From contig NZ_CP049869.1 of NCBI RefSeq assembly GCF_011300455.1, positions 868,001 to 932,000 on the forward strand: DNA of 64,000 bases, read 5' to 3'. The DNA is from Sphingomonas piscis. Its GTDB lineage: Bacteria; Pseudomonadota; Alphaproteobacteria; Sphingomonadales; Sphingomonadaceae. The position numbers were made by a program, and so were the translations under genes. Below the pieces are notes generated by a model. The model was given only the letters and a program-made list of their open reading frames with translations, searched no databases and was not told where the DNA came from. Positions 1 to 64,000 of this stretch are shown here, piece by piece. Within the stretch, counting starts at the first letter, position 1, and each line of letters starts with the position of its first letter.

Positions 1-1
1 C

Positions 2-1072
2 GAAGTTTCGGCGCTGCAGAAGACCAATCTCGACGGTCTGCTCAACGCCATCCACCTTCAGGCGGAAATCCTGGAGCTGAAGGCGAACCCAGACCGCGCC
101 TCCGAGGCAACCGTGATCGAGTCCAAGCTCGACAAGGGCCGTGGCCCGCTTGCCACCGTGCTCGTTCAGCGCGGCACGCTGCGCGTCGGCGACGTATTCG
201 TTGCCGGTGCCCAGAGCGGCAAGGTCCGGGCGCTCACCGACGACAAGGGTCGCCAGGTCAAGGAAGCCGGGCCGGCAATGCCGGTGGAGGTGCTTGGCTT
301 GTCCGCCGTGCCGTCCGCAGGCGACCCCTTCACCGTCGTGGAGAACGAAGCACGTGCCCGCGAAGTCGCGGCCTATCGTCAGAGCGTTCTGGACCGCAAG
401 CGCACGACCGCCGCCCCGGTCAGCCTTGAGAATATGTTCGCGTCGAAGGCTGCGACCACCATGGAATTCCCGCTGGTGGTCAAGGCGGACGTGCACGGTT
501 CTACGGAAGCCATCGTCAGCGCGCTCAATCGCCTGTCGACAGACGAGATCCGTGTCCGAATCCTGAGCTCCGGCGTCGGCGCAATCACCGAAAGCGACGT
601 CACACTGGCGGCCGCGAGCGGCGCGCCGATCATCGGCTTCAACGTCCGTCCGAACGCAAAGGCCCGCGAGGCCATCAACCGCACCAAGGTCGAGCTGCGT
701 TACTACGACGTGATCTACCATCTCACCGACTGGGCGAAGTCGGCGATGGGCGGCCAGCTTGGGCCGGAGATCATCGAAACGGTCGTCGGCCGCGCCGAAG
801 TTCGCGAGGTCTTTCCCGCCGGCAAGCGCGACAAGGCCGCGGGTCTGCTGGTGCTGGAAGGCGTCATCCGCAAGGGCCTCAACGCCCGTCTCACGCGCGA
901 GGACGTCATCGTTTCCAAGACGACCATCAGCTCCCTTCGCCGCTTCAAGGACGACGTGGCACAGGTCATCGCCGGTCTGGAATGCGGCGTGCTTCTTGCC
1001 GACACCAACGACATCAAGCCGGGCGACTCGCTCGAGGTCTTCGAAGTCGAGGAGCGCGCCCGGACGCTGTGA
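2..1072 (+). CDS. infB: Translation initiation factor IF-2, 3' part (5' end outside window)
   Basis: C-terminal part of IF-2, the GTPase that places initiator fMet-tRNA on the 30S subunit. The reading frame is open from base 2 to the TGA at 1070-1072, so the gene enters from the left. The visible protein begins in the last part of the G domain (ALQKTNLDGLL), continues through domain II (VIESKLDKGRGPLATVLVQRGTL) and the IF2 domain 3 fold (VKADVHGSTEAIVSAL), and ends with the C-terminal beta-barrel that binds fMet-tRNA (GVIRKGLNARLTREDVIV). The P-loop is outside the window. It is followed by rbfA, as in the nusA-infB-rbfA-truB-rpsO-pnp group common in bacteria. Confidence 0.97.
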   Translation, partial: EVSALQKTNLDGLLNAIHLQAEILELKANPDRASEATVIESKLDKGRGPLATVLVQRGTLRVGDVFVAGAQSGKVRALTDDKGRQVKEAGPAMPVEVLGLSAVPSAGDPFTVVENEARAREVAAYRQSVLDRKRTTAAPVSLENMFASKAATTMEFPLVVKADVHGSTEAIVSALNRLSTDEIRVRILSSGVGAITESDVTLAAASGAPIIGFNVRPNAKAREAINRTKVELRYYDVIYHLTDWAKSAMGGQLGPEIIETVVGRAEVREVFPAGKRDKAAGLLVLEGVIRKGLNARLTREDVIVSKTTISSLRRFKDDVAQVIAGLECGVLLADTNDIKPGDSLEVFEVEERARTL

Positions 1073-1079
1073 GCCCATT

Positions 1080-1165
1080 CCCCTCCCGCTCTCGGGAGGG
1101 GCCAGGGGAGGGCATGTCGGAAGGCTTTCACAAGACCTTCCCGACCCCTCCCGCACGCGGGAGGG
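1080..1165. repeat. Paired G/C-rich palindromes between infB and rbfA
   Basis: Two hairpins of the same design sit in the infB-rbfA gap. The first has 9-bp arms CCCCTCCCG/CGGGAGGGG at 1080-1088 and 1093-1101, followed by CCAGGGGAGGG. The second has 9-bp arms CCCTCCCGC/GCGGGAGGG at 1146-1154 and 1157-1165 with a 2-base loop. The second ends nine bases before the rbfA start and merges with its purine-rich leader. There is no T-tract, so a terminator is unlikely. It resembles a short interspersed palindromic (REP-like) element, but I see no other clear copy in this window. Confidence 0.65.
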
Positions 1166-1174
1166 AGAAAGAGG

Positions 1175-1567
1175 ATGCGCAAGACCGAAACCGCCGAGGG
1201 CCGCTCCGTCCGCCTGCTCCGGGTCGGCGAGCAGGTGCGGCACGTGCTGAGCGATGTGCTTCAGCGCGGCGACGTGCATGACGAAACCCTGCAATCGCAC
1301 CTCGTCAGCATCACAGAAGTGCGCATGTCGCCGGACCTTCGCCACGCAACGGTGTTCGTGAAGCCCCTGCTAGGTCAGGACGAGGAAGCGGTGCTCAAGG
1401 CGTTGCGTACCAACACGGCCTTTCTTCAGCGCGAAGTCGCCCACCGCGTCCGGATGAAATATGCCGCCAAGCTGAAGTTCATCGCCGACGAGAGCTTCGA
1501 CGAGGGCAGCCACATCGACCGTCTGCTGCGGTCGGAGCATGTCGCGCAGGACTTAAACGAGGAATGA
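1175..1567 (+). CDS. rbfA: 30S ribosome-binding factor RbfA
   Basis: 130-residue ribosome maturation factor that binds the 30S subunit during late 16S processing and cold adaptation. The typical RbfA order is visible: N-terminal [15 protein letters not shown], then [16 protein letters not shown] (KH-like beta strands) and the conserved [15 protein letters not shown] segment near residues 98-112, which matches the usual K/R-P-L-F-x-D motif loosely. The ATG at 1175 follows a purine-rich GAGAAAGAGG leader. The stop overlaps the next ATG by four bases (ATGA), so the acetyltransferase is probably translationally coupled. truB, the usual next gene, is displaced by about 3.4 kb. Confidence 0.95.
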
Positions 1568-2106
1568 TCGATCTTCAGCTGCTGTCGCAACCGCTTGCCG
1601 GCGATGGTTGCAGCGGAGAGCCGTTCACTGAAGCACGTCGGGATGCATTGCGTGCAGCATGCGCCGAGGATCCGGCGATCTGGGCGATGTATGCAGTCAA
1701 CTTCGGCCCGCCCGATTTTGATCGAACGATCACCGATTACGTCGCACGCCCGACCACCCGCACGTTCGTCCTGTTCGATGGCGACGAACTTGCTGGCATG
1801 TCGTCCTTCCTCGGCATCGATGAGGCGCGACAGTGCCTTGAGATCGGCGGCACCTACTACCGTCCCGCCTTCCGCGGCACCGGCTTCAACCGTCGCGTCA
1901 AGGACATGATGCTTGATCGCGCGTTCGCGTCCGGGTTCCGCCGCGTCGAATTCCGCGTCGACAAGCGCAACGCCCGCTCCCAAGCGGCGATGAAGAAGCT
2001 CGGCGCGGTGCGCGAAGGCGTGCTCCGGGCCGACCGGATCACCTGGAACGGCCATGTTCGCGACACGGTGCTGTTCGCCATCCTCAAGGATGAATGGCCA
2101 GTCTAG
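1564..2106 (+). CDS. GNAT-family N-acetyltransferase (RimJ/RimL-like)
   Basis: 180-residue acetyltransferase of the GNAT fold. The acetyl-CoA site region is seen at about residues 99-110 ([16 protein letters not shown], a variant of R/Q-x-x-G-x-G/A), followed by [26 protein letters not shown], the typical RimJ/RimL alpha4-beta7 signature. Members acetylate ribosomal-protein N termini or small amines; the substrate here cannot be told. The ATG overlaps the rbfA stop by four bases, so it belongs to the rbfA transcript. Its TAG stop shares the palindrome CTAG with the stop of the convergent membrane protein gene. Confidence 0.85.
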
Positions 2107-3137
2107 CTGTCGTCGTCGTCCTCTTCGACAATCAATGACGGATCGTCGCGGCGGGGGAGATATCGCCACCACAACATGACATTCAGCGCCAGCGCTGCCA
2201 TCTGCATCGCGCCCGCGCCGGCGATCAGTGCCACAGGCTTGCCGCTGTGAACCGTTAGAAAAGTCGCCACTGCGATCGCAGTAGCCGCGAAAGCAGCAAA
2301 CCCGCCAAGCCGATGCGGCATGTACGGCTCAAGGCGGCTGTGCAGCTGCAGCCCGCGCCCGGTGCGTGCGGCGAAGTTACCGAACGGGCCGAAGACCGCG
2401 AGCAGGTTCTTCGTCAGACGGTAGGTAAGCATCCGGCGAGAGGTGATCACGGTATTCTGCGCAACTTCAGCAAAGAGTAGCGGCTCGTCGGTGGGCACAT
2501 CGGGGGCGTCGGTCTCCAATCGGCCACGCCGCATCAGCAGGATGGCGGCCCACTCACGCAGCCCGTAGGCGAGTGCAAACCATTCTGCGCCGCCATTTAG
2601 CGCCCAGACCACCGACGCAGCGGCGAGACCGGCAAGCCCGTTAACGAGCGGGAAGTTCCGACCGGCCAGCCCGGGTTCGAGGGCACGATACACTCGTCCT
2701 GTAAGACTCAATGATACCAAAGGTAGCAATCGCGCGATCAGCGGTTGCCCCGCTGCTTCAAGCGCGAAACACCACAGTCCCGTGAGCGCGATCATGGCGC
2801 CAAGCACACCCAGCTGGATCAATCGTGCGGTTGTAACGGACGCTTTGCGCACCGCCGGGGGCGCATCCCGCCGTCGGCGCAGCGGACCGGCGGTTGTCAT
2901 TTGGGTGAGCATCAAAGTCGCCCGCATCAACACGGTGGCGGCGAGCATTCGCGCGGCATCGGCATGACCCAGGGCCAGAGCGACGATCGCCCACATGGCG
3001 ATGAGGCTCGCCATCGGCAGATATTCTCTTACCGTCAGGTGAGCGGCCTTCTTGCCGACCTTGCGAGCACGCTGCCGAGGTGATGATCGAGCTGTCCTGG
3101 AGGAACCCTGATCGGGAGGGGTCGGCGACGGGTTCAT
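2103..3137 (-). CDS. Predicted multi-pass membrane protein, function unknown
   Basis: 344 residues with a basic N-terminal tail (about residues 1-40, rich in R/K/S) and roughly eight hydrophobic segments, for example LPMASLIAMWAIVALALG, LIQLGVLGAMIALTGLW and FAAFAATAIAVATFL. It ends with LWWRYLPRRDD and an acidic tail (EEDDDD). I recognise no family motif or catalytic site. It is transcribed toward the acetyltransferase and the two stop codons overlap. No strong ribosome binding site precedes the ATG at 3137, so a slightly downstream start is possible. A membrane location is well supported; function is not. Confidence 0.7.
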   Translation of the reverse strand: MNPSPTPPDQGSSRTARSSPRQRARKVGKKAAHLTVREYLPMASLIAMWAIVALALGHADAARMLAATVLMRATLMLTQMTTAGPLRRRRDAPPAVRKASVTTARLIQLGVLGAMIALTGLWCFALEAAGQPLIARLLPLVSLSLTGRVYRALEPGLAGRNFPLVNGLAGLAAASVVWALNGGAEWFALAYGLREWAAILLMRRGRLETDAPDVPTDEPLLFAEVAQNTVITSRRMLTYRLTKNLLAVFGPFGNFAARTGRGLQLHSRLEPYMPHRLGGFAAFAATAIAVATFLTVHSGKPVALIAGAGAMQMAALALNVMLWWRYLPRRDDPSLIVEEDDDDS

Positions 3138-3216
3138 GGCGCTTTAAGGGGTGACTTATGGTCAAACGCCGGGAGCTTGTCTACGCGATGTCCATGGCGG
3201 CTCCCGAGACACGCTG

Positions 3217-3849
3217 ATGGCTAAGCTCTACTTCTATTATGCGGCCATGAACGCCGGCAAATCGACCACCCTGCTGCAGGCCGATTTCAACTATCGTGAG
3301 CGCGGCATGGAGACGATGCTCTGGACCTCCGCTCACGACCATCGCGCCGGATTGGGCCTCATCGGTTCTCGCATCGCTCTGTCGGCACCGGCGAACAGCT
3401 ATGCGCCTGAGCTGGACCTTTTCCACGAGATCTCCGACGAGCTGACCCGGCGATCGCTTCACTGTGTGCTCGTCGACGAAGCGCAATTTCTTACCCGCGC
3501 TCACGTTCTTCAGCTTGCGCGGGTTGCGGACCAACTCGCCATACCGGTGCTTTGCTATGGGTTGCGGACCGACTTTCTTGGCAATCTGTTCGAAGGAAGT
3601 GCCGCCCTGCTCGCGCTGGCCGACGCGCTGATCGAGCTGAAGGCGGTGTGCGACTGCGGACGGAAGGCGACCATGAACCTTCGGATCGACGAAGCTGGCC
3701 GGGCGGTGCCTGCAGGTGCGCAGACCGAAATCGGCGGAAACGATCGCTACGTCGCGCTGTGTCGCAAGCATTTCTTTGAGCGGCTTGGGGCGGCGGAGAC
3801 GTCTCCGCTACCAGGTCAGGTCGGAGACGATCCGTACATAAGCGGATAG
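3217..3849 (+). CDS. tdk: Thymidine kinase (class II)
   Basis: Phosphorylates thymidine to dTMP in the pyrimidine salvage pathway. The start at 3217 is preferred over an in-frame ATG at 3151 because the family begins almost directly with the first strand (MAKLYFYYAAMNAGKST), which holds the P-loop NAGKST. The Walker B/DEAQF motif follows (LVDEAQFLT, about residue 90), then the lasso region, and the structural zinc site CDCGR...CRKHF near the C terminus. Length 210 is slightly longer than usual, due to a short C-terminal tail. Its last 42 bases overlap the 3' end of the convergent glycosyltransferase gene. Confidence 0.93.
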   Translation: MAKLYFYYAAMNAGKSTTLLQADFNYRERGMETMLWTSAHDHRAGLGLIGSRIALSAPANSYAPELDLFHEISDELTRRSLHCVLVDEAQFLTRAHVLQLARVADQLAIPVLCYGLRTDFLGNLFEGSAALLALADALIELKAVCDCGRKATMNLRIDEAGRAVPAGAQTEIGGNDRYVALCRKHFFERLGAAETSPLPGQVGDDPYISG

Positions 3850-4920
3850 AGCGGCACCCTGGTCGTAATCGGCCGAACGGTGTCCGGGCAGGACTGGATT
3901 GGTCGACACCTGCCGAAGCAGGGCTTTCGCAATGTCGTGTGGGTCACGCGGGTTGACCAGCACGCCATAGCGGCCGCCATCCAACACCTCTGCAGCACTC
4001 CCGGCTGTTGCAGAAGCAACGATCGGCCGACCAAGCGCCAAGGCCTCCAGAAGGACGTTGGACGCGCCCTCCCACAAGGATGGCAAGACAAGGACATCTG
4101 CAGCCGCCATCAGCGGCAACGGATTCGACACCGGAGGGATGATCTGGAGTGCGGAAGGACCCAAGCCGAGCTTTTCCCCCTGATGCCGCAGCGCTTGCAA
4201 AAGCGGACCTGCGCCGACGATCATTAGGCGGATCGACATCGATCGCCGCGCAATGGAAAGCGCCTCGATCAGGGCCGAGAAATTCTTCTGCTCCACGAGG
4301 CGGCCGACGGCCACGGCCGTCGGTTCGTCATCGTTGGTCGACCAAGGTAGCACGGTAGGCTCCGATGCCCGGCGCCGAACCATTTGCGCGTCGACGCCGT
4401 TCGCGATGACCTTGCCCTTGGCTGCTATGGACGGGATCCTCTGCGCGGCGGCGGCGAGCAGCTGAGTCGAAACGAACACCATCGTTGCAGAACGCCGAGC
4501 GATGAAACGGAACTTGGCACGGTTCCAATATGCTCGGGGAGAGAGATGAGAGCGGCCATGGCCAAGGTCATTGCTGACACGGACGACGAGGCGCGTTGGA
4601 AGGCCCATGGTGGCGAGCGCGGCCGCAACATGGCCCTGGTTACCGACGGACAGCAGGACTTGCGGCTGTTCGCGCTTAATGTAGCTTCGAAGCGGCCATA
4701 CTGACCGACGCATTCGCCGTTTTCGCGAAGGCTCGCGCGGGCCGTTCAATAGGTTCACTGTGCGGACAGCGGTAGCAACCTCGCTCCCCAAGGCACCCGA
4801 TGCGTTCGCAGCAAGAAGGGAGACTTGCCAGCCCTGCTCGGCAAAGGTGCGCGAAAGCGCAAGCGCGTTGACGACGACGCCACTCGGCTCCAGATCGTCG
4901 ATGAACAGGGCAATCTTCAA
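3808..4920 (-). CDS. Family 4 (GT-B fold) glycosyltransferase
   Basis: 370-residue GT4-type glycosyltransferase, probably acting on cell-surface polysaccharide or lipid-linked sugars. The N-terminal half shows the acceptor-side Rossmann start (KIALFIDDLEPSGVVVNALAL). The C-terminal half carries the nucleotide-sugar domain: GRLVEQKNFSALIEAL, IVGAGPLLQALR and the E-x7-E type motif SLWEGASNVLLEALALGRPIV with the conserved glutamates. There is no signal peptide or membrane anchor. It stands alone, convergent with tdk and divergent from truB with a 65-base gap, so neither donor nor acceptor can be inferred. Confidence 0.87.
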   Translation of the reverse strand: MKIALFIDDLEPSGVVVNALALSRTFAEQGWQVSLLAANASGALGSEVATAVRTVNLLNGPREPSRKRRMRRSVWPLRSYIKREQPQVLLSVGNQGHVAAALATMGLPTRLVVRVSNDLGHGRSHLSPRAYWNRAKFRFIARRSATMVFVSTQLLAAAAQRIPSIAAKGKVIANGVDAQMVRRRASEPTVLPWSTNDDEPTAVAVGRLVEQKNFSALIEALSIARRSMSIRLMIVGAGPLLQALRHQGEKLGLGPSALQIIPPVSNPLPLMAAADVLVLPSLWEGASNVLLEALALGRPIVASATAGSAAEVLDGGRYGVLVNPRDPHDIAKALLRQVSTNPVLPGHRSADYDQGAALSAYVRIVSDLTW

Positions 4921-4985
4921 GAGGTCCCCTTATCGGACGGCAATGCCCTTGTCTGTCGGTAACGCTGCAGGTCAAGGGAGCATAG

Positions 4986-5870
4986 ATGCTTCACGGGTGG
5001 ATCATCCTCGACAAGCCGGTTGGGCTTGGCTCGACGCAGGCAGTCGGCGCCGTCAAACGCGCACTTCGGGAAGCCGGTGAGCCGAAGACCAAAGTGGGAC
5101 ATGGCGGGACGCTTGATCCGCTCGCGTCGGGCGTGCTGCCGATCGCAATCGGTGAGGCGACGAAGCTCGCTGGCCGGATGCTCGACAGCGACAAAACCTA
5201 TGAGTTCACCATCCGCTTCGGCGAGGAGACCGACACGCTCGACGCGGAGGGCAAGGTCATCGCCACCAGCGACGTCATGCCGTCGCTCGACCAAGTGGAA
5301 TGCGTGCTCCCGCAGTTCCGTGGTCCGATTGAGCAGGTACCTCCCGCCTATTCGGCGCTGAAGATCGACGGCAAGCCTGCCTACGCCCGCGCCCGCGCCG
5401 GTGAGCAGCTCGAGATGAAGACGCGGGCCGTGGCGATCCACGATCTTCACCTCATGGCCTTCTTCGGCAACGAAGCCACCCTCTCCGCGACCGCGTCCAA
5501 GGGTACTTACATCCGATCCTTGGCCCGGGACGTCGCCCGTGCCCTTGGAACGGTGGGTCACGTCACCATGTTGCGGAGGTCAAAGGCCGGCCCGTTCACC
5601 CTTGGGCAGGCCATTTCGCTGGACTTTCTCGCCGAAGCCGCTAAGGCGCGGCAACTGACGAGGACGGTAATGCCGCTGACCGCGGCGCTGGACGACATCC
5701 CGGCCCTCCCCGTCACCCCCGAACAAGCGAAGCTGCTCCGTCAGGGGCAGCGGCTTGCCGGGTTCCCCGATGTGCCGGGGCTTCAGCTTGCGACCCACGA
5801 CGATCGTCCTGTGGCGCTGGTGGAGGCATCGGCCGACGGCCTGAAGGTCGTCCGGGGGTTCAACATCTAG
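4986..5870 (+). CDS. truB: tRNA pseudouridine(55) synthase TruB
   Basis: Makes pseudouridine 55 in the T-loop of most tRNAs. The 294-residue protein begins [18 protein letters not shown] and contains the catalytic motif [16 protein letters not shown] with the nucleophilic aspartate at residue 44. Other family blocks are [40 protein letters not shown] and [16 protein letters not shown]. An AGGGAG ribosome binding site lies five bases before the ATG. The gene ends 17 bases before rpsO and is probably co-transcribed with it. Confidence 0.97.
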
Positions 5871-5887
5871 AAACAAGGAGTGCCCCG

Positions 5888-6157
5888 ATGTCGATTACCG
5901 CTGAAAAGAAGCAGCAACTGATCAAGGAACATGGCCGCGGTTCGGACGACACCGGTTCGCCCGAAGTCCAGGTCGCCATCCTCACCAGCCGAATTCAGAC
6001 CCTCACCGAGCATTTCAAGACGCACGCGAAGGACAACCACTCGCGTCGCGGCCTGCTCATGATGGTCAACAAGCGCCGTGCCCTGCTCGACTACCTCCGC
6101 CGCGAGGACGAGCAACGCTACACCGATCTCATCGCGAAGCTCGGCCTTCGCAAGTAA
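5888..6157 (+). CDS. rpsO: 30S ribosomal protein S15
   Basis: 89-residue S15, a primary 16S rRNA binding protein of the central domain. The sequence is canonical: [38 protein letters not shown] and the C-terminal IAKLGLRK. The AAGGAG ribosome binding site lies about seven bases upstream of the ATG. A strong intrinsic terminator follows immediately, separating it from pnp, although some read-through is likely as in other bacteria. Confidence 0.98.
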
Positions 6158-6162
6158 CTTCT

Positions 6163-6194
6163 AAAGGGCGCCCTCGCGGCGCCCTTTGTCTTTG
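6163..6194 (+). terminator. Intrinsic terminator after rpsO
   Basis: A perfect 10-bp stem AAAGGGCGCC / GGCGCCCTTT at 6163-6172 and 6178-6187 with a five-base loop, followed by GTCTTTG. It starts six bases after the rpsO stop codon. Confidence 0.85.
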
Positions 6195-6230
6195 AGCCGC
6201 CCTGCAATTCGGCGGGGCGTTCAAGAGGAC

Positions 6231-6255
6231 CCCATGAAAGTAGTACTTTCATGGG
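6231..6255 (+). promoter_or_regulatory. Perfect 11-bp hairpin in the pnp leader
   Basis: CCCATGAAAGT and ACTTTCATGGG face each other at 6231-6241 and 6245-6255 across a three-base loop, in the 201-base rpsO-pnp gap and about 100 bases before the pnp start. It has no T-tract and lies after the rpsO terminator, so it is not a second terminator. In Escherichia coli an RNase III-cleaved hairpin in the pnp leader mediates PNPase autoregulation. This hairpin sits in the equivalent place; a similar role is inference. Confidence 0.5.
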
Positions 6256-6358
6256 ACCCTCAAGGGGCCGAAACAAGTGCCCCGCACCGCTCGCAGACCG
6301 GTCTTGTCTGCCACCAGACGAACCCACCGGCATCCGGCCGCTGGGCTAAGGAAATCAA

Positions 6359-8740
6359 ATGTTCGACATCAAAACTGTAGAAATCGATCTTGGCGGAAAG
6401 ACCCTCAAGCTCGAAACGGGCCGCGTTGCCCGTCAGGCCGACGGCGCGGTTCTCGCGACCCTTGGCGAAACCGTAGTGCTTTGCGCCGTTACCGCTGCAA
6501 AGTCGGTCAAGCCGGGCCAGGACTTCTTCCCGCTGACCGTCCACTATCAGGAAAAATTCTCCGCTGCCGGCCGCATTCCGGGCGGCTTCTTCAAGCGTGA
6601 GCGCGGCGCGACCGAAAAGGAAACGCTGACCAGCCGCCTGATCGACCGTCCGATCCGCCCGCTGTTCCCGGAAGGCTTCTACAACGAAGTCCTCGTGATC
6701 GCGCAGGTCCTTTCCTACGACGGTGAGAATGAGCCCGACATCGTGGCGATGATCGCCGCTTCGGCCGCGCTGACCATCTCCGGCGTTCCCTTCATGGGTC
6801 CGATCGGCTGCGCACGCGTCGGTTTCAGCGAAGAGGGTGAGTATATCCTCAACCCGACCCAGCAGCAGGTTGCCGACGGGAAGCTCGACCTCGTCATGGC
6901 CGGTACGCCGAACGCCGTGATGATGGTGGAATCGGAAGCCAAGGAACTGAGCGAAGAGCAGATGCTCGGCGCGGTCATGTTCGGCCACGAAGCCAGCCGC
7001 AAGATCTGCGACGCGATCATCAGCCTCGCCGAAAAGGCGGCCAACGATCCTTGGGAGCTCGCTCCGGCAGCCGACAAGACGGCAATCAAGGCGAAGATCA
7101 AGGAACTGATCGGCGCCGATGTCGATGCGGCTTACCGCATGACCGGCAAGTCGGACCGGTCCAACGCCCTCACCGTCGCCCGCGACAAGGTGAAGGAAGC
7201 CTTCGCCGAGTCCGATCCGCAGGAGCAGCTCGTCGCCGCCAAGCTGGTGAAGGCCGTCGAGGCCGACATCGTCCGCGGTGCGATCCTCAAGGAAGGCCGC
7301 CGCATCGACGGCCGCGACACCAAGACGGTCCGTCCGATCGAATCCATGGTCGGCTTCCTGCCGCGTACCCATGGTTCGGCCCTGTTCACCCGCGGTGAAA
7401 CGCAGGCGATCGTCACCACCACGCTCGGCACCAAGGACGCGGAGCAGATGATCGACGGTCTGGAGGGTCTCTCCTACCAGCGCTTCATGCTGCACTATAA
7501 CTTCCCGCCCTATTCGGTCGGCGAAGTGGGACGCTTTGGCGCCCCGGGCCGCCGCGAAGTCGGCCACGGCAAGCTCGCGTGGCGCGCGCTTCACCCGATG
7601 CTTCCGAGCAACGAGGAATTCCCCTACACCATCCGCGTCCTGTCGGACATTACGGAGAGCAACGGCTCCTCCTCGATGGCGACCGTTTGCGGCGGCAGCC
7701 TTGCGATGATGGACGCGGGCGTTCCGCTGAAGCGTCCGGTTGCGGGTATTGCCATGGGCCTCATTCTCGAGGGCCAAGACTTTGCCGTGATCAGCGACAT
7801 CCTTGGCGACGAGGATCACCTCGGCGACATGGACTTCAAGGTTGCCGGCACGTCGGAGGGCGTCACTGCCCTGCAGATGGACATCAAGGTCGCGGGCATC
7901 ACCGAGGAGATCATGAAGGTTGCTTTGGCTCAGGCCAAGGACGGCCGCGCGCATATCCTCGGCAAGATGGCCGAAGCGCTTGGTGAAGTCCGTGGCGAGC
8001 TGTCGGCGCACGCGCCGCGCATCGAGACCATGAGCATTCCCAAGGACAAGATCCGCGAAGTCATCGGCACCGGCGGCAAGGTCATCCGTGAAATCGTCGC
8101 GGAGACCGGCGCAAAGGTCGACATCGACGACGAGGGCACGATCAAGATCTCGTCCTCGGACGTCAATCAGATCGAAGCCGCGCGCAAGTGGATCCAGGGC
8201 ATCGTCCAGGAACCGGAAGTCGGCACCATCTACACCGGCAAGGTTGCGAGCATCGTCGACTTCGGCGCGTTCGTCACCTTCATGCCCGGTAAGGACGGGC
8301 TGGTGCACGTGTCCGAAATCAAGAACGAGCGCGTCGAGAACGTCCGTGACATCCTGAGCGAAGGCCAGGAGGTCAAGGTCAAGCTGCTCGAGGTCGATCA
8401 GCGCGGCAAGGTCCGCCTGTCGATGCGCCTCGTCGACCAGGAAACCGGTGCCGAGCTGGAGGACACCCGTCCCCCGCGCGAACCGCGTGAAGGCGGCGAT
8501 CGCGGTCCTCGCGGAGACCGTGGCGATCGCGGCGGACGCGGCGGCGACCGTCACCGTGAAGGCCGCGGTCCGCGGCGCGACGGCGGCGATCGTGACCGGG
8601 GTCCGCGCCGTGAACGCGGCGAAGGCGGCGCTGATCGCGGCGATCGTGGTCCTCGCCGTGAGCGCAGCGAAAGCGGCAACGACGACGGCCCCGCGCCCGA
8701 GTTCGCACCGGCGTTCCTGACCCGGAACGACGACGAATAA
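6359..8740 (+). CDS. pnp: Polyribonucleotide nucleotidyltransferase (PNPase)
   Basis: 3'-5' phosphorolytic exoribonuclease and degradosome component. The 793-residue protein has the two RNase PH-like domains ([20 protein letters not shown]; later [32 protein letters not shown]), a KH domain ([16 protein letters not shown]) and an S1 domain ([20 protein letters not shown]). From about residue 701 it carries a 90-residue tail rich in G, R, D and E with repeated GDRG/GPRR units, longer than in enteric PNPases and probably disordered and RNA-binding. An AAGGAA site precedes the ATG. A leader hairpin and a downstream terminator frame the gene. Confidence 0.98.
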
Positions 8741-8763
8741 GCGCCGGTCTCGGCCGGAAATAG

Positions 8764-8797
8764 AAAGGGCCTCGCGGGCGACCGCGGGGCCCTTTTT
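8764..8797 (+). terminator. Intrinsic terminator after pnp
   Basis: Stem AAAGGGCC-T-CGCGG / CCGCG-G-GGCCCTTT with a GCGA-type loop at 8764-8795, followed directly by further T residues. It lies 23 bases after the pnp stop. Confidence 0.88.
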
Positions 8798-8847
8798 GCT
8801 GACCTTGCCTCTGTCGGCTGGAGCAATCCTCCGCTAATCACTCGGTC

Positions 8848-10389
8848 ATGTCGGAAAGTGGCCGAAGCATCCTGATCGTCGGTGGCGGCACGGCCGGGTG
8901 GCTGAGCGCCGCCTACCTCGCCAAGGCGCTTGCGCTTCGAGACAACGCCCATCTTACCATCACGCTCTTGGAATCGCCGGACATCGGCACCATCGGGGTC
9001 GGCGAGGGTACCTTCCCCACCATACGCGAGACGCTGCGGTTCCTCGATATCGACGAAGGCCAGTTCATCCGCGAGGCATCGGCGACGTTCAAGCAGGGCA
9101 TCCTTTTCTCCGACTGGCTGCACGCACCTTCTCCGGCCAAGCGCCACCGCTACTTCCACCCATTCGAAGCGCCCTTCTACTCGGAGGATACGAGCCTCGT
9201 TCCTTACTGGTTGCTTCAGGACGAGCAGAGCCGGCCGTCATTTGCCGAGGCGGTGACCATCCAGAACAAGGTTGCAGGAGCGAAGCGAGGGCCCAAGCGG
9301 CCGGATGAGCCGGCTTTCGACGGGCCGCTCAACTATGCTTACCATGTCGACGCCGCCAGTCTCGCCAGGCTCCTCCGTGAGCGGGCGCTGAGCCTTGGCG
9401 TGCGGCATATAACGGGTGAAGTCGCGGATGTGTCACTTCGGCCCGATGGCGCGATCGCCGAGGTCAGGACCACCGCTGGCGCCGGCTTCACGGCCGACCT
9501 TTATGTCGATTGCACGGGCTTCCGCAGCGAATTGATCGGCAAGGCGCTCGAAAGTCCGTTTCGCTCCGTCCGCGACACGCTCTTCACCAATCGCGCTCTT
9601 ACCTGCCGAGTGGGTTATGAGGACCCCGACACTCCGATCGAAAGCTACACGCTCGCCACCGCGCACGCCGCGGGCTGGACGTGGGACATCGGCCTGGCGG
9701 GGGCCAGGGGAATCGGTTGCGTTTACTCATCCGACCACCTGGACGACGACCAGGCGCTGGCGGTGCTCCGTGACTATGTGGGGCCTCAGTTCAACGAGGG
9801 TGCGGTCAAGACCATCGGCTTCGACGTCGGATACCGCGAGCAGCAGTGGGTGAAGAATTGCGTCGCCATCGGCTTGTCGGCGGGATTCCTTGAGCCATTG
9901 GAGGCGACCGGCCTCGTCCTGATCGAAGCGGCGGTGGGAATGGTTGCCGAGCTTTTCCCCCACCACGGTCCGGTCGATGCCCCCGCCCGGCGCTTCAGCA
10001 AGCTGATGAGCGCCCGCTTCGACAGCATCGTCAAATTCCTGAAGCTTCATTACTGCCTGTCGCAGCGCGACGAGGCCTTCTGGCGCGACAATGTCGCCGC
10101 ATCGACGGTCCCCGACGAACTTAAGGACCTGCTTGAACAATGGCGCTACCGGCCGCCCGGCCGCTTCGACTTCATCCTGGACGTCGAAAGCTTTGCCTTC
10201 TTCAACTACCAGTACATTCTTTACGGCATGGGATTTCGCACCGATCTGTCCGCCGGTAGGTCCGACTTCCCGAAGGTCGCGGCCGCCCAGAAGCTGTTCG
10301 AACGGATTCAGGCCTTCGGCGACAAGGCGGCCCGAGACTTGCCCTCGCACCGAACTCTGATCTCGCAAATGAGCGTCGCCGCCGCCTAG
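8848..10389 (+). CDS. Flavin-dependent tryptophan-halogenase family protein
   Basis: 513-residue FAD-dependent halogenase-like enzyme; family members use FADH2, O2 and halide to halogenate indoles or other aromatics. The dinucleotide-binding motif GGGTAGW is at residues 12-18. A lysine at 82 (ATFKQGILF) aligns with the catalytic Lys79 of PrnA and a glutamate at 352 (EPLEATG) with the Glu346 region. The WxWxIP signature is present as WTWDIG at 277-282, with glycine in place of proline. No flavin reductase or TonB receptor is adjacent, although such genes often accompany sphingomonad homologues. The start has no clear ribosome binding site. Halogenating activity is plausible but unproven. Confidence 0.85.
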   Translation: MSESGRSILIVGGGTAGWLSAAYLAKALALRDNAHLTITLLESPDIGTIGVGEGTFPTIRETLRFLDIDEGQFIREASATFKQGILFSDWLHAPSPAKRHRYFHPFEAPFYSEDTSLVPYWLLQDEQSRPSFAEAVTIQNKVAGAKRGPKRPDEPAFDGPLNYAYHVDAASLARLLRERALSLGVRHITGEVADVSLRPDGAIAEVRTTAGAGFTADLYVDCTGFRSELIGKALESPFRSVRDTLFTNRALTCRVGYEDPDTPIESYTLATAHAAGWTWDIGLAGARGIGCVYSSDHLDDDQALAVLRDYVGPQFNEGAVKTIGFDVGYREQQWVKNCVAIGLSAGFLEPLEATGLVLIEAAVGMVAELFPHHGPVDAPARRFSKLMSARFDSIVKFLKLHYCLSQRDEAFWRDNVAASTVPDELKDLLEQWRYRPPGRFDFILDVESFAFFNYQYILYGMGFRTDLSAGRSDFPKVAAAQKLFERIQAFGDKAARDLPSHRTLISQMSVAAA

Positions 10390-10874
10390 GCGCGGACGAA
10401 CAGGCTCTTCAGCCATTGCGGGGCGCTGGGCGTCGCCTGCCGCCAGTCCAGGTCGCTGTCCGGCGAATAGGTCCAGGGATTGATGGTCTTGACCTTGCCC
10501 TGCTTGAACCGCTGCGGCGTTCGCGTCGCGACGAACAGCCCATGTTCCAACGCTGTCGCGGCAATCAGGCCGTCACGGAGATCCGCGTAGCCGAGCTGCG
10601 ACCATCGACGCACCACCGCGTCGTCTACAGCCAATATGCGGCCGGCGAAGGCCACGCCGACCTTGCTCGTCAGCCATTCGTGCAAGGCGACGGCTCCAGC
10701 TTTGTCCGTCCGCTCCAGCCGACCGGCCGAGCCCTGCAAATCCAGCAATGACACGACGGATATAAAGACCGTCGTCGGGATCAGCGTCGCTGCCCATTCG
10801 ACCAAGGACGCATCACCCTCTCCCGACCCGCCACCCCGGAGCGTCCAGAGAACATCGGTGTCGATGAGGTGCAT
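10386..10874 (-). CDS. PIN-domain toxin of a VapBC-type pair
   Basis: 162-residue PIN-domain protein, expected to be a Mg-dependent endoribonuclease toxin. The first acidic site is D5/D7 (LIDTDVLW). The second, normally glutamate, appears as aspartate in SVVSLLDLQG. The third is the aspartate of YADLRDGLIAATALEHGL, followed by LFVATRT. Length is above the usual 130-140 because of a C-terminal extension (NPWTYSPDSDLDW...). The start overlaps the antitoxin stop by one base (TGATG on the minus strand). Its stop shares CTAG with the halogenase stop. Confidence 0.85.
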   Translation of the reverse strand: MHLIDTDVLWTLRGGGSGEGDASLVEWAATLIPTTVFISVVSLLDLQGSAGRLERTDKAGAVALHEWLTSKVGVAFAGRILAVDDAVVRRWSQLGYADLRDGLIAATALEHGLFVATRTPQRFKQGKVKTINPWTYSPDSDLDWRQATPSAPQWLKSLFVRA

Positions 10875-11110
10875 CAGCCGCGGCTCCAGGGTCCAAGCGA
10901 TCGCCAGTCCAGATCGGCAGGGAGGCTCGGCGCAGCCGCGAGCAGATCGGGCAGGCTGTCCGGTTTGCCTATCATCTGCCGGTACGTATCGATGCTCAGC
11001 AGAACATGGGTCGGCTTGCCGCGGTCGGTGACGAACACCGGCTGGTCCCGCGCGAGTCGCTTTGCATTGCTCACATCCTGGTTGAATTCGCGGCTGCTGA
11101 TGCTCTTCAT
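10874..11110 (-). CDS. Phd/YefM-family antitoxin of the PIN pair
   Basis: 78-residue antitoxin. The N-terminal MKSISSREFNQDVSNAKRLA and PVFVTDRGKPTHVLLSIDTY are typical of the Phd/YefM (prevent-host-death) DNA-binding fold. The C-terminal part (LPDLLAAAPSLPADLDW) is the expected toxin-neutralising tail. Members bind their own promoter and block the cognate toxin. The gene is first in a two-gene minus-strand operon, and a 9-bp inverted repeat lies just upstream. Confidence 0.88.
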   Translation of the reverse strand: MKSISSREFNQDVSNAKRLARDQPVFVTDRGKPTHVLLSIDTYRQMIGKPDSLPDLLAAAPSLPADLDWRSLGPWSRG

Positions 11111-11115
11111 CTCGG

Positions 11116-11152
11116 ACCTACATCGCTACAATCGGCATGCTTGGATGTAGGT
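11116..11152. promoter_or_regulatory. Candidate antitoxin operator (9-bp inverted repeat)
   Basis: ACCTACATC at 11116-11124 and GATGTAGGT at 11144-11152 form a perfect inverted repeat with a 19-base spacer. It begins six bases upstream of the antitoxin start. Position and symmetry fit autoregulation by the Phd-type antitoxin, alone or with the toxin; this is inference. Confidence 0.6.
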
Positions 11153-11322
11153 ACATTACTACCTTGTCGCATGGTCGCAACAGCTTTGGCGGGTGCTCGG
11201 GAATAATGCGCGGCGGGCGGCGGGTCGGGTCGATTTCTGCTTGAGTTCGCCGCTCCGCTTCAGCCTTTCTGCCTCCCGCAAGCGTGCTCAAAGACAGCGC
11301 GCGGCAGCGTTGGGGAGGGGAA

Positions 11323-12693
11323 ATGTCAGATCTACTTCAGGCCACGTGGGTGGCCCTTGCAGACATCATGGCGCCGCATGGTCCTGCCGTGAATGCTGTC
11401 AAAAGCTTTGCACCGGGCGACTACAGCATCCACTTCTTCCTGCAGTTGGCGGTCATCATTCTCGCCTGCCGCGTCGTCGGCTGGATCGGCCAGAAATTCC
11501 TTGGGCAACCGCAGGTGGTCGGCGAGATGATTGCCGGCGTGGTGCTTGGCCCCTCGCTCTTCGGGCTGCTCGCCCCGGACATTCAGGCCGCAATCTTCCC
11601 CAAAGAGACCAAGAGCGTCCTCTACTCCGGCGCGCAGCTCGGAGTTGGGCTTTACATGTTCATTGTTGGGCTCACGCTTCAGCTCGACCATTTCAAGACG
11701 AAGGCGCGCAGTGCCGCGACGGTATCCGCCGCGGGGATCGGTGCGCCGTTCATGATCGCCATCCTCATCACGCCGCTGCTGATGACTGTCCCCGGCCTGT
11801 TCGCGCCAGGTATCAGTCAGTTCAATGCCACCCTGTTCATGGGTGCCTGCATCGCGTTGACCGCATTTCCGATGCTGGCGCGGATCATCAACGAGCGCGG
11901 CCTTGCGAACAGCTCACTCGGCACGCTCACGTTGACCGCGGGCGCCTTTGACGACGCGGCGTCGTGGTGTGTCCTTGCCGTTGTGCTTGCCACCTTCGGA
12001 TCCGGTGCAGGCGTTGCCGTCATCGCGATTGTCGGCGGCGTCGGCTACGCCGCCTTCATGCTCCTGTTCGGCCGCAGGCTGCTGGCACCGCTCGGCCGCA
12101 TGGTCGAGGCCAAGGGCGAGATGAGCAACACGGTGCTTGCTGTCACCCTGATGCTGTTCTGCCTGTCCGCCTTCCTGATGGACGCGATCGGCATTCATGC
12201 CGTCTTCGGCGGTTTTCTCCTCGGCGCGGTGATGCCGCGTGGGCTGTTCGTCACCGAGCTCAAGAAGAAGCTGGAGCCGATGACGGTGATCCTGCTGCTG
12301 CCGATGTTCTTCACCTATTCGGGACTCAACACCCGTCTCGATATGGTGAACAACCTGCCGCTGCTGCTCATTGCCGGCGGAATCCTCATCGCATCCATCC
12401 TTGCCAAGTTCGGTGCCTGCTGGGCGGCCGCACGTTTGTCCGGAGAGGATAACCGGACAGCGCTCGGCATCGGCGCCCTGATGAATGCGCGCGGCCTCAT
12501 GGAGCTGATCATCATCAACATCGGGCTTCAGAAAGGCGTGATCGGGCCGACCCTCTTTTCGATGATGGTGCTGATGGCCGTGGTCACGACCATGATGGCA
12601 AGCCCGCTGTTTGAGGTCGTCTACGGTCGAAAGGCGCGCGAAAGCGGCGAGCTCGGCAAGCTTCAGGGCAGCATGGCGGCGGACGCCGCGTAA
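11323..12693 (+). CDS. Monovalent cation:proton antiporter (CPA2/Kef-type membrane domain)
   Basis: 456-residue inner-membrane transporter predicted to exchange Na+ or K+ for H+. About twelve hydrophobic segments are visible. The family signature is GQPQVVGEMIAGVVLGPSLFG near the N terminus, followed by ALTAFPMLARIINERGL and TAGAFDDAASWCVLA, whose DD-type acidic pair lies in the ion-binding helix. The cytoplasmic RCK/TrkA domain of KefB/KefC is absent. The ATG at 11323 is chosen over an upstream in-frame ATG because GGGGAGGGGAA directly precedes it and the upstream extension is not hydrophobic. A hairpin terminator follows. Confidence 0.9.
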   Translation: MSDLLQATWVALADIMAPHGPAVNAVKSFAPGDYSIHFFLQLAVIILACRVVGWIGQKFLGQPQVVGEMIAGVVLGPSLFGLLAPDIQAAIFPKETKSVLYSGAQLGVGLYMFIVGLTLQLDHFKTKARSAATVSAAGIGAPFMIAILITPLLMTVPGLFAPGISQFNATLFMGACIALTAFPMLARIINERGLANSSLGTLTLTAGAFDDAASWCVLAVVLATFGSGAGVAVIAIVGGVGYAAFMLLFGRRLLAPLGRMVEAKGEMSNTVLAVTLMLFCLSAFLMDAIGIHAVFGGFLLGAVMPRGLFVTELKKKLEPMTVILLLPMFFTYSGLNTRLDMVNNLPLLLIAGGILIASILAKFGACWAAARLSGEDNRTALGIGALMNARGLMELIIINIGLQKGVIGPTLFSMMVLMAVVTTMMASPLFEVVYGRKARESGELGKLQGSMAADAA

Positions 12694-12702
12694 AGCCCGC
12701 TT

Positions 12703-12745
12703 CCGCCCGTCGCGCATATCCCTTCCGCGCGGCGGGCGGCATTTT
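12703..12745 (+). terminator. Probable terminator after the antiporter
   Basis: A 13-bp stem CCGCCCGTCGCGC / GCGCGGCGGGCGG with one G-T pair lies at 12703-12715 and 12727-12739. It is followed by CATTTTC, a short T-tract. Confidence 0.65.
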
Positions 12746-12839
12746 CGGCCTGCTAATCTATGATGGTTACGATCCGTGCCGAATTGAACCAGCCAATAAT
12801 CTCAAGGAACGGAAGCGTTTAGCGCCTGTTCGCTGCTTC

Positions 12840-13244
12840 ATGATTCACGCGCCTTTGTCCGCCGAGCTTGGTACCTGTTTTGGCCGGCGGGAGGGTGGCG
12901 GCCGACGTTCGTCGGGCCGAAGCGAAGCGCGACTGACGGCAGTTGCGCGAACCTTGATCGCTACCCGTACGGTCGAACTCGGCGATGTTTCGGCAACCGG
13001 GGCAAGGCTGCATGGGCAGGACCTTCCCAAGGTCGGCGACGAACTGTTCCTTCGTATCCGCAAGGTCGAGACCTTTGGGAGGGTGGTATGGCGGGAGGGC
13101 GACTGCGCTGGCGTCGCCTTTGACGAGCCGCTGACGGCTTCGGAGCTGAACGTTGTCCGAAGCGAGGGTGCGCGAACCAGCCAGATGAGGTTGACGCCCG
13201 CGGAGGTGGATGCCTTGGACCAGTGGGTGGTGGGGTCCCGCTGA
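12840..13244 (+). CDS. PilZ-domain protein (c-di-GMP binding motif intact)
   Basis: 134 residues forming a single PilZ domain, the usual c-di-GMP receptor. Both ligand motifs are present: RxxxR at R23-R27 and R27-R31 (RRSSGRSEAR), and D-x-S-x-x-G at D49-S51-G54 (GDVSATGARL). The barrel continues through LFLRIRKVETFGRVVWREGDCAGVAFDEPL. There is no second effector domain, so it would act through a protein partner. It is followed at 86 bases by a KaiC-like ATPase and a hybrid kinase on the same strand. No clear ribosome binding site precedes the ATG. Confidence 0.85.
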   Translation: MIHAPLSAELGTCFGRREGGGRRSSGRSEARLTAVARTLIATRTVELGDVSATGARLHGQDLPKVGDELFLRIRKVETFGRVVWREGDCAGVAFDEPLTASELNVVRSEGARTSQMRLTPAEVDALDQWVVGSR

Positions 13245-13329
13245 ATTCGCATGTCGTGCCCCGTCAGGCGGCGCCATTGCAAAGAATCGCTGACTACGGC
13301 AGAGCCCCATCTCCCACCGGAGTGCGTCC

Positions 13330-14841
13330 ATGGCTGCGAATTCCGAACTGCTGATCGACGGCGCCGCCGTTTCCTCCGGTTCCCCGCCGCTCGATTACAT
13401 CCTTGCCGGTGGCTATGCCGGCAACCGTGTTCACCTGTTAGAAGGTGCGCCCGGGTGCGGTAAGACGACGCTTGGCCTGCAATTCCTGCGCGACGGCGCG
13501 GCCAAGGGCGAGAAGTGCCTGTACATCACCTTGTCGGAAAGCCGCGAGGAGTTGCTCCACGTCGCCGACACTCACGGCTGGGATCTTGCAGGCATCGACA
13601 TTTTCGAGCTTGTTCCGCCCGAGTTGAGCCTGGATACGGAACGCGAGCAGTCGATCGTCTATGCATCGGATCTGGAACTCGGTGAGACGGTTCAGATGGT
13701 CATGGACGAGGTGGAGCGCATCGCTCCTGCGCGGATCGTCTTCGACTCCCTTTCGGAAATCCGGCTGCTGGCCCAAGGCCCCCTGCGCTTCCGTCGGCAG
13801 GTCCTCGCGCTCAAGCATTATTTCGCGCAGCACAAGTGCACCGTCCTGTTTCTCGACGACCTCACCATGATGGAAACCGACCTCAGCCTTCACAGCCTGG
13901 CGCACGGCGTGATCCGTCTTGAGCAGATTGCACAGACCTATGGGGCCGAGCGGCGGCGGCTGCGGGTTTTCAAGATGCGTGGCCGGGCGTTCCGCGGCGG
14001 CTTCCACGACTTCACCATCCGCAAGGGCGGGCTGGTCATCTTTCCGCGCTTGGTAGCCTCGTCGCATCCGGACGACGGCCATGAGGACAGACGCGCCTCC
14101 AGCGGCGTGCCACAGCTCGACAATCTGGTCGGCGGGGGCCTGGATTATGGCACCACCAATCTGGTGATCGGTCCTTCGGGTTCCGGCAAATCAACGCTGG
14201 TGCTGCAATTTCTGAAAGCCGCCATGGAACGTGGCGAGAAGGTGCTGATCGTCAGCTTCGACGAAACCGAGCGAGTATTCCAAAGGCGCGCGACGGGCCT
14301 TGGCGTGGACATCGCGAGCTTTTCGGACGCGGGACTGCTCAAGGTTCAGCAGGTCGATCCAGCCGAATTGTCTCCTGGTGAGCTGGCAGGAATCATCCGG
14401 CACGAAGTGGATCACGGCACCAGCATCGTCGTCCTGGATTCACTCACAGGCTACCAGCATGCAATGTCGGAGGAGCAATATATGCTGCTCCAGATGCATG
14501 AGCTGGTAACCTATCTGAACCAGCAAGGTGTCCTCACCTTCCTCATCCTGGCCCAATCGGGAATGGTCGGGTCGATGCAGTCGCCGGTAGACCTGACCTA
14601 CCTTTCGGACGCGGTGCTGTTGCTTCGTTTCTTCGAGGCTAATGCCGAATTGAAACGAGCGCTGTCTGTTCTCAAGAAGCGCACTGGATCCCACGAGACT
14701 ACGATCAGGGAATTGTCGATTACCTCCGACGGAGTCGATGTCGGTGAGACGCTTTCCGGCTTTCGGGGAATTCTGACGGGCACGCCGGTCTATGAGGGCG
14801 ATTCAAAACTGCTCGTGAAGAGCCTTGGCCAGCCCGGCTGA
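13330..14841 (+). CDS. KaiC-like double-domain ATPase
   Basis: 503-residue RecA-superfamily protein with two KaiC domains in tandem. Walker A motifs are GAPGCGKTT (about residues 39-47) and GPSGSGKST (281-289). Walker B-like strands are RIVFDSLSE and SIVVLDSLTG. The catalytic glutamate region after the first P-loop is seen as SREELLHV. In cyanobacteria KaiC is the clock core and autophosphorylates. Here no kaiA or kaiB is nearby, so this is a KaiC-family signalling ATPase rather than a proven clock. Its 3' end overlaps the following histidine kinase by 17 bases, which argues for a functional pair. Confidence 0.9.
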   Translation: MAANSELLIDGAAVSSGSPPLDYILAGGYAGNRVHLLEGAPGCGKTTLGLQFLRDGAAKGEKCLYITLSESREELLHVADTHGWDLAGIDIFELVPPELSLDTEREQSIVYASDLELGETVQMVMDEVERIAPARIVFDSLSEIRLLAQGPLRFRRQVLALKHYFAQHKCTVLFLDDLTMMETDLSLHSLAHGVIRLEQIAQTYGAERRRLRVFKMRGRAFRGGFHDFTIRKGGLVIFPRLVASSHPDDGHEDRRASSGVPQLDNLVGGGLDYGTTNLVIGPSGSGKSTLVLQFLKAAMERGEKVLIVSFDETERVFQRRATGLGVDIASFSDAGLLKVQQVDPAELSPGELAGIIRHEVDHGTSIVVLDSLTGYQHAMSEEQYMLLQMHELVTYLNQQGVLTFLILAQSGMVGSMQSPVDLTYLSDAVLLLRFFEANAELKRALSVLKKRTGSHETTIRELSITSDGVDVGETLSGFRGILTGTPVYEGDSKLLVKSLGQPG

Positions 14842-16540
14842 CCTCAGCGAGGATCCCTTCCTGATCATCGCGCCCGGTGGGCGCGATGCCGCCGTCGTTG
14901 CCGAATTGCTGCGCAGCGCGAAATTGACCATTGAATATGATCCCGACAACAGCAAGCTGTTCAGCGCGCTAGCACTGGGCCGCGCGTCAGGCGCGATCAT
15001 CACCGACGATGCTTGGGCAAGGATCGGCCCGCAACGGCTTCAGGAAGCGATCGAGAGTCAGCCTCCATGGTCGGATTTCCCCTTCATTCTTCTCTCCCGG
15101 CGTGGAGAGACGAGGGCCGGCTCCCGCAGCCTGGAGGACGTCGCCAACGTCACGGTGCTTGAACGCCCGCTTCATCCCGCAACGCTGGTCAGCGCCGTTC
15201 GCTCGGCCCGGAGAAGCCGGCAGAGGCAGCGGCTTGCCGGTCAGCATTTGCGGGAGCTCGAACAGGCCCGGACTGAGTTGCACAACCTGGCCGGATCGCT
15301 CGAGACCAAGGTTCGCGATCGGACTCGTGACCTGGCGAGCGCCAACGATCGGCTCACTGCCGAAATCGCGGAGCGTGAGAAAGCGGAGGCGCGGCTCATC
15401 CAGGCGCAGAAGATGGAGGCGGTCGGGCAGCTGACCGGCGGCCTTGCTCACGACTTCAACAATCTTTTGACGGCCGTGGTCGGATCCCTCGACCTCCTCC
15501 TTCGGCGGACAGACGACGAGAAGCTCAAGCGGCTTGCCAACAACGCTCTTCAGGCAGCGGAACGCGGCGCAAAGCTCACGGCCCAGCTGCTCGCCTTCTC
15601 GCGTCGCCAGCGGCTGTCGCCTGCGGCAACCGATGCCAATGAGATTGTCACCAAGATGGGCGACCTGCTCGCCCGGACGATTGGACCTCAAGTGCGGGTA
15701 GAAACCCGCCTAGACCCGCAGCTGTGGCATGCGCTGGCGGATCCGACGCAGATGGAGGTGATGATCCTCAACCTGGCGATCAACGCTCGCGATGCCATGC
15801 CGCACGGTGGCCGCCTGACGATCTCCACCGACAATGTGCTCCAAGTACCGGCCCACTTGTCGAGCGAACTTGGCGGGCGCGAATATGTTGCCGTCTCCGT
15901 TGCTGACACGGGCTCCGGAATGTCGCCTGACGTGATTGCCCGCGCGTTCGAACCGTTCTTCACTACCAAGGAGCAGGGTCGCGGCACCGGTCTTGGACTT
16001 TCCCAGCTTTACGGGTTCGCCAAGCAGTCGGGCGGCACCGTTCGGATCGAAAGCCAGGAGGGTAAAGGCACCAAGGTGACCGTCTACCTGCCGCGAACAA
16101 ACGCGCCCGCCAAGGTGGTCGAACTCGCGCCTGCGAGCACCGGCCAATCGGACCTCATGTCCGTACTGCTCGTCGACGATGACGATGCGGTCCGCGAGGT
16201 TTGCGCCACCATGCTCGAGGAAATCGGCTGCCGGGTCAGCGACGCATCCTCGGGCGAGCAGGCGCTGGACCTGCTTGCCAATCATCATTTCACCGTCATG
16301 GTCACCGACGTGGCGATGCCTGGAATGTCGGGCGTCACCCTTGCCGAACGCGCACGCGAAATCGCGCCCGACATGCCGATCATGTTCGCGAGCGGTTACG
16401 CCGACCTGGGGTCGTTCGGTGAGGATTTGGCTGACGAGGTCGTCATGAAGAAGCCCTACCGGCTGGCCGAACTCGCCGCTCGGTTGCACGATCTCCGCGG
16501 CGCCGAAGCGGCCGACAACGTGATCCCCCTGCGGCCTTAA
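14825..16540 (+). CDS. Hybrid sensor histidine kinase with C-terminal receiver
   Basis: 571 residues. The N-terminal 125 residues look like a degenerate receiver (DPFLIIAPGGRDAAVVAELL), followed by a coiled coil (about 135-195). The HisKA phospho-acceptor is His209 (GGLAHDFNNLL). The ATPase domain has NLAINARDAMPHGG, VADTGSGM and GRGTGLGLSQLYGF. A C-terminal receiver shows VLLVDDDDAV, the phospho-aspartate in VTDVAMPGMSG and a K-K-P motif (VMKKPYR). There are no membrane segments, so it is cytosolic. The probable start is TTG at 14825 inside the KaiC-like gene, preceded by GAAGAG. The KaiC-like ATPase is its likely input partner. Confidence 0.9.
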   Translation: MASPADLSEDPFLIIAPGGRDAAVVAELLRSAKLTIEYDPDNSKLFSALALGRASGAIITDDAWARIGPQRLQEAIESQPPWSDFPFILLSRRGETRAGSRSLEDVANVTVLERPLHPATLVSAVRSARRSRQRQRLAGQHLRELEQARTELHNLAGSLETKVRDRTRDLASANDRLTAEIAEREKAEARLIQAQKMEAVGQLTGGLAHDFNNLLTAVVGSLDLLLRRTDDEKLKRLANNALQAAERGAKLTAQLLAFSRRQRLSPAATDANEIVTKMGDLLARTIGPQVRVETRLDPQLWHALADPTQMEVMILNLAINARDAMPHGGRLTISTDNVLQVPAHLSSELGGREYVAVSVADTGSGMSPDVIARAFEPFFTTKEQGRGTGLGLSQLYGFAKQSGGTVRIESQEGKGTKVTVYLPRTNAPAKVVELAPASTGQSDLMSVLLVDDDDAVREVCATMLEEIGCRVSDASSGEQALDLLANHHFTVMVTDVAMPGMSGVTLAERAREIAPDMPIMFASGYADLGSFGEDLADEVVMKKPYRLAELAARLHDLRGAEAADNVIPLRP

Positions 16541-16635
16541 GCCGAAACGCGAACATCCCCGAAGATCAGCCTCAAGCGTTCCACGCCTCTCAAGCCGTCC
16601 TTTCGTTTCAAGCTCTTGTCGGCTAATAGACATTC

Positions 16636-17091
16636 ATGATCGCACAGAAGACCCGCTATGCGCTGCGCTCTCTCCTGTACCTGGTGGAGGAAGGCGGCGG
16701 CGGGCCGGTGCAGCTGGCGCGGATCGCAAGCAGCCAGAACGTCCCCCCAAAATATCTCGAGCTCATCATGCTCGATCTCAAGAAGACCGGTTTGGTGAAG
16801 AGCATCCGCGGCCCGAAGGGCGGCTACGTCCTCGCCCGCCCGCCTGAGGCTATCTCCTTCGGTGAGATCGTCCGCACCATGGAAGGGCCGATCGCCCTGG
16901 TTTCATGCGCTAGCGTGAATTATTATGCGCCCTGCGGTGACTGCCACGATGAGGCGACCTGCGCCATCCGCCGCGCCTTCGCCGTCCTTCGCGATCAGAG
17001 CACGGCCGTGCTGGACTCCATCTCTCTTGCCCAGGGTGCCGAGTGGGAAGAGCGGCTCGCCCCGAGGGAGCCTTTGGTCCACCAAGCTTGA
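16636..17091 (+). CDS. Rrf2-family transcriptional regulator
   Basis: 151-residue winged-helix repressor. The N-terminal HTH is typical (MIAQKTRYALRSLLYLVEEG, then VPPKYLELIMLDLKKTGLVKSIRGPKGGYVLARPP). Three cysteines are clustered in the C-terminal region (C-GDC-HDEATC spacing around residues 100-115), as in Rrf2 proteins that bind Fe-S clusters such as IscR. No Fe-S assembly genes are adjacent, so the regulon is unknown. A 95-base gap separates it from the kinase gene, and a tRNA gene lies downstream on the opposite strand. Confidence 0.88.
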   Translation: MIAQKTRYALRSLLYLVEEGGGGPVQLARIASSQNVPPKYLELIMLDLKKTGLVKSIRGPKGGYVLARPPEAISFGEIVRTMEGPIALVSCASVNYYAPCGDCHDEATCAIRRAFAVLRDQSTAVLDSISLAQGAEWEERLAPREPLVHQA

Positions 17092-17157
17092 TCCCTTCGG
17101 CTGTCGCCTGACTGTCAAATCCAGCGTGGCACCATGTCTGAAGATCGTCCGGTGCGG

Positions 17158-17233
17158 TGGTGGAGCTGAGGGGAATCGAACCCCTGACCTCTGCAGTGCG
17201 ATTGCAGCGCTCTCCCATCTGAGCTACAGCCCC
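17158..17233 (-). tRNA. tRNA-Ala (anticodon CGC)
   Basis: On the minus strand a 76-base cloverleaf starts GGGGCTGTAGCTC and ends CAGCTCC-A-CCA, so the CCA tail is encoded. The anticodon arm CTGCA-ATCGCAC-TGCAG places CGC at positions 34-36 with T33. The T arm is AGGGG-TTCGATT-CCCCT. The acceptor stem has the G3:U70 pair that identifies alanine tRNAs. It decodes GCG, a common alanine codon in GC-rich genomes. The rest of the 366-base gap between the Rrf2 gene and the next coding region shows no other gene. Confidence 0.97.
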
Positions 17234-17457
17234 GCGCCCGGACAGCGGCGCTCAGATGTTTCTGAATCGCCGCGGCAGGCGGGCTCCATAACCGCGGTTC
17301 CTCCCCTTGCAACGCGCTTGTCCCGGCAGGATGTCGGACTGGCGCACTTGCCGCTCTCGCCGCCCGTGGCACCGGAACGGCCTATGAGCCCCGCACGTTT
17401 TCCTGACTCAGATTAGCCGCTGCCGATTGCGGCGGCGTCACCTTGGAGGACAGACAT

Positions 17458-18486
17458 ATGGGCTATGACCGTGATGAGGCGGATTATGGGCGCCAGGATC
17501 GCAGCCGATGGGCAGACGACCGCTCGTCGCCACGACAGGGTTCCGGACGCAGCGAACGCGGCTTCTTCGAACGGGCCGGCGACGAGATTGCGTCCTGGTT
17601 CGGAAGCGACGACGACGGTGGCCGCGACAGCCGCGACGGCAACTGGGACCGTGAACGGGGCGACGATCGCCAGCGCGGCGGCTGGATGAGCGGCGAGCAT
17701 CGCGACCGCGGGAATGATTGGCGCAACCAGGAGCGAAGCCGCGCAAACCCGGGTCGTGACGATCGTAATGAATGGCTTGGCGGCCGTTCGCCGGAGCATA
17801 GCTCACGAGACCGGTACGATCGCAGCCAATCGGAAGAGCGCTCCTATCGGTCGGACCACGACGGCGACCAGCGCGGCTACCGTCCGGTCACCGGCGACTA
17901 CGGCCGCAGCAGTTTCAACGATCGCCAGCAGCCGCAGCGGGGTGACCAGCACGACAAGCAGCAGAGCAATTGGGATCGCGACGATTACCGCCGCACCAGC
18001 TTCGCCGGCTCGTCAGACCGCTCGCAGCATCATGACCCGCATTATCGGCAATGGCGGGAGCGGCACATGCAGGAGCTCGACCGCGATTATCACGACTATC
18101 ATCGCGAGCGGCAGACGCGCTTCGACGATGACTTCGGTGGCTGGCGCAACAAGCGGCAGGAGAAGCGCTCCTTGCTCGGCCAGGTTCGGGAGCATCTCGA
18201 GGTCGTTGGCAGCGACGGCGAGCATGTCGGCACAGTCGACAAGGTGGCCGGCGACCGCATCATTCTGACCCGCAACGATCCAGCTGCCGGCGGTCACCAT
18301 TCGATTGCCTGCACGCTGGTAGACCGGGTCGAGAATGGCCGCGTAATTCTGGACACCACCGCCGAGCAGGCCCGAAACCGCTGGCGGGACGAAGACCGCA
18401 GCCGCGCCCTGTTCGAGCGGGAGGATCAGGGCCAGGCCGGCCCCGGCATTCTCGACCGGAGCTTCTCGGGAACCTACCGCGACTAA
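17458..18486 (+). CDS. SWFGD / DUF2171-domain protein
   Basis: 342 residues. The first 240 are extremely hydrophilic, rich in R, D, G, S, Q and H, and probably disordered. Near residue 35 lies GFFERAGDEIASWFGSDD, the short SWFGD-type motif. The C-terminal 100 residues form a DUF2171-like, PRC-barrel-related domain (VVGSDGEHVGTVDKVAGDRIILT...VDRVENGRVILDTTAEQA). Function is unknown; such proteins are common in sphingomonads and often linked to stress, by inference only. GGAGGA seven bases before the ATG at 17458 decides against an upstream TTG. Confidence 0.82.
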   Translation: MGYDRDEADYGRQDRSRWADDRSSPRQGSGRSERGFFERAGDEIASWFGSDDDGGRDSRDGNWDRERGDDRQRGGWMSGEHRDRGNDWRNQERSRANPGRDDRNEWLGGRSPEHSSRDRYDRSQSEERSYRSDHDGDQRGYRPVTGDYGRSSFNDRQQPQRGDQHDKQQSNWDRDDYRRTSFAGSSDRSQHHDPHYRQWRERHMQELDRDYHDYHRERQTRFDDDFGGWRNKRQEKRSLLGQVREHLEVVGSDGEHVGTVDKVAGDRIILTRNDPAAGGHHSIACTLVDRVENGRVILDTTAEQARNRWRDEDRSRALFEREDQGQAGPGILDRSFSGTYRD

Positions 18487-18520
18487 GCGGGCGGTCGCTC
18501 CCTCTTTCCCGGGGAGGATT

Positions 18521-18553
18521 GGCCCGGCCGTTCAAGCGACGGCCGGGCCTTTA
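18521..18553 (+). terminator. Terminator after the DUF2171 gene
   Basis: A perfect 10-bp stem GGCCCGGCCG / CGGCCGGGCC at 18521-18530 and 18540-18549 with a nine-base loop, followed by TTTAT. It may also serve the convergent metalloprotease gene. Confidence 0.8.
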
Positions 18554-18564
18554 TCGTTCAGGCG

Positions 18565-19443
18565 TTAGCGGTTGAAGGTGCAGGCGGCGGGGTTGCCGGT
18601 TTCCAGTCCCTTGCGGAGCGCGGCCATGCGCTGCGCCGAGGTGCCGTGGGTGAACTTGTCCGGGGAGACGCGCCCCTGTGTCAGCGTATCGTCGCCGATC
18701 GCCTCAGCGGCCTTCATGCCTTCCTCGAAGTCGCCCGCTTCCATGAGGTTCTTGTCGTTGGCTGCCCATACGCCGGCATAGCAGTCGGCCTGCAGTTCGA
18801 CCCCGACCTGAACCGCGTTGCCTTCCGCCTCGCTCGAGCGCGCCTGCGCATTCTGCGCCCGCTCCAGCGTGCCTTCCAGGTTCTGGACATGGTGGCCGAC
18901 CTCATGCGCGATAACATAGGCCATGGCGAAATCACCCGGCGCTCCAAACCGCCGCGACAGCTCATTAAAGAAATCCGGATCGATGTAGATGCGCTGGTCG
19001 GTCGGGCAGTAGAATGGCCCCATCGCCGCCTGCGCCGCACCGCAGCCCGACCGGCCGCTCGTCGAATAAGCAACCAGGGTAGTCGGAGTGTAGCGCTGAC
19101 CCGACCGGGCGAAAAGGTCGGTCCAGCGGCGCTCGGTGGAGCCGAGCACCCGCGTCATCAGATCCCGCATCTGCGGATCCAGGCTAGAGGCCGCATTGGG
19201 CTGGCCTGGCGCGCTCGTCGTCGTGCCTGGGCCCGTGGGAATCAGTCCGCCGCCGCCGCCAAGGGTCGAAAGCGCGCAATAGCCGAGAAGAAGGACCAGC
19301 ACGCCGACGATGCCGAAGCGGCTCATCACCATCGGCAATAGGCAGCCCAGCATGTTGCCGCCACCTCCGCCAAGCCCGAAGCCGCCACCTCGGCCCGTGT
19401 TGTCGATGAAGTTACCGCTCGGATCCTCGTCGCCTAGCCGCAC
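18565..19443 (-). CDS. Neutral zinc metallopeptidase, YpfJ family
   Basis: 292 residues. A short N-terminal tail (VRLGDEDPSGNF) is followed by a glycine-rich stretch, one membrane segment (FGIVGVLVLLLGYCAL) and a periplasmic-type peptidase domain with the zinc motif HEVGHH (family HExxH). Typical flanking blocks are FYCPTDQRIYIDPDFF, ELQADCYAGVWA and HGTSAQRMAALRKGLETG. The GTG at 19443 is chosen because GGAGGAGG lies seven bases upstream and because family members start with this RLDDE-like sequence; a longer frame to 19572 has no such support. The substrate is unknown. Confidence 0.88.
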   Translation of the reverse strand: MRLGDEDPSGNFIDNTGRGGGFGLGGGGGNMLGCLLPMVMSRFGIVGVLVLLLGYCALSTLGGGGGLIPTGPGTTTSAPGQPNAASSLDPQMRDLMTRVLGSTERRWTDLFARSGQRYTPTTLVAYSTSGRSGCGAAQAAMGPFYCPTDQRIYIDPDFFNELSRRFGAPGDFAMAYVIAHEVGHHVQNLEGTLERAQNAQARSSEAEGNAVQVGVELQADCYAGVWAANDKNLMEAGDFEEGMKAAEAIGDDTLTQGRVSPDKFTHGTSAQRMAALRKGLETGNPAACTFNR

Positions 19444-19547
19444 CCCTGTTCCTCCTCCTGTTTCGAAGTCGTAATGCTTGGCCGCGTCCCCGGTTGCAAA
19501 GGACGGCGCCGAGCGGCTAGCCCAATGCGCAAGAAAGGCGGTTACTG

Positions 19548-20315
19548 ATGCTTCTCCAAGGCAAGGTCGCACTGGTCACCGGCTCCACCTCCGGCATCGG
19601 GTTCGCGATCGCCAGCGCGCTTGCCGGCGAGGGAGCGAGGGTGATGATCAACGGCTTCGGCGACCCGGACGAGATCGTCGGCATCTGCAAGGCGCTCGGC
19701 GCGCTTCACGACGGCGCCGACATGTCGAGCCCTCAAGACATCGAAGCGATGATCGCGCGCTGCACTGCCGAGCTCGGTGCTCCGGACATCCTCGTCAACA
19801 ATGCCGGTGTGCAGCATGTGGCGCCGATTGCCGACTTCCCGCCCAACAAGTGGGATCAGATCATCGCCATAAACCTGTCCGCCGCCTTCCACACGACCCG
19901 CTTGGTCGTGCCCGCCATGCGTGAAAAGGGTTGGGGCCGGATCATCAATACGGCGTCGGCGCACAGCCTGGTCGCTTCACCCGGCAAGGCCGCTTATGTC
20001 GCCGCCAAGCATGCCGTTGCGGGCCTGACGAAGACGGTGGCGCTTGAGACCGCGCAGGACGGGATCACCGTCAACTGCATCTCGCCAGGCTACGTCTGGA
20101 CCCCGTTGGTGGAGAAACAGATCCCGGACACGATGGCGGCACGCGGCCTGACGCGCGAGCAGGTGATGAACGATGTGCTGCTCGCCGCCCAGCCAACCAA
20201 AAGGTTTGTGACGGTGGAGGAAGTCGCCGCCCTTGCCTTGTTCCTGTGCCGGGACGAAGCGGCGTCGATCACCGGCGCCAATCTCAGCATGGACGGCGGC
20301 TGGACAGCTGCCTAA
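19548..20315 (+). CDS. 3-hydroxybutyrate dehydrogenase
   Basis: 255-residue short-chain dehydrogenase that interconverts D-3-hydroxybutyrate and acetoacetate with NAD. The cofactor motif is TGSTSGIG, and NNAGVQHVAPI is typical of this enzyme. The catalytic serine lies in NTASAHSLVASP and the Y-x3-K pair in AAYVAAKHAV. The C terminus SITGANLSMDGGWTA matches the family. It suggests use of polyhydroxybutyrate or ketone bodies, but no PHB depolymerase or synthase gene is in the window. AAAGG precedes the ATG. The next gene starts 10 bases after its stop. Confidence 0.9.
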   Translation: MLLQGKVALVTGSTSGIGFAIASALAGEGARVMINGFGDPDEIVGICKALGALHDGADMSSPQDIEAMIARCTAELGAPDILVNNAGVQHVAPIADFPPNKWDQIIAINLSAAFHTTRLVVPAMREKGWGRIINTASAHSLVASPGKAAYVAAKHAVAGLTKTVALETAQDGITVNCISPGYVWTPLVEKQIPDTMAARGLTREQVMNDVLLAAQPTKRFVTVEEVAALALFLCRDEAASITGANLSMDGGWTAA

Positions 20316-20325
20316 GCTCGGCACC

Positions 20326-20955
20326 ATGCGCCGTCTCCTGCCCCTCGCCGCCTTTGCCGCCACAGCAGGCTGTACGGCGGCGACGACGACGGCCCCGCCA
20401 CAGCCGGTCGCGAGCCCCTTGCCCGCTTGGCGCAGCACGGCCACGGAGGATGACAGGCTCCGCCTCCGGAACTGGCGAAGCAGCTTTTCGGCCGCGCTCG
20501 CCGCCGCCCGACGATCCGGTCACGGAGCGGCGATCGATCGCGAAGGTTCGCTTCTGCAGCCGGACTCCGCCCTCGGTGGCGGGCCGATCCCAGCCGGCGA
20601 CTATCGCTGCCGCGTGATCAAGCTCGGTGCTCGCTCGCAAGGGCTGCTCGACTATGTCGCATACCCTTATTTTCGCTGCCGCGTGGGCGGATCGGGAACG
20701 CTTCAAAGCTTTTCCAAGCTGACCGGGTCGCAACGTGTCTACGGCCGCATCTATCCCGGCGACACGCTTCGCCAGGTGTTCCTCGGCACCCTTGTGCTCG
20801 GCGACGAGACGGCGGCGATGCGCTACGGTGCGGACCGGGAGCGGGATGTCGCTGGGCTTTTGGAGCGCATCGGTCCGGCGCGGTGGCGCATGGTCATGCC
20901 CCGCCCGCACTTTGAATCCCTGCTCGACGTTCTTGAGCTCGTTCCTGCCCAATGA
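20326..20955 (+). CDS. DUF4893-domain protein, probable exported or lipoprotein
   Basis: 209 residues. The N terminus MRRLLPLAAFAATAGC is a short signal with a possible but imperfect lipobox (TAGC). The body has the DUF4893-like pattern DRLRLRNWRSSFSAAL, IPAGDYRCRVIKLGARS and GRIYPGDTLRQVFLGTLVLG. Function is unknown; the family is frequent in sphingomonads. The ATG at 20326 gives a clean signal peptide, whereas an earlier in-frame start would run back into the dehydrogenase gene. The M20 gene starts seven bases after its stop. Confidence 0.78.
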   Translation: MRRLLPLAAFAATAGCTAATTTAPPQPVASPLPAWRSTATEDDRLRLRNWRSSFSAALAAARRSGHGAAIDREGSLLQPDSALGGGPIPAGDYRCRVIKLGARSQGLLDYVAYPYFRCRVGGSGTLQSFSKLTGSQRVYGRIYPGDTLRQVFLGTLVLGDETAAMRYGADRERDVAGLLERIGPARWRMVMPRPHFESLLDVLELVPAQ

Positions 20956-20962
20956 GGTCCGC

Positions 20963-22276
20963 TTGCGCCGCTTCCTGCTCGGCCTGCTGGTCATGACCCT
21001 TCCGGCCGACCTCGATGCGGCAACACTGAAGCAGGCCATTGCCGCCGACTTGCCGCGATTGATGTCGCTCTACCGCGACCTCCATGCCCACCCGGAACTG
21101 TCGATGCAGGAGCATCGCACCGCAGCCAAGCTCGCCGCCGAGGCGCGCACCTTAGGGTTCGACGTAACGGAAAAAGTCGGCGGCACGGGCGTCGTCGCGG
21201 TGATGAAGAACGGCGCCGGCCCGGTGCTCCTGATCCGTGCCGATATGGACGCCCTGCCCCTTGAGGAGCAGACGGGCCTGCCATTCGCGTCCAAGGCGCG
21301 CGCAGTCGCCCATTCGGGCGTGGAAAGCGGCGTCATGCATGCGTGCGGTCACGACACGCACATGGCCGGCTGGATCGGCACGGCGCGGCGTCTCGCGGCC
21401 GCCAAGGAGCAGTGGTCCGGAACTTTGGTGATGATCCTGCAGCCGGGCGAAGAGACCGGCGAAGGCGCGCGGGCGATGCTCGACGACGGGCTCTACACCC
21501 GCTTCCCCAAGCCCCAATATGCCCTTGCCTTCCACGACGCGGCGACGTTGCCGGCGGGCGTGATCGGGATCACACCGGGCTATGCGCTCGCCAATGTCGA
21601 TAGCGTCGACATATTGGTGCATGGCGTCGGCGGGCACGGCGCCTACCCGCACACCACCCGCGACCCGATCGTGCTTGCCGCCCGCATCGTCCTGACCCTG
21701 CAGACTTTGGTTAGCCGGGAGAACGACCCGGCGAACCCCGCAGTCGTCACGGTGGGCAGCTTCCATGCCGGCACCAAGCACAACATCATCTCCGACGAGG
21801 CGCGGCTCCAATTGACGGTGCGAAGCTACACGCCCGAAGTTCGCCAGATGCTGCTGGAAGGCGTGAAACGGATCGCGCGGGGCGAAGCGATCGCCGCCGG
21901 CATGCCCGACGACAAGATGCCGGAGGTCACCTGGCGCGACAACGAATATACCCCCGCCGCCTTCAACACGGAAAAGTTCAGCAGCCGCGCCCTTTCTCTG
22001 TTCGGCCAGCACTTCGGCGCCGAGTGGGTGACCAAGACCCCCGCCGTCATGGGGGGCGAGGATTTCAGCCGCTACCGGCTGGCGGACCCGTCGATTGAAA
22101 GCCTGATCTTTTGGGTCGGCGGAACGCCGCGCAAGCAATGGGATGCTGCCGGCGGCAACGCGCAGAAGCTGCCGTCCCTGCACAGCCCGTTCTGGGCGCC
22201 GGAGGCGGAGACGGTGATTGCCACCGCCACGGAGGCGCTCACCGTGGCGGCGCTGGACGTTCTGAAGAAGCAGTAG
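20963..22276 (+). CDS. M20-family amidohydrolase/carboxypeptidase with signal peptide
   Basis: 437-residue zinc amidohydrolase of the M20D type (hippuricase/IAA-amino-acid hydrolase group). Metal-binding and catalytic blocks are visible: LRDLHAHPELSMQE-like start, RADMDALPLEE, MHACGHDTHMA, LQPGEETGEGARAM, VHGVGGHGAYPHTTRDP and MGGEDFSRY. A TTG at 20963 with GAGG five bases upstream gives MRRFLLGLLVMTLPADLDA, a plausible signal peptide, so the enzyme is probably periplasmic. It lies directly after the DUF4893 gene and likely shares its transcript. Confidence 0.88.
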   Translation: MRRFLLGLLVMTLPADLDAATLKQAIAADLPRLMSLYRDLHAHPELSMQEHRTAAKLAAEARTLGFDVTEKVGGTGVVAVMKNGAGPVLLIRADMDALPLEEQTGLPFASKARAVAHSGVESGVMHACGHDTHMAGWIGTARRLAAAKEQWSGTLVMILQPGEETGEGARAMLDDGLYTRFPKPQYALAFHDAATLPAGVIGITPGYALANVDSVDILVHGVGGHGAYPHTTRDPIVLAARIVLTLQTLVSRENDPANPAVVTVGSFHAGTKHNIISDEARLQLTVRSYTPEVRQMLLEGVKRIARGEAIAAGMPDDKMPEVTWRDNEYTPAAFNTEKFSSRALSLFGQHFGAEWVTKTPAVMGGEDFSRYRLADPSIESLIFWVGGTPRKQWDAAGGNAQKLPSLHSPFWAPEAETVIATATEALTVAALDVLKKQ

Positions 22277-22319
22277 CGACCGCCGCGTAACGCGCGTTCA
22301 CCACTTCTTTGTAAATTTT

Positions 22320-22343
22320 GCCGACAGTCCTCCTTATGTCGGC
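22320..22343. promoter_or_regulatory. 7-bp inverted repeat upstream of the PrsK gene
   Basis: GCCGACA at 22320-22326 and TGTCGGC at 22337-22343 are separated by ten bases, and TTTGTAAATTTT directly precedes the left arm. It sits 21 bases before the prsK start, in the 88-base gap after the M20 gene. It could be a PrsR-type enhancer or another operator; no sigma-54 -24/-12 element is obvious. Confidence 0.4.
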
Positions 22344-22364
22344 GAACCTTACAGCGGCTGCACC

Positions 22365-24422
22365 TTGGCGGCCCTGATCATCTTGTGGAGCCATGCGCTT
22401 GCAGCGGCCGCCTTTGCCGCGCTCATCCTGTGGCGCCTTGGTGTCGGCAGCGCAGGCCGTCAGCGCCTGCTGCTCGGCGCCTTGGCAATCACCGCCTGCT
22501 GGTGCTGGATTTCCGGCCTCTACGCCGGCTCGGCTCTCTCCTCTTATGCCGAGACGGCCCGAAACCTCATCTGGGTCAGCCTTCTCTACAGCCTGTCGGC
22601 GCGGTCGGACGAGCGGCAGCATGGCGCTCGACTGGTCTACGCCGCCGTCGCCGCCGTGTTCGGCTTCCAGTGCGTTGCCGATGCGCTCGTCCTCGTCACC
22701 CAGTCCCAAACGAGTTGGGAAACCGCCATCCTTCTGCGGATGACGGCGGCTGCGGGCGGGCTTGTCCTCGTTCACAACCTTTACGGCCAGGCCGCACCGA
22801 CCAGCCGAACCAGTCTTCGTCCGATGATGCTCGGCCTTGCGCTGCTGTGGGCTTACGACCTCAACTTATACACCGTCTCTTACCTGAAATCGTCTCTGTC
22901 AGGCACATTGATCGAGTGGCGCGGTCTGGCTCTTGCGCTGACGTCGCCCTTGTTCGCGCTGGGCGCTCGCAATGAGGATGGGTCGCGGGTCCGGCTGTCG
23001 CGAGCCGCCACCTTCCAGTCGCTCTCCCTCCTCGCCATTTGCGCTTACTTTGCAGTCATGGCGGTTCTTGCCACCGCCACGCGCAATTCGGGCTTCGACC
23101 TTTCCGGCGCGCTTCTGATCGCCACGCTCGCCGCGCTGACGGTGGCCGGGATGGTTCTGCTACCCAGCGCCCGTGCGCGGAGCTGGGCCAAGGTGAAGAT
23201 CGCCAAGCATCTGTTCGAGCATCGGTACGATTACCGGACGGAGTGGTTGCGCTTCACCGAAACGCTCGGCAGCGCCGGCCATGACGCGCCACGCATGGGC
23301 GAGCGCGTGGCACGGGCGCTGGCGGACATTTTGGAAGCTCCGGCGGCGCTGCTGCTTACCGCCGACGGGGCGGGAAATCTTGCGGGCAGCTCGTCCTGGC
23401 AGTGGGACGGTGCCACGCCGCCGCTTGCCGCCGGGCCCACCGGCGCGGGCTTCTGGGAACGGATGGAGTCCAGTGGGCGGATCGTCGAATTCGATGCACT
23501 CCGCGGCGGCTGGGCCGAGCCGCCGGAAAAGGCGCTGGCCACCCCGGCCTGGATCCTTGAAGACCGGTCGATCTGGGTCGGCGTGCCGCTGATCCACCAT
23601 GGGAAACTTGCCGGTCTCGTTCTGCTCGCGGCGCCCGATTACCGGCGTCCCCTCGATTGGGAAGATTTCGATCTCCTGCGCACGGCGGGTAGACAGGCGG
23701 CAAGCTCGCTGGCCGAAGCGCATGGTCAGGAAGCCTTGTCGACGGCGCAGCGCTTCGAAGAATTCAATCGACGCTTCGCCTTCATCCTCCACGATGTGAA
23801 GAACCTCGTCAGCCAGTTGTCCCTGCTCACGCGCAACGCCGAACGCCATGCTGACAATGCGGAGTTCCGCGCCGACATGATTGCGACCCTGAAAAGCTCC
23901 GTCGGCAAGATGAACGATTTGCTTGCGCGACTGTCGCCTCAGGCCGGGCAGCGCCCCCTTCGGCCGGAACCGCAGCCGCTTGGTCCCGTGCTCACCGCCG
24001 CAATCGCCGCCAAACGGCGGGCCCACGACGTCCGCCTGCATGGCGACGGCAATGTTTGGGCACAAGTCGACGCGGCCGCGCTTGAGCAAGCGGTTGGCCA
24101 CCTTCTTCAGAATGCGGTGGAGGCGAGCCCGCTCACCGAGCCTGTCAGCTTGCGTGTCACCGACCGCGGCGATGAGATTGAAGTCGCCATTACCGACAAG
24201 GGGTGCGGCATGGACGGCGACTTCATCCGCAACCGCTTGTTCAAGCCATTCGCCTCCACCAAGGCGAGCGGCTTCGGCATCGGAACGTTCGAAGCCCGCT
24301 CCCTCATCCTTGCGATGGGCGGACGGATCGCCGTCGACAGCCGCCCGGGCCAGGGCACCACCTTCGCCATTCTCCTTCCTGCCGCACCCGCAGCGGCCGA
24401 ACCCGAACGGAAGATCGCATGA
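22365..24422 (+). CDS. prsK: PEP-CTERM/exosortase system histidine kinase PrsK
   Basis: 685-residue membrane sensor kinase. About eight transmembrane helices fill residues 1-265, then a GAF-like domain (about 310-450), then a divergent HisKA with His476 (FILHDVKNLVSQLSLL). The ATPase domain shows HLLQNAVEASP, TDKGCGM and GFGIGTFEARSLI. This architecture is that of PrsK, which with PrsR controls PEP-CTERM protein and exopolysaccharide genes through sigma-54. The start is a TTG that yields the first hydrophobic helix. Its stop overlaps the prsR ATG (ATGA). No exosortase or PEP-CTERM protein is seen in the window. Confidence 0.9.
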   Translation: MAALIILWSHALAAAAFAALILWRLGVGSAGRQRLLLGALAITACWCWISGLYAGSALSSYAETARNLIWVSLLYSLSARSDERQHGARLVYAAVAAVFGFQCVADALVLVTQSQTSWETAILLRMTAAAGGLVLVHNLYGQAAPTSRTSLRPMMLGLALLWAYDLNLYTVSYLKSSLSGTLIEWRGLALALTSPLFALGARNEDGSRVRLSRAATFQSLSLLAICAYFAVMAVLATATRNSGFDLSGALLIATLAALTVAGMVLLPSARARSWAKVKIAKHLFEHRYDYRTEWLRFTETLGSAGHDAPRMGERVARALADILEAPAALLLTADGAGNLAGSSSWQWDGATPPLAAGPTGAGFWERMESSGRIVEFDALRGGWAEPPEKALATPAWILEDRSIWVGVPLIHHGKLAGLVLLAAPDYRRPLDWEDFDLLRTAGRQAASSLAEAHGQEALSTAQRFEEFNRRFAFILHDVKNLVSQLSLLTRNAERHADNAEFRADMIATLKSSVGKMNDLLARLSPQAGQRPLRPEPQPLGPVLTAAIAAKRRAHDVRLHGDGNVWAQVDAAALEQAVGHLLQNAVEASPLTEPVSLRVTDRGDEIEVAITDKGCGMDGDFIRNRLFKPFASTKASGFGIGTFEARSLILAMGGRIAVDSRPGQGTTFAILLPAAPAAAEPERKIA

Positions 24423-25777
24423 CCGACACCAACCTCCCCGTGCTGCTCGTCGTTGAGGATGACGAGGGCCTGCAGCGTCAGCTCAAATGGGCCTACGAAG
24501 GATATCGCGTAGTGGCGGCCGGCGACCGGCAGAGCGCCATCGAGGCGCTTCGCCTTTACGAACCGGCCGTCGTGACCCTGGACCTTGGCCTCCCGCCCGA
24601 TCCCGACGGCACGGATGAGGGCTTTGCGACCTTGTCGGAGATCCTTCGGCTGAAGCCCGACACCAAGGTCATTGTTGCGTCCGGGCACGGCGCCCGGGAA
24701 AGCGCGCTTAGGGCAATCTCGCTCGGCGCCTATGACTTCTACCGCAAGCCGCTCGACATCGACGAGCTCGGCCTCATCGTCGCCCGCGCCTTCCACCTCC
24801 ACGGGATCGAGGCGGAGAACCGCCGGCATGAGGCCGGCGGCAGCACGGTGCTCGGCTCCATCATCAGCGCGGCGCCCGAGATGCAGAAGGTCGCGCGCAC
24901 CATCGAACGCGTCGCCAACGCAGACGTCTCGGTGATGCTGCTGGGCGCCAGCGGCACCGGCAAGGAGTTGCTTGCCCGCGCCGTGCACGACCAAAGCAAG
25001 CGCAAGAACGGCGAGTTCGTCGCCATCAACTGCGCCGCCATTCCGGAAAACCTGCTGGAGGCGGAACTGTTCGGCTATGAGCGCGGCGCGTTCACCGGTG
25101 CCGTCAAGACCAACCCCGGGAAGATCGAGCAGGCACAAGGCGGCACCTTGTTCCTCGATGAGGTTGGCGACATTCCGCTGCCGCTGCAGGTCAAGCTGCT
25201 GCGCTTTCTTCAGGAGCGGGTGATCGAGCGCATCGGCGGTCGGCAGCCGATCGCGGTGGACACCCGCATCGTCTGCGCTACCCACCAGAACCTCGACGCC
25301 ATGACGGCGGACGGCCGCTTCCGCGAGGACCTTTACTACCGCCTTGCGGAAATCGTGGTGAAGATCCCAGCGCTTGCCGAGCGGGCCGGCGATGCCGTCT
25401 TGCTTGCTCGCCATTTCGTGAACCGCTTCGCGCGCGAACTGAACAGCAAGGTGACCGGCCTATCCACAGATGCGGTGGCCGCGATCGACTCTCACAGCTG
25501 GCCCGGAAATGTCCGCGAGCTCGAGAATCGAATCAAGCGTGCCGTCATCATGGCCGACGGTAAGCAATTAACCGCCGACGACCTCGACCTCCAGGGACGC
25601 GCGCCGCAAGGCGAGGATGCGATCAACCTGCGTGCCGTTCGCGAGACGGCGGACCGCCGCGCGATCCGCCAGGCGATGAGCCGGACGGAGAATAACATCT
25701 CGGGCGCCGCCAAGCTTTTGGGGATCAGCCGGCCAACCCTTTACGACCTGCTGAAGCAGTATCAGCTGACAAGCTGA
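24419..25777 (+). CDS. prsR: PEP-CTERM-box sigma-54 response regulator PrsR
   Basis: 452-residue NtrC-type regulator. The receiver has the acidic pocket VVEDDEG and phospho-acceptor Asp55 (VTLDLGLPP). The AAA+ domain has Walker A GASGTGKE (176-183), the sigma-54 contact motif GAFTGA (223-228), and [17 protein letters not shown]. The C-terminal Fis-type HTH reads [23 protein letters not shown]. It should activate sigma-54 promoters when phosphorylated by PrsK. The ATG overlaps the prsK stop by four bases; a longer upstream in-frame start lies inside prsK and is rejected. Confidence 0.92.
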
Positions 25778-25932
25778 TCCAGTTTGGCGGCCACGATTCA
25801 ACTCACCGCAGCTACGACTCGTCTCATCGCAAGTATATGGAAAGCAAGCATTCAACTGGGTGACGGTAAGTGCACGTTTACCGATGCGCGAGAGCGTGGG
25901 GGTTTGACGGAGACGCTTTTCAGGTGAGGGCG

Positions 25933-26791
25933 ATGCGCTTTTTCGCATTTCTGGGTCTATTGCTTGCGGTGTCGGCGCAGCCGGCACTGGCTGTCACATC
26001 GCCGGCACTTAAGCCGGTTGAGCAACAGCTGAGGGATTTGGTCCGGGCGCGCTCGGGCGATTACGGCATCGCCGCCTTGGACCTGACCACCGGCGAGACG
26101 CTGAGTGTGCGCGGGGATGAGCCCTTCCCGATGGCGAGCACGATGAAGATTGCCGTCGCTGCGCTTTACCTGTCGCAGGTTGAGCATGGCCGCAGGTCTC
26201 TCGACAACATCATCCAGGGCCAGTCCGCGCGCAGCCTGATGGCGTCAATGATCATCAAGAGCAACAATGCGGCCACGGACATCCTGCTGAACGATCTCGG
26301 CGGCCCGGACACGCTTCAGGATTGGATTGAGCAGCATCGCCTCAGCGGGATGCGGGTCGACCGCACCATTGCCCGGCTGCTCGCCGCAAAGCGCGACCTA
26401 TACGACCTGCGCGACTCTTCGACGCCGATGGCGATGCTCAACATGCTAAGCAAGCTCGATAAGGGTGAGCTACTGCGCCCGGCCAACAAGCAATATCTGC
26501 TCGGCCTGATGGCCAAGTGCACCACGGGCAAGAACCGGATGCGCGCCTTGCTTCCGGCGGGCACCCGGGTGGAGCACAAAACTGGTACCCTGAACGGTCT
26601 GACTGCGGACGTCGGCTTCATCACTTTGCCGGATGGGCGGAGGATTGCCGTCGCTTTCTTTGCTCGCAATGGCAGCGATCGCCCGCGCACGATCGCGGAG
26701 GCCGCCTGGACCGTTTACTACGGCTTCCAAGCGCGCAACACGTTCCGGTTACAGGCAGCGTCGGCCCCGGTGACCGCAAAGCCTGCGAGTG

Positions 26792-26814
<23 letters not shown>
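25933..26814 (+). CDS. Class A beta-lactamase-like serine hydrolase (no omega-loop glutamate seen)
   Basis: 293 residues with a clear signal peptide (MRFFAFLGLLLAVSAQPALA). The serine motif S-T-M-K is at 69-72, SNN at 110-112 (usually SDN) and KTG at 216-218 (EHKTGTLNG). The omega-loop ExxLN motif holding Glu166 of true class A beta-lactamases is not visible; the region reads LLAAKRDLYDLRDSSTP. Deacylation of beta-lactams is therefore doubtful, and a peptidoglycan-related or other serine hydrolase role is possible. AGGTGAGGG precedes the chosen ATG. The 3' end overlaps the convergent ABC-F gene by 23 bases. Confidence 0.85.
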
Positions 26815-28627
<1,813 letters not shown>

Positions 28628-28768
28628 CTTGCCGGGCGGCGCCTAGCGCAGCATGGTGGCGCAAGCCAAGCGGTCGATTCGAGCCGCCCGCCTGAACCCG
28701 GCGCTTCGTTGCCATTCATAAGGCATTCAATGCTTTACGCTTAGGAGGTGGTCTCAGGAATTATCGTC

Positions 28769-29065
28769 ATGCGCCCGTTTCGTACCCTTCTCACCGCGGT
28801 TCTTGCCGCAGGTCTGCTCACCACGCCGGCGCTTGCGCAGCGAAAGCGGGAGCAGGATCGTGCCTTTGAAGGCGCACGTCGCGGCCGAGTCCTGCCGCTT
28901 CCCGAGCTTCGCGAGCGCGTCATGCCCATGGTCGGCCGCGACGCGACTCCGCTCAGCCCCGAAATCAGCGGCCGCACCTACCGCATGAAGTTCATGCGCG
29001 GCGGCCGGGTGATCTGGGTCGACGTCGACGCGGATACCGGCCGCGTCATCCGCCGTTCCGAATAG
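28769..29065 (+). CDS. Small exported PepSY-like protein
   Basis: 98 residues with a signal peptide (MRPFRTLLTAVLAAGLLTTPALAQ). The mature part ends with YRMKFMRGGRVIWVDVDADTGRVI, the pattern of a PepSY domain (peptidase-inhibitory or periplasmic regulatory module). The ATG at 28769 is chosen because it starts the signal peptide; an in-frame GTG at 28748 is directly abutted by AGGAG with no spacing. Its stop is four bases from the convergent Gfo/Idh gene stop. Function is unknown. Confidence 0.72.
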   Translation: MRPFRTLLTAVLAAGLLTTPALAQRKREQDRAFEGARRGRVLPLPELRERVMPMVGRDATPLSPEISGRTYRMKFMRGGRVIWVDVDADTGRVIRRSE

Positions 29066-29068
29066 AGC

Positions 29069-30493
29069 CTAAAGTTCCCATCCCTTCCGATACTCACGCG
29101 TTAGATATTGGTTGGCGCCGAGTACGTTGGTGACTGCCACCGCCCTGCCGTCATAGGCGATCGGCTGGTCGGCCTTCATGGCAACCATCCCCAGCACCAT
29201 CGTCTCATTGAGCGGCACCGCCATTTCGAACGGGTTGGAGATGCCCTCTTCGCCGCGGATTGCGCGGATCCAGTTCATCTCGTGCCCGCCGATGCCGCCT
29301 GAAATGCGCGGCAGGCTGACGGGGATCGCAGCTGCCTTGTCGGCAACGCCTTCCCCGAACAGGATCGGGTTTTCGCCATAGGTCTCGTGGATCAGGTAGC
29401 CGGTCTCCCCAACGAACATCACGCCGCCGCCCGGATCGAGCCGGCTTGAAGGGATGCCCTTGGGCGTCGGCGGCATCAGTCCGCCGTCGTACCAGATCAT
29501 GGTAACCGGCCCGCCCGGCGCGTTCGCGAACTCATAATGGGTGACGCTTGCAAGCGGGTAGCTGGTCAGCACCTCTGGCCCGGCACGATCCCACGGGTTG
29601 GTGTCCCCGCCCCAGCGCGAATGGCGGCTTTCGATCCGAGTCGGCAGGCCGGGCTCCAGCGCCCAGACGGGGAAGTCGATCAGGTGCGCGCCCATGTCGC
29701 CCAGCGCGCCGACCCCGAAAGGCACCCAGCCGCGCCAGTTGAAATGGCCGTAATCGGGGTTGTAACCCCAATCGACGGACGCCGGACCGAGCCACATGTC
29801 CCAGTCGAGGCTTGCCGGCGTATCCACCGGATCCGGCTTGGCGATCCCCTGCGGCCACACGGGGCGGTTGGTCCAGACATGGACCTCCCGGACCCTGCCG
29901 ATCACCCCGCCGCGGATCAGCTCCACAACGCGGCGCCCGTCATCGCCCGAGTGGCCCTGGTTACCCATTTGGGTCACCAACTTCGGGTTCTTGCGCGCGA
30001 GGTCGAGCAGCAGTCGCCCCTCGTGGACCGAATAGGCCATCGGCTTCTGAACGTAGACGTGGAGCCCGCGCTCCATCGCCATCTTGGCTGCGGCGGCGTG
30101 GTGATGGTCGGGGGTGGCGATGACCACGGCGTCGATGTCTTTCTGGGCATCGAACATGCGGCGATAGTCCGCATATTTCGCTGCCGCGTCATACTTGGCC
30201 TTCAGTGGGTCCCGCTCAGGATTCGGCTGTCCCTTGTCGTCCAGGAAAGCCCTGGCGACATGTTCGAAATCAACGTCGGCAAGCGCCACGATATTCTGGC
30301 TGACGAGATTATTGGCATTGTTGTTGCCCATCCCGCCGGCGCCGATGATGGCGACGTTCACCGTGTCGCTCGGCGCCAGCTTTCTTCGCTTGCCGCGCGG
30401 CGCCGCTTCGGCCGATGCCGACAATGCGGCGGCGCCAAGCGCTGCAGCCCCGGAAGCCACGAAGTCGCGTCGGCTGAAGTCCATATCGATCAT
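29069..30493 (-). CDS. Tat-exported Gfo/Idh/MocA family oxidoreductase
   Basis: 474 residues. A twin-arginine signal (SRRDFVASGAAALGAAALSA) precedes the NAD(P)-binding Rossmann motif VNVAIIGAGGMG. The family KP motif is present as VQKPMAYSVHEG, where E-K-P is the rule and here the residue before K is Q. The C-terminal substrate domain contains GALGDMGAHLIDFPVWAL and MNWIRAIRGEEGISNPFE. Periplasmic members hold their nucleotide tightly, as in glucose-fructose oxidoreductase. It is the last gene of a minus-strand operon after a GMC oxidoreductase and its small subunit, so a keto-sugar substrate is likely. Confidence 0.87.
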   Translation of the reverse strand: MIDMDFSRRDFVASGAAALGAAALSASAEAAPRGKRRKLAPSDTVNVAIIGAGGMGNNNANNLVSQNIVALADVDFEHVARAFLDDKGQPNPERDPLKAKYDAAAKYADYRRMFDAQKDIDAVVIATPDHHHAAAAKMAMERGLHVYVQKPMAYSVHEGRLLLDLARKNPKLVTQMGNQGHSGDDGRRVVELIRGGVIGRVREVHVWTNRPVWPQGIAKPDPVDTPASLDWDMWLGPASVDWGYNPDYGHFNWRGWVPFGVGALGDMGAHLIDFPVWALEPGLPTRIESRHSRWGGDTNPWDRAGPEVLTSYPLASVTHYEFANAPGGPVTMIWYDGGLMPPTPKGIPSSRLDPGGGVMFVGETGYLIHETYGENPILFGEGVADKAAAIPVSLPRISGGIGGHEMNWIRAIRGEEGISNPFEMAVPLNETMVLGMVAMKADQPIAYDGRAVAVTNVLGANQYLTREYRKGWEL

Positions 30494-30496
30494 GCG

Positions 30497-31171
30497 TTAT
30501 GACTTTCGCTTGAGGTTCAGGCTGGCAAGGACCTGGTCGAGGTGGGCAAGGGCTTCGGCGCTCGGGCCGGGGTAATCACCCTCCAGCGGCACGTTGCCGA
30601 TGTAGCCGAGCTCCTCAATGCCGGGCTCGCTGGTGTAATAAGCCCCTGCCGTCAGGAACTTCATCTTGTCGAGAAAGGCCTTCCCCTTGGGGTCGGCTGC
30701 GGCGGCGGCGGTCAGGATTGCGCCGCGCTGTGCCTCGCCGAGCTGAGCATAGCCGCGGCCATGCTGCCTCCGCGCCTCACGCTCGACCCATGCGAAGCCG
30801 GCGAGTAAGGTGGCGCGGTCCGCCTGCTGATCCGGATATGGGGCGCTGACCCATTCGTTGACGAAATGGTGGATACCGATCGTGCTCGGCGCCGGCCACT
30901 GACCCTCGGCCGGCAGGATGGTGTCGCACAGTGCCGCCGCCGTATCCAGCTGTGCCGCCGTCAGCGTCTTGGGCCAGGGAACGACCGGCTCCAGCATAGT
31001 CGGATCGGTGCCGTAGCCCGGTGCCGTTACCGGCGGCACCGTGACGGACGGCCAGTCGCCGCCCGTCGTCGGCGGCGCAGCATAGGCACCGTTCAGCGGC
31101 ACGCTTCCCGCCGCGATCGCACCCGCAAGCCATTGCAGCGTCACTCGCCGGTCGATCTCAGGCCCGCTCAC
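30497..31171 (-). CDS. Gluconate 2-dehydrogenase subunit 3-like protein (small subunit of GMC 1)
   Basis: 224 residues of the gluconate 2-dehydrogenase subunit 3 family, the small partner of membrane-associated GMC dehydrogenases. The N terminus (EIDRRVTLQWLAGAIAAGS) is a Tat-like signal. The body has LDTAAALCDTILPAEG, WVEREARRQHGRGYAQLGEAQRGAIL and FLDKMKFLTAGAYYTSEPGIEELGY, typical of the family. The start is a GTG that overlaps the GMC stop (GTGA). In characterised FAD-glucose and gluconate dehydrogenases this subunit carries the signal peptide for the catalytic subunit. The catalytic neighbour here has none. Confidence 0.88.
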   Translation of the reverse strand: MSGPEIDRRVTLQWLAGAIAAGSVPLNGAYAAPPTTGGDWPSVTVPPVTAPGYGTDPTMLEPVVPWPKTLTAAQLDTAAALCDTILPAEGQWPAPSTIGIHHFVNEWVSAPYPDQQADRATLLAGFAWVEREARRQHGRGYAQLGEAQRGAILTAAAAADPKGKAFLDKMKFLTAGAYYTSEPGIEELGYIGNVPLEGDYPGPSAEALAHLDQVLASLNLKRKS

Positions 31172-32853
31172 AGTTCACCCCTCTTGCGGCGGCGAAGCAG
31201 CTCGACGCTTCCGCGCCACGCCAGTGCCATGATGCTGAGGGTGGGGTTCTTGTCGGGATTGGACGGCAGCACCGACCCGTCCATCAGGTACAGACCCGGC
31301 ACGTCCCACGCCCGGCCGAAGCTGTCCACGACGGAGTTCTTGGGATCGCCACCCATTCGCGCGGTGCCGACCTCGTGGATCATCTCGCCGCCCGCGCTGA
31401 TCTTCACCGGACCCGACGCATCGGCGGCGTCATACTTCGCCCCGATGCGATCGAAGATCTCGACCATCGTCTTGCGCATATGCTCGGCCTGGCGAATTTC
31501 CGGCTCACCCCACTTCCAGTGGAAGCGAAGCACGGGAATTCCGAACTTGTCCTTGGCGCTCGGGTCCAGCTCGCAATAACAATCCTTGTTGGGGATCATC
31601 TCGCCGCGCCCGGCAAAGCCGATGCCGCTGCCGAAGGTCCGCCGCATATGGTTGCGCAGCCCCTTGCCGAACCCTTCGAAGCCGAGCGCATTCCAGCCAT
31701 GGCCCATGCCCGGATGCTTGCCCCAGTCACCCCAGACTTCGAGATGATACCCGCGCGGGAACCCCAATTCCTTATGCTTTTCGTCTTGCCACCAAGGCAT
31801 GTAGACATGGGCGAAGGAGACGCCGTCCTCATTGTACATCGGCCGCCCCTCGAGCGCGGGAACCTTGGCGCCCATGCCGAACCCAACCGTGTCCATCAGG
31901 TTCATGCCGACCTGCCCGCTCGAATTGGCGAGGCCGTCCGGTGAACGGCTTTTCGAATTGAGCAGGATACGCGCAGTCTCGCAGGCGCTGGCGGCAAGCA
32001 CCACGGCGCCCGCTTGCGCTTCCTTCCACTGGCCGGTTTTCTTGTCGACGTAGCGGATGCCGGTCGCTTTCCCGGTTTTGTCGGTAAGCACTTCGGCGAC
32101 CATCGCGTCGGTCGTCACTGTCACGTTGCCGGTCTTGAGCGCGGGCGGCAGAAGCACTGTGACCGCCTGAAAGTTGGCCTTGATGGAACAGCCGCGGTCG
32201 CACGGCGACGCGTAGAAACAGGGGTCGCGGCCGTCGATCGGACGAGTGATGATGGCGCGTGGCGGAGCGATGCATGGAATTCCCATCTCATCGCAGGCCG
32301 CCTTCAGCAGCAGTTCCGGCACCCGTGGCACCGGTGGCGGCTGGCGGATTCCGGGCGGCGAATGCGGCACGTTCGGCAAGTCGATATTCTCGCCGATCAC
32401 GCCCATCAGTTTCTCAGAACGGTCGTACCAGGGTTTCAGGTCGTCGTAGCCGATCGGCCAGTCCACCCCCATGCCATCACGGCTGTATGGCTTGAAATCG
32501 AGCGGCCCGAAGCGCGGCACGTGGCGCGCCCAATGGTTGGTCCGCCCGCCAAGCATCCGCGATCGCCACCACATGAACTGGCTTCCCTCGGCCACCGTGT
32601 AGGGCTCGCCCGGAACTTGCCAGCCGCCGTCCACCGTCGCGTCATAATAGCCGAACGGCTTGTCCGGGGTGCTGACCGCACGCAGCGGCGCCTCCCGATC
32701 CCAGTTCATCATGGGAGTCTCGGCCTCGGGATCGTAGTGGCGACCTGCTTCGTAGATGTGCACCTTCACGCCCGCACGGCCGAGCGCATAGGCGGCCATG
32801 CTGCCGCCGACGCCTGAGCCGACGACGATCACGTCCGGCTGGTTAGTTGCCAT
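31168..32853 (-). CDS. GMC-family FAD oxidoreductase 1 (glycoside/sugar dehydrogenase type)
   Basis: 561-residue flavoenzyme. The FAD motif VVGSGVGGSMAAYALG is at residues 10-25. A cysteine set C212-x5-C218-x3-C222 lies at the position where bacterial FAD-glucose dehydrogenases bind an iron-sulfur cluster. The catalytic His region reads HEVGTARMGG, and the C terminus has the Asn-Pro motif DKNPTLSIMAL. There is no signal peptide, so export by hitch-hiking on the Tat-signalled small subunit is likely. It resembles the LacA/LacC pair that oxidises lactose in Caulobacter, but no LacB-like cytochrome c is adjacent. It leads a three-gene minus-strand operon. Confidence 0.9.
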   Translation of the reverse strand: MATNQPDVIVVGSGVGGSMAAYALGRAGVKVHIYEAGRHYDPEAETPMMNWDREAPLRAVSTPDKPFGYYDATVDGGWQVPGEPYTVAEGSQFMWWRSRMLGGRTNHWARHVPRFGPLDFKPYSRDGMGVDWPIGYDDLKPWYDRSEKLMGVIGENIDLPNVPHSPPGIRQPPPVPRVPELLLKAACDEMGIPCIAPPRAIITRPIDGRDPCFYASPCDRGCSIKANFQAVTVLLPPALKTGNVTVTTDAMVAEVLTDKTGKATGIRYVDKKTGQWKEAQAGAVVLAASACETARILLNSKSRSPDGLANSSGQVGMNLMDTVGFGMGAKVPALEGRPMYNEDGVSFAHVYMPWWQDEKHKELGFPRGYHLEVWGDWGKHPGMGHGWNALGFEGFGKGLRNHMRRTFGSGIGFAGRGEMIPNKDCYCELDPSAKDKFGIPVLRFHWKWGEPEIRQAEHMRKTMVEIFDRIGAKYDAADASGPVKISAGGEMIHEVGTARMGGDPKNSVVDSFGRAWDVPGLYLMDGSVLPSNPDKNPTLSIMALAWRGSVELLRRRKRGEL

Positions 32854-33183
32854 CCTCTCCCCTCATGCGGACGTCATTGCGCCGCTTGATCGCCGGCCTC
32901 CCTGACCAGGCTTTCGCTGTAGAGCACGAGCAACTGCACGTCGGCAATAGACTGGGATGAGGGTGTGCGGATTCTCGCCGGCAGGTGAAAAAAGTCCAAT
33001 CCCAGCGGAGCGAGCTGACCTAATTTCGGTCTCCTTCGAAGCGCTTCCCTTCCCATCCGGCGCCTCGTTGCGGAGAGACTGGTTTGCACGATCGTTTGGC
33101 TCTGGATGCGTTCCTCCGACCGCTCGGCACCCGTCTCTCCGCGCTTTTCGCCTTCGTTCCGTCCATCTTCATCGTTGGCCGCA
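32854..33183. other. 330-base region without a supported gene
   Basis: Upstream region shared by the GMC 1 operon (minus) and the small conserved gene (plus). It holds a perfect 10-bp palindrome GAAGCGCTTC at 33038-33047, with the AGCGCT core seen in some LacI-family operators. A minus-strand frame of 71 codons (32874-33089) and an N-terminal extension of the next gene back to 33106 are open, but neither has a ribosome binding site or a recognisable product. Confidence 0.5.
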
Positions 33184-33522
33184 ATGCCGCTGCCCTACAC
33201 GCCTGACGGCCGCTATTTCATCCACCGCAGCAAGGCGGGGCCGAGGCTATGGCGCGCGGCCAATCCGAATCTGGACGAGAAGCAGCGGATGCGGATCGCG
33301 CGTGACCTGATGCGCGCGCGCCGGCTGATCAAAACCGCCAAGGGCAATGAGGAAGTGCTCGACGCCATTCGGGCGCAAGTGGATCGGGCGAAGCAGGCGC
33401 TTGGCGAACGCGGTCCCGCATGGTGGACCGACAAGGCACCGGACTATGACCGGTCACTGGTCAAGAACACACCCTACGCCGCCTGGTGGGAGGAGTGGCA
33501 GCGAAGCCGCCCTAGCACGTAG
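33184..33522 (+). CDS. Small conserved hypothetical protein
   Basis: 112 residues, basic and soluble. Visible features are PLPYTPDGRYFIHRSKAGPR, RLWRAANPNLDEKQRMRIA, an Arg/Lys-rich helix (RDLMRARRLIK) and GERGPAWWTDKAPDYDRS followed by NTPYAAWW. I have the impression of similar short proteins in sphingomonads but know no function. The start at 33184 begins at the conserved-looking part; an upstream ATG at 33106 adds a low-complexity segment without support. There is no signal peptide. It is not obviously linked to the sugar genes around it. Confidence 0.6.
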   Translation: MPLPYTPDGRYFIHRSKAGPRLWRAANPNLDEKQRMRIARDLMRARRLIKTAKGNEEVLDAIRAQVDRAKQALGERGPAWWTDKAPDYDRSLVKNTPYAAWWEEWQRSRPST

Positions 33523-33592
33523 CCGCTCGCCTGCAGCCGAGGCCGCGAGCTGCCGTTTGACGGCGGCCGAATTTTGCGCGAGCCTGTTGCTC

Positions 33593-34342
33593 ATGATGAT
33601 CATCGCCATCGCGCTCGCCGCCGCCGCTCAACAGCCCAAACCCGAAGAGACGGAGCAGTGGACCCCTGTCCCGCCGATCGTCACGCCGGGACCGGTCACC
33701 TCGCCGGCGCCGCCGTCCGATGCCGTCGTGCTGTTGGGTAGTGGCACCGATCTCAAGGAATGGGCGTCGATGGACGGCAAAGCCGCTGCCTGGACCTTAA
33801 ATCGCGACGGCAGCGTCACCGTCAAGAAGGGCACCGGCAACATTCAGACGCGGCGCAGCTTCACTAACTATCAGCTGCATCTGGAATGGCGCGTGCCGGT
33901 GGGCATCAAGGGCGAAGGCCAGGGCCGCGGCAATAGCGGGTTGTTCCTGGCGTCCACCGGAGCCGGTGACAGCGGCTATGAGCTGCAGATCGTCGACAGT
34001 TTCAACAACAAGACCTACGTCAACGGCCAAGCCGCCAGCATCTACAAGCAGTCGCCGCCGCTCGCCAACGCGATGCGCGCGCCCGGGCAGTGGCAGACCT
34101 ATGACGTGATCTGGCATGCGCCGGTCTTCAATGCCGACGGCAGCGTCAAGTCGCAGGCCAGAGTCACCGCCTTTCACAACGGCGTGCTGGTGCAGGACGA
34201 TTATCATGTAACCGGTGAGACGGCTTATATCGGCAAGCCGCAGTACGAGGCGCACGGCCCGTCACCGATCAAGCTGCAGGATCATGGCGACCCCAGCCAG
34301 CCGATCAGCTTCCGCAACATCTGGGTGCGCGAGCTTCCCTAG
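33593..34342 (+). CDS. DUF1080 / 3-keto-disaccharide hydrolase family protein, exported
   Basis: 249 residues. A short signal-like N terminus (MMIIAIALAAAAQQ) precedes a jelly-roll domain of the DUF1080 family, now named 3-keto-disaccharide hydrolase. Family features seen are VVLLGSGTDLKEWASMDGK, FTNYQLHLEWRVP, GRGNSGLFLAS, GYELQIVDSFNNKTY and IKLQDHGDPSQPISFRNIWVREL. Members cleave 3-keto-glucosides made by C3 oxidation of glycosides. The position between two GMC modules and next to keto-sugar reductases fits this. Two adjacent ATGs (33593, 33596) are possible starts and neither has a strong ribosome binding site. Confidence 0.85.
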   Translation: MMIIAIALAAAAQQPKPEETEQWTPVPPIVTPGPVTSPAPPSDAVVLLGSGTDLKEWASMDGKAAAWTLNRDGSVTVKKGTGNIQTRRSFTNYQLHLEWRVPVGIKGEGQGRGNSGLFLASTGAGDSGYELQIVDSFNNKTYVNGQAASIYKQSPPLANAMRAPGQWQTYDVIWHAPVFNADGSVKSQARVTAFHNGVLVQDDYHVTGETAYIGKPQYEAHGPSPIKLQDHGDPSQPISFRNIWVRELP

Positions 34343-34462
34343 CCCTCCTACACGGCCGGTCGCGTGCTTGGCTCCGTGCGGCCGGCCGAGATTGCGTTGC
34401 CCCGAGCTTAAGTTCGCACCTCGTGCGCCAAAACCTGGGACGATCGACAACTTAAGCGCGTC

Positions 34463-35980
34463 TCAGCGCACCAGCCGATAGCTGACGAAGGCAATGCTTT
34501 TGCCGTCGGGAGACCAGCTCGGCACGTTGATTGTCCCCTGCCCGCCGAACAGCCGGGTCAGCACCTTGGGCGGCGCGCTGCCGTCAGCCGGCATGATCCG
34601 CAGCAGGACGTCGCGGTTCGGTGGATGGTCGCCCAGCGCTACATCGAGCCCGAAGGAGATAAAGGCGACCCACTTGCCGTCCGGTGACAGGTGCGGGAAC
34701 CAGTCGCGGAAGTTAGGGTCGGTCGTCACCTGCACGGGGTTCGAACCGTCGGCATTGGCGCGCCAGATCTGCATCGCCCCGGTGCGTGTCGAGTTGAACC
34801 AAAGCGACTTGCCGTCCGGCGACCATTCCGGCCCGTCGTTGGTGCCCGGTCCGGCGAGCAGCACGCGATCCTTGGTGCTGCCGATGTCGCGGCCCCAGAT
34901 CTCATATTTGCCGTTGGTGGTGTGGACGTAAACATACGCCAACGTCTTCCCGTCGGGCGACCAGCCGTGCCAGTAGGACCGCGCGTCAGGATGGCTGACC
35001 CGAAGCACCGGTCTGTCCGACCCGCCGACCGGCAGCGTATAGATGCGCGACAGATTGTCGGGCTGGCTCTGGTCGGAAATGACGAGCTGGGTGCCGTCGG
35101 GCGACAGGCCGTGGTCGTTGTTGTTCTTCAGCTGCTTGCCGGTGTTGACCTGCACCGGCTGGCCGCCGTCGACCGCGATGCGCCAGATCTTGCCTTCGGC
35201 ATTGTAGATCAGCGACTTGCCGTCCCGGCTCCAGTTCGGCGCTTCGATCTTGCCGGGGAAGTGGCGGACGACCCGGCGGCTCTGGACGCCGTCGACCTCC
35301 ATCACCTCCAGGCTGGCCTCGACCCTCGCCGGGTAACCGGTGTCGGACACGTAGGCGAGCTTGGGAACGGCGATCTGCACGTTGGCAAAGTTGGCGGTCT
35401 CCACCACCGTGTCGTTATGCGCGGAAAGAGCCAGTCCGACGAGGTAGGGCGCCTGAAACGGGATCCGGAAGTTGCCGCCGGCATGGGCGAGCTTGCCGCC
35501 GTAGGGCGCGACCGAGAACCAGACGTAATCGCCTTCGCGCTCCAGTCGGATGCGTGCGCTGCTGGTTTTGAGCGCCGAGATGATCTGCCGCGTCGGGCCG
35601 TCCTGCACCTCGCGATATTGCATGGCGATCAGGCCGTCGCCGTGGACCATCACGTCGGCATACGGCGAGCCGGGCGTCTTGTTCTGGCGGATCATCACAC
35701 CCGCCTTGCGATGCGGATCGGTGCCCTTGCCCTCAAACGACACGTCGGCGGAAATGTGGATGTCGCCCGTCCGCTCGGTCCAGGCATATTGGAAAGCGTC
35801 AGCTTCGCCCCAGATGTTGGCGCCGCTGGCAGTCAGGCGATAGCCCTTAGCGGCGAAGGCAGTCGTTCCTTTCACCGAGGTTTTGCCGATGTCGGCGCTC
35901 TGGTCGAAGATCCCGACCTTGGCCGCCGCTGGCGATGCGGCGAGCAACGCGCCGAGCGCCGCCACTAAGATGCCCCTCAT
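34463..35980 (-). CDS. Exported TolB-like WD40/PD40 beta-propeller protein
   Basis: 505 residues with a signal peptide (MRGILVAALGALLAASPAAA). Residues about 25-200 form a lectin-like domain (SGANIWGEADAFQYAWTE, HRKAGVMIRQNKTPGSPYAD, ALSAHNDT). The rest is a beta-propeller with repeated PD40 units, for example NWSRDGKSLIYN, GWSPDGKTLAYV, EWSPDGKSLWFN, HLSPDGKWVAFI and SWSPDGKSIAFV. Such proteins occur in glycan-use loci and may bind carbohydrate, but no enzyme site is visible. The ATG at 35980 follows GGGGAGAGAGG. The gene is divergent from the Gfo/Idh operon. Confidence 0.85.
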   Translation of the reverse strand: MRGILVAALGALLAASPAAAKVGIFDQSADIGKTSVKGTTAFAAKGYRLTASGANIWGEADAFQYAWTERTGDIHISADVSFEGKGTDPHRKAGVMIRQNKTPGSPYADVMVHGDGLIAMQYREVQDGPTRQIISALKTSSARIRLEREGDYVWFSVAPYGGKLAHAGGNFRIPFQAPYLVGLALSAHNDTVVETANFANVQIAVPKLAYVSDTGYPARVEASLEVMEVDGVQSRRVVRHFPGKIEAPNWSRDGKSLIYNAEGKIWRIAVDGGQPVQVNTGKQLKNNNDHGLSPDGTQLVISDQSQPDNLSRIYTLPVGGSDRPVLRVSHPDARSYWHGWSPDGKTLAYVYVHTTNGKYEIWGRDIGSTKDRVLLAGPGTNDGPEWSPDGKSLWFNSTRTGAMQIWRANADGSNPVQVTTDPNFRDWFPHLSPDGKWVAFISFGLDVALGDHPPNRDVLLRIMPADGSAPPKVLTRLFGGQGTINVPSWSPDGKSIAFVSYRLVR

Positions 35981-36028
35981 CCTCTCTCCCCTTTTCCTGG
36001 AAATGAGTGTGCGGCGAGTTCGGCTAAG

Positions 36029-36046
36029 GCGCAAGCGGGCTTGCGC
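36029..36046. promoter_or_regulatory. 7-bp inverted repeat between divergent genes
   Basis: GCGCAAG and CTTGCGC face each other across CGGG at 36029-36046, midway between the divergent TolB-like gene and the Gfo/Idh operon. It may be an operator for one or both transcripts; no terminator-like T-tract follows. Confidence 0.4.
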
Positions 36047-36090
36047 GAGTTCGCGCGGCAGCGCATTCCCAGGGAAAACAGGAGGGATGC

Positions 36091-37203
36091 ATGACCGAGG
36101 AGATCGACCGTCGGACCACTTTGGCGGGGCTTGGAGCGATCGGCCTGACCGCCGCTGCCTGCGGATCTGCGCAGGTTCCGCCGGGCGGCGGACGCAAGCT
36201 CGGCTATGCCATTGTTGGGCTGGGCAGTTATGCGACGCGCCAGATCATGCCGCGCTTCAAGGATTGTCGTTTCTCACGGCTCACGGCGCTTGTCAGCGGC
36301 ACGCCGTCCAAGCTTGAGCAATATGGCGAGGAATACGGCATCCCCGGACGCAACCGCTACAGCTACGCCAACTTCGACAGCATCCGGTCTAACCCGGACG
36401 TCGACATCGTCTACATCATCCTGCCCAACAGCATGCATGCCGAATATACGGTGCGCGCGGCCCGAGCCGGCAAGCATGTGATGTGCGAAAAGCCCATGGC
36501 GGTGAGCTCGGCCGAATGTCAGCAGATGATCGCCGCCTGCCGACAGGCAAACCGTAAGCTGATGATCGGCTATCGAAGCCGCTTTCAGCCGCACAATATC
36601 GAAGCGATCAGGCTGGCCCGGAGCCGCGCCGTCGGCAAGCCGGGCCTCATCGAATCCGAACATGGCTTCACAATCGGCGACCCGACCCAGTGGCGGTTGA
36701 AGCGTGCATTGTCGGGCGGCGGGTCGTTGATGGATATCGGCATCTACAGCGTCCAGGCGCTGCGCTACATGGCGGGCGAGGAGCCGGTGTCGGTGTCCTC
36801 GACCGAGTTCACCGACCGACGCGACGTCCGCTTCCGCGATTGCGAGGACCGGATCGCCTTCAACTTCCTCTTCCCCTCGGGTCTGATCGGCCAGGGATTC
36901 TCCTCCTACAACAGCAACCACAATCATCTCCGGCTTTCCGGAGACAAGGGCTGGATCGATCTCGATCCGGCCACCAGCTACGGCGGGCAGAAGATGCGGG
37001 TGCGGATCGGAAGCGACGAACGGGAGGTCGATCCGCCCGCCGGGCCGGGCGCCAACCAATTCGCCGCTCAGCTCGATCACCTTTCCCAATGCGTCCTCAC
37101 CAACAGGGAGCCGATCGTGAACGGTGAAGAGGGTCTTCGCGACCTCAGGGTCATGGAGGCGATCTATCGCTCCATGAAGGAAGGCCGCACCATTCGCCTG
37201 TGA
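36091..37203 (+). CDS. Gfo/Idh/MocA family oxidoreductase with Tat/lipoprotein signal
   Basis: 370 residues. The N terminus EIDRRTTLAGLGAIGLTAAAC combines a twin-arginine motif with a lipobox-like cysteine, so it is probably exported and perhaps lipidated. The Rossmann motif is YAIVGLGSYATRQI and the family motif is CEKPMAVSSAEC. The C-terminal domain has GGGSLMDIGIYSVQALRYMAGEEP, like glucose-fructose oxidoreductase. GGAGGG precedes the ATG. It is the first gene of a five-gene plus-strand operon with two isomerase-like TIM barrels, a second Gfo/Idh enzyme and an MFS transporter. The substrate is unknown; a keto-sugar is likely. Confidence 0.88.
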   Translation: MTEEIDRRTTLAGLGAIGLTAAACGSAQVPPGGGRKLGYAIVGLGSYATRQIMPRFKDCRFSRLTALVSGTPSKLEQYGEEYGIPGRNRYSYANFDSIRSNPDVDIVYIILPNSMHAEYTVRAARAGKHVMCEKPMAVSSAECQQMIAACRQANRKLMIGYRSRFQPHNIEAIRLARSRAVGKPGLIESEHGFTIGDPTQWRLKRALSGGGSLMDIGIYSVQALRYMAGEEPVSVSSTEFTDRRDVRFRDCEDRIAFNFLFPSGLIGQGFSSYNSNHNHLRLSGDKGWIDLDPATSYGGQKMRVRIGSDEREVDPPAGPGANQFAAQLDHLSQCVLTNREPIVNGEEGLRDLRVMEAIYRSMKEGRTIRL

Positions 37204-37261
37204 GCGCTTGCCGCGGGCAAAAGCTTCGCTAACAAGGTGAAAAGCCTTGGGAGAGGGAAAC

Positions 37262-38182
37262 ATGGTTGATTTGAGCCGCCGGCGTCTTTTGGCTGGTGCG
37301 GGGCTGCTGTCGGCGGGAGCATTGCTGCCCGGCTGCATGACGGCGCCGGCAGGCGGAAGTGGACGCATCCCGCCGGGCATTCAGTTGTGGACGGTCAAGG
37401 AAGAGGTCGCAAAGGACCTCGACGGCACGTTGCGGGCCCTTCGTACCATCGGGTTCAAGCGGGTCGAGGGCGCCGGTTGGCATGGTCGCACGCCGGCCCA
37501 GTTCCGCAAGTCGCTGGACGATGCCGGCCTGACGATGACCTCGGCGCACTACGGCCTCAAGGATCTGATCGACGACGCCGAAGGCAAGCTCGCCTTCGCC
37601 CGCGACGTTGGCGTTCCCTACGTGGTCGCCTCGTCGCCTGCCCCGCGCACGGCGCTCGACCTTAGCAAGCCGTGGCCGGTCGCGGTGGCTGAGGCGATGA
37701 CGCCGGCCGACTGGCAGTCCAACGCCGAGGCGATGAACCGCATCGGCGCCCGCGCCCGGGAGATGGGCATGCGGTTCGGCTACCACAATCACAATGCCGA
37801 GCTGGTCGGCGAACTCGGCCGCACACCGCTCGACGAGATCGTGCGCCTGACCGACCCGGCCAATGTGGTGCTGGAACTCGACATCGGCTGGGTTGCCTCG
37901 GCCGGGTGGGATCCCCTCACCATCATCGCCCGCCACGCGCCGCGCATCCACCTGCTGCACATCAAGGACATTAAGACTAGCGAGCGGGCGCCCGGCAAGA
38001 TGGTCGCCGACCCGAGCAGCACCGTACTTGGTCAGGGCACGATCGACTGGCCGGCCGTGTTCCGCGCCGTTCGTGGCTCGCCGATCCACAGCTATTTCTA
38101 CGAGCAGGAAGACCCGTTCACGGAGCCGCCCTTGCAGGCGGCGGCCAAGAGCCTGGCCTACCTGCGCAGCATCAGCATTTAA
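37262..38182 (+). CDS. Sugar phosphate isomerase/epimerase-like TIM barrel, exported
   Basis: 306 residues of the AP-endonuclease-2-like (xylose isomerase-like) barrel family. The signal (SRRRLLAGAGLLSAGALLPGC) combines a twin-arginine motif with a lipobox, so the protein is probably periplasmic and lipidated. Barrel and metal-ligand regions visible are GIQLWTVKEEV, RFGYHNHNAEL, VLELDIGWVASAG and IHLLHIKDIK. Homologous barrels act as epimerases or as 3-keto-glycoside lyases, so cleavage or isomerisation of a keto-sugar is plausible. GAGAGGG before the ATG at 37262 rules against an earlier TTG. Confidence 0.85.
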   Translation: MVDLSRRRLLAGAGLLSAGALLPGCMTAPAGGSGRIPPGIQLWTVKEEVAKDLDGTLRALRTIGFKRVEGAGWHGRTPAQFRKSLDDAGLTMTSAHYGLKDLIDDAEGKLAFARDVGVPYVVASSPAPRTALDLSKPWPVAVAEAMTPADWQSNAEAMNRIGARAREMGMRFGYHNHNAELVGELGRTPLDEIVRLTDPANVVLELDIGWVASAGWDPLTIIARHAPRIHLLHIKDIKTSERAPGKMVADPSSTVLGQGTIDWPAVFRAVRGSPIHSYFYEQEDPFTEPPLQAAAKSLAYLRSISI

Positions 38183-38191
38183 GGTACCCGC

Positions 38192-39343
38192 ATGCTTGTG
38201 AAGGATCCTATTCGGTACGCCATGATCGGCGGCGGCGAAGGCGCGTTCATCGGCCCGGTCCACCGCACCGCGGCAGCCATCGCCGGCAATTGCCAGTTGG
38301 TCGCAGGCGCGCTCAGCAGCGATCCCGAGCGGGCGCGCCGTTCGGGCGAGGCGATCGGCCTTGCGCCGGATCGCAGCTACACCAGCATCGCCGACCTGAT
38401 CGCGGGCGAAAAGGCCCGTCCCGACGGCGCGGAATTTATCGCCATCGTCACGCCCAACCACGTCCATGCGCCGGCGGCGATCGCGGCGCTTGAAGCCGGC
38501 TTTCCGGTGCTTTGCGACAAGCCGCTGACCGACACGTTGCAGGCTGCGTTCGACATTGAGGCTGCAGCGCAGCGTACCGGCGGCATGCTGGGCGTTACCC
38601 ACACCTACAACGCTTATCCGATGGCACGTCAGGCGCGGGAGCTGATCACCGGCGGCAAATATGGTGCGGTGCGCCGCGTCGCCGTGAAATACACCCAAGG
38701 CTGGCTCGCCAAGGCGGAGGACGGCGTCGGCAAGCAGGCCGAATGGCGCACCGATCCCAAGCGCTCAGGTCTTGCCGGCGCCTTCGGAGACATTGGTACC
38801 CACGCCTTCAACCTCGTCGAGTTCATGACCGGAGAGACGGTGACAAAGCTCGCCGCCGAACTGCGGGCTGCGGTCGAGGGCCGCCAGCTCGACGACGACG
38901 GAATGGCGATGTTCCACCTCCATGGCGGCGGACGCGGCACCCTGGTGGCGAGCCAGGTCTGCACCGGGGATGCCAACGGCTTGGCCATCTCGATCTGGTG
39001 CGAGGATGCAGGTTTCCACTGGGACCAGGAGCATCCCAACCACCTGCGCGTGAACCCGCGTGGGCAGCCGGAGCAGACCTGGACGCCGGGCGTCGACCGA
39101 AAATATCTGGGCGAACCGGCGATGATCGTCACCCGCACGCCGTCGGGCCATCCGGAAGGCTATCTCGAAGCCTTCGCCAACATCTACCACGACTTTGCCA
39201 AGGCCGTGCGCGGCGAGACGCTCGCCCACCCCGCCTTCACCGACCTTGCCGACGCGATGCGCGGCATGAAGTTCATCCAGGCCGCCCACGACAGCAGCGC
39301 CCAGGGCGCGGCGTGGGTCGACATCGACGGAGTTACAGCATGA
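38192..39343 (+). CDS. Cytosolic Gfo/Idh/MocA family oxidoreductase
   Basis: 383 residues with no signal peptide. The Rossmann region reads RYAMIGGGEGAFIGPVHRTA and the family motif is CDKPLTDTLQAAF, with DKP in place of the more common EKP. The C-terminal domain includes GAFGDIGTHAFNLVEFMTGE. Family members such as ThuB reduce or oxidise 3-keto-sugars at C3, and that role would fit here after import. It follows the lipoprotein TIM barrel by nine bases. Its stop overlaps the next ATG (ATGA). Confidence 0.88.
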   Translation: MLVKDPIRYAMIGGGEGAFIGPVHRTAAAIAGNCQLVAGALSSDPERARRSGEAIGLAPDRSYTSIADLIAGEKARPDGAEFIAIVTPNHVHAPAAIAALEAGFPVLCDKPLTDTLQAAFDIEAAAQRTGGMLGVTHTYNAYPMARQARELITGGKYGAVRRVAVKYTQGWLAKAEDGVGKQAEWRTDPKRSGLAGAFGDIGTHAFNLVEFMTGETVTKLAAELRAAVEGRQLDDDGMAMFHLHGGGRGTLVASQVCTGDANGLAISIWCEDAGFHWDQEHPNHLRVNPRGQPEQTWTPGVDRKYLGEPAMIVTRTPSGHPEGYLEAFANIYHDFAKAVRGETLAHPAFTDLADAMRGMKFIQAAHDSSAQGAAWVDIDGVTA

Positions 39344-40389
39344 AGGGTCCCGCCATCTTCCTCGCCCAGTTTGCGGGCGATCAGGAGCCGTTCAACAGCT
39401 TGCCGAGCATGGCCAAGTGGGCGGCCGAGCTCGGCTACAAGGGCATCCAGATCCCGACATGGGACGGGCGTCTGTTCGACCTGAAAAAGGCCGCGGAGAG
39501 CCAGGATTATTGCGACGAGGTGCAAGGCATCTGCCGTGAGGCCGGAGTCGAGGTGACGGAACTGTCGACCCACCTTCAGGGACAGCTGGTTGCCGTTCAC
39601 CCGGCTTATGACGAATTGTTCGATGCCTTTGCGGCGCCCGAAGTGCAGGGCAAGCCCAAGGAGCGGACAGAGTGGGCGATCGATCAGGTCAAGATGGCCG
39701 CGCGCGCCAGCCGTCGCCTTGACCTCAACGCCCATGCGACCTTCTCCGGTGCCCTCCTTTGGCACACAGTCTACCCGTGGCCTCAGCGTCCGGCCGGCCT
39801 GGTCGACGAAGGCTTTGCCGAGCTTGCTCGCCGCTGGACACCGATCCTCGATGTGTTTGAGGAGAATGGCGTCGATGCGGCTTACGAGCTTCATCCCGGC
39901 GAGGATCTGCACGACGGCGTCACCTTTGAGCGCTTCCTGGAGTCGGTCGGCAATCACCCGCGTGCCAACATCCTCTACGATCCGAGCCATTTCGTGCTGC
40001 AGCAGCTCGACTACCTGCAGTTCATCGATTTCTACCACGAGCGGATCAAATGCTTCCACGTCAAGGACGCGGAGTTCCGCCCATCGGGCAAAGCTGGCGT
40101 CTACGGCAGCTATTCGGGCTGGCAGGAGCGGCCCGGCCGCTTCCGTTCGCTCGGCGACGGTGAGATCGACTTCGGCGGCATCTTCTCCAAGTTCACGCAG
40201 TACGGCTACGAAGGCTGGGCAGTGCTGGAGTGGGAATGCGCGCTGAAGCATCCCGAGCAGGGTGCCGCAGAAGGCGCGCCGTTCATCGAGGCGCACATGA
40301 TCCGCAAGGCCGAGAAAGCATTCGACGATTTCGCCGGCGCCGGTCTAGACCATGAAAAAATCAAGCGCGTCCTCGGGCTCGCTCAATAA
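39340..40389 (+). CDS. Cytosolic sugar phosphate isomerase/epimerase-like TIM barrel
   Basis: 349 residues with the xylose isomerase-like barrel. Likely metal-site strands are AYELHPGEDLHDG, NILYDPSHFVLQQLDYL, CFHVKDAEF and the C-terminal AVLEWECALKHPEQGA. There is no signal peptide, which separates it from the exported barrel two genes upstream. The ATG overlaps the preceding stop by four bases; an earlier in-frame start lies inside the Gfo/Idh gene. With that partner it probably converts a keto-sugar to a central-metabolism intermediate. Exact chemistry is unknown. Confidence 0.86.
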   Translation: MKGPAIFLAQFAGDQEPFNSLPSMAKWAAELGYKGIQIPTWDGRLFDLKKAAESQDYCDEVQGICREAGVEVTELSTHLQGQLVAVHPAYDELFDAFAAPEVQGKPKERTEWAIDQVKMAARASRRLDLNAHATFSGALLWHTVYPWPQRPAGLVDEGFAELARRWTPILDVFEENGVDAAYELHPGEDLHDGVTFERFLESVGNHPRANILYDPSHFVLQQLDYLQFIDFYHERIKCFHVKDAEFRPSGKAGVYGSYSGWQERPGRFRSLGDGEIDFGGIFSKFTQYGYEGWAVLEWECALKHPEQGAAEGAPFIEAHMIRKAEKAFDDFAGAGLDHEKIKRVLGLAQ

Positions 40390-40413
40390 CAGCAAGATAG
40401 GGAGGGGACACTC

Positions 40414-41730
40414 ATGGACCGGCAGTACGATAACCGCCGCACGATCTACTGGATCTGCGTGCTGGCACTGTTCATCGCCGCATTCGCCAACTCGGTTCGT
40501 GCCGGCGCGGCAGGCGCGATGAAGGCGGCCCTGCTCGATCCGATCGACGCCCAGCATTCGGGCGAGATGATCGGCACCGTGCTCGGCAATTCCTTCCTCG
40601 GCTTCGCGATCAGCCTGCTGGTGATCAGTCCCCTGCTCGACCGCATCGGCGCGAAGCGCATCGTTCTGTTCGCCGCCGCCTGCTTCATCGTCGGGCCGGC
40701 GCTGGTGCTTCTGGCCGGCTCTTCGGGGTCGTCGGTGGTGCTCCTGCTCAACGTCGCCATGGTGATCTGGGGCTTTGGCTGGGGAGCGACGGAGGCGTCG
40801 ATCAACCCAGTCATCGCCAGCGCGTACTCAGAGGAAAAGACCGGCAAGCTCAATGCGCTGCACGCCTGGTGGCCGGCCGGCCTGATCGTCGGCGGTCTCC
40901 TCTCGGTATTGTTCTTCAAGTCGCTGAACCTGCCGTGGCAGGCGCTCGTCGGCTTGTGCATCGTGCCGGCGGTTGCGCTTGCGGTCTGGGCGTCGCGTCA
41001 CACCTTCCCCGTCACGGAAAGCACCGTCGCGGGCGTCAGCTTCGGCGACATGATGGCCGAACCGTTCAAGCGCCCGGGCTTCTGGGTGTTCTTTTTCATC
41101 ATGTTTCTGGTGGCCTCGAGCGAGCTTGCACCGGGCGCATGGGTCGATGTCAGCCTCAGCAACACGGTCGGCATGTCGGGCATCCTAGTGCTGGTCTACG
41201 TGTCTGCCATCATGTTCGTCATGCGGCACTTCGCGGGCGCGCTTGCCCACCGTTTTTCTGACATGGGCCTGCTGCTGATGTGCACCGTTCCCGCAGCGAT
41301 CGGCCTCTACATGCTGAGCCAGGCAAACTCGCCGGTCACGGCGCTGGTGGCGGCGACGGTCTGGGCATTCGGCGTCTGCTTTATGTGGCCGACGATGCTC
41401 GCCGCCGTGTCGCGGCGCTACCCGCGCTCGGGCTCCTGGGGTATCGGCTTGCTCGGCTTCGCTGGCGCGCTCGCCATCTACTTCGTGCTGCCGCAGCTCG
41501 GAGCGATCTACGACCGGGCCAAGCTGGAAGCGGCCGGCGGCGATGCGGCGTTCGCGTCTCTTCAAGCAGGACCGGAAATGCAGCGGGTGCTCGCTTATGC
41601 TGCGGAGCAGAGCTTCCAGGCCATTGCCGTAATTCCCGTGATCCTGTTCTTCATCTTCGGCGCCGTCTGGCTGGTAGAACGGCGGAAGCGCGGAAACGAC
41701 GACGGGACGTCGATCGGAACACCGCTCTGA
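40414..41730 (+). CDS. MFS transporter, probable sugar importer
   Basis: 438 residues with about twelve transmembrane segments and a short basic C-terminal tail (VERRKRGNDD). The loop 2-3 motif reads SPLLDRIGAKRIVLFAAA, a variant of the MFS signature D-R-x-G-R-R. The central loop is short. GGGAGGGG lies upstream of the ATG. It is the last gene of the Gfo/Idh-isomerase operon, so it probably imports the sugar or keto-sugar made in the periplasm. The direction and substrate are inferred from context only. Confidence 0.87.
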   Translation: MDRQYDNRRTIYWICVLALFIAAFANSVRAGAAGAMKAALLDPIDAQHSGEMIGTVLGNSFLGFAISLLVISPLLDRIGAKRIVLFAAACFIVGPALVLLAGSSGSSVVLLLNVAMVIWGFGWGATEASINPVIASAYSEEKTGKLNALHAWWPAGLIVGGLLSVLFFKSLNLPWQALVGLCIVPAVALAVWASRHTFPVTESTVAGVSFGDMMAEPFKRPGFWVFFFIMFLVASSELAPGAWVDVSLSNTVGMSGILVLVYVSAIMFVMRHFAGALAHRFSDMGLLLMCTVPAAIGLYMLSQANSPVTALVAATVWAFGVCFMWPTMLAAVSRRYPRSGSWGIGLLGFAGALAIYFVLPQLGAIYDRAKLEAAGGDAAFASLQAGPEMQRVLAYAAEQSFQAIAVIPVILFFIFGAVWLVERRKRGNDDGTSIGTPL

Positions 41731-41796
41731 CGATCGCGACCATTAAACTAGGATAATTCTCGGTAACTCGGCCATGGCTCGCGCATTAAAGCAGCC

Positions 41797-42051
41797 ATGG
41801 CCCGTTATTTTTTCGACCTGAAGAACGATGTCGATGTCCGCGACGAGGAAGGTCGGGAGCTTGCCGGCCTCGATGAGGTTCGGACGGCCGCGGTCGCGGA
41901 AGCACGAGAGATGATGACCGAAAGCGTGCTTTCGGGTCACCTAAACCTCGATCATTTCATCCAGGTCCGCGATGAAGGCGGCACCGTGGTTTTGGTGATG
42001 CGGTTTGCCGAAGCCGTCGATGTTACCTCACGTGATGAACACATAGATTAG
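41797..42051 (+). CDS. Small DUF6894-like protein
   Basis: 84 residues, acidic. MARYFFDLKNDVDVRDEEGREL followed by LDEVRTAAVAEAREMM is the pattern of DUF6894 proteins, short cytosolic proteins frequent in Alphaproteobacteria. No function is known. It lies alone between the MFS gene and the regulator pair. No strong ribosome binding site precedes the ATG. Confidence 0.68.
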   Translation: MARYFFDLKNDVDVRDEEGRELAGLDEVRTAAVAEAREMMTESVLSGHLNLDHFIQVRDEGGTVVLVMRFAEAVDVTSRDEHID

Positions 42052-42215
42052 GACCCTCTTCGTACACCTGTGATAAGCCGAGCAACTTCAAACAGTTAAA
42101 TGACGCCATGTCTCGCTTCTGATAAGGAAGGGACATCGCCAGGCAGATAACCGGGCTCTGGCGACTGAGAGAGGCTGCGCGCTCCCGCCCCCAATCATGT
42201 CGCGGGAGACTATAG

Positions 42216-42978
42216 TTGACGCCCCCCAGGACTCCTTCCGAACCTAGCCTGCAGCCGCTGCTGAGGAAGCTGGGCTACTGGCAGCCGCTGTCGCCCGAAG
42301 ATCGCAAAGGCTATCCTTGATCTTCCGCACACGGTCCGGCGCTGCGAACCGGGCAATTACATCATCCGGGAGCATGACCGGGCGGAGAACGCCTGTGTGA
42401 TCCTTTCGGGCTTCGCGATCCGCCATAAAATCGTCGGCGGCGGCCATCGGCAAATCCTGTCCATCCACATGAGGGGCGAAGCGGTCGACCTGCAGAACAC
42501 GTTGCTGCGCACGTCCGACCATAGCGTCCAGATGCTGTCGCGCGGGGATGTCGCGTTGATCGCGCGTTCAAAGATCGAGCAGCTCGCCTTCGAACGGCCG
42601 GCGGTTGGCAAGGCGATGTGGATCGATACGCTGGTGGACGCCTCCATTCACCGGGAATGGGTCGCCAACATCGGCCGCCGCGACGCAAAGACCCGCATTG
42701 CGCACCTGCTTTGCGAATTATCGCTGCGCCTGAAGGTCGCCGGCCTTGGCGATCAGGACAATTACGAGATGCCGCTGACGCAGGAGCAGCTTGCCGATGC
42801 GACCGGCTTGACGCCTGTCCACGTCAACCGCAGCATCAAATATCTTGAGGCCGAAGGATTGATCGAACGCATAAGCCCGCGGTCGATCACTATCGGCGAC
42901 TGGCGCAAGCTTGCCGACTTCGGCGACTTCAACAGCCAGTATCTGCACCTTCAGGATGGCGAGCCGGCACTGGCCTAA
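42216..42978 (+). pseudogene. Crp/Fnr-family regulator with a one-base frameshift
   Basis: A paralogue of the intact regulator just downstream, broken near its 5' end. A TTG at 42216, seven bases after GGGAG, opens a frame reading SLQPLLRKLGYWQPLSPEDRK that aligns with the paralogue but stops at 42318-42320. From about 42310 the continuation AILDLPHTVRRCEPGNYIIRE is in the next frame and runs to 42978 with the cAMP-binding-like fold and the HTH (LTQEQLADATGLTPVHVNRSIKYL). Removing one G of the GG at 42309-42310 restores one open frame of about 253 codons. It could be a pseudogene, a +1 frameshift or a sequencing error. A truncated product from 42397 lacks half the sensor domain. Confidence 0.8.
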
Positions 42979-43014
42979 AGGGCAGCTTTTCGCCAAAAAT
43001 TATCACTGTTTACT

Positions 43015-43025
43015 GGAACAGTTCC
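43015..43025. promoter_or_regulatory. Palindrome GGAACAGTTCC before the intact Crp/Fnr gene
   Basis: An 11-base palindrome (five-base arms around a central A) lies 67 bases before the intact regulator gene and overlaps an ACTGTT-N6-AACAGT repeat at 43005-43022. It could be an autoregulatory site. It does not match the classic Crp or Fnr half-sites. Confidence 0.35.
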
Positions 43026-43092
43026 TGGCGCTTAACATTGGTGAAGGAACCCTCACGCGAGGCAAGTTAGTCCAGCGCATCACTAGTACGCG

Positions 43093-43830
43093 ATGAGTGC
43101 CCCGTTGAGCGAACCCTCCTTGCTGACACCGCTGCTTCAAAGGTGGGGTCGCGCAGTCCAACTGACCAACGAAGACAAGCAGGCCATCATGGCCCTGCCG
43201 AGCACGCGCCGCATCTTCGAGCGCGATACCTACATCGTCCGGGAAGGCGAACCCCCTAACAACTGCAACCTGATCCTGCGCGGTTTCGCTTTCCGGCAGA
43301 AGCTGGTGAGCAACGGCGCCCGGCAGATCATCTCCCTGCACATTCCCGGCGAGTTCGTCGATCTTCAGAACATCCTGTTCGATGTTGCCGACGACAGCGT
43401 GCAGAGCCTCGGCCGTTCGGAAGTCGCGGTGGTGCCGAAGGCGGCGCTGACCGACCTGTTCGCGGCCAACCCGAACATCCGGCGCGCGGCGTGGCTCGAC
43501 ACGCTGGTGGATGCATCGGTGTTCCGGGAGTGGGTCGTGAACCTTGGCCGGCGGGACGCGCGCGGCCGTATCGCCCACCTTCTGTGCGAGCTGATGGCGC
43601 GGCTGAAGGCCTCCGGCCTGATGGACAGCCCCGTCTGCGACTTCCCGCTGACTCAGGAACAGATCGCCGACGCGACTGGCCTGACGCCCGTCCACACCAA
43701 CCGGACTTTGCAGATGCTGCGCAGAGACGGGCTGATCAACCTGTCGTCAAGCAAGCTGACGATCCTGGACTGGAAGAAGCTGGCCGACATCGGCGACTTC
43801 AACGATCGCTACCTTCACCACGCGGGCTGA
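43093..43830 (+). CDS. Crp/Fnr-family transcriptional regulator
   Basis: 245 residues. The N-terminal cyclic-nucleotide-binding-like beta roll reads FERDTYIVREGEPPNNCNLILRGFAFRQK and IPGEFVDLQNILF. The C-terminal winged HTH has LTQEQIADATGLTPVHTNRTLQMLRRDGLI. There is no N-terminal cysteine cluster, so it is not an oxygen-sensing Fnr type. The cyclic nucleotide arginine-serine pocket of true Crp is also not evident, so the ligand is unknown. It lies 114 bases after its frameshifted paralogue and may replace it. Possible targets include the metal-receptor genes downstream. Confidence 0.9.
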   Translation: MSAPLSEPSLLTPLLQRWGRAVQLTNEDKQAIMALPSTRRIFERDTYIVREGEPPNNCNLILRGFAFRQKLVSNGARQIISLHIPGEFVDLQNILFDVADDSVQSLGRSEVAVVPKAALTDLFAANPNIRRAAWLDTLVDASVFREWVVNLGRRDARGRIAHLLCELMARLKASGLMDSPVCDFPLTQEQIADATGLTPVHTNRTLQMLRRDGLINLSSSKLTILDWKKLADIGDFNDRYLHHAG

Positions 43831-43861
43831 TCCGTCCTAGCGGACGGCTCTCGCCGCGCTT

Positions 43862-44269
43862 ATGAGCGATCCGATGCGCGGCCAGCCAGCCAGATTCGCC
43901 TTCGCCGCGATCCTGTTCGCGCTGACCGTGCGCCTGATGGTGCCCACGGGCTGGATGCCCGCCCCCGAAGGTGGGTTCAACATCGTGCCCTGCATCGCGG
44001 CAGCGCCGGCGCCTGCAGCCAAACACGGCCACGGCGGGCATGATGACCATGGCAAGAACCACGACAGCAGCAAGGAACACGGCAAGAGCGCCGACTGTGT
44101 TTTCGCGCCGCTGCTGGCAAGCGCGATGCTGCCGGACCTTGCGGTGCCCACAACGCCTTTCCTGTCCGTGCGGACGGTACCGGTTCCCGCCCCTCGGGGC
44201 GCGGCCAACCTGCCGACCGGTCCGCCGGCCCTTCCTCCACCCTCCACGGGACCGCCAGCCCTCGCCTGA
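43862..44269 (+). CDS. DUF2946-like histidine-rich membrane-anchored protein
   Basis: 135 residues. One hydrophobic segment near the N terminus (FAFAAILFALTVRLMVPTGW) is followed by a His/Asp/Lys-rich stretch (KHGHGGHDDHGKNHDSSKEHGK), a cysteine in ADCVFAPLL and a proline-rich tail. This resembles DUF2946 proteins, which are often encoded next to TonB receptors thought to take up copper or other metals. The His-rich region suggests metal binding. The TonB receptor gene starts 35 bases downstream. Confidence 0.7.
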   Translation: MSDPMRGQPARFAFAAILFALTVRLMVPTGWMPAPEGGFNIVPCIAAAPAPAAKHGHGGHDDHGKNHDSSKEHGKSADCVFAPLLASAMLPDLAVPTTPFLSVRTVPVPAPRGAANLPTGPPALPPPSTGPPALA

Positions 44270-44304
44270 TCCGCACCATTCGCGACTTAATCAGGTGACC
44301 AAAT

Positions 44305-46518
44305 ATGCAGATGATTCATGCGCCCATGACGGCGCAGGAACCGGCGATCGTCGTCGTCGGCTCCCGTGAGGACGCTCATCAGGCGCCCAACACCACTGAA
44401 AGCAAGACTGCCGAAGAGCTTCGGCAGACGACCAATGTCCGCAACACGGAAGATGCGCTCCGCTACTTCCCCAGCCTGCTCGTCAGAAAGCGCCACATCG
44501 GCGACACGCAAGCGCCGCTCGCGACCCGCACCTCCGGCGTCGGCGCCAGTGCCCGCAGCCTGATCTATTCGGACGGCGTGCTGCTGTCGGCCTTGATCGG
44601 TAACAACAACAGCTTCGCCTCGCCGCGCTGGGGGATGGTGTCGCCCGAAGAGATCGACCGCGTCGACGTGCTCTACGGGCCCTTTTCGGCGCGCTACCCC
44701 GGCAATGCGATCGGCGGAGTGGTCGAGATCAGCACCCGCATGCCCGGCCATTTGCAGGGCAGTGTCACCGTCGCCGGCAACCGCCAGCACTTCGACCAAT
44801 ATGGCACGGACGGGAATTACCCTGCTTACCAAATTGCGGGGACGGTCGGCGACAAGGCTGGCCCGTTGTCGTGGTTCCTGTCGGCCAACCATGTCGACAG
44901 TAAAAGCCAGCCGCTCGCCTATATCACCGTCGCCCAATCGCCGACGAGTGCGACTCCAGGCCGTGCGGTCACCGGTGCCTTTGATCGTCTGAGCCGCACC
45001 GGATCGCCGATCTTCGTTATCGGCGCCGGTGGGTTCGAGCGCCAGCGGCAGGATAATTTTAAGGCCAAGATGGCGCTGGACCTGGCGAGCGGCTTCAAGG
45101 TCCGTTGGCAGTCCGCCGTGTTCCTCAACGACACGAACTCCCACGCGCGGACCTATCTGACGGACGCCGGCGGCAATGACGTACTCTCGGGCGTTGTGAA
45201 CATTGGCGGTCGCAACATCTCGATCCCGGCCACGGCATTCTCCAACCAGGTCTACCGCTTCGATGAGCGGCATTGGATGCATTCCGCCAGCATCGAGCAG
45301 GCCGCGCCGGGCTTCTTTTGGTCGTTGACAGGGTCGATCTACGATTATGGCAAAAGCGAGCAGCGCATTGTTGGCTCGGCGGCAGCAATCGGCACCAATG
45401 GAGCGGGGTCGGTCGTGCGGATGAACGGCACCGGCTGGCGAACCCTGGACCTTCACGGTTACGCGCACGCGACCGGTGCCCATCAGGTGCATGTCGGCGC
45501 GCACTATGACGGCTTCACGCTGAAGAATGCTCGGTTCGCGACGGCCGACTGGAAGTCCGGCGAGCGCGGCGCGCTCACCCAATTGTCCAGGGGGCACACC
45601 CGGACCTTCGCGATCTGGGCCGAAGACCAATGGAGCCTCGCGCCGAGCCTGATGGCAACCATCGGTGCGCGCTACGAATGGTGGAAGGCGTATGGCGGAC
45701 GCAACTTCAGCATGGCCCCGGTGCTGGCGGTCGAGCAGCCGGAAGTGATCTCCAGCGGGCTCTCGCCCAAGGCTTCGCTTCGGTGGCAAGGGACAAGAGG
45801 CTGGTCCGCGACGCTGTCGGCCGCACGCGCCATTCGCTTTCCTACGGTCAGCGAACTGTATCAGGCGATTGCGACCGGGCCGACGATCACCGTTCCCAAC
45901 CCGAACCTCCGGCCGGAAAAGGCGAACTCCGCCGAACTGGCGGTCGAGCACCGGAGCAATGGTGGGCACATCCGGCTCTCGCTGTTCCGAGAAGTAGTGC
46001 GCGATGCCCTGTTGTCGCAGAGCGCGCCGCTGCCCGGGTCGACGCAATTGTTCAACTATGTCCAGAATGTCGGGAAGACGCGCACCAATGGGCTGGAAGC
46101 ATCGTTCGAACGGCGCGATCTGCTGCCTCGGTTCGACGTCTCGGGCAGCTTCACCTTAACCGATCCGACGATCGTGTCCGACCCTGCGTTCAGGGCCGCG
46201 GAGGGCAAGAACATCCCGCAAGTGCCGCGCCGCAAGGCAACCCTGGTCGGAACCTGGCGCGCCACGAACGCGGCATCATTCACGCTCGCCGGACGCTACG
46301 CCAGCCGTTCCTATGGGACGATAGACAACAGCGACGTGGTCGCCCACACCTATCAAGGTTTCGAGCCCTATCTGGTGCTGGACGCGCGGGCGGTGGTGAA
46401 GCTTCCCCGCAACCTTCAGTTCGCGGTCGGCGCGGAGAATTTCACCGACAAGCGCTACTTCCTGTTCCATCCCTTCCCGGGGCGGACGCTGACGGCGGAG
46501 GTGGGCTGGAGGTTCTGA
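44305..46518 (+). CDS. TonB-dependent receptor without a visible signal peptide
   Basis: 737-residue outer-membrane receptor. The plug domain is complete (NTEDALRYFPSLLVRKRHIGD, YSDGVLLSALIG, IDRVDVLYGPFSARYPGNAIGGVVEI), and the beta barrel ends with FTDKRYFLFHPFPGRTLTAEVGWRF with the expected terminal Phe. The TonB box may be PAIVVVGS. The N terminus MQMIHAPMTAQEPA is too short for a signal peptide, and an in-frame stop lies nine bases upstream (44296-44298), although AGGTGA is well placed for this ATG. Either the signal was lost or the sequence has an error. The His-rich neighbour suggests a metal substrate, the sugar genes a glycoside. Confidence 0.87.
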   Translation: MQMIHAPMTAQEPAIVVVGSREDAHQAPNTTESKTAEELRQTTNVRNTEDALRYFPSLLVRKRHIGDTQAPLATRTSGVGASARSLIYSDGVLLSALIGNNNSFASPRWGMVSPEEIDRVDVLYGPFSARYPGNAIGGVVEISTRMPGHLQGSVTVAGNRQHFDQYGTDGNYPAYQIAGTVGDKAGPLSWFLSANHVDSKSQPLAYITVAQSPTSATPGRAVTGAFDRLSRTGSPIFVIGAGGFERQRQDNFKAKMALDLASGFKVRWQSAVFLNDTNSHARTYLTDAGGNDVLSGVVNIGGRNISIPATAFSNQVYRFDERHWMHSASIEQAAPGFFWSLTGSIYDYGKSEQRIVGSAAAIGTNGAGSVVRMNGTGWRTLDLHGYAHATGAHQVHVGAHYDGFTLKNARFATADWKSGERGALTQLSRGHTRTFAIWAEDQWSLAPSLMATIGARYEWWKAYGGRNFSMAPVLAVEQPEVISSGLSPKASLRWQGTRGWSATLSAARAIRFPTVSELYQAIATGPTITVPNPNLRPEKANSAELAVEHRSNGGHIRLSLFREVVRDALLSQSAPLPGSTQLFNYVQNVGKTRTNGLEASFERRDLLPRFDVSGSFTLTDPTIVSDPAFRAAEGKNIPQVPRRKATLVGTWRATNAASFTLAGRYASRSYGTIDNSDVVAHTYQGFEPYLVLDARAVVKLPRNLQFAVGAENFTDKRYFLFHPFPGRTLTAEVGWRF

Positions 46519-46535
46519 GCCGCCGGCCCATCACC

Positions 46536-47291
46536 TCACTTGGTCTTGAGCACCCACTTCAGGCCGCCGGCCACGTGGTTGAGGAAGTTGGGTTCGCTGT
46601 AGGACTCGTTCGTGTGGCCCATGGCGGTGTAGAAGACCCGGCCGCCTTCGTAGGTGTGGGCCCAGGACACCGGATTGGGATTGACGTCCGTCTGACCGAT
46701 CGACTGCGGGTCGACCGTGACCAGCAGCTTCATGGTCGGATTATAGTCGTCGAAATAATACCATTCGTCGGCGCGGGTGATGCTGGTCGGCATCCGCGCC
46801 GTCGAGGGGTGATCCTTCGCCTCGACATGGATCGTGCCGGTCGGCGTCCCCTGCGGGTGGCGCGCGAAATGGCCGCCGATCATCTTCTGGTACCAGGGCC
46901 AATGATAATGGGAGTCGGTCGCGGCATGGATGCCGAGAATGCCGCCGCCACGTTGGACGAAGTTCACGAAGGCGGTGCGCTTGTCACCCTGGAACCACTC
47001 GCTTTCGGGCTTTTTGGGATCCGTGGTGTTGCTGAGCAGGATGATCGCGTCATACTTCTTGAGCGAGGCATCGGTGAAGACGCTGTCGTCCTCCGTCGCC
47101 GTCATGTCGATCTTTTCGCGGGTCCCCAGCTGCTTCAGCGCCGCAACGCCGGCCTCGATCGACGCATGACGGTAGCCGGTCGTCTTCGAAAAGATCAGCA
47201 CCTGCTTGCGCGCGGCCTGCGCCGGCGCACTCGCCATGACCGCTGCCGCCACGCTCAGCACGATCGTCCGAGCCCAACCCGATTTCAGCAT
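46536..47291 (-). CDS. ThuA-domain protein, exported
   Basis: 251 residues with a signal peptide (MLKSGWARTIVLSVAAAVMASAPAQA) and a ThuA-like domain of the glutamine-amidotransferase-like fold: KQVLIFSKTTGYRHASIEAG, YDAIILLSNTTDP, RGGGILGIHAATDSHYHWPWY and the C-terminal RVFYTAMGHTNESY. ThuA/ThuB take part in trehalose use through 3-keto-trehalose, and ThuA-like proteins recur beside GMC and DUF1080 genes. The start at 47291 gives a clean signal peptide; a frame open to 47345 adds a segment without one. It is divergent from the second subunit 3-GMC-pseudoazurin operon. Confidence 0.87.
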   Translation of the reverse strand: MLKSGWARTIVLSVAAAVMASAPAQAARKQVLIFSKTTGYRHASIEAGVAALKQLGTREKIDMTATEDDSVFTDASLKKYDAIILLSNTTDPKKPESEWFQGDKRTAFVNFVQRGGGILGIHAATDSHYHWPWYQKMIGGHFARHPQGTPTGTIHVEAKDHPSTARMPTSITRADEWYYFDDYNPTMKLLVTVDPQSIGQTDVNPNPVSWAHTYEGGRVFYTAMGHTNESYSEPNFLNHVAGGLKWVLKTK

Positions 47292-47327
47292 CCCCTTGTC
47301 TCCCCAGGATATTTGTTGCCGTTTGGC

Positions 47328-47335
47328 TAACGTTA
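47328..47335. promoter_or_regulatory. TAACGTTA palindrome in the ThuA/GMC 2 divergent promoter region
   Basis: An 8-base palindrome with the AACGTT centre lies 37 bases upstream of thuA-like and 80 bases upstream of the subunit 3 gene. The same TAACGTTA core is in a 12-base palindrome before zwf (57883-57894). LacI-family regulators use operators of this symmetry; the link is speculative. Confidence 0.35.
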
Positions 47336-47415
47336 TGAATCTCAACAGCTTGTCTAGACAGGTTTTTGGGACGTGACTATGCCGGTGGCAAATAACAGGC
47401 CCAAGGAGAGGGTGC

Positions 47416-47964
47416 GTGCTTCAACCAGGTGATTTCTCGTCGCTGGACCGGCGCGAATTGATGCGCAATGCGGTGCTGCTTGTCGGCGGCACCCTGGCGG
47501 CGACGAGTCCGGCGGCCGCCCTCGCCCAATCGAAGTCGAAGAAGCCCGCGCGCTTCTTTTCGCCCGCGCAAAATGCCGTGATGGCGGAGACAGTCGACAT
47601 CATCATTCCGCGGACGGATACGCCGGGCGCGAAGGATGCCGGGGTCCCGCAAGCCTTTGACGCCATGATGCGCAACTGGGCCAATGCCGAACACCGGGCG
47701 CAATATGTGAGCGTGATCGACGAGATCGGCGGCATGGGCCTGATGAAACTGAAGCCGGCCGAGCGCCTGGAACTCATCCGGAAATTTGATGCCGACAAGC
47801 TGCAGGCGGGTGACCAGAATTATCGCCGGTTCAAGGACCTGACGATGACCCTCTATTACCTCTCCGAACCGGGGGCCACGAAGGAGCTCCGCTACGAGCT
47901 GATCCCCGGCAAGTGGGAACCCTGGATCGAGGTCACGCCGGATACCCGCACGTGGGCAGCTTAA
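47416..47964 (+). CDS. Gluconate 2-dehydrogenase subunit 3-like protein (small subunit of GMC 2)
   Basis: 182 residues with a Tat-type signal (LDRRELMRNAVLLVGGTLAATSPAAALAQ). The body has FFSPAQNAVMAETVDIIIPRTDTPGAKDAG and FKDLTMTLYYLSEPGATKEL, typical of this small-subunit family and clearly related to, but shorter than, the one at 30.5 kb. The start is GTG with AAGGAGAGGG upstream. The GMC oxidoreductase follows after 27 bases. It is expected to carry the catalytic subunit through the Tat system and to help couple it to the electron acceptor. Confidence 0.88.
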   Translation: MLQPGDFSSLDRRELMRNAVLLVGGTLAATSPAAALAQSKSKKPARFFSPAQNAVMAETVDIIIPRTDTPGAKDAGVPQAFDAMMRNWANAEHRAQYVSVIDEIGGMGLMKLKPAERLELIRKFDADKLQAGDQNYRRFKDLTMTLYYLSEPGATKELRYELIPGKWEPWIEVTPDTRTWAA

Positions 47965-47991
47965 CGAAACTCTGGGCGGGGATGATCAGCA

Positions 47992-49674
47992 ATGTTTGAT
48001 GCAATCGTAGTCGGGTCGGGCATGAGCGGCGGCTGGGTGGCCAAGGAGCTCACCGAAAAAGGCCTCAAGACGCTCGTGATCGAGCGCGGCCGCCACGTCG
48101 AGCATGGTTCCGATTATAAGGACGGGCTGCAGCCGTGGGAGCTCGAGAATTATGGCATGGTGCCGGAGGACGAGGCCGACAAGGACTATTTCGTCCAGAA
48201 GCGCTGCTACGCATTCAGCACCGCGAACCAGGATTTCTGGGTCAAGGACAGCGACCACCCCTATACCTATCCGGCCGACAAGCCGTTCCTGTGGATCCGC
48301 GGCTATCACCTCGGCGGCCGATCGATCATGTGGGGGCGCCAGTCCTACCGCATGTCGCCGATGGACTTTGAATCCAACGCCAAGGACGGCCATGGCAACG
48401 ACTGGCCGATCCGCTACGAGGATCTGAAGCCCTGGTACGATCATGTCGAGAAGTTCGCCGGCATTTCGGGCTCGAAGGACGGCCTGCCGCAGCTCCCTGA
48501 TGGCGAATTCCTGCCCGCTATGGCCTTCACTGGCACCGAAGTAGATTTCAAGAAGAAGCTCGAGGCCAAGTGGCCGACCCGTAAGATGATCATGGGCCGC
48601 GCCGCTCACCTGACGGCGGTCACGCCTGAGCAGGAGGAACTGGGCCGCTCGACCTGCCAGTACCGCGCCCTTTGCGAGCGTGGCTGCTCGTTCGGCGCTT
48701 ATTTCTCCAGCCTCAGCGCCACGCTGCCGGCGGCGGAGCGGACCGGCAACCTGACCATCGTCACCGATGCGATCGTCCACAGCGTCGTCTACGATCCGAA
48801 GACCAAGAAGGCGACGGGCGTCCGGGTCATCGATGCAAAGACCAGGGAAGGCCGGACCTACGAAGCCAAGGTCATCTTCCTCAACGCCTCGACCATTCCG
48901 ACGGCGCAGATTCTCCTGAACTCCAAGTCCGAAGCTTTCCCGAACGGTCTTGCAAACCGCTCCGACGCGGTCGGCCGTTATCTGATGGACCACATCAGCC
49001 TCGGCGCGGGTGGCACCTATCCGGGCTTCGAGGATCGCTACCATCACGGCCGCCGTCCCAACGGCTTCTACATTCCGCGTTATCGCAACGTGACGGAGAA
49101 GGCGGAAAGCTTCGTTCGAGGCTTCGGCTACCAGGGCGGCATCTACCGCGACAATTGGCGGCGCGGCGTCAACGCGCCGGGCGTGGGTGCGGAGCTGAAG
49201 AACAACATGCGCAAGCCGGGACCCTGGCAGGTGCGTCTCACCGGTTTCGGCGAAATGCTCCCACGCAAGGAAAACCGCGTTACCATTCACCAGAGCAACG
49301 TCGATCAGTGGGGCATGCCGATCGTCAATATCGATTGCGGCGTAGGTCCGAACGAGAGAGCGATGCTGGACCAGATCGGCAAGGACGCACGCGAGATGCT
49401 GGAGTCGGCCGGTGCCACCAACATCGGTGTCGCCACTTACTACGGCGGGCTGGGCCTCGGTATTCACGAAATGGGCACGGCGCACATGGGCAAGGACCCG
49501 ACCAAGTCGGTGCTCAACAAGTATAACCAGGCCCACGACGTTCCGAACCTGTTCATCACCGATGGTTCAGCAATGGCTTCGGGCGGGTGCCAGAATCCAT
49601 CGCTTACCTACATGGCGATGTCCGCTCGGGGGGCTCATTATGCAGCGGAATTCCTGAAGGAAGGCCGCATCTAG
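47992..49674 (+). CDS. GMC-family FAD oxidoreductase 2
   Basis: 560-residue paralogue of the GMC enzyme at 31.2 kb. The FAD motif is VVGSGMSGGWVAKELTEKG. The cysteine set C222-x5-C228-x3-C232 has exactly the spacing seen in GMC 1 and is a candidate iron-sulfur site. The active-site region is GLGLGIHEMGTAHMGKDP, and the C-terminal Asn-Pro motif is GGCQNPSLTYMAM. There is no signal peptide; the preceding small subunit supplies a Tat signal. A pseudoazurin gene follows after 17 bases and is probably the electron acceptor. The substrate is probably a sugar or glycoside. Confidence 0.9.
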   Translation: MFDAIVVGSGMSGGWVAKELTEKGLKTLVIERGRHVEHGSDYKDGLQPWELENYGMVPEDEADKDYFVQKRCYAFSTANQDFWVKDSDHPYTYPADKPFLWIRGYHLGGRSIMWGRQSYRMSPMDFESNAKDGHGNDWPIRYEDLKPWYDHVEKFAGISGSKDGLPQLPDGEFLPAMAFTGTEVDFKKKLEAKWPTRKMIMGRAAHLTAVTPEQEELGRSTCQYRALCERGCSFGAYFSSLSATLPAAERTGNLTIVTDAIVHSVVYDPKTKKATGVRVIDAKTREGRTYEAKVIFLNASTIPTAQILLNSKSEAFPNGLANRSDAVGRYLMDHISLGAGGTYPGFEDRYHHGRRPNGFYIPRYRNVTEKAESFVRGFGYQGGIYRDNWRRGVNAPGVGAELKNNMRKPGPWQVRLTGFGEMLPRKENRVTIHQSNVDQWGMPIVNIDCGVGPNERAMLDQIGKDAREMLESAGATNIGVATYYGGLGLGIHEMGTAHMGKDPTKSVLNKYNQAHDVPNLFITDGSAMASGGCQNPSLTYMAMSARGAHYAAEFLKEGRI

Positions 49675-49691
49675 TTCGACGGAGAGTATCT

Positions 49692-50129
49692 ATGACGTTT
49701 GCGTTTCGTGCTGCCCTTGCAGCGTCCGCCATCGCGCTTGTCGCGGTTCCAGCATCCGCCAAGCAGCATCAGGTCAAGATGCTGAACAATGGCGCAAGCG
49801 GCCTGATGGTGTTCGAACCCGCCTTTCTGAAGGTGGCGCCGGGCGACAGCGTGAAATTCCTCGCAACCCAGAAGGGCCACAACGCGGAGATCGTCGCGGG
49901 CATGACCCCGGGACCAGGCTTCAAGGGCAAGATCAACGAAGAGATCGTCGTCACCTTCTCCAAAGAAGGCCTCTACGGCTACAAATGTCTGCCGCACACC
50001 GGCATGGGCATGGTCGGCCTGGTGCAGGTCGGCAAGCCGGTCAACAAGGGCTCGGCGACCGCCGCCGCAGCCAAGCTTCCTGGCCTCGGCAAAAAGCGTA
50101 TGACCGCGCTGCTTGCACAAGCGAAGTAA
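49692..50129 (+). CDS. Pseudoazurin-type blue copper protein
   Basis: 145 residues with a signal peptide (MTFAFRAALAASAIALVAVPASA). The type 1 copper ligands are all present: His63 (GHNAEI), Cys99, His102 and Met107 (KCLPHTGMGM), with the C-x2-H-x4-M spacing of pseudoazurins. A basic C-terminal extension (KLPGLGKKRMTALL) follows the cupredoxin fold. It is a periplasmic one-electron carrier. Its place right behind a GMC dehydrogenase gene suggests that it takes electrons from that enzyme in place of a cytochrome c subunit. GGAGAG lies five bases before the ATG. Confidence 0.92.
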   Translation: MTFAFRAALAASAIALVAVPASAKQHQVKMLNNGASGLMVFEPAFLKVAPGDSVKFLATQKGHNAEIVAGMTPGPGFKGKINEEIVVTFSKEGLYGYKCLPHTGMGMVGLVQVGKPVNKGSATAAAAKLPGLGKKRMTALLAQAK

Positions 50130-50239
50130 GCGCCGCCACGCCTTCGTTCAGGCAGCATCCAGCCCCGTTCGTTTCCATTCCGCAACCGATGCTTTATCCG
50201 CGGGTTTTGGAAGCGAACGGCTAGGAGCCTGGGACTGAT

Positions 50240-50905
50240 ATGCGTGTACTGATCGTCGAAGACGAACCCAATCTCGGCCGCCAGCTGCGCTCGACGCTGG
50301 AGGGCGCCGGCTATGCGGTCGATCTCGCCACCGATGGCGAGGACGGCCACTATCTGGGGTCCACCGAGAATTACGACGCCGTCATCCTCGACCTCGGCTT
50401 GCCCGAGATCGACGGGCTGACGGTGCTCGACCGCTGGCGCAAGGAAGGCCGGCGGATGCCGGTGCTGGTGCTGACGGCGCGCGACAGCTGGTCGGACAAG
50501 GTGGCCGGGCTCGATGCCGGTGCCGACGATTATCTCGCCAAGCCTTTCCAGACCGAGGAATTGATCGCCCGCCTCCGCGCGCTGATCCGCCGCGCATCCG
50601 GCAATGCGTCGAGCGAGCTGATCGCCGGTGACATCCGCCTCGACACACGCTCGGGCAAGGTCACCAAGGGCGGCGAGCCGGTGAAGCTGACGGCGCAGGA
50701 ATATAAGCTCCTGTCCTACCTTCTCCACCACAAGGGCAAGGTCGTCAGCCGCACCGAGCTGATCGAGCATATCTACGATCAGGACTTCGATCGGGACTCC
50801 AACACCATCGAAGTGTTCGTAACACGCATCCGCAAGAAGCTCGGCGCCGACGTCATCACCACGATTCGCGGGCTGGGTTACAGCCTTGAGGATCCGGGCG
50901 CTTGA
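50240..50905 (+). CDS. OmpR/PhoP-type response regulator
   Basis: 221 residues. The receiver has VLIVEDEPNLGRQL, the phospho-acceptor in VILDLGLPEIDGL and the lysine in DYLAKPFQ. The C-terminal winged helix is OmpR-type (PVKLTAQEYKLLSYLLHHKG, NTIEVFVTRIRKKLG, TTIRGLGYSL). It pairs with the next gene, whose TTG start overlaps its stop (TTGA). The combination resembles PhoP/PhoQ or the related alphaproteobacterial pairs that sense envelope conditions. A link to the copper protein upstream is not shown. Confidence 0.93.
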   Translation: MRVLIVEDEPNLGRQLRSTLEGAGYAVDLATDGEDGHYLGSTENYDAVILDLGLPEIDGLTVLDRWRKEGRRMPVLVLTARDSWSDKVAGLDAGADDYLAKPFQTEELIARLRALIRRASGNASSELIAGDIRLDTRSGKVTKGGEPVKLTAQEYKLLSYLLHHKGKVVSRTELIEHIYDQDFDRDSNTIEVFVTRIRKKLGADVITTIRGLGYSLEDPGA

Positions 50906-52287
50906 ACGACCCCGCCGCCTCGACGGTGGCGGCGCCCAAGCAGCCGAAAGGGGCGCGTTCCCGTTCGCTGACCCGGCGTATGATCGTGGTCGCGGCGCTG
51001 TGGATCATCCTGCTGTTGTTCGCGGGTGGTTTCGCGCTTGACCGGGTGCTGACGCGAACCTTGCTGCACAGTTTCGACGAGCAGCTTCAGCTGGAACTCA
51101 ACGCCCTAATCTCCGCGTCGGAGATCGGCCCCGATGGCGAAGTGACGTTCAATCGCCCGCCGGCCGACCAGCGCTTCGTTGAGCCGTACTCCGGCAAATA
51201 TTTTCAGATCAGCGGCCAAGGCGCGGAAACCTTTCCTTCCCGTTCGCTGTGGGATCGCCAGCTTCGTTATTCGGGGCAGCACAACGACACCGAGCCGCAC
51301 GTCTACAACAGCAGCGAGTTTGGCGCGCAGGAGCTGCTGCGAATTGCCGAGCGCGATGCGATCATCCCCGGTTCAAAGGTTCGCTGGCGCTTTCAAGTCG
51401 CTCAATCGCGCGAAGTGCTGGACGACCAGATCAAGCAGCTCCGCACCACCTTGTTCTGGAGCTTCGCCGTGCTGGGCGCGGGGCTGATCATTCTTGCAGC
51501 ACTGCAGACCTTCTACGGATTGTGGCCGCTGCGGCGCGTGCGCCGCGAGGTGGCGATGATCCGGTCCGGCGAGAAGACGCGCATTGGCGAAAATTTCCCG
51601 GGCGAGATCCGGCCATTGACCGAGGAGATCAATCAGCTTCTTGCCCACAGCGAGGCGCAAGCCGAAGAGGCACGCCGCCATGCCGGCAACCTTGCCCACG
51701 CCCTGAAGACGCCCCTCACGGTTCTCACCAATGCGGCGACCGCCAATTCGCCCGACCTGGTAGACACCGTTTGCCGTGAGGCGCAGGTCATGCGGCGGCA
51801 GGTCGACCACCATCTCGCCCGTGCCAGAGCAATCGGCCGCCGCTCGTCGGTGCAGGCGCGCGCCCGTGTGTGGGACAGCGTCGAGGCGGTAGAGCGCGCC
51901 GTCGACCGGCTGTACGAAGCGGTCACGGTCGACATCGCAGGCGACAAGCAAGCAGAGGTCCGGGTCGAACGCCAGGATCTCGACGAGATGATCGGCAACC
52001 TCATCGAAAATGCCGCTAAATATGGCGGCGGGCGCGTGTTCGTGACGGTCGAGGCGCGGGCCGGATGGGTCGATGTGGTTGTCGAGGATGACGGCCGCGG
52101 CATTCCGGAGGCCGAGCGCGAAGCCATCTTCGCTCGCGGCGCGCGTCTCGACACGGAAAAGCCTGGGACCGGACTTGGGCTCGCGATCGTTCGCGACGTC
52201 GCCGAAATTTATGGTGGGCGGATTGCGCTGGAGGAAAGCGAGGATCTTGGCGGGCTGCTAGCCCGGCTAAGCCTGCCGGCGGGCTAG
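50902..52287 (+). CDS. Sensor histidine kinase (PhoQ-like)
   Basis: 461 residues. The first transmembrane helix is MIVVAALWIILLLFAGGFAL, then a periplasmic sensor of about 110 residues, then a second helix (FWSFAVLGAGLIILAALQTF), a HAMP-like linker and a HisKA site (GNLAHALKTPLTVL). The ATPase domain shows IGNLIENAAKYGG, VEDDGRGI and GTGLGLAIVRDVAEIYGG. The TTG at 50902 overlaps the regulator stop and is probable because no ATG lies before the first helix; the ribosome binding site is weak. It is the cognate kinase of the preceding regulator. Confidence 0.9.
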   Translation: MNDPAASTVAAPKQPKGARSRSLTRRMIVVAALWIILLLFAGGFALDRVLTRTLLHSFDEQLQLELNALISASEIGPDGEVTFNRPPADQRFVEPYSGKYFQISGQGAETFPSRSLWDRQLRYSGQHNDTEPHVYNSSEFGAQELLRIAERDAIIPGSKVRWRFQVAQSREVLDDQIKQLRTTLFWSFAVLGAGLIILAALQTFYGLWPLRRVRREVAMIRSGEKTRIGENFPGEIRPLTEEINQLLAHSEAQAEEARRHAGNLAHALKTPLTVLTNAATANSPDLVDTVCREAQVMRRQVDHHLARARAIGRRSSVQARARVWDSVEAVERAVDRLYEAVTVDIAGDKQAEVRVERQDLDEMIGNLIENAAKYGGGRVFVTVEARAGWVDVVVEDDGRGIPEAEREAIFARGARLDTEKPGTGLGLAIVRDVAEIYGGRIALEESEDLGGLLARLSLPAG

Positions 52288-52320
52288 GAAAAACGGCCTC
52301 TCCCCGCTAGTGGGGCAACC

Positions 52321-53334
52321 GTGACCGCCGCCGTCATCCCGCTTCGCCCCGACCGCCCACCCTCACTCGAGCCGCTGATGCAGCTCGTCGCCGAGGACAT
52401 GAACGGCGTCAACGCGGTGATCCTCGACCGCATGCAGTCCAAGGTGGGACTGATCCCCGAACTCGCCGGGCACCTGATCGCCGGAGGCGGCAAGCGCATG
52501 CGGCCGATGCTGACGCTCGCCTGCGCGGCGCTGCTCGATTATCCCGGAACGCGCCACCATAAGCTGGCCGCTGCGGTCGAGTTCATCCACACGGCGACCC
52601 TGCTTCACGACGATGTCGTCGACGGCTCCGGGCTTCGTCGCGGCAAGCGCACCGCCAACATCATCTGGGGCAATCCCGCCAGCGTGCTGGTCGGCGATTT
52701 CCTGTTCAGCCGCGCCTTCGAGCTGATGGTTGAGGATGGCAGCCTCAAGGTGCTGAAGATCCTCAGCCACGCTTCCGCCGTCATCGCAGAAGGCGAGGTC
52801 GAACAATTGACTGCCCAGCGGCAGATCGAGACCGATGAGGAGCAGTACCTGCGGATCATCGGCGCCAAGACCGCTGCCTTGTTCGCCGCCGCTTGCCATA
52901 TCGCACCGGTAGTGGCGGAGGCTGGCGAGAAAGCGGAGCTGGCGCTGGAAGCTTATGGCCGCAACCTCGGCATCGCCTTCCAGCTGGTCGATGACGTCAT
53001 CGATTATGCATCGGACGAGCAGACGATGGGCAAGGGCGTCGGCGACGACTTCCGCGATGGTAAGATGACCCTGCCGGTGATCCTGGCCTATGCGCGCGGC
53101 AGCGAGGACGATCGGGCCTTCTGGCGCAGCGCCATTTCGGGCGCCGCCGTCACGGACGAGGATCTCGCCCGCGCCATAGGGCTGGTCAAGGCGACCTCGG
53201 CATTGAACGATACGATCGAACGCGCGCGCCACTATGCGCGGCGGGCCATCGACGCGCTTGCAACCTTCCCCAACGGCAAGGCCAAGGCCGCGCTGACCGA
53301 AGCCGCTCAGTTCGCGGTGACGAGGGGCTATTGA
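52321..53334 (+). CDS. Polyprenyl (octaprenyl/decaprenyl-type) diphosphate synthase
   Basis: 337-residue trans-prenyltransferase. The two aspartate-rich motifs are LLHDDVVDGSGLRRG and QLVDDVIDYASD, and GGGKRMRPMLTLA is the conserved substrate-binding start. It most likely makes the isoprenoid side chain of ubiquinone. In sphingomonads this is usually Q-10, but chain length cannot be read reliably from sequence. The start is a GTG at 52321; the ribosome binding site is weak. An imperfect palindrome (CCCC-GCTAGT-GGGG) lies just upstream. Its stop overlaps the next gene's TTG (TTGA). Confidence 0.92.
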   Translation: MTAAVIPLRPDRPPSLEPLMQLVAEDMNGVNAVILDRMQSKVGLIPELAGHLIAGGGKRMRPMLTLACAALLDYPGTRHHKLAAAVEFIHTATLLHDDVVDGSGLRRGKRTANIIWGNPASVLVGDFLFSRAFELMVEDGSLKVLKILSHASAVIAEGEVEQLTAQRQIETDEEQYLRIIGAKTAALFAAACHIAPVVAEAGEKAELALEAYGRNLGIAFQLVDDVIDYASDEQTMGKGVGDDFRDGKMTLPVILAYARGSEDDRAFWRSAISGAAVTDEDLARAIGLVKATSALNDTIERARHYARRAIDALATFPNGKAKAALTEAAQFAVTRGY

Positions 53335-53666
53335 GCGCGTCCGGTCTGCTCGCGATAACGCCGGAGCCGCCTTATTATGCGGTGATCTTTACGTCCGTCC
53401 GCACCGCCGACCATGGCGATGCTTATGGCGAAACGGCGGACCTCATGCTTCGGCTCGCTGCCGAGCAGCCGGGCTACCTCGGCGTTGAAAGCGCCCGCGA
53501 AGATGTCGGAATCACCGTCTCTTACTGGCGCGACTTGGAGTCCATCCGGAATTGGAAGCGGCAAGCGGACCATCTCGCTGCGCAAAAGGACGGGCGAGCT
53601 CGCTTCTACCAAGGCTATATCACGCGTATCGCCAAGGTTGAGCGCGACTATAGTTTCGCACGCTAG
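53331..53666 (+). CDS. Antibiotic biosynthesis monooxygenase-domain protein
   Basis: 111-residue ABM-fold protein (ferredoxin-like dimer). Visible features are YYAVIFTSVRTADHGDAYGETADLM, the E-QPGYLGVESARE strand and the SYWRDLESIRNWKRQADH segment typical of the family. The fold is used by monooxygenases and by many proteins of unknown role. The TTG start overlaps the previous stop by four bases, so it is translationally coupled to the polyprenyl synthase gene. Involvement in quinone biosynthesis is only a guess from position. Confidence 0.8.
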   Translation: MSASGLLAITPEPPYYAVIFTSVRTADHGDAYGETADLMLRLAAEQPGYLGVESAREDVGITVSYWRDLESIRNWKRQADHLAAQKDGRARFYQGYITRIAKVERDYSFAR

Positions 53667-53681
53667 CGGGAACGGCCGGAC

Positions 53682-56117
53682 ATGACGCCGGTCCAGGACG
53701 TGCTTCCCGACCTGCTCGCCGCCCTTCGTGTCGATGGCCGCGCACTGCTGATCGCGCCGCCGGGCGCAGGCAAGACGACCGGTGTCGCCCCAGCGCTGCT
53801 CGACGAAGAGTGGTGTACAGGTGAGATCCTCCTGCTGGTCCCACGCCGGCTCGCGGCGCGTGCGGCCGCCGAATATATGGCCGGGCAGCGGGACGAACGG
53901 CCGGGCCAAACGATCGGCTATGCGACGCGGCTGGATAGCAAACTCGGCAAGGCCACGCGCGTCGTCGTCCTCACCTACGGCGTGTTCCTGTCACGCATCC
54001 AGGCGGATCCGGAGCTTACGGGCGTCTCGGCCTTGCTGTTCGACGAAGTGCATGAGCGAAGCCTCGATGGCGACCTGGCGCTTGCCTTGGCGTTGGACGC
54101 AGCGCCGCTTCGCCCCGACCTCCGCATCCTTGCCATGTCTGCGACTCTGGACGGTGATCGCTTTGGGCGGTTGCTCGGCCAGCCGAAGCGGATCGTCAGC
54201 GAAGGCAAGTCGTTCCCGCTCACGATCCAATACGCCAGACGCGATGCCGCCGCCCGGCTGGAGCCGCAAATGGCCTCGGCGATCCGGACCGCTCTTGGCG
54301 AACATAAAGGATCGTTGCTCGCCTTCTTGCCCGGTGTAGCCGAGATCGAGCGCACGGCCGACGCGCTCGGCGCCCTGCAACCCATCTGCGTCCTCCACAA
54401 GCTCCACGGCAGCGTCGATCCCGCGGCGCAGCGGCAGGCGCTGGCGCCGCCTCCAGCCGGACAACGCAAGGTGGTGCTTGCCACCAGCATCGCCGAAACC
54501 AGCGTCACCCTGAACGATGTTCGAATCGTGGTCGACAGCGGGCTTGCGCGGCGGCCCCGTTACGATCGCGGCGCGGGCCTCACCCGCCTCGTCACCGAGC
54601 GTGCGAGCCGCGCCGCGGCGACCCAGCGCGCAGGCCGTGCGGCACGTCAGGCACCGGGAGTAGCCATCCGCCTGTGGGAAGAGGCCGCCACCGCGTCGAT
54701 GCCGGAGCATGACCCGCCTGAAATCCTCGAGGCTGATCTGAGCAGCCTGCTTCTAACCTGCCTTCAATGGGGGCAGCCTGACCCAACCTTGATGCCCTTC
54801 CTCGATCCGCCGCCCGCCGCCGGACTGGGCGAAGCGCGGGAGCGACTGCTGCGGCTCGGCGCAACCGATGCGGACGGGCGGATCACGGACCATGGGTGGG
54901 CCATCGCCGCGCTGCCGCTTGAGCCCCGGCTTGCGCACATGCTGATCGAAGCGGAGAAACGCGGGTTCGGTGCTGCTGCCGCTGCCGTTGCCACGCTGCT
55001 GACCGAGCGCGGCCTCGGCCGCAACGACGCCGACCTGGAGCTTCGTTACCGCCGGTGGCGCTCCGACCGCTCGCCGCGGGCCGAGGCGGCGCGGCGGATG
55101 GCACAGCGGTTTTCGAAGTCGCCTGGCGAAACCAGGGCAAGTGATCTCGCAAAGGCGCTTGCCCTCGCCTTTCCCGACCGCGTCTCGCGCCGCCGCGGCG
55201 GTGGAGGCGAAAACTGGCAGTCAATCGGCGGCCGCGGCTTTCGCCTCGATTCTGCCTCCCCGCTCGCATCGAGCCAGTGGCTGGCCGTTGGGGAGGTCGC
55301 GGGACATGCGGCCGGAGCGCGCATTCTGTCGGCCGCAGCCATCGACGAAACGGACGTCCTCGACTTGTTCGCCGACCGCATCGAGACACGGCACGAGGCC
55401 GCGTTCGATCTTGCAACCGGTGGCGTCACGCCGCTTCGAAGCCGGCGTATAGGCAATATCCGCCTGTCGAGCGGCCCCGACCCGGCGCCCGATTCGGACG
55501 TAATTGAGGCGGAACTGCTCGCCGCCGTCGGCAAGCACGGCGTCGACCTTCTTCCATGGAACGAGGCTGCCCGGGAGTTGCGCCACCGCGCCGCCTTCGC
55601 CCGTGCCCTGGACGAGTCCGTTCCGGCCTTGAACGATGAGACGCTCACGAAGGATCTCGAGACTTGGCTGGCGCCCTTGCTGTCGGGCAAGCGCCGCCTG
55701 GGCGACATCGCTGCGGGCGGACTGGCGGACGCGCTGCGGGGTATGCTGGGCTATGAGGGAATGCGCGCCGTCGATCGTCTGGCGCCAGGCGAGTTCGCCA
55801 GCCCCGCCGGCAGCCGCCATCCTATCGATTATGCAGCACCGGGCGGTCCGATGGTCGAAGTTCGTCCGCAGGCGCTCTTCGGGCTTGCCACGCACCCGCA
55901 CGTTGGCGGTGGACGTGTGCCGTTGACCCTCGCTTTGACCTCGCCGGCCGGGCGGCCCATTCAGACGACCAGGGATTTGCCCGGCTTCTGGTTGGGAAGC
56001 TGGCGCGAGGTCGCACGCGAAATGCGCGGCCGCTATCCCCGACACCCTTGGCCGGACGATCCCGCGTCGGCATCGGCAACGCTTCGCACCAAGCGAGCCG
56101 ACGCGCGGAACCAATGA
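53682..56117 (+). CDS. hrpB: ATP-dependent helicase HrpB
   Basis: 811-residue DEAH-box helicase. Motif I is APPGAGKTT, motif II is DEVHERS and motif III is AMSATLDGDR. Motifs V and VI are seen as VLATSIAETSVTLNDVRIVVDSG and TQRAGRAARQAPG. The HrpB-specific C-terminal domain is present (GMLGYEGMRAVDRLAPGEFASPAGSRHPIDY, PRHPWPDDPASA), and the length matches the family. The RNA substrate and cellular role of HrpB remain unclear. The gene starts 16 bases after the ABM gene and may share its transcript. Confidence 0.95.
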   Translation: MTPVQDVLPDLLAALRVDGRALLIAPPGAGKTTGVAPALLDEEWCTGEILLLVPRRLAARAAAEYMAGQRDERPGQTIGYATRLDSKLGKATRVVVLTYGVFLSRIQADPELTGVSALLFDEVHERSLDGDLALALALDAAPLRPDLRILAMSATLDGDRFGRLLGQPKRIVSEGKSFPLTIQYARRDAAARLEPQMASAIRTALGEHKGSLLAFLPGVAEIERTADALGALQPICVLHKLHGSVDPAAQRQALAPPPAGQRKVVLATSIAETSVTLNDVRIVVDSGLARRPRYDRGAGLTRLVTERASRAAATQRAGRAARQAPGVAIRLWEEAATASMPEHDPPEILEADLSSLLLTCLQWGQPDPTLMPFLDPPPAAGLGEARERLLRLGATDADGRITDHGWAIAALPLEPRLAHMLIEAEKRGFGAAAAAVATLLTERGLGRNDADLELRYRRWRSDRSPRAEAARRMAQRFSKSPGETRASDLAKALALAFPDRVSRRRGGGGENWQSIGGRGFRLDSASPLASSQWLAVGEVAGHAAGARILSAAAIDETDVLDLFADRIETRHEAAFDLATGGVTPLRSRRIGNIRLSSGPDPAPDSDVIEAELLAAVGKHGVDLLPWNEAARELRHRAAFARALDESVPALNDETLTKDLETWLAPLLSGKRRLGDIAAGGLADALRGMLGYEGMRAVDRLAPGEFASPAGSRHPIDYAAPGGPMVEVRPQALFGLATHPHVGGGRVPLTLALTSPAGRPIQTTRDLPGFWLGSWREVAREMRGRYPRHPWPDDPASASATLRTKRADARNQ

Positions 56118-56188
56118 TCGTGTCCATCGATTGCTGAAGACAAGAGAATGCGTTTCCCCAACGCATATCGGCTTGCGAGGATCGGTCC

Positions 56189-56401
56189 ATGAGCACGGAC
56201 TTCATCAAGACCATGACTTATCTGGCGGTCCATCTCACCGTGGCCTTCACAATCGGCTACATCATCACCGGATCGATCCAGATCGCCGGGCTCATCACGC
56301 TCATCGAGCCCTGCGCCAACGCCGTGGCCTTTTTCTTCCATGAAAAGGCGTGGAAGTGGCGGCTCCGGCGCAAAAGCGAGCACGAACTCGGGCTGGCTTG
56401 A
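56189..56401 (+). CDS. DUF2061 small membrane protein
   Basis: 70 residues with two hydrophobic helices (TYLAVHLTVAFTIGYIITG and IAGLITLIEPCANAVAFFF), ending with FHEKAWKWRLRRK. This is the DUF2061 pattern, a short inner-membrane protein of unknown role common in Proteobacteria. GAGGA lies before the ATG, which gives a compact family-length protein. Confidence 0.85.
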   Translation: MSTDFIKTMTYLAVHLTVAFTIGYIITGSIQIAGLITLIEPCANAVAFFFHEKAWKWRLRRKSEHELGLA

Positions 56402-56433
56402 TTCCCTCGGCGGCTTTTGCCACGGCACGGCCT

Positions 56434-56715
56434 ATGACCATCGCCCGCATTACCGAGCTTGAACGCAAGACCACCCAGTCCGGCAAGGCGAATGCCGGCC
56501 GCTGGCTGCTGGAGTTCGAGCGGTCGGAGCCGATGCGGCCCGACCCGCTGACCGGCTGGAACGGGTCGGGGGACACCAACACGCAAGTGCGCATGACCTT
56601 CGACAGCAAGGAAGCCGCGGTCGCCTATGCCGACCGCCATGGATTGGCCTACCACCTGATCCCTGCCGCGCCCGTCCGCCTCAAAATCCAGGCCTACGCC
56701 GACAACTTCCGGTAA
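56434..56715 (+). CDS. NDUFS4-type accessory subunit of NADH:quinone oxidoreductase
   Basis: 93 residues matching the ETC complex I subunit family (NDUFS4): SGKANAGRWLLEFERSEPMRPDPLTGWNGSGDTNTQVRMTF is shown in part as TGWNGSGDT and QVRMTFDSKEAAVAYADRHG. This subunit is found in alphaproteobacteria and mitochondria and helps assemble the NADH module of complex I. The ATG at 56434 fits family length; a longer frame overlaps the DUF2061 gene. The nuo operon is not in the window. The stop codon merges with a terminator. Confidence 0.9.
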   Translation: MTIARITELERKTTQSGKANAGRWLLEFERSEPMRPDPLTGWNGSGDTNTQVRMTFDSKEAAVAYADRHGLAYHLIPAAPVRLKIQAYADNFR

Positions 56716-56733
56716 GGGCGGCTTGCCCTTTTT
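56714..56733 (+). terminator. Terminator after the NDUFS4-type gene
   Basis: Stem AAGGGC / GCCCTT at 56714-56719 and 56725-56730 with a five-base loop, then TTT. It begins inside the TAA stop codon. Confidence 0.7.
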
Positions 56734-56774
56734 GCTCGGCGCAGGCACAACAGCGCCGCCGAGCCAGGGGAAAG

Positions 56775-57887
56775 CTGTACCGCGCGGACATCAGGCTGGT
56801 CATTGGGACCCGCCCCGAAGCCATCCAGCTTGGACCGGTTGCGCAGGCGCTCGACGCCCGCGGCCTGCATCCTTCGCTGATACTCACCGGCCAGCATCCG
56901 CAGCTTGATCTCGCGGGCTGCGGGCTCGACCGCTTCCCGTCTTTCTCGCTAGGTTGCGAGGGGCAAGCGGACCCGCACAAATATGTGGAACAGGTGTTCG
57001 ACGCCCTGTTCCCCTTCCTGAGGCGCCGGCCCGACCTGGTGATCGTGCAAGGCGACACGTCGAGCGCGCTGGCCGGCGCAATGGCGGCCGTGGCGGCGCG
57101 CGTTCCACTGGCACACGTCGAGGCCGGCCTCCGCAGCCATGACCTTCAGCAGCCTTGGCCGGAAGAGGAATATCGCCGCCGGATCGATGCCGAAGCCGAC
57201 CTGCTTTTTGCGCCCACGGAAGGCGCCGCGCAGAACCTTCGTCGGGAACATGTTCCCGGCGACATTCACGTGACCGGTAACAGCGGCGTCGATGCGCTAA
57301 TCGCGGTCGAACGGCGGTTGCCCGCCTCCACGTTGCGTGAGGCGGGTCAGTTCAAGCTGCTTGTCACATGCCACCGCCGCGAAAACTGGGGCGAAGGTCT
57401 CAACTCCCTTGCCGACGCACTTCGGCGCGTTGCAGCCCACGCCGATATTCGCATCGACTTCGTGCTGCATCCCAATCCGGAGATTGCTGCCCGGATCCAA
57501 GCCTTGATCGGGGATCTCGACAACGTGCGGTTTAGCCTACCGTGCACTCATGCCGAGCAGGTCGCCAAAATGCGTAATAGCGACCTGATCCTGAGCGACT
57601 CGGGCGGCATGCAGGAAGAGGCGCCGGCACTTGGCGTGCCCCTGCTCGTGCTGCGCAACACCACCGAACGCCCGGAAGGCGTCGCATCGGGCAATTGCCG
57701 CCTGGTGGGTCTCCATGCCGAACAGATTGCATCGGCTGTTCTCGAACTTAGGAACGATCCAGTGGCGCTTGCCAGGATGGGTCGGCGACAATTCCCGTTC
57801 GGTGACGGCACTGCAGCACGCACGATTGCGACCATCATCGACGATTGGCTGTCAGTGCGTTCGGGATCCCATTTGTTGGCTGGGTAA
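56775..57887 (+). CDS. wecB: UDP-N-acetylglucosamine 2-epimerase (non-hydrolysing), probable CTG start
   Basis: Converts UDP-GlcNAc to UDP-ManNAc for surface polysaccharides. The frame opens with DIRLVIGTRPEAIQLGPVAQAL, the diagnostic N terminus, and continues with PDLVIVQGDTSS, HVEAGLRSHD, TCHRRENWGEGL and LSDSGGMQEEAPALGVP. No ATG, GTG or TTG occurs in this frame before GTG at 56985, which would delete the first 70 residues. CTG at 56775, four bases after AGGGG, gives a full-length 370-residue enzyme, so I place the start there. An unnoticed base error near 56775 is the alternative. No other polysaccharide genes are adjacent. Confidence 0.85.
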   Translation: MYRADIRLVIGTRPEAIQLGPVAQALDARGLHPSLILTGQHPQLDLAGCGLDRFPSFSLGCEGQADPHKYVEQVFDALFPFLRRRPDLVIVQGDTSSALAGAMAAVAARVPLAHVEAGLRSHDLQQPWPEEEYRRRIDAEADLLFAPTEGAAQNLRREHVPGDIHVTGNSGVDALIAVERRLPASTLREAGQFKLLVTCHRRENWGEGLNSLADALRRVAAHADIRIDFVLHPNPEIAARIQALIGDLDNVRFSLPCTHAEQVAKMRNSDLILSDSGGMQEEAPALGVPLLVLRNTTERPEGVASGNCRLVGLHAEQIASAVLELRNDPVALARMGRRQFPFGDGTAARTIATIIDDWLSVRSGSHLLAG

Positions 57888-57894
57888 CGTTACC
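57883..57894. promoter_or_regulatory. Perfect palindrome GGTAACGTTACC before zwf
   Basis: A 12-base perfect palindrome with central CG, overlapping the wecB stop codon and lying 49 bases before the zwf start. Its form is that of a LacI/GalR-family operator. It is a good candidate control site for the zwf-glk-eda operon. No LacI-family gene is in the window. Confidence 0.55.
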
Positions 57895-57943
57895 GGAACA
57901 AAATCCCGCTAGTCATCACGCGAACCTGCGCTAAGAGACCGCC

Positions 57944-59401
57944 GTGCCAAACAAGGTTTCCACGCTTTTGCTGTTCGGCGCGACGGGGGATCTCTCCCGC
58001 CGCATGTTGCTGCCGTCCCTGTATGGGCTCGACAGCGATGGGCTGCTTCCCGACGACCTGACGATTGTCGGGACGGCGCGGACGAAGCTCGACGACGCCG
58101 AATTCCGCGCGCGCGCTGAGGCGGCGCTTCAGGAGCATTTGCCCGAAGGCTTCTTCAAGGCCGATGTCGCTGAGCGTTTTTTGAACCGCCTTTCCTACGT
58201 TGCGCTCGACGCGACGGACCAGTCCGGCTTTCCGGCGCTTGCACAAGCGGTCGGCAACCCCGCCGACGGCGTCGCCATTTTTCTTTCCACCGCGCCTTCC
58301 CTGTTCAAGCCGACGATCGATGGCTTGGCCGCTGCCGGCCTCGCGTCGGACAAGGTCCGCATGGCGCTCGAGAAGCCGCTCGGATCCGACCTTGAGAGCA
58401 GCCGCCAGATCAACGATGCGGTCGCCTCCGCTTTCCCGGAAAGCCGCACTTTCCGGATCGACCATTATCTCGGCAAGGAGACGGTTCAGAACCTCCTTGC
58501 GCTGCGCTTCGCGAACGTGATGTTCGAGCCGCTGTGGAATGCGGCGCACATCGACCATGTGCAGATCAGCATCGCGGAGACGGTCGGTGTCGAGGGCCGC
58601 GGCGATTATTACGATACTGCCGGCGCGCTTCGGGACATGGTGCAGAACCATATGCTGCAGTTGCTCGCTCTAGTGGCGATGGAGCCGCCGGCGACGTTCG
58701 ACGCGACGGCGGTGCGCGGCGAAAAGGTGAAGGTGCTTCGTTCGCTCCGCCCGATCACGGCCGAATGCTGCAAGAACGACATCGTCACCGGTCAGTTTGC
58801 TGCGGGCAAGATGGGCGACAAGGACGTGCCGGGCTACGCCGACGAACTAGGGCGCAGCAGCGACACCGAGACCTTCGTCGGCATCAAGGCGCATGTCGAT
58901 AACTGGCGCTGGAGCGGCGTTCCTTTCTACCTGCGCACCGGCAAGCGCATGCCGCGCCGCACGACCGAGATCGTGATCCAGTTCAAGAATGTGCCGCACA
59001 ACATCTTCTCTGCTCGCGGGGCGGTAACGCAAGCGAACACGCTGCTGATCGGCCTCCAGCCGGAAGAAACCATCCGAATGACGATGATGGCCAAGATGCC
59101 CGGCCTGGACCGGGAGGGTATCCGGCTTCGCGAAGTGCCGCTCGACCTGGGCCTCGCCAACGCATTCGCCGACCGCCGGCGGCGGATCGCGTACGAACGA
59201 CTGCTGCTGGACTTGATCGAGGGCGATCCGACGCTGTTCGTCCGCCGTGACGAGGTCGAGGCGCAATGGGAATGGATCGATGGCATTCGCGCGGCGTGGG
59301 CGGAATCCGGCCTGAAGCCGGAAGCCTATGCGGCGGGAAGTTCCGGACCGCCGTCCGCCTTTCAACTTGCGACACGGGACGGTGTAACCTGGCATGAGTG
59401 A
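57944..59401 (+). CDS. zwf: Glucose-6-phosphate 1-dehydrogenase
   Basis: 485 residues; oxidises glucose-6-phosphate to 6-phosphogluconolactone, the entry to the Entner-Doudoroff and pentose phosphate routes. The coenzyme motif is LLFGATGDLSRRMLLPSL, and the active-site signature is RIDHYLGKETVQNLLALRFAN with the conserved Asp-His pair. MEPPATFDATAVRGEKVKVL and GVPFYLRTGKRMPRRTTEI follow the family. The start is GTG at 57944. The 3' end overlaps glk by eight bases. Confidence 0.97.
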   Translation: MPNKVSTLLLFGATGDLSRRMLLPSLYGLDSDGLLPDDLTIVGTARTKLDDAEFRARAEAALQEHLPEGFFKADVAERFLNRLSYVALDATDQSGFPALAQAVGNPADGVAIFLSTAPSLFKPTIDGLAAAGLASDKVRMALEKPLGSDLESSRQINDAVASAFPESRTFRIDHYLGKETVQNLLALRFANVMFEPLWNAAHIDHVQISIAETVGVEGRGDYYDTAGALRDMVQNHMLQLLALVAMEPPATFDATAVRGEKVKVLRSLRPITAECCKNDIVTGQFAAGKMGDKDVPGYADELGRSSDTETFVGIKAHVDNWRWSGVPFYLRTGKRMPRRTTEIVIQFKNVPHNIFSARGAVTQANTLLIGLQPEETIRMTMMAKMPGLDREGIRLREVPLDLGLANAFADRRRRIAYERLLLDLIEGDPTLFVRRDEVEAQWEWIDGIRAAWAESGLKPEAYAAGSSGPPSAFQLATRDGVTWHE

Positions 59402-60368
59402 ACGGACTATCGCGGTCGCCGATGTCGGCGGCACGCACGCGCGTTTTGCATTGGCGGCGATCGACGGCGGCAAGGTCATGAACCTTGGCGAGCCGGTAAC
59501 GCTGAAGACCGCCGATTACGCCAGCTTCCAAACGGCGTGCGAGGGTTTCTCGTCGGCCATCGGCCAGCCCTTGCCCAAGGAAATGTCGATGGCCTTCGCC
59601 GGCCGAGTCGACGGTGAAGTGCTGAAGCTTACCAACAACCCGTGGGTGATCCGGCCTGCGCTGATGAACGCCAAGCTTGGCGTCGAGCGCAATCTGGTGA
59701 TCAACGACTTCGGCGCCATTGCACATGCCGTGGCGGCGCTGGACGGCGGCGCGTTCACGCATCTATGCGGGCCGCCCAAGCCGCTGCCCGACAACGGCAT
59801 GGTGACGGTGCTCGGACCCGGCACGGGGCTCGGCGTTGCGCAGCTCTTACGCCACGACGGCACCTACCATGTGATCGAGACCGAAGGCGGTCACATCGAC
59901 TTCGCGCCGCTCGACAAGCTCGAAGACCGGATCCTCGAGCATTTGCGCGTGAATTTCCGCCGGGTTTCTGTCGAACGTCTCGTGTCGGGCCGCGGCCTCG
60001 TCAACATCATGGAAGCGCTTGCCGCCATCGAAGGGCGTACGGTGCCACAGCGCGATGAAAAGGAGTTGTGGCAGGCGGCGCTCGAAGGCACTGACAGCCT
60101 TGCCGCTGCGGCGCTGGATCACTTCTGCCTGACGCTAGGCGCGCTGGCCGGCGACCTCGCCCTTGCTCATGGCTCGACCGCCGTCGTCATCGGTGGCGGG
60201 CTCGGCTTCCGGCTCGCCAATCACCTGCCGCGTTCCGGTTTCCGGAACCGCTTCGTCGCCAAGGGCCGGTTCGAAAGCTTCATGGACAAGGTGCCCGTGA
60301 AGCTCATCACCCATCCGCAGCCGGGCCTCTACGGCGCCGCCGCCGCGTTCGCAAAGGCCTATCCATGA
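59394..60368 (+). CDS. glk: Glucokinase
   Basis: 324-residue ROK-unrelated glucokinase of the Glk type. It begins IAVADVGGTHARFALA (phosphate-binding loop) and has NDFGAIAHAVAAL with the catalytic aspartate, GPGTGLGVAQLL, TEGGHIDFAPLDKLE and ALAHGSTAVVIGGGLGFR. It phosphorylates cytosolic glucose, supplying the substrate of Zwf encoded just before it. The ATG overlaps the zwf stop region by eight bases and the stop overlaps the eda ATG by four, so the three genes are tightly coupled. Confidence 0.95.
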   Translation: MSERTIAVADVGGTHARFALAAIDGGKVMNLGEPVTLKTADYASFQTACEGFSSAIGQPLPKEMSMAFAGRVDGEVLKLTNNPWVIRPALMNAKLGVERNLVINDFGAIAHAVAALDGGAFTHLCGPPKPLPDNGMVTVLGPGTGLGVAQLLRHDGTYHVIETEGGHIDFAPLDKLEDRILEHLRVNFRRVSVERLVSGRGLVNIMEALAAIEGRTVPQRDEKELWQAALEGTDSLAAAALDHFCLTLGALAGDLALAHGSTAVVIGGGLGFRLANHLPRSGFRNRFVAKGRFESFMDKVPVKLITHPQPGLYGAAAAFAKAYP

Positions 60369-60982
60369 GCCGCATCGAAACCATCATGCGCACCTCGCCT
60401 GTGATCCCGGTGATCGTGGCCGAGGGCAGCCTAAACCCTCAGGCGATCGCTGAAGCGTTCGTTCGCGGCGGTCTTCGCGTACTTGAAGTTACCTTGCGCA
60501 CACCGCAGGCGCTCGACTGGATTCGGGCCATGAGCAAGGTCGAGGGCGCGATCGTCGGCGCCGGAACGGTGCTCAACGGCAATCAACTGCGCGCCGCCGT
60601 TGATGCCGGATCACAGTTCATTGTCTCGCCCGGTCTGACCGACAAGCTCGGCCACGCGGCAATCGAGGCGGCCGTGCCCTTTCTTCCGGGCGTCGCCAGC
60701 GCCGCCGACATCATGCGCGGGCTGGACATGGGCCTTGACCGGTTCAAGTTCTTTCCGGCCGAGACATCCGGCGGCCGTCCGGCGCTGAAAGCGCTGAGCG
60801 GCCCGTTCGGCGACATCCGCTTCTGCCCCACCGGCGGCATCACGCTTGATAGCGCACCGGACTGGTTGGCCATGGAGCCCGTGCTGTGCGTCGGCGGCAG
60901 CTGGCTCCTGAAGAAGGATGATACCGACCTTGCCGTGATCGAGGAGCGCGCCCGCGCCGCAGCCGCTCTCCAAACTTCCTGA
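60365..60982 (+). CDS. eda: 2-keto-3-deoxy-6-phosphogluconate aldolase
   Basis: 205-residue class I aldolase that splits KDPG into pyruvate and glyceraldehyde-3-phosphate, the last Entner-Doudoroff step. The catalytic glutamate region is VLEVTLRTPQAL, the Schiff-base lysine is in RFKFFPAE, and GAGTVLNGNQL and CPTGGITLDSAPDWL are typical. It follows glk with an ATGA overlap. The dehydratase gene edd, often in this operon, is not present here. Confidence 0.96.
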   Translation: MSRIETIMRTSPVIPVIVAEGSLNPQAIAEAFVRGGLRVLEVTLRTPQALDWIRAMSKVEGAIVGAGTVLNGNQLRAAVDAGSQFIVSPGLTDKLGHAAIEAAVPFLPGVASAADIMRGLDMGLDRFKFFPAETSGGRPALKALSGPFGDIRFCPTGGITLDSAPDWLAMEPVLCVGGSWLLKKDDTDLAVIEERARAAAALQTS

Positions 60983-60985
60983 CTT

Positions 60986-61285
60986 GTGAACGTCAGCAAC
61001 AACCAAGAGAAAAGCAGGTTCGAGGTCGATCTCGGCGACGCCGTGGCGCTCGCGGCCTATCACCTGATGCCCGGCGCCATCGCCTTCACGCACACCGAAG
61101 TTCCACCGTCTTATGAAGGCCAAGGCATCGGAACCATGCTGATCAAGGCCGGTTTGGGCTTCGCCCGCGAACAGGGCCTGAAGGTTGTCCCCGCGTGCCG
61201 CTTCTTCGCAGCCTACATGATCAAGCATGAAGAGGTGCAGGATCTCCTCGACGCCGAGCAACGGAGCAAACTCGGGCTTGCATAA
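60986..61285 (+). CDS. Small GNAT-like N-acetyltransferase
   Basis: 99 residues of the short GNAT family (YjdJ/N-acetyltransferase-like). The acetyl-CoA motif is VPPSYEGQGIGTMLIKAGLGFAREQG, followed by KVVPACRFFAAYMIKH, a hallmark of this small family. Its N-terminal half is short, so it may be a minimal acetyltransferase of unknown substrate. The start is GTG at 60986, three bases after eda, so it probably belongs to the same transcript. Confidence 0.85.
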   Translation: MNVSNNQEKSRFEVDLGDAVALAAYHLMPGAIAFTHTEVPPSYEGQGIGTMLIKAGLGFAREQGLKVVPACRFFAAYMIKHEEVQDLLDAEQRSKLGLA

Positions 61286-61312
61286 TTATGCACGGTGGTG
61301 AATAGGGCAGCG

Positions 61313-62329
61313 ATGTTGAAGGTTGCCATCCTTGGTGCATCGGGGTTCGTGGGTGCGGAGCTCCTGCGCCTGCTCGACGGTCATGCGGAGTTCGAAGCCG
61401 TTCGCTTCTTCGGCGACAGCGCATCGGGCAAGCCGCTGGCCGAGGTTCATCCGCATCTCGCCCTTGCCTACTCCGGAGCGCAAGTGGAGCGGTATGCCGC
61501 CGACCTTCTGGACGGCGTGGATCTCGTGTTCGCCGCCCTGCCGCACGGCCACTCCCAGGATGTCGCGGCAGAAATCATTGCCCACGGACTGAAGTTTGTC
61601 GATCTGGGCGCCGACTTCCGTCTCCACACCGCCGAAGATTACCAACACTGGTATGGAGAGCCGCACAAGGCATCCGACCTGCTCGACACCTTCGTCTACG
61701 GCATTCCGGAACTGCACCGTGACGCCATCCGATCCGCGCAATGCGTTGCGGCCGCCGGCTGCTATCCCACGACGGCGATCCTGGCGCTCAAGCCCCTGGT
61801 GGACGCCGGCCTGATCGACCCGCAGAGCATCGTCGTCGATGCGGCGTCGGGCGTCAGCGGCGCCGGGCGAGCGGCCAAGGAAGGTACCCACTTCAACACG
61901 GTTGACGAAAGCTTTGCGGCCTACGGTCTGCTTAATCATCGTCACACGGCGGAGATGGAACAGGAGCTAGGTGCCCGGGTGCTGTTCACCCCTCATCTCG
62001 TGCCGATGAACCGCGGCATCCTTGCCACTTGCTACGGCACCGCGACGCGGCCGATGGGTGCCGATGAGCCGTTAGAGGCACTGCGGTCCGCGTACGCCGA
62101 CGAGCCGTTCGTGCATGTCACCAGCACCCCGCCCGCAACGAAGTGGACGCTCGGCTCGAACGCCGTGCAGGTGACCGCCCGCTACGACGAGCGGACCGGC
62201 CGGGTGTTGGCCATCGCAGCGCTCGACAATCTCGTGAAAGGCGCGGCGGGTCAGATGATCCAGTGTGCAAATCTGATGACCGGCCTCGACGAGAGCGCCG
62301 GCCTGCCAAGAGTTGGAGTCTACCCGTGA
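61313..62329 (+). CDS. argC: N-acetyl-gamma-glutamyl-phosphate reductase
   Basis: 338-residue NADPH enzyme of the third step of arginine biosynthesis. The coenzyme motif is VAILGASGFVGAELLRLL. The catalytic cysteine is in AAAGCYPTTAILALKPLV, and PHLVPMNRGILATCYGTA and DNLVKGAAGQMIQCANLM are typical of the long form. The ATG at 61313 with AGGG upstream fits the family start; an in-frame GTG at 61295 is a less likely alternative. The stop overlaps the GTG of argJ (GTGA). Confidence 0.96.
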   Translation: MLKVAILGASGFVGAELLRLLDGHAEFEAVRFFGDSASGKPLAEVHPHLALAYSGAQVERYAADLLDGVDLVFAALPHGHSQDVAAEIIAHGLKFVDLGADFRLHTAEDYQHWYGEPHKASDLLDTFVYGIPELHRDAIRSAQCVAAAGCYPTTAILALKPLVDAGLIDPQSIVVDAASGVSGAGRAAKEGTHFNTVDESFAAYGLLNHRHTAEMEQELGARVLFTPHLVPMNRGILATCYGTATRPMGADEPLEALRSAYADEPFVHVTSTPPATKWTLGSNAVQVTARYDERTGRVLAIAALDNLVKGAAGQMIQCANLMTGLDESAGLPRVGVYP

Positions 62330-63485
62330 GTGTTACTGCCCCCAAGGCTTCGTCGCGTCCGGCCTTCATGCCGGGATCAAGCACAAGCGCCACGACATGG
62401 CGCTGCTTGCGACGGTGGATCGTCAGCCGGCGCGCGCCGCGGCGGTGTTCACCCAGAATATGTTCGTAGCCCCTCCCGTGGTCGCCAGCCGCTCACGCCT
62501 TGCGGAGAACGGGGGCCAGGCAGTTGCGGTGATCGTCAACAGCGGCAACGCCAACGCCGGAACGGGCGAGCCTGGAATGCGCGACGCGGAGGCGATGTGC
62601 GACGCGGCCGCGCAGGCGCTCGGCTGCGACCCGAAGCATGTCCTCGTCTGCTCCACGGGGATCATCGGCAACCCCCTCCCGATCGACACCATCCTTGAAG
62701 CGACTCCCAAGCTGGCGACAACGCTTAGCGTCGAAGGCAGTGAGGACGCGGCCAAGGGCATCCTTACCACCGACAGCGAGCCGAAAGAGGCGCTGTTCGC
62801 CGGTTCCACCTTCACCATTGGCGCGATGGCCAAGGGTTGCGGGATGATTGCGCCGAACATGGCGACAATGCTGGCCTTCATCACCACCGACGCCGATCTG
62901 CCGCAAGCGGACATGCAGCGCGTGCTCAAGGAAGCAGTGGACGCAACCTTTAACACGCTGAACGTCGACGGCGCGACCTCCACCAACGACACGGTCATCC
63001 TGCTGTCGAGCGGCAAGCGCGGGGTAGCGAACCTATCGGAGTTCACCGGCGGCCTGTTCAAGGTTTGTGAGGAGCTGACACTCAAGATGGCGCGCGATGC
63101 CGAGGGCATGACCCGGCTCGTTCGCCTACGCGTGACCGGCGCCCGCGACGATGCCGATGCGCGGGTCGCTGCCAAGAACATTGCCGAGAATAACCTCGTC
63201 AAATGCTCGTGGCATGGCGGCGATCCCTACTGGGGCCGGTTGTTGTCCGCCGCAGGGTCATCGGGCGCTTCGTTTAATGTGGACCGGGCGTTCGTCGCCT
63301 ACGGTGGCACGATGGTGGCCATGTCCGGGGCCCCCTTGCCGCACGACGAGGCAGCCGTCGCCGAGCATATGAAGGGCGACGAATATGAGATTGAGGTGCA
63401 CCTGGGCGTTGGCTCCGGCACCGCGCAGGTGATCGGCGTCGACCTCGGCCCCGGCTACATCAAAGAGAATAGCAAGACGTCATGA
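62313..63485 (+). CDS. argJ: Glutamate N-acetyltransferase/amino-acid acetyltransferase, 5' frame disturbed
   Basis: Bifunctional ornithine acetyltransferase of the arginine pathway, made as a proprotein that self-cleaves before the nucleophilic threonine (MIAPNMATMLAF). The body is intact: GFVASGLHAGIK, GNANAGTGE, TFTIGAMAKGCGM, NTLNVDGATSTNDT and GGTMVAMSG. The natural start should be GTG at 62326, overlapping the argC stop and reading MSVTAPK, but GFVASG is then out of frame by one base. A missing G at the GG of 62346-62347 explains this. The uninterrupted alternative from TTG at 62313 gives an unusual N terminus inside argC. Confidence 0.9.
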   Translation: MESTRECYCPQGFVASGLHAGIKHKRHDMALLATVDRQPARAAAVFTQNMFVAPPVVASRSRLAENGGQAVAVIVNSGNANAGTGEPGMRDAEAMCDAAAQALGCDPKHVLVCSTGIIGNPLPIDTILEATPKLATTLSVEGSEDAAKGILTTDSEPKEALFAGSTFTIGAMAKGCGMIAPNMATMLAFITTDADLPQADMQRVLKEAVDATFNTLNVDGATSTNDTVILLSSGKRGVANLSEFTGGLFKVCEELTLKMARDAEGMTRLVRLRVTGARDDADARVAAKNIAENNLVKCSWHGGDPYWGRLLSAAGSSGASFNVDRAFVAYGGTMVAMSGAPLPHDEAAVAEHMKGDEYEIEVHLGVGSGTAQVIGVDLGPGYIKENSKTS

Positions 63486-64000
63486 TCAGCCCCGAACATA
63501 CCGCCTCGATCCTTGTCGAGGCGCTCCCCTACATCCAGCGGTTCGCGGGCAAGTCGATCGTGGTCAAGCTGGGCGGCGCGGCGATCGACAGGGAACTCGA
63601 CCGCGCGCTTGCGCAGGATGTTCTCTTGCTGCGCAGCGTGGGCGTGCGCTGCGTGCTGGTCCATGGTGGCGGTCCGCAAGTCAATGCCGTGCTGAACCGG
63701 GTCGGGATCGAACCACAGTTCAAGGACGGCCTGCGCGTCACCGACGAACAGACGCTCGAGATCGTCCGCATGGTCCTAGTCGGAAAGATCAACCGCGACC
63801 TTGTTGCCACCATCAACAAGGAAGCGGCGGACGAACCCGTTGCGGTCGGCCTGTCCGGCGAGGATGCGGGGCTGCTGACCGTGGTCCCCGTCGATCCGGA
63901 ATTGGGCTTCGTCGGCGACGTCAGCAAGGTGCGCGCGGGTGTCCTTGCCAATTTGCTCGATGACGGCCTTGCCCCGGTCGTCGCGACCATCGGTGCCGAC
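63482..64000 (+). CDS. argB: Acetylglutamate kinase, 5' part (3' end outside window)
   Basis: N-terminal 173 residues of the arginine-pathway kinase. The ATP/substrate motifs are VVKLGGAAID, LVHGGGPQVNAVLNRVGIEPQFKDGLRVTDEQTLEIV (shown here by its parts LVHGGGPQ and GLRVTDEQTLE) and VGLSGEDAGLL. The arginine-sensitive long N terminus (ASILVEALPYIQRFAGK) is present. The ATG overlaps the argJ stop by four bases (ATGA). The gene runs off the right edge. Confidence 0.95.
   Translation, partial: MISPEHTASILVEALPYIQRFAGKSIVVKLGGAAIDRELDRALAQDVLLLRSVGVRCVLVHGGGPQVNAVLNRVGIEPQFKDGLRVTDEQTLEIVRMVLVGKINRDLVATINKEAADEPVAVGLSGEDAGLLTVVPVDPELGFVGDVSKVRAGVLANLLDDGLAPVVATIGAD

Follow-up and report, generated by a model that had tools for sequence, protein, structure and literature searches.

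In this work, we ask which protein takes up the electrons of a putative periplasmic glycoside dehydrogenase, whose gene is followed in one sphingomonad genome by that of a blue copper protein. Oxidative glycoside breakdown is found in diverse bacteria, and its electron path to the respiratory chain is rarely known. The locus lies in a 64-kb stretch of genomic DNA (the window), and we consider it probable, with roughly three chances in four, that the electrons of its GMC-type flavoprotein GMC2 pass via an Fe-S cluster to a pseudoazurin, the whole being a variant of the Lac-type glycoside dehydrogenases. Such a recurring pair offers a candidate for the direct acceptor and would link sugar use to copper supply, not to haem c maturation. 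If this is true, GMC2 would set a precedent among GMC flavoenzymes, none of which is known to pass electrons to a cupredoxin.

The first part of the locus is located on the minus strand. Gfo/Idh A (29069-30493), with a Tat-type N-terminus, reaches 374.6 bits against NF058561, below the cut-off of 750, and is a relative of the Bacteroides glycoside 3-dehydrogenase BT_2158. Next to it lies the small subunit sub3_1 of the Gluconate_2-dh3 family (30497-31171; PF13618, 7.2e-20), overlapping by 4 bases with GMC1 (31168-32853; PF05199/PF00732), the FAD catalytic subunit of this second pair, which carries a C212-x5-C-x3-C motif and matches the fructose dehydrogenase large subunit with an E of 7e-45. 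On the plus strand we found a protein of the DUF1080 or 3-keto-disaccharide hydrolase family (33593-34342; PF06439, 5.9e-37), its probable start at 33593, MMIIAIALAAAAQQ, being chosen by inspection, then Gfo/Idh B (36091-37203; PF01408, 4e-27; NF041392, 209 bits, below the cut-off of 350), with a Tat-type N-terminus and a lipobox-like AAAC, and the sugar isomerase/epimerase-like TIM-barrel protein 1 (37247-38182; PF01261, 2.7e-20), with a Tat-type N-terminus and a lipobox-like LPGC. Gfo/Idh C (38192-39343; PF01408/PF22725) and TIM-barrel protein 2 (39340-40389; PF01261, 1.7e-41), in neither of which a signal sequence was seen, and an MFS transporter (40414-41730; PF07690, 4.3e-21) follow on the same strand.

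Beyond a TonB receptor gene, a signal-bearing ThuA domain protein (46536-47345, minus strand; PF06283, 4.1e-67) is divergent from the second Gluconate_2-dh3 small subunit, sub3_2 (47416-47964, plus strand; PF13618, 2.1e-21), which has a twin-arginine N-terminus (LDRREL). GMC2 (47992-49674, plus strand) comes next, its C222-x5-C228-x3-C232 motif being an Fe-S site of fructose dehydrogenase type, and after it the pseudoazurin (49692-50129, plus strand), a type-1 copper protein with an N-terminal signal sequence. The spacing of the last two genes, on the same strand, is 17 bases, and no terminator-like site was found in this gap. The two small subunits are the only Gluconate_2-dh3 matches in the genome. 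A sequence-only reading of this DNA had listed two GMC/subunit-3 pairs, three Gfo/Idh enzymes, two TIM-barrel proteins, DUF1080, ThuA, MFS and TonB proteins and a copper protein, and each of them was recovered in its place and order.

The three cysteines of the GMC2 motif, invariant across 24 sequences, are taken by us to be the site of an Fe-S cluster, and R12 and R13 of sub3_2 are invariant in 33 aligned sequences. GMC2 itself is without a signal sequence and adjoins a sub3_2 with a Tat-type start (signals judged by eye), which fits the LacABC/fructose dehydrogenase type; a fold comparison of sub3_2 gave no useful match. As far as sequence can tell, GMC2 and the Tat-exported sub3_2 are best read as a periplasmic FAD/Fe-S sugar or glycoside dehydrogenase of this kind. 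Complexes of fructose dehydrogenase and of the Burkholderia cepacia FAD-glucose dehydrogenase carry haem c subunits, whereas no gene for such a subunit was seen here. GMC2 aligns over its full length with both enzymes (PDB 7w2j and 8jej; 6a2u), and its three cysteines are in register with those of fructose dehydrogenase. In LacABC the LacB subunit is presumably a cytochrome c; here a pseudoazurin follows the GMC gene instead, and no cytochrome c gene was seen in the window. PMC9007349 describes the lactose/glycoside 3-dehydrogenase LacABC, clustered with DUF1080 in Caulobacter crescentus, and the earlier Lac-type interpretation of the parts list agrees with it.

The copper protein retains H63, C99, H102 and M107, which we assume to be the copper ligands, and its score against TIGR02375 (142.3 bits) lies above the cut-off of 109.85. 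With both this score and the conserved His/Cys/His/Met set, the blue copper gene proposed behind GMC2 proved to encode a true pseudoazurin. It matches PDB pseudoazurins with an E of 2e-33, was aligned to 1bqk, and is the sole PF00127 match of the genome (E 0.001).

The expectation that a GMC pair of this kind usually has a cytochrome c partner turned out to be overstated, the cytochrome gene not being the usual neighbour: a filter for exported CxxCH proteins near GMC2 relatives selected 6 of 80 loci. Neighbours were scanned within 2.5 kb in 60 of these loci, and the search was repeated on all 80 with a stricter filter. All five scanned filter matches exceed the PF00034 cut-off, that of L048 barely, while the sixth (L069) lay outside the scan. 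In Sphingobium boeckii the Gfo/Idh C match of the same module is preceded, at a distance of 2 bases, by a mono-haem cytochrome c gene with a signal sequence, and in two Bacteroidota the GMC match is followed by cytochrome c reading frames that start after 19 and 32 bases, which suggests that haem c and type-1 copper replace each other in corresponding slots of one module. No cytochrome-like CxxCH reading frame of at least 80 residues was seen in the window, the two CxxCH frames of this size being far from the module and non-cytochrome by eye. Genome-wide, PF00034 and PF13442 (E 0.001) matched the haem domain of a PQQ dehydrogenase, a membrane-anchored cytochrome c and cytochrome c1, and with these two models no free dehydrogenase cytochrome was seen. 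Neither set of candidates, window CxxCH frames or genome matches, contained a c-type cytochrome subunit of GMC2's own; the membrane-anchored cytochrome c, encoded elsewhere in the genome, could serve it.

The proximity of pseudoazurin and module is not restricted to this genome, as had been feared. In another sphingomonad (genome G372, locus L158) a pseudoazurin gene faces an operon in the order Gfo/Idh C, TIM-barrel protein 2, MFS, TIM, subunit 3, GMC2 and ThuA, being divergent from this operon and outside it. The heading gene is 58% identical to Gfo/Idh C, two others are 75% identical to TIM-barrel protein 2 and 73% to the MFS transporter, and the ThuA gene stands after GMC2. We also compared contig sizes in the lists of homologues, an identical size being only a proxy for an identical contig. 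At least nine sizes below 100 kb were common to module and pseudoazurin homologues. For contigs of at least 5 kb, at least nine identical sizes were shared by the GMC2 and pseudoazurin lists and at least eight by the subunit-3 and pseudoazurin lists, both overlaps taking in this genome and a 5.7 Mb chromosome; with sizes offset by 1-200 bases the mean overlap fell to 0.07 and 0.035, respectively. The comparison used the best 120 homologues per list and one longest contig per cluster, and the overlaps are therefore lower bounds; one of the 120 pseudoazurin rows, without a size, was omitted. Together with the linkage in G372, the shared sizes led us to reject the idea of an adjacency unique to this genome.

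Most other sphingomonad pseudoazurins examined do not adjoin a GMC gene. Among 104 pseudoazurin loci, most with 1.5 kb flanks and some places counted twice, five had a GMC or subunit-3 relative, and four of these five are the window's own locus. In the DNA fetched for 80 GTDB loci that carry GMC2 relatives (50-68% identity), no pseudoazurin was present. A GMC2 relative occurs together with a pseudoazurin in eight genomes of the family, and only in the own genome and G372 are the two at most 6 kb apart. A third genome, G577 (L159), shows no GMC2 relative within its 19.8 kb; the GMC gene about 5 kb from its pseudoazurin shares only 30% identity with GMC1 across 232 residues and stands beside a gene that, by inspection, is not a subunit 3, so this case was not counted as linked.

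The pseudoazurin tree comprised 66 of the 119 other listed homologues, with all module-linked ones included, and 22 loci. A single change on this tree accounts for the twelve rows tied to the module, one of them (P0156) tied only via the 5.7 Mb chromosome, and none of 500 shuffles was that low. The G372 and G577 pseudoazurins share the branch of the window's protein, while PQQ-linked and nirK-linked pseudoazurins are placed apart from it; support for the module-linked branch is 87/62, which is not strong. On the GMC2 tree, in which gene neighbours are known for a minority of the metagenome rows, the pseudoazurin label is scattered, taking 8 changes against a shuffled mean of 9.8, with 15 of 500 shuffles as low. 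This tree was built from P0002-P0060, every fourth of P0061-P0120 and loci from L022-L059 and L103-L119, not all loci.

Thus, of the proposal that a pseudoazurin stands in the cytochrome's place, a part is retained: recurrence, tree grouping, cytochrome c in like slots of few relatives and the missing NirK speak for it, while the notion of cytochrome as usual neighbour did not hold and the TonB receptor is probably no member. We somewhat favour the view that in sphingomonads the role of specific acceptor for Lac-type FAD/Fe-S glycoside dehydrogenases has passed from cytochrome c to a dedicated pseudoazurin branch, which would make an interchangeable haem-for-copper slot within one conserved sugar-oxidation module.

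A periplasmic dehydrogenase using pseudoazurin is already known from nicotine dehydrogenase NdhAB of Agrobacterium tumefaciens S33, for which the adjacently encoded pseudoazurin is the physiological acceptor according to PMC7688666. Like NdhAB, a periplasmic dehydrogenase with Fe-S clusters, the putative periplasmic Fe-S dehydrogenase GMC2 has an adjacent pseudoazurin gene (here at 17 bases, and linked in G372), but NdhAB is a molybdopterin/[2Fe2S] enzyme without FAD, acts on nicotine and is not of the GMC family. The FAD glucoside 3-dehydrogenase of Rhizobium radiobacter is comparable to our putative enzyme in oxidising glucosides with FAD and delivering single electrons to a protein, which in PMC9915066 is the mono-haem CYTc, thus haem c, whereas the acceptor proposed here is blue copper. 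Azurin is named, in PMC8348568, as acceptor of a PQQ type II alcohol dehydrogenase, likewise periplasmic and with a blue copper acceptor, but differing in being a quinohaemoprotein and in using azurin. No described GMC-cupredoxin pair appeared in titles and abstract beginnings, or in passages of PMC8348568, PMC7688666 and PMC10441963, a coverage that takes in little of the subscription literature. The pair suggests pseudoazurin as a possible partner in direct-electron-transfer sugar biosensors.

The electron transfer, the substrate, the C3 position and the route to the oxidase are what we infer from these parts. Electrons from the glycoside would pass from the FAD of GMC2 to a [3Fe-4S] cluster at C222, C228 and C232, then one at a time to pseudoazurin, and from there, directly or via the membrane-anchored cytochrome c, to the haem-copper oxidase, a single one of which was found. 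The oxidised, probably 3-keto, glycoside would be cleaved or isomerised by the periplasmic DUF1080, TIM-barrel, ThuA and Gfo/Idh proteins, the product imported by the MFS carrier, and the final steps carried out by cytosolic TIM-barrel protein 2 and Gfo/Idh C.

Pseudoazurin might instead be a general periplasmic shuttle, between bc1 and oxidase or for a PQQ dehydrogenase, with GMC2 using cytochrome c or quinone. In Sphingobium and relatives we did find pseudoazurin genes beside PQQ alcohol dehydrogenases, also a periplasmic dehydrogenase setting, but one of quinoproteins and in another tree branch. Of 19 sphingomonad pseudoazurin regions (G372 among the 19), 9 had a quinoprotein or PQQ-dehydrogenase marker within the fetched stretch, and the window's genome has, besides the membrane-anchored cytochrome c, a PQQ-dehydrogenase-like protein at 375 kb. 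The latter possesses its own haem domain, however, and the tree groups pseudoazurins according to partner, those linked to the module recurring with it, which makes the shuttle unlikely.

Much less probable is a copper or stress circuit in which the pseudoazurin would act not in sugar oxidation but with the TonB receptor (44305-46518, plus strand) and a response regulator (PmrA/CopR/QseB-like) and histidine kinase pair (50240-52287, plus strand; NCBIfam matches below cut-off, Pfam HATPase_c), which begins 110 bases downstream of it and whose membership in the module is uncertain. The regulator's second-best score is against the heavy-metal regulators of TIGR01387 (214 bits, below the cut-off of 279.2), and upstream of the receptor gene lies a His-rich reading frame (43862-44269) that weakly matches DUF2946. 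That match reaches only 15.8 of the required 23.7 bits, and the frame contains neither CXXC nor RAPP, given as family motifs in PMC9426467, so a CruR-type copper uORF was rejected. Moreover, L158, with its recurring pseudoazurin and module, has no response-regulator match, and sub3_2-GMC2 is flanked by ThuA and pseudoazurin, not by the TonB gene. This receptor had been assigned to sugar import, probably wrongly: the models that it fits best, all below cut-off, are those of heme and siderophore receptors, and with the His-rich frame upstream we place it probably outside the module.

Least credible is the other feared explanation, a donor of NirK in denitrification parked beside a sugar locus, which we rejected since the genome, estimated as 99.69% complete, gave 0 matches to Cu-oxidase_3 (PF07732) in a profile search whose control was positive in 8 of 14 genomes, and hence has no NirK, even though the window holds two Crp/Fnr-type regulator reading frames, nirK is found near a pseudoazurin gene on a Chelatococcus plasmid, and a nirK relative near two sphingomonad ones.

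Every part listed in the sequence-only reading of a glycoside-oxidation locus is encoded in the window, which spans 868001-932000 of a genome that is a single contig of 2.72 Mb. By spacing, three candidate transcription units can be distinguished: Gfo/Idh A, the small subunit of the first pair (sub3_1) and its catalytic partner GMC1 on the minus strand (gaps of 3 and -4 bases); Gfo/Idh B, TIM1, Gfo/Idh C, TIM2 and MFS on the plus strand (43, 9, -4 and 24); and the second small subunit (sub3_2, 47416-47964), GMC2 (47992-49674) and the pseudoazurin (49692-50129), also on the plus strand (27 and 17). The gap between GMC2 and the pseudoazurin contains no terminator-like site; the region has three such sites, as many as chance would give. 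ThuA is divergent from this last unit, with a response regulator/kinase pair 110 bases further on.

Judged by eye, the N-termini suggest twin-arginine-like starts for both small subunits and Gfo/Idh A, Tat lipoprotein-like starts for Gfo/Idh B and TIM1, and Sec-like starts for DUF1080, ThuA and the pseudoazurin; no signal start was seen in Gfo/Idh C and TIM2. From these signal types we predict that oxidation and cleavage would proceed outside and the finishing steps inside, with the MFS carrier in between.

Linkage of GMC2 to a pseudoazurin, for which a wider survey had been proposed, does occur beyond this genome. Of 397 sampled family genomes, a GMC2 relative (E 1e-100 or better) was found in 60 and a pseudoazurin (1e-30 or better) in 32; comparison of the two tables gave eight with both (G000, G174, G220, G225, G303, G352, G372 and G385, the host among them). 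The two genes lie less than 6 kb apart in the host and G372, far apart on one contig in two and on separate draft contigs in four; in the six genomes other than the host and G372 the GMC2 relatives are only 46-52% identical. GMC2 is an accessory gene: of 71 genomes in the host's genus, the host alone has it at E 1e-100. Among near homologues of GMC2, subunit 3 and the pseudoazurin, those with a named source belong to Sphingomicrobium, Sphingosinicella, Allosphingosinicella, Croceibacterium, Sphingomonas parva and one Phenylobacterium, which suggests a sphingomonad host. In the protein collection, with the best 120 homologues per list and equal length as a proxy for the same contig, the pseudoazurin list shares at least nine contigs of 5 kb or more with GMC2 and at least eight with sub3_2, the host and one 5.7 Mb chromosome being included in both counts, which record co-occurrence per contig, not adjacency. 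Without these two, at least nine distinct contigs (7 to 89 kb) carry a pseudoazurin plus GMC2, subunit 3 or both; chance overlap, obtained by shifting lengths by 1-200 bases, was 0.07 (GMC2) and 0.035 (sub3_2).

In G372 (locus L158) a single operon reads GfoC (58% identity to the window), TIM2 (75%), MFS (73%), a further TIM barrel (no figure), subunit 3 (31%), GMC2 (64%) and ThuA (29%), with the pseudoazurin directly upstream of GfoC in divergent orientation. DNA fetched around 80 GTDB relatives of GMC2 contains, at E 1e-15, relatives of sub3_2 in 50, GfoC in 30, TIM2 in 27, MFS in 19, ThuA in 8 and DUF1080 in 6. Because of this operon and this co-occurrence, the window's operons at 36-42 kb and 47-50 kb probably form a single module in two parts. 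GMC1 and its neighbours are a set of their own. Their Tat-type Gfo/Idh is a relative of the glycoside 3-dehydrogenase family BT_2158 of Bacteroides, scoring 374.6 bits where the cut-off is 750.

Pseudoazurins themselves appear to sort by partner. Nineteen sphingomonad pseudoazurin regions (L158-L176) comprise nine with quinoprotein dehydrogenase markers, two with a nirK relative, one with the GMC module and seven with none of these. On annotated plasmids of Sphingobium RAC03 and S. indicum B90A the gene adjoins PQQ-dehydrogenase or quinoprotein-relay genes, and on a Chelatococcus plasmid it lies near nirK. A tree of 89 pseudoazurins needs only one change to account for the 12 rows linked to the module, which include G372 and the window; none of 500 shuffles gave so low a number, 93% of bootstrap trees likewise needed one change, and branch support is 87/62. 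One of these rows (P0156) is linked solely by its location on the 5.7 Mb chromosome. PQQ-linked rows require two changes. Since the branch also takes in rows without known neighbours and the G577 pseudoazurin, from a 19.8 kb stretch without a GMC2 relative, the module placement applies to its linked rows and not necessarily to every member. The GMC2 tree places the window together with eight linked rows in a clade of 55 rows (98) and G372 in a neighbouring group of 25; here the pseudoazurin label is patchy, with eight changes, a number as low as that being reached in 15 of 500 shuffles.

Sphingomonad pseudoazurins commonly accompany PQQ alcohol-dehydrogenase systems (L162, L165, L166, L170, L171, L173, L174, L175, L221, L222) composed of PQQ dehydrogenase, quinoprotein relay hydrolase, SoxYZ-like proteins and aldehyde dehydrogenase. 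In G372's genus, 51 of the 94 genomes carry a pseudoazurin at E 1e-30. At 9147-16417 of L161 (G556, host's genus), PQQ-dehydrogenase, ThuA, pseudoazurin and a small CxxCH protein stand in a row, with genes for a TIM barrel and a Gfo/Idh protein nearby. This arrangement may be a variant of the same sugar route that relies on a quinoprotein.

In a few relatives haem c occupies positions like that of the pseudoazurin. Sphingobium boeckii (L023) has the same module (GfoC 59%, TIM2 77%, MFS 67%, GMC2 66%). There, a signal-bearing mono-haem cytochrome c of 148 residues (PF00034, 40.6 bits), encoded in the same direction, stops 2 bases short of the GfoC match, on the side that the divergent pseudoazurin takes in G372. 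Two Bacteroidota loci (L049 and L053; GMC 54%) have a mono-haem cytochrome c in the window's pseudoazurin slot: scoring 24 and 26 bits against a cut-off of 21.3, it opens 19 and 32 bases past the point where the GMC match stops, although the true starts may be further in. Most loci lack a neighbour of this kind, as 6 of 80 passed a filter for exported CxxCH proteins, so the earlier picture of a cytochrome as the routine neighbour was too strong.

Transfer from a periplasmic dehydrogenase to pseudoazurin is already known: in the source extracts, the acceptor of nicotine dehydrogenase NdhAB is established as the pseudoazurin encoded beside it, from which electrons are said to reach cytochrome c or oxidase (PMC7688666). 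Azurin is named as acceptor for PQQ alcohol dehydrogenase in an extract of PMC8348568, and haem c for the FAD glucoside 3-dehydrogenase of Rhizobium radiobacter in one of PMC9915066. The listings from a literature search on cupredoxin or pseudoazurin with GMC or dehydrogenases show no GMC flavoenzyme paired with a cupredoxin; the pairing proposed here, which comparison supports, would hence appear to be novel.

The TonB receptor does not look like a sugar receptor: in the stretch 43862-46518 it is preceded by a His-rich ORF of 135 aa with a weak DUF2946 match, and its best scores, below cut-off, are against heme/siderophore receptor models. The two look like a pair for metal uptake, perhaps of copper. 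Two consecutive Crp/Fnr-type regulator ORFs lie at 42397-43830, the second scoring below cut-off against FixK/FnrL models, and the gene for a PD40 (TolB-like propeller) protein with a signal sequence (34463-36034) separates DUF1080 from the Gfo/Idh operon. Elsewhere, the window encodes a Tryptophan halogenase family protein (8848-10389; PF04820, 423 bits) and a hybrid histidine kinase gene overlapped by a two-domain KaiC-type ATPase (13330-16540).
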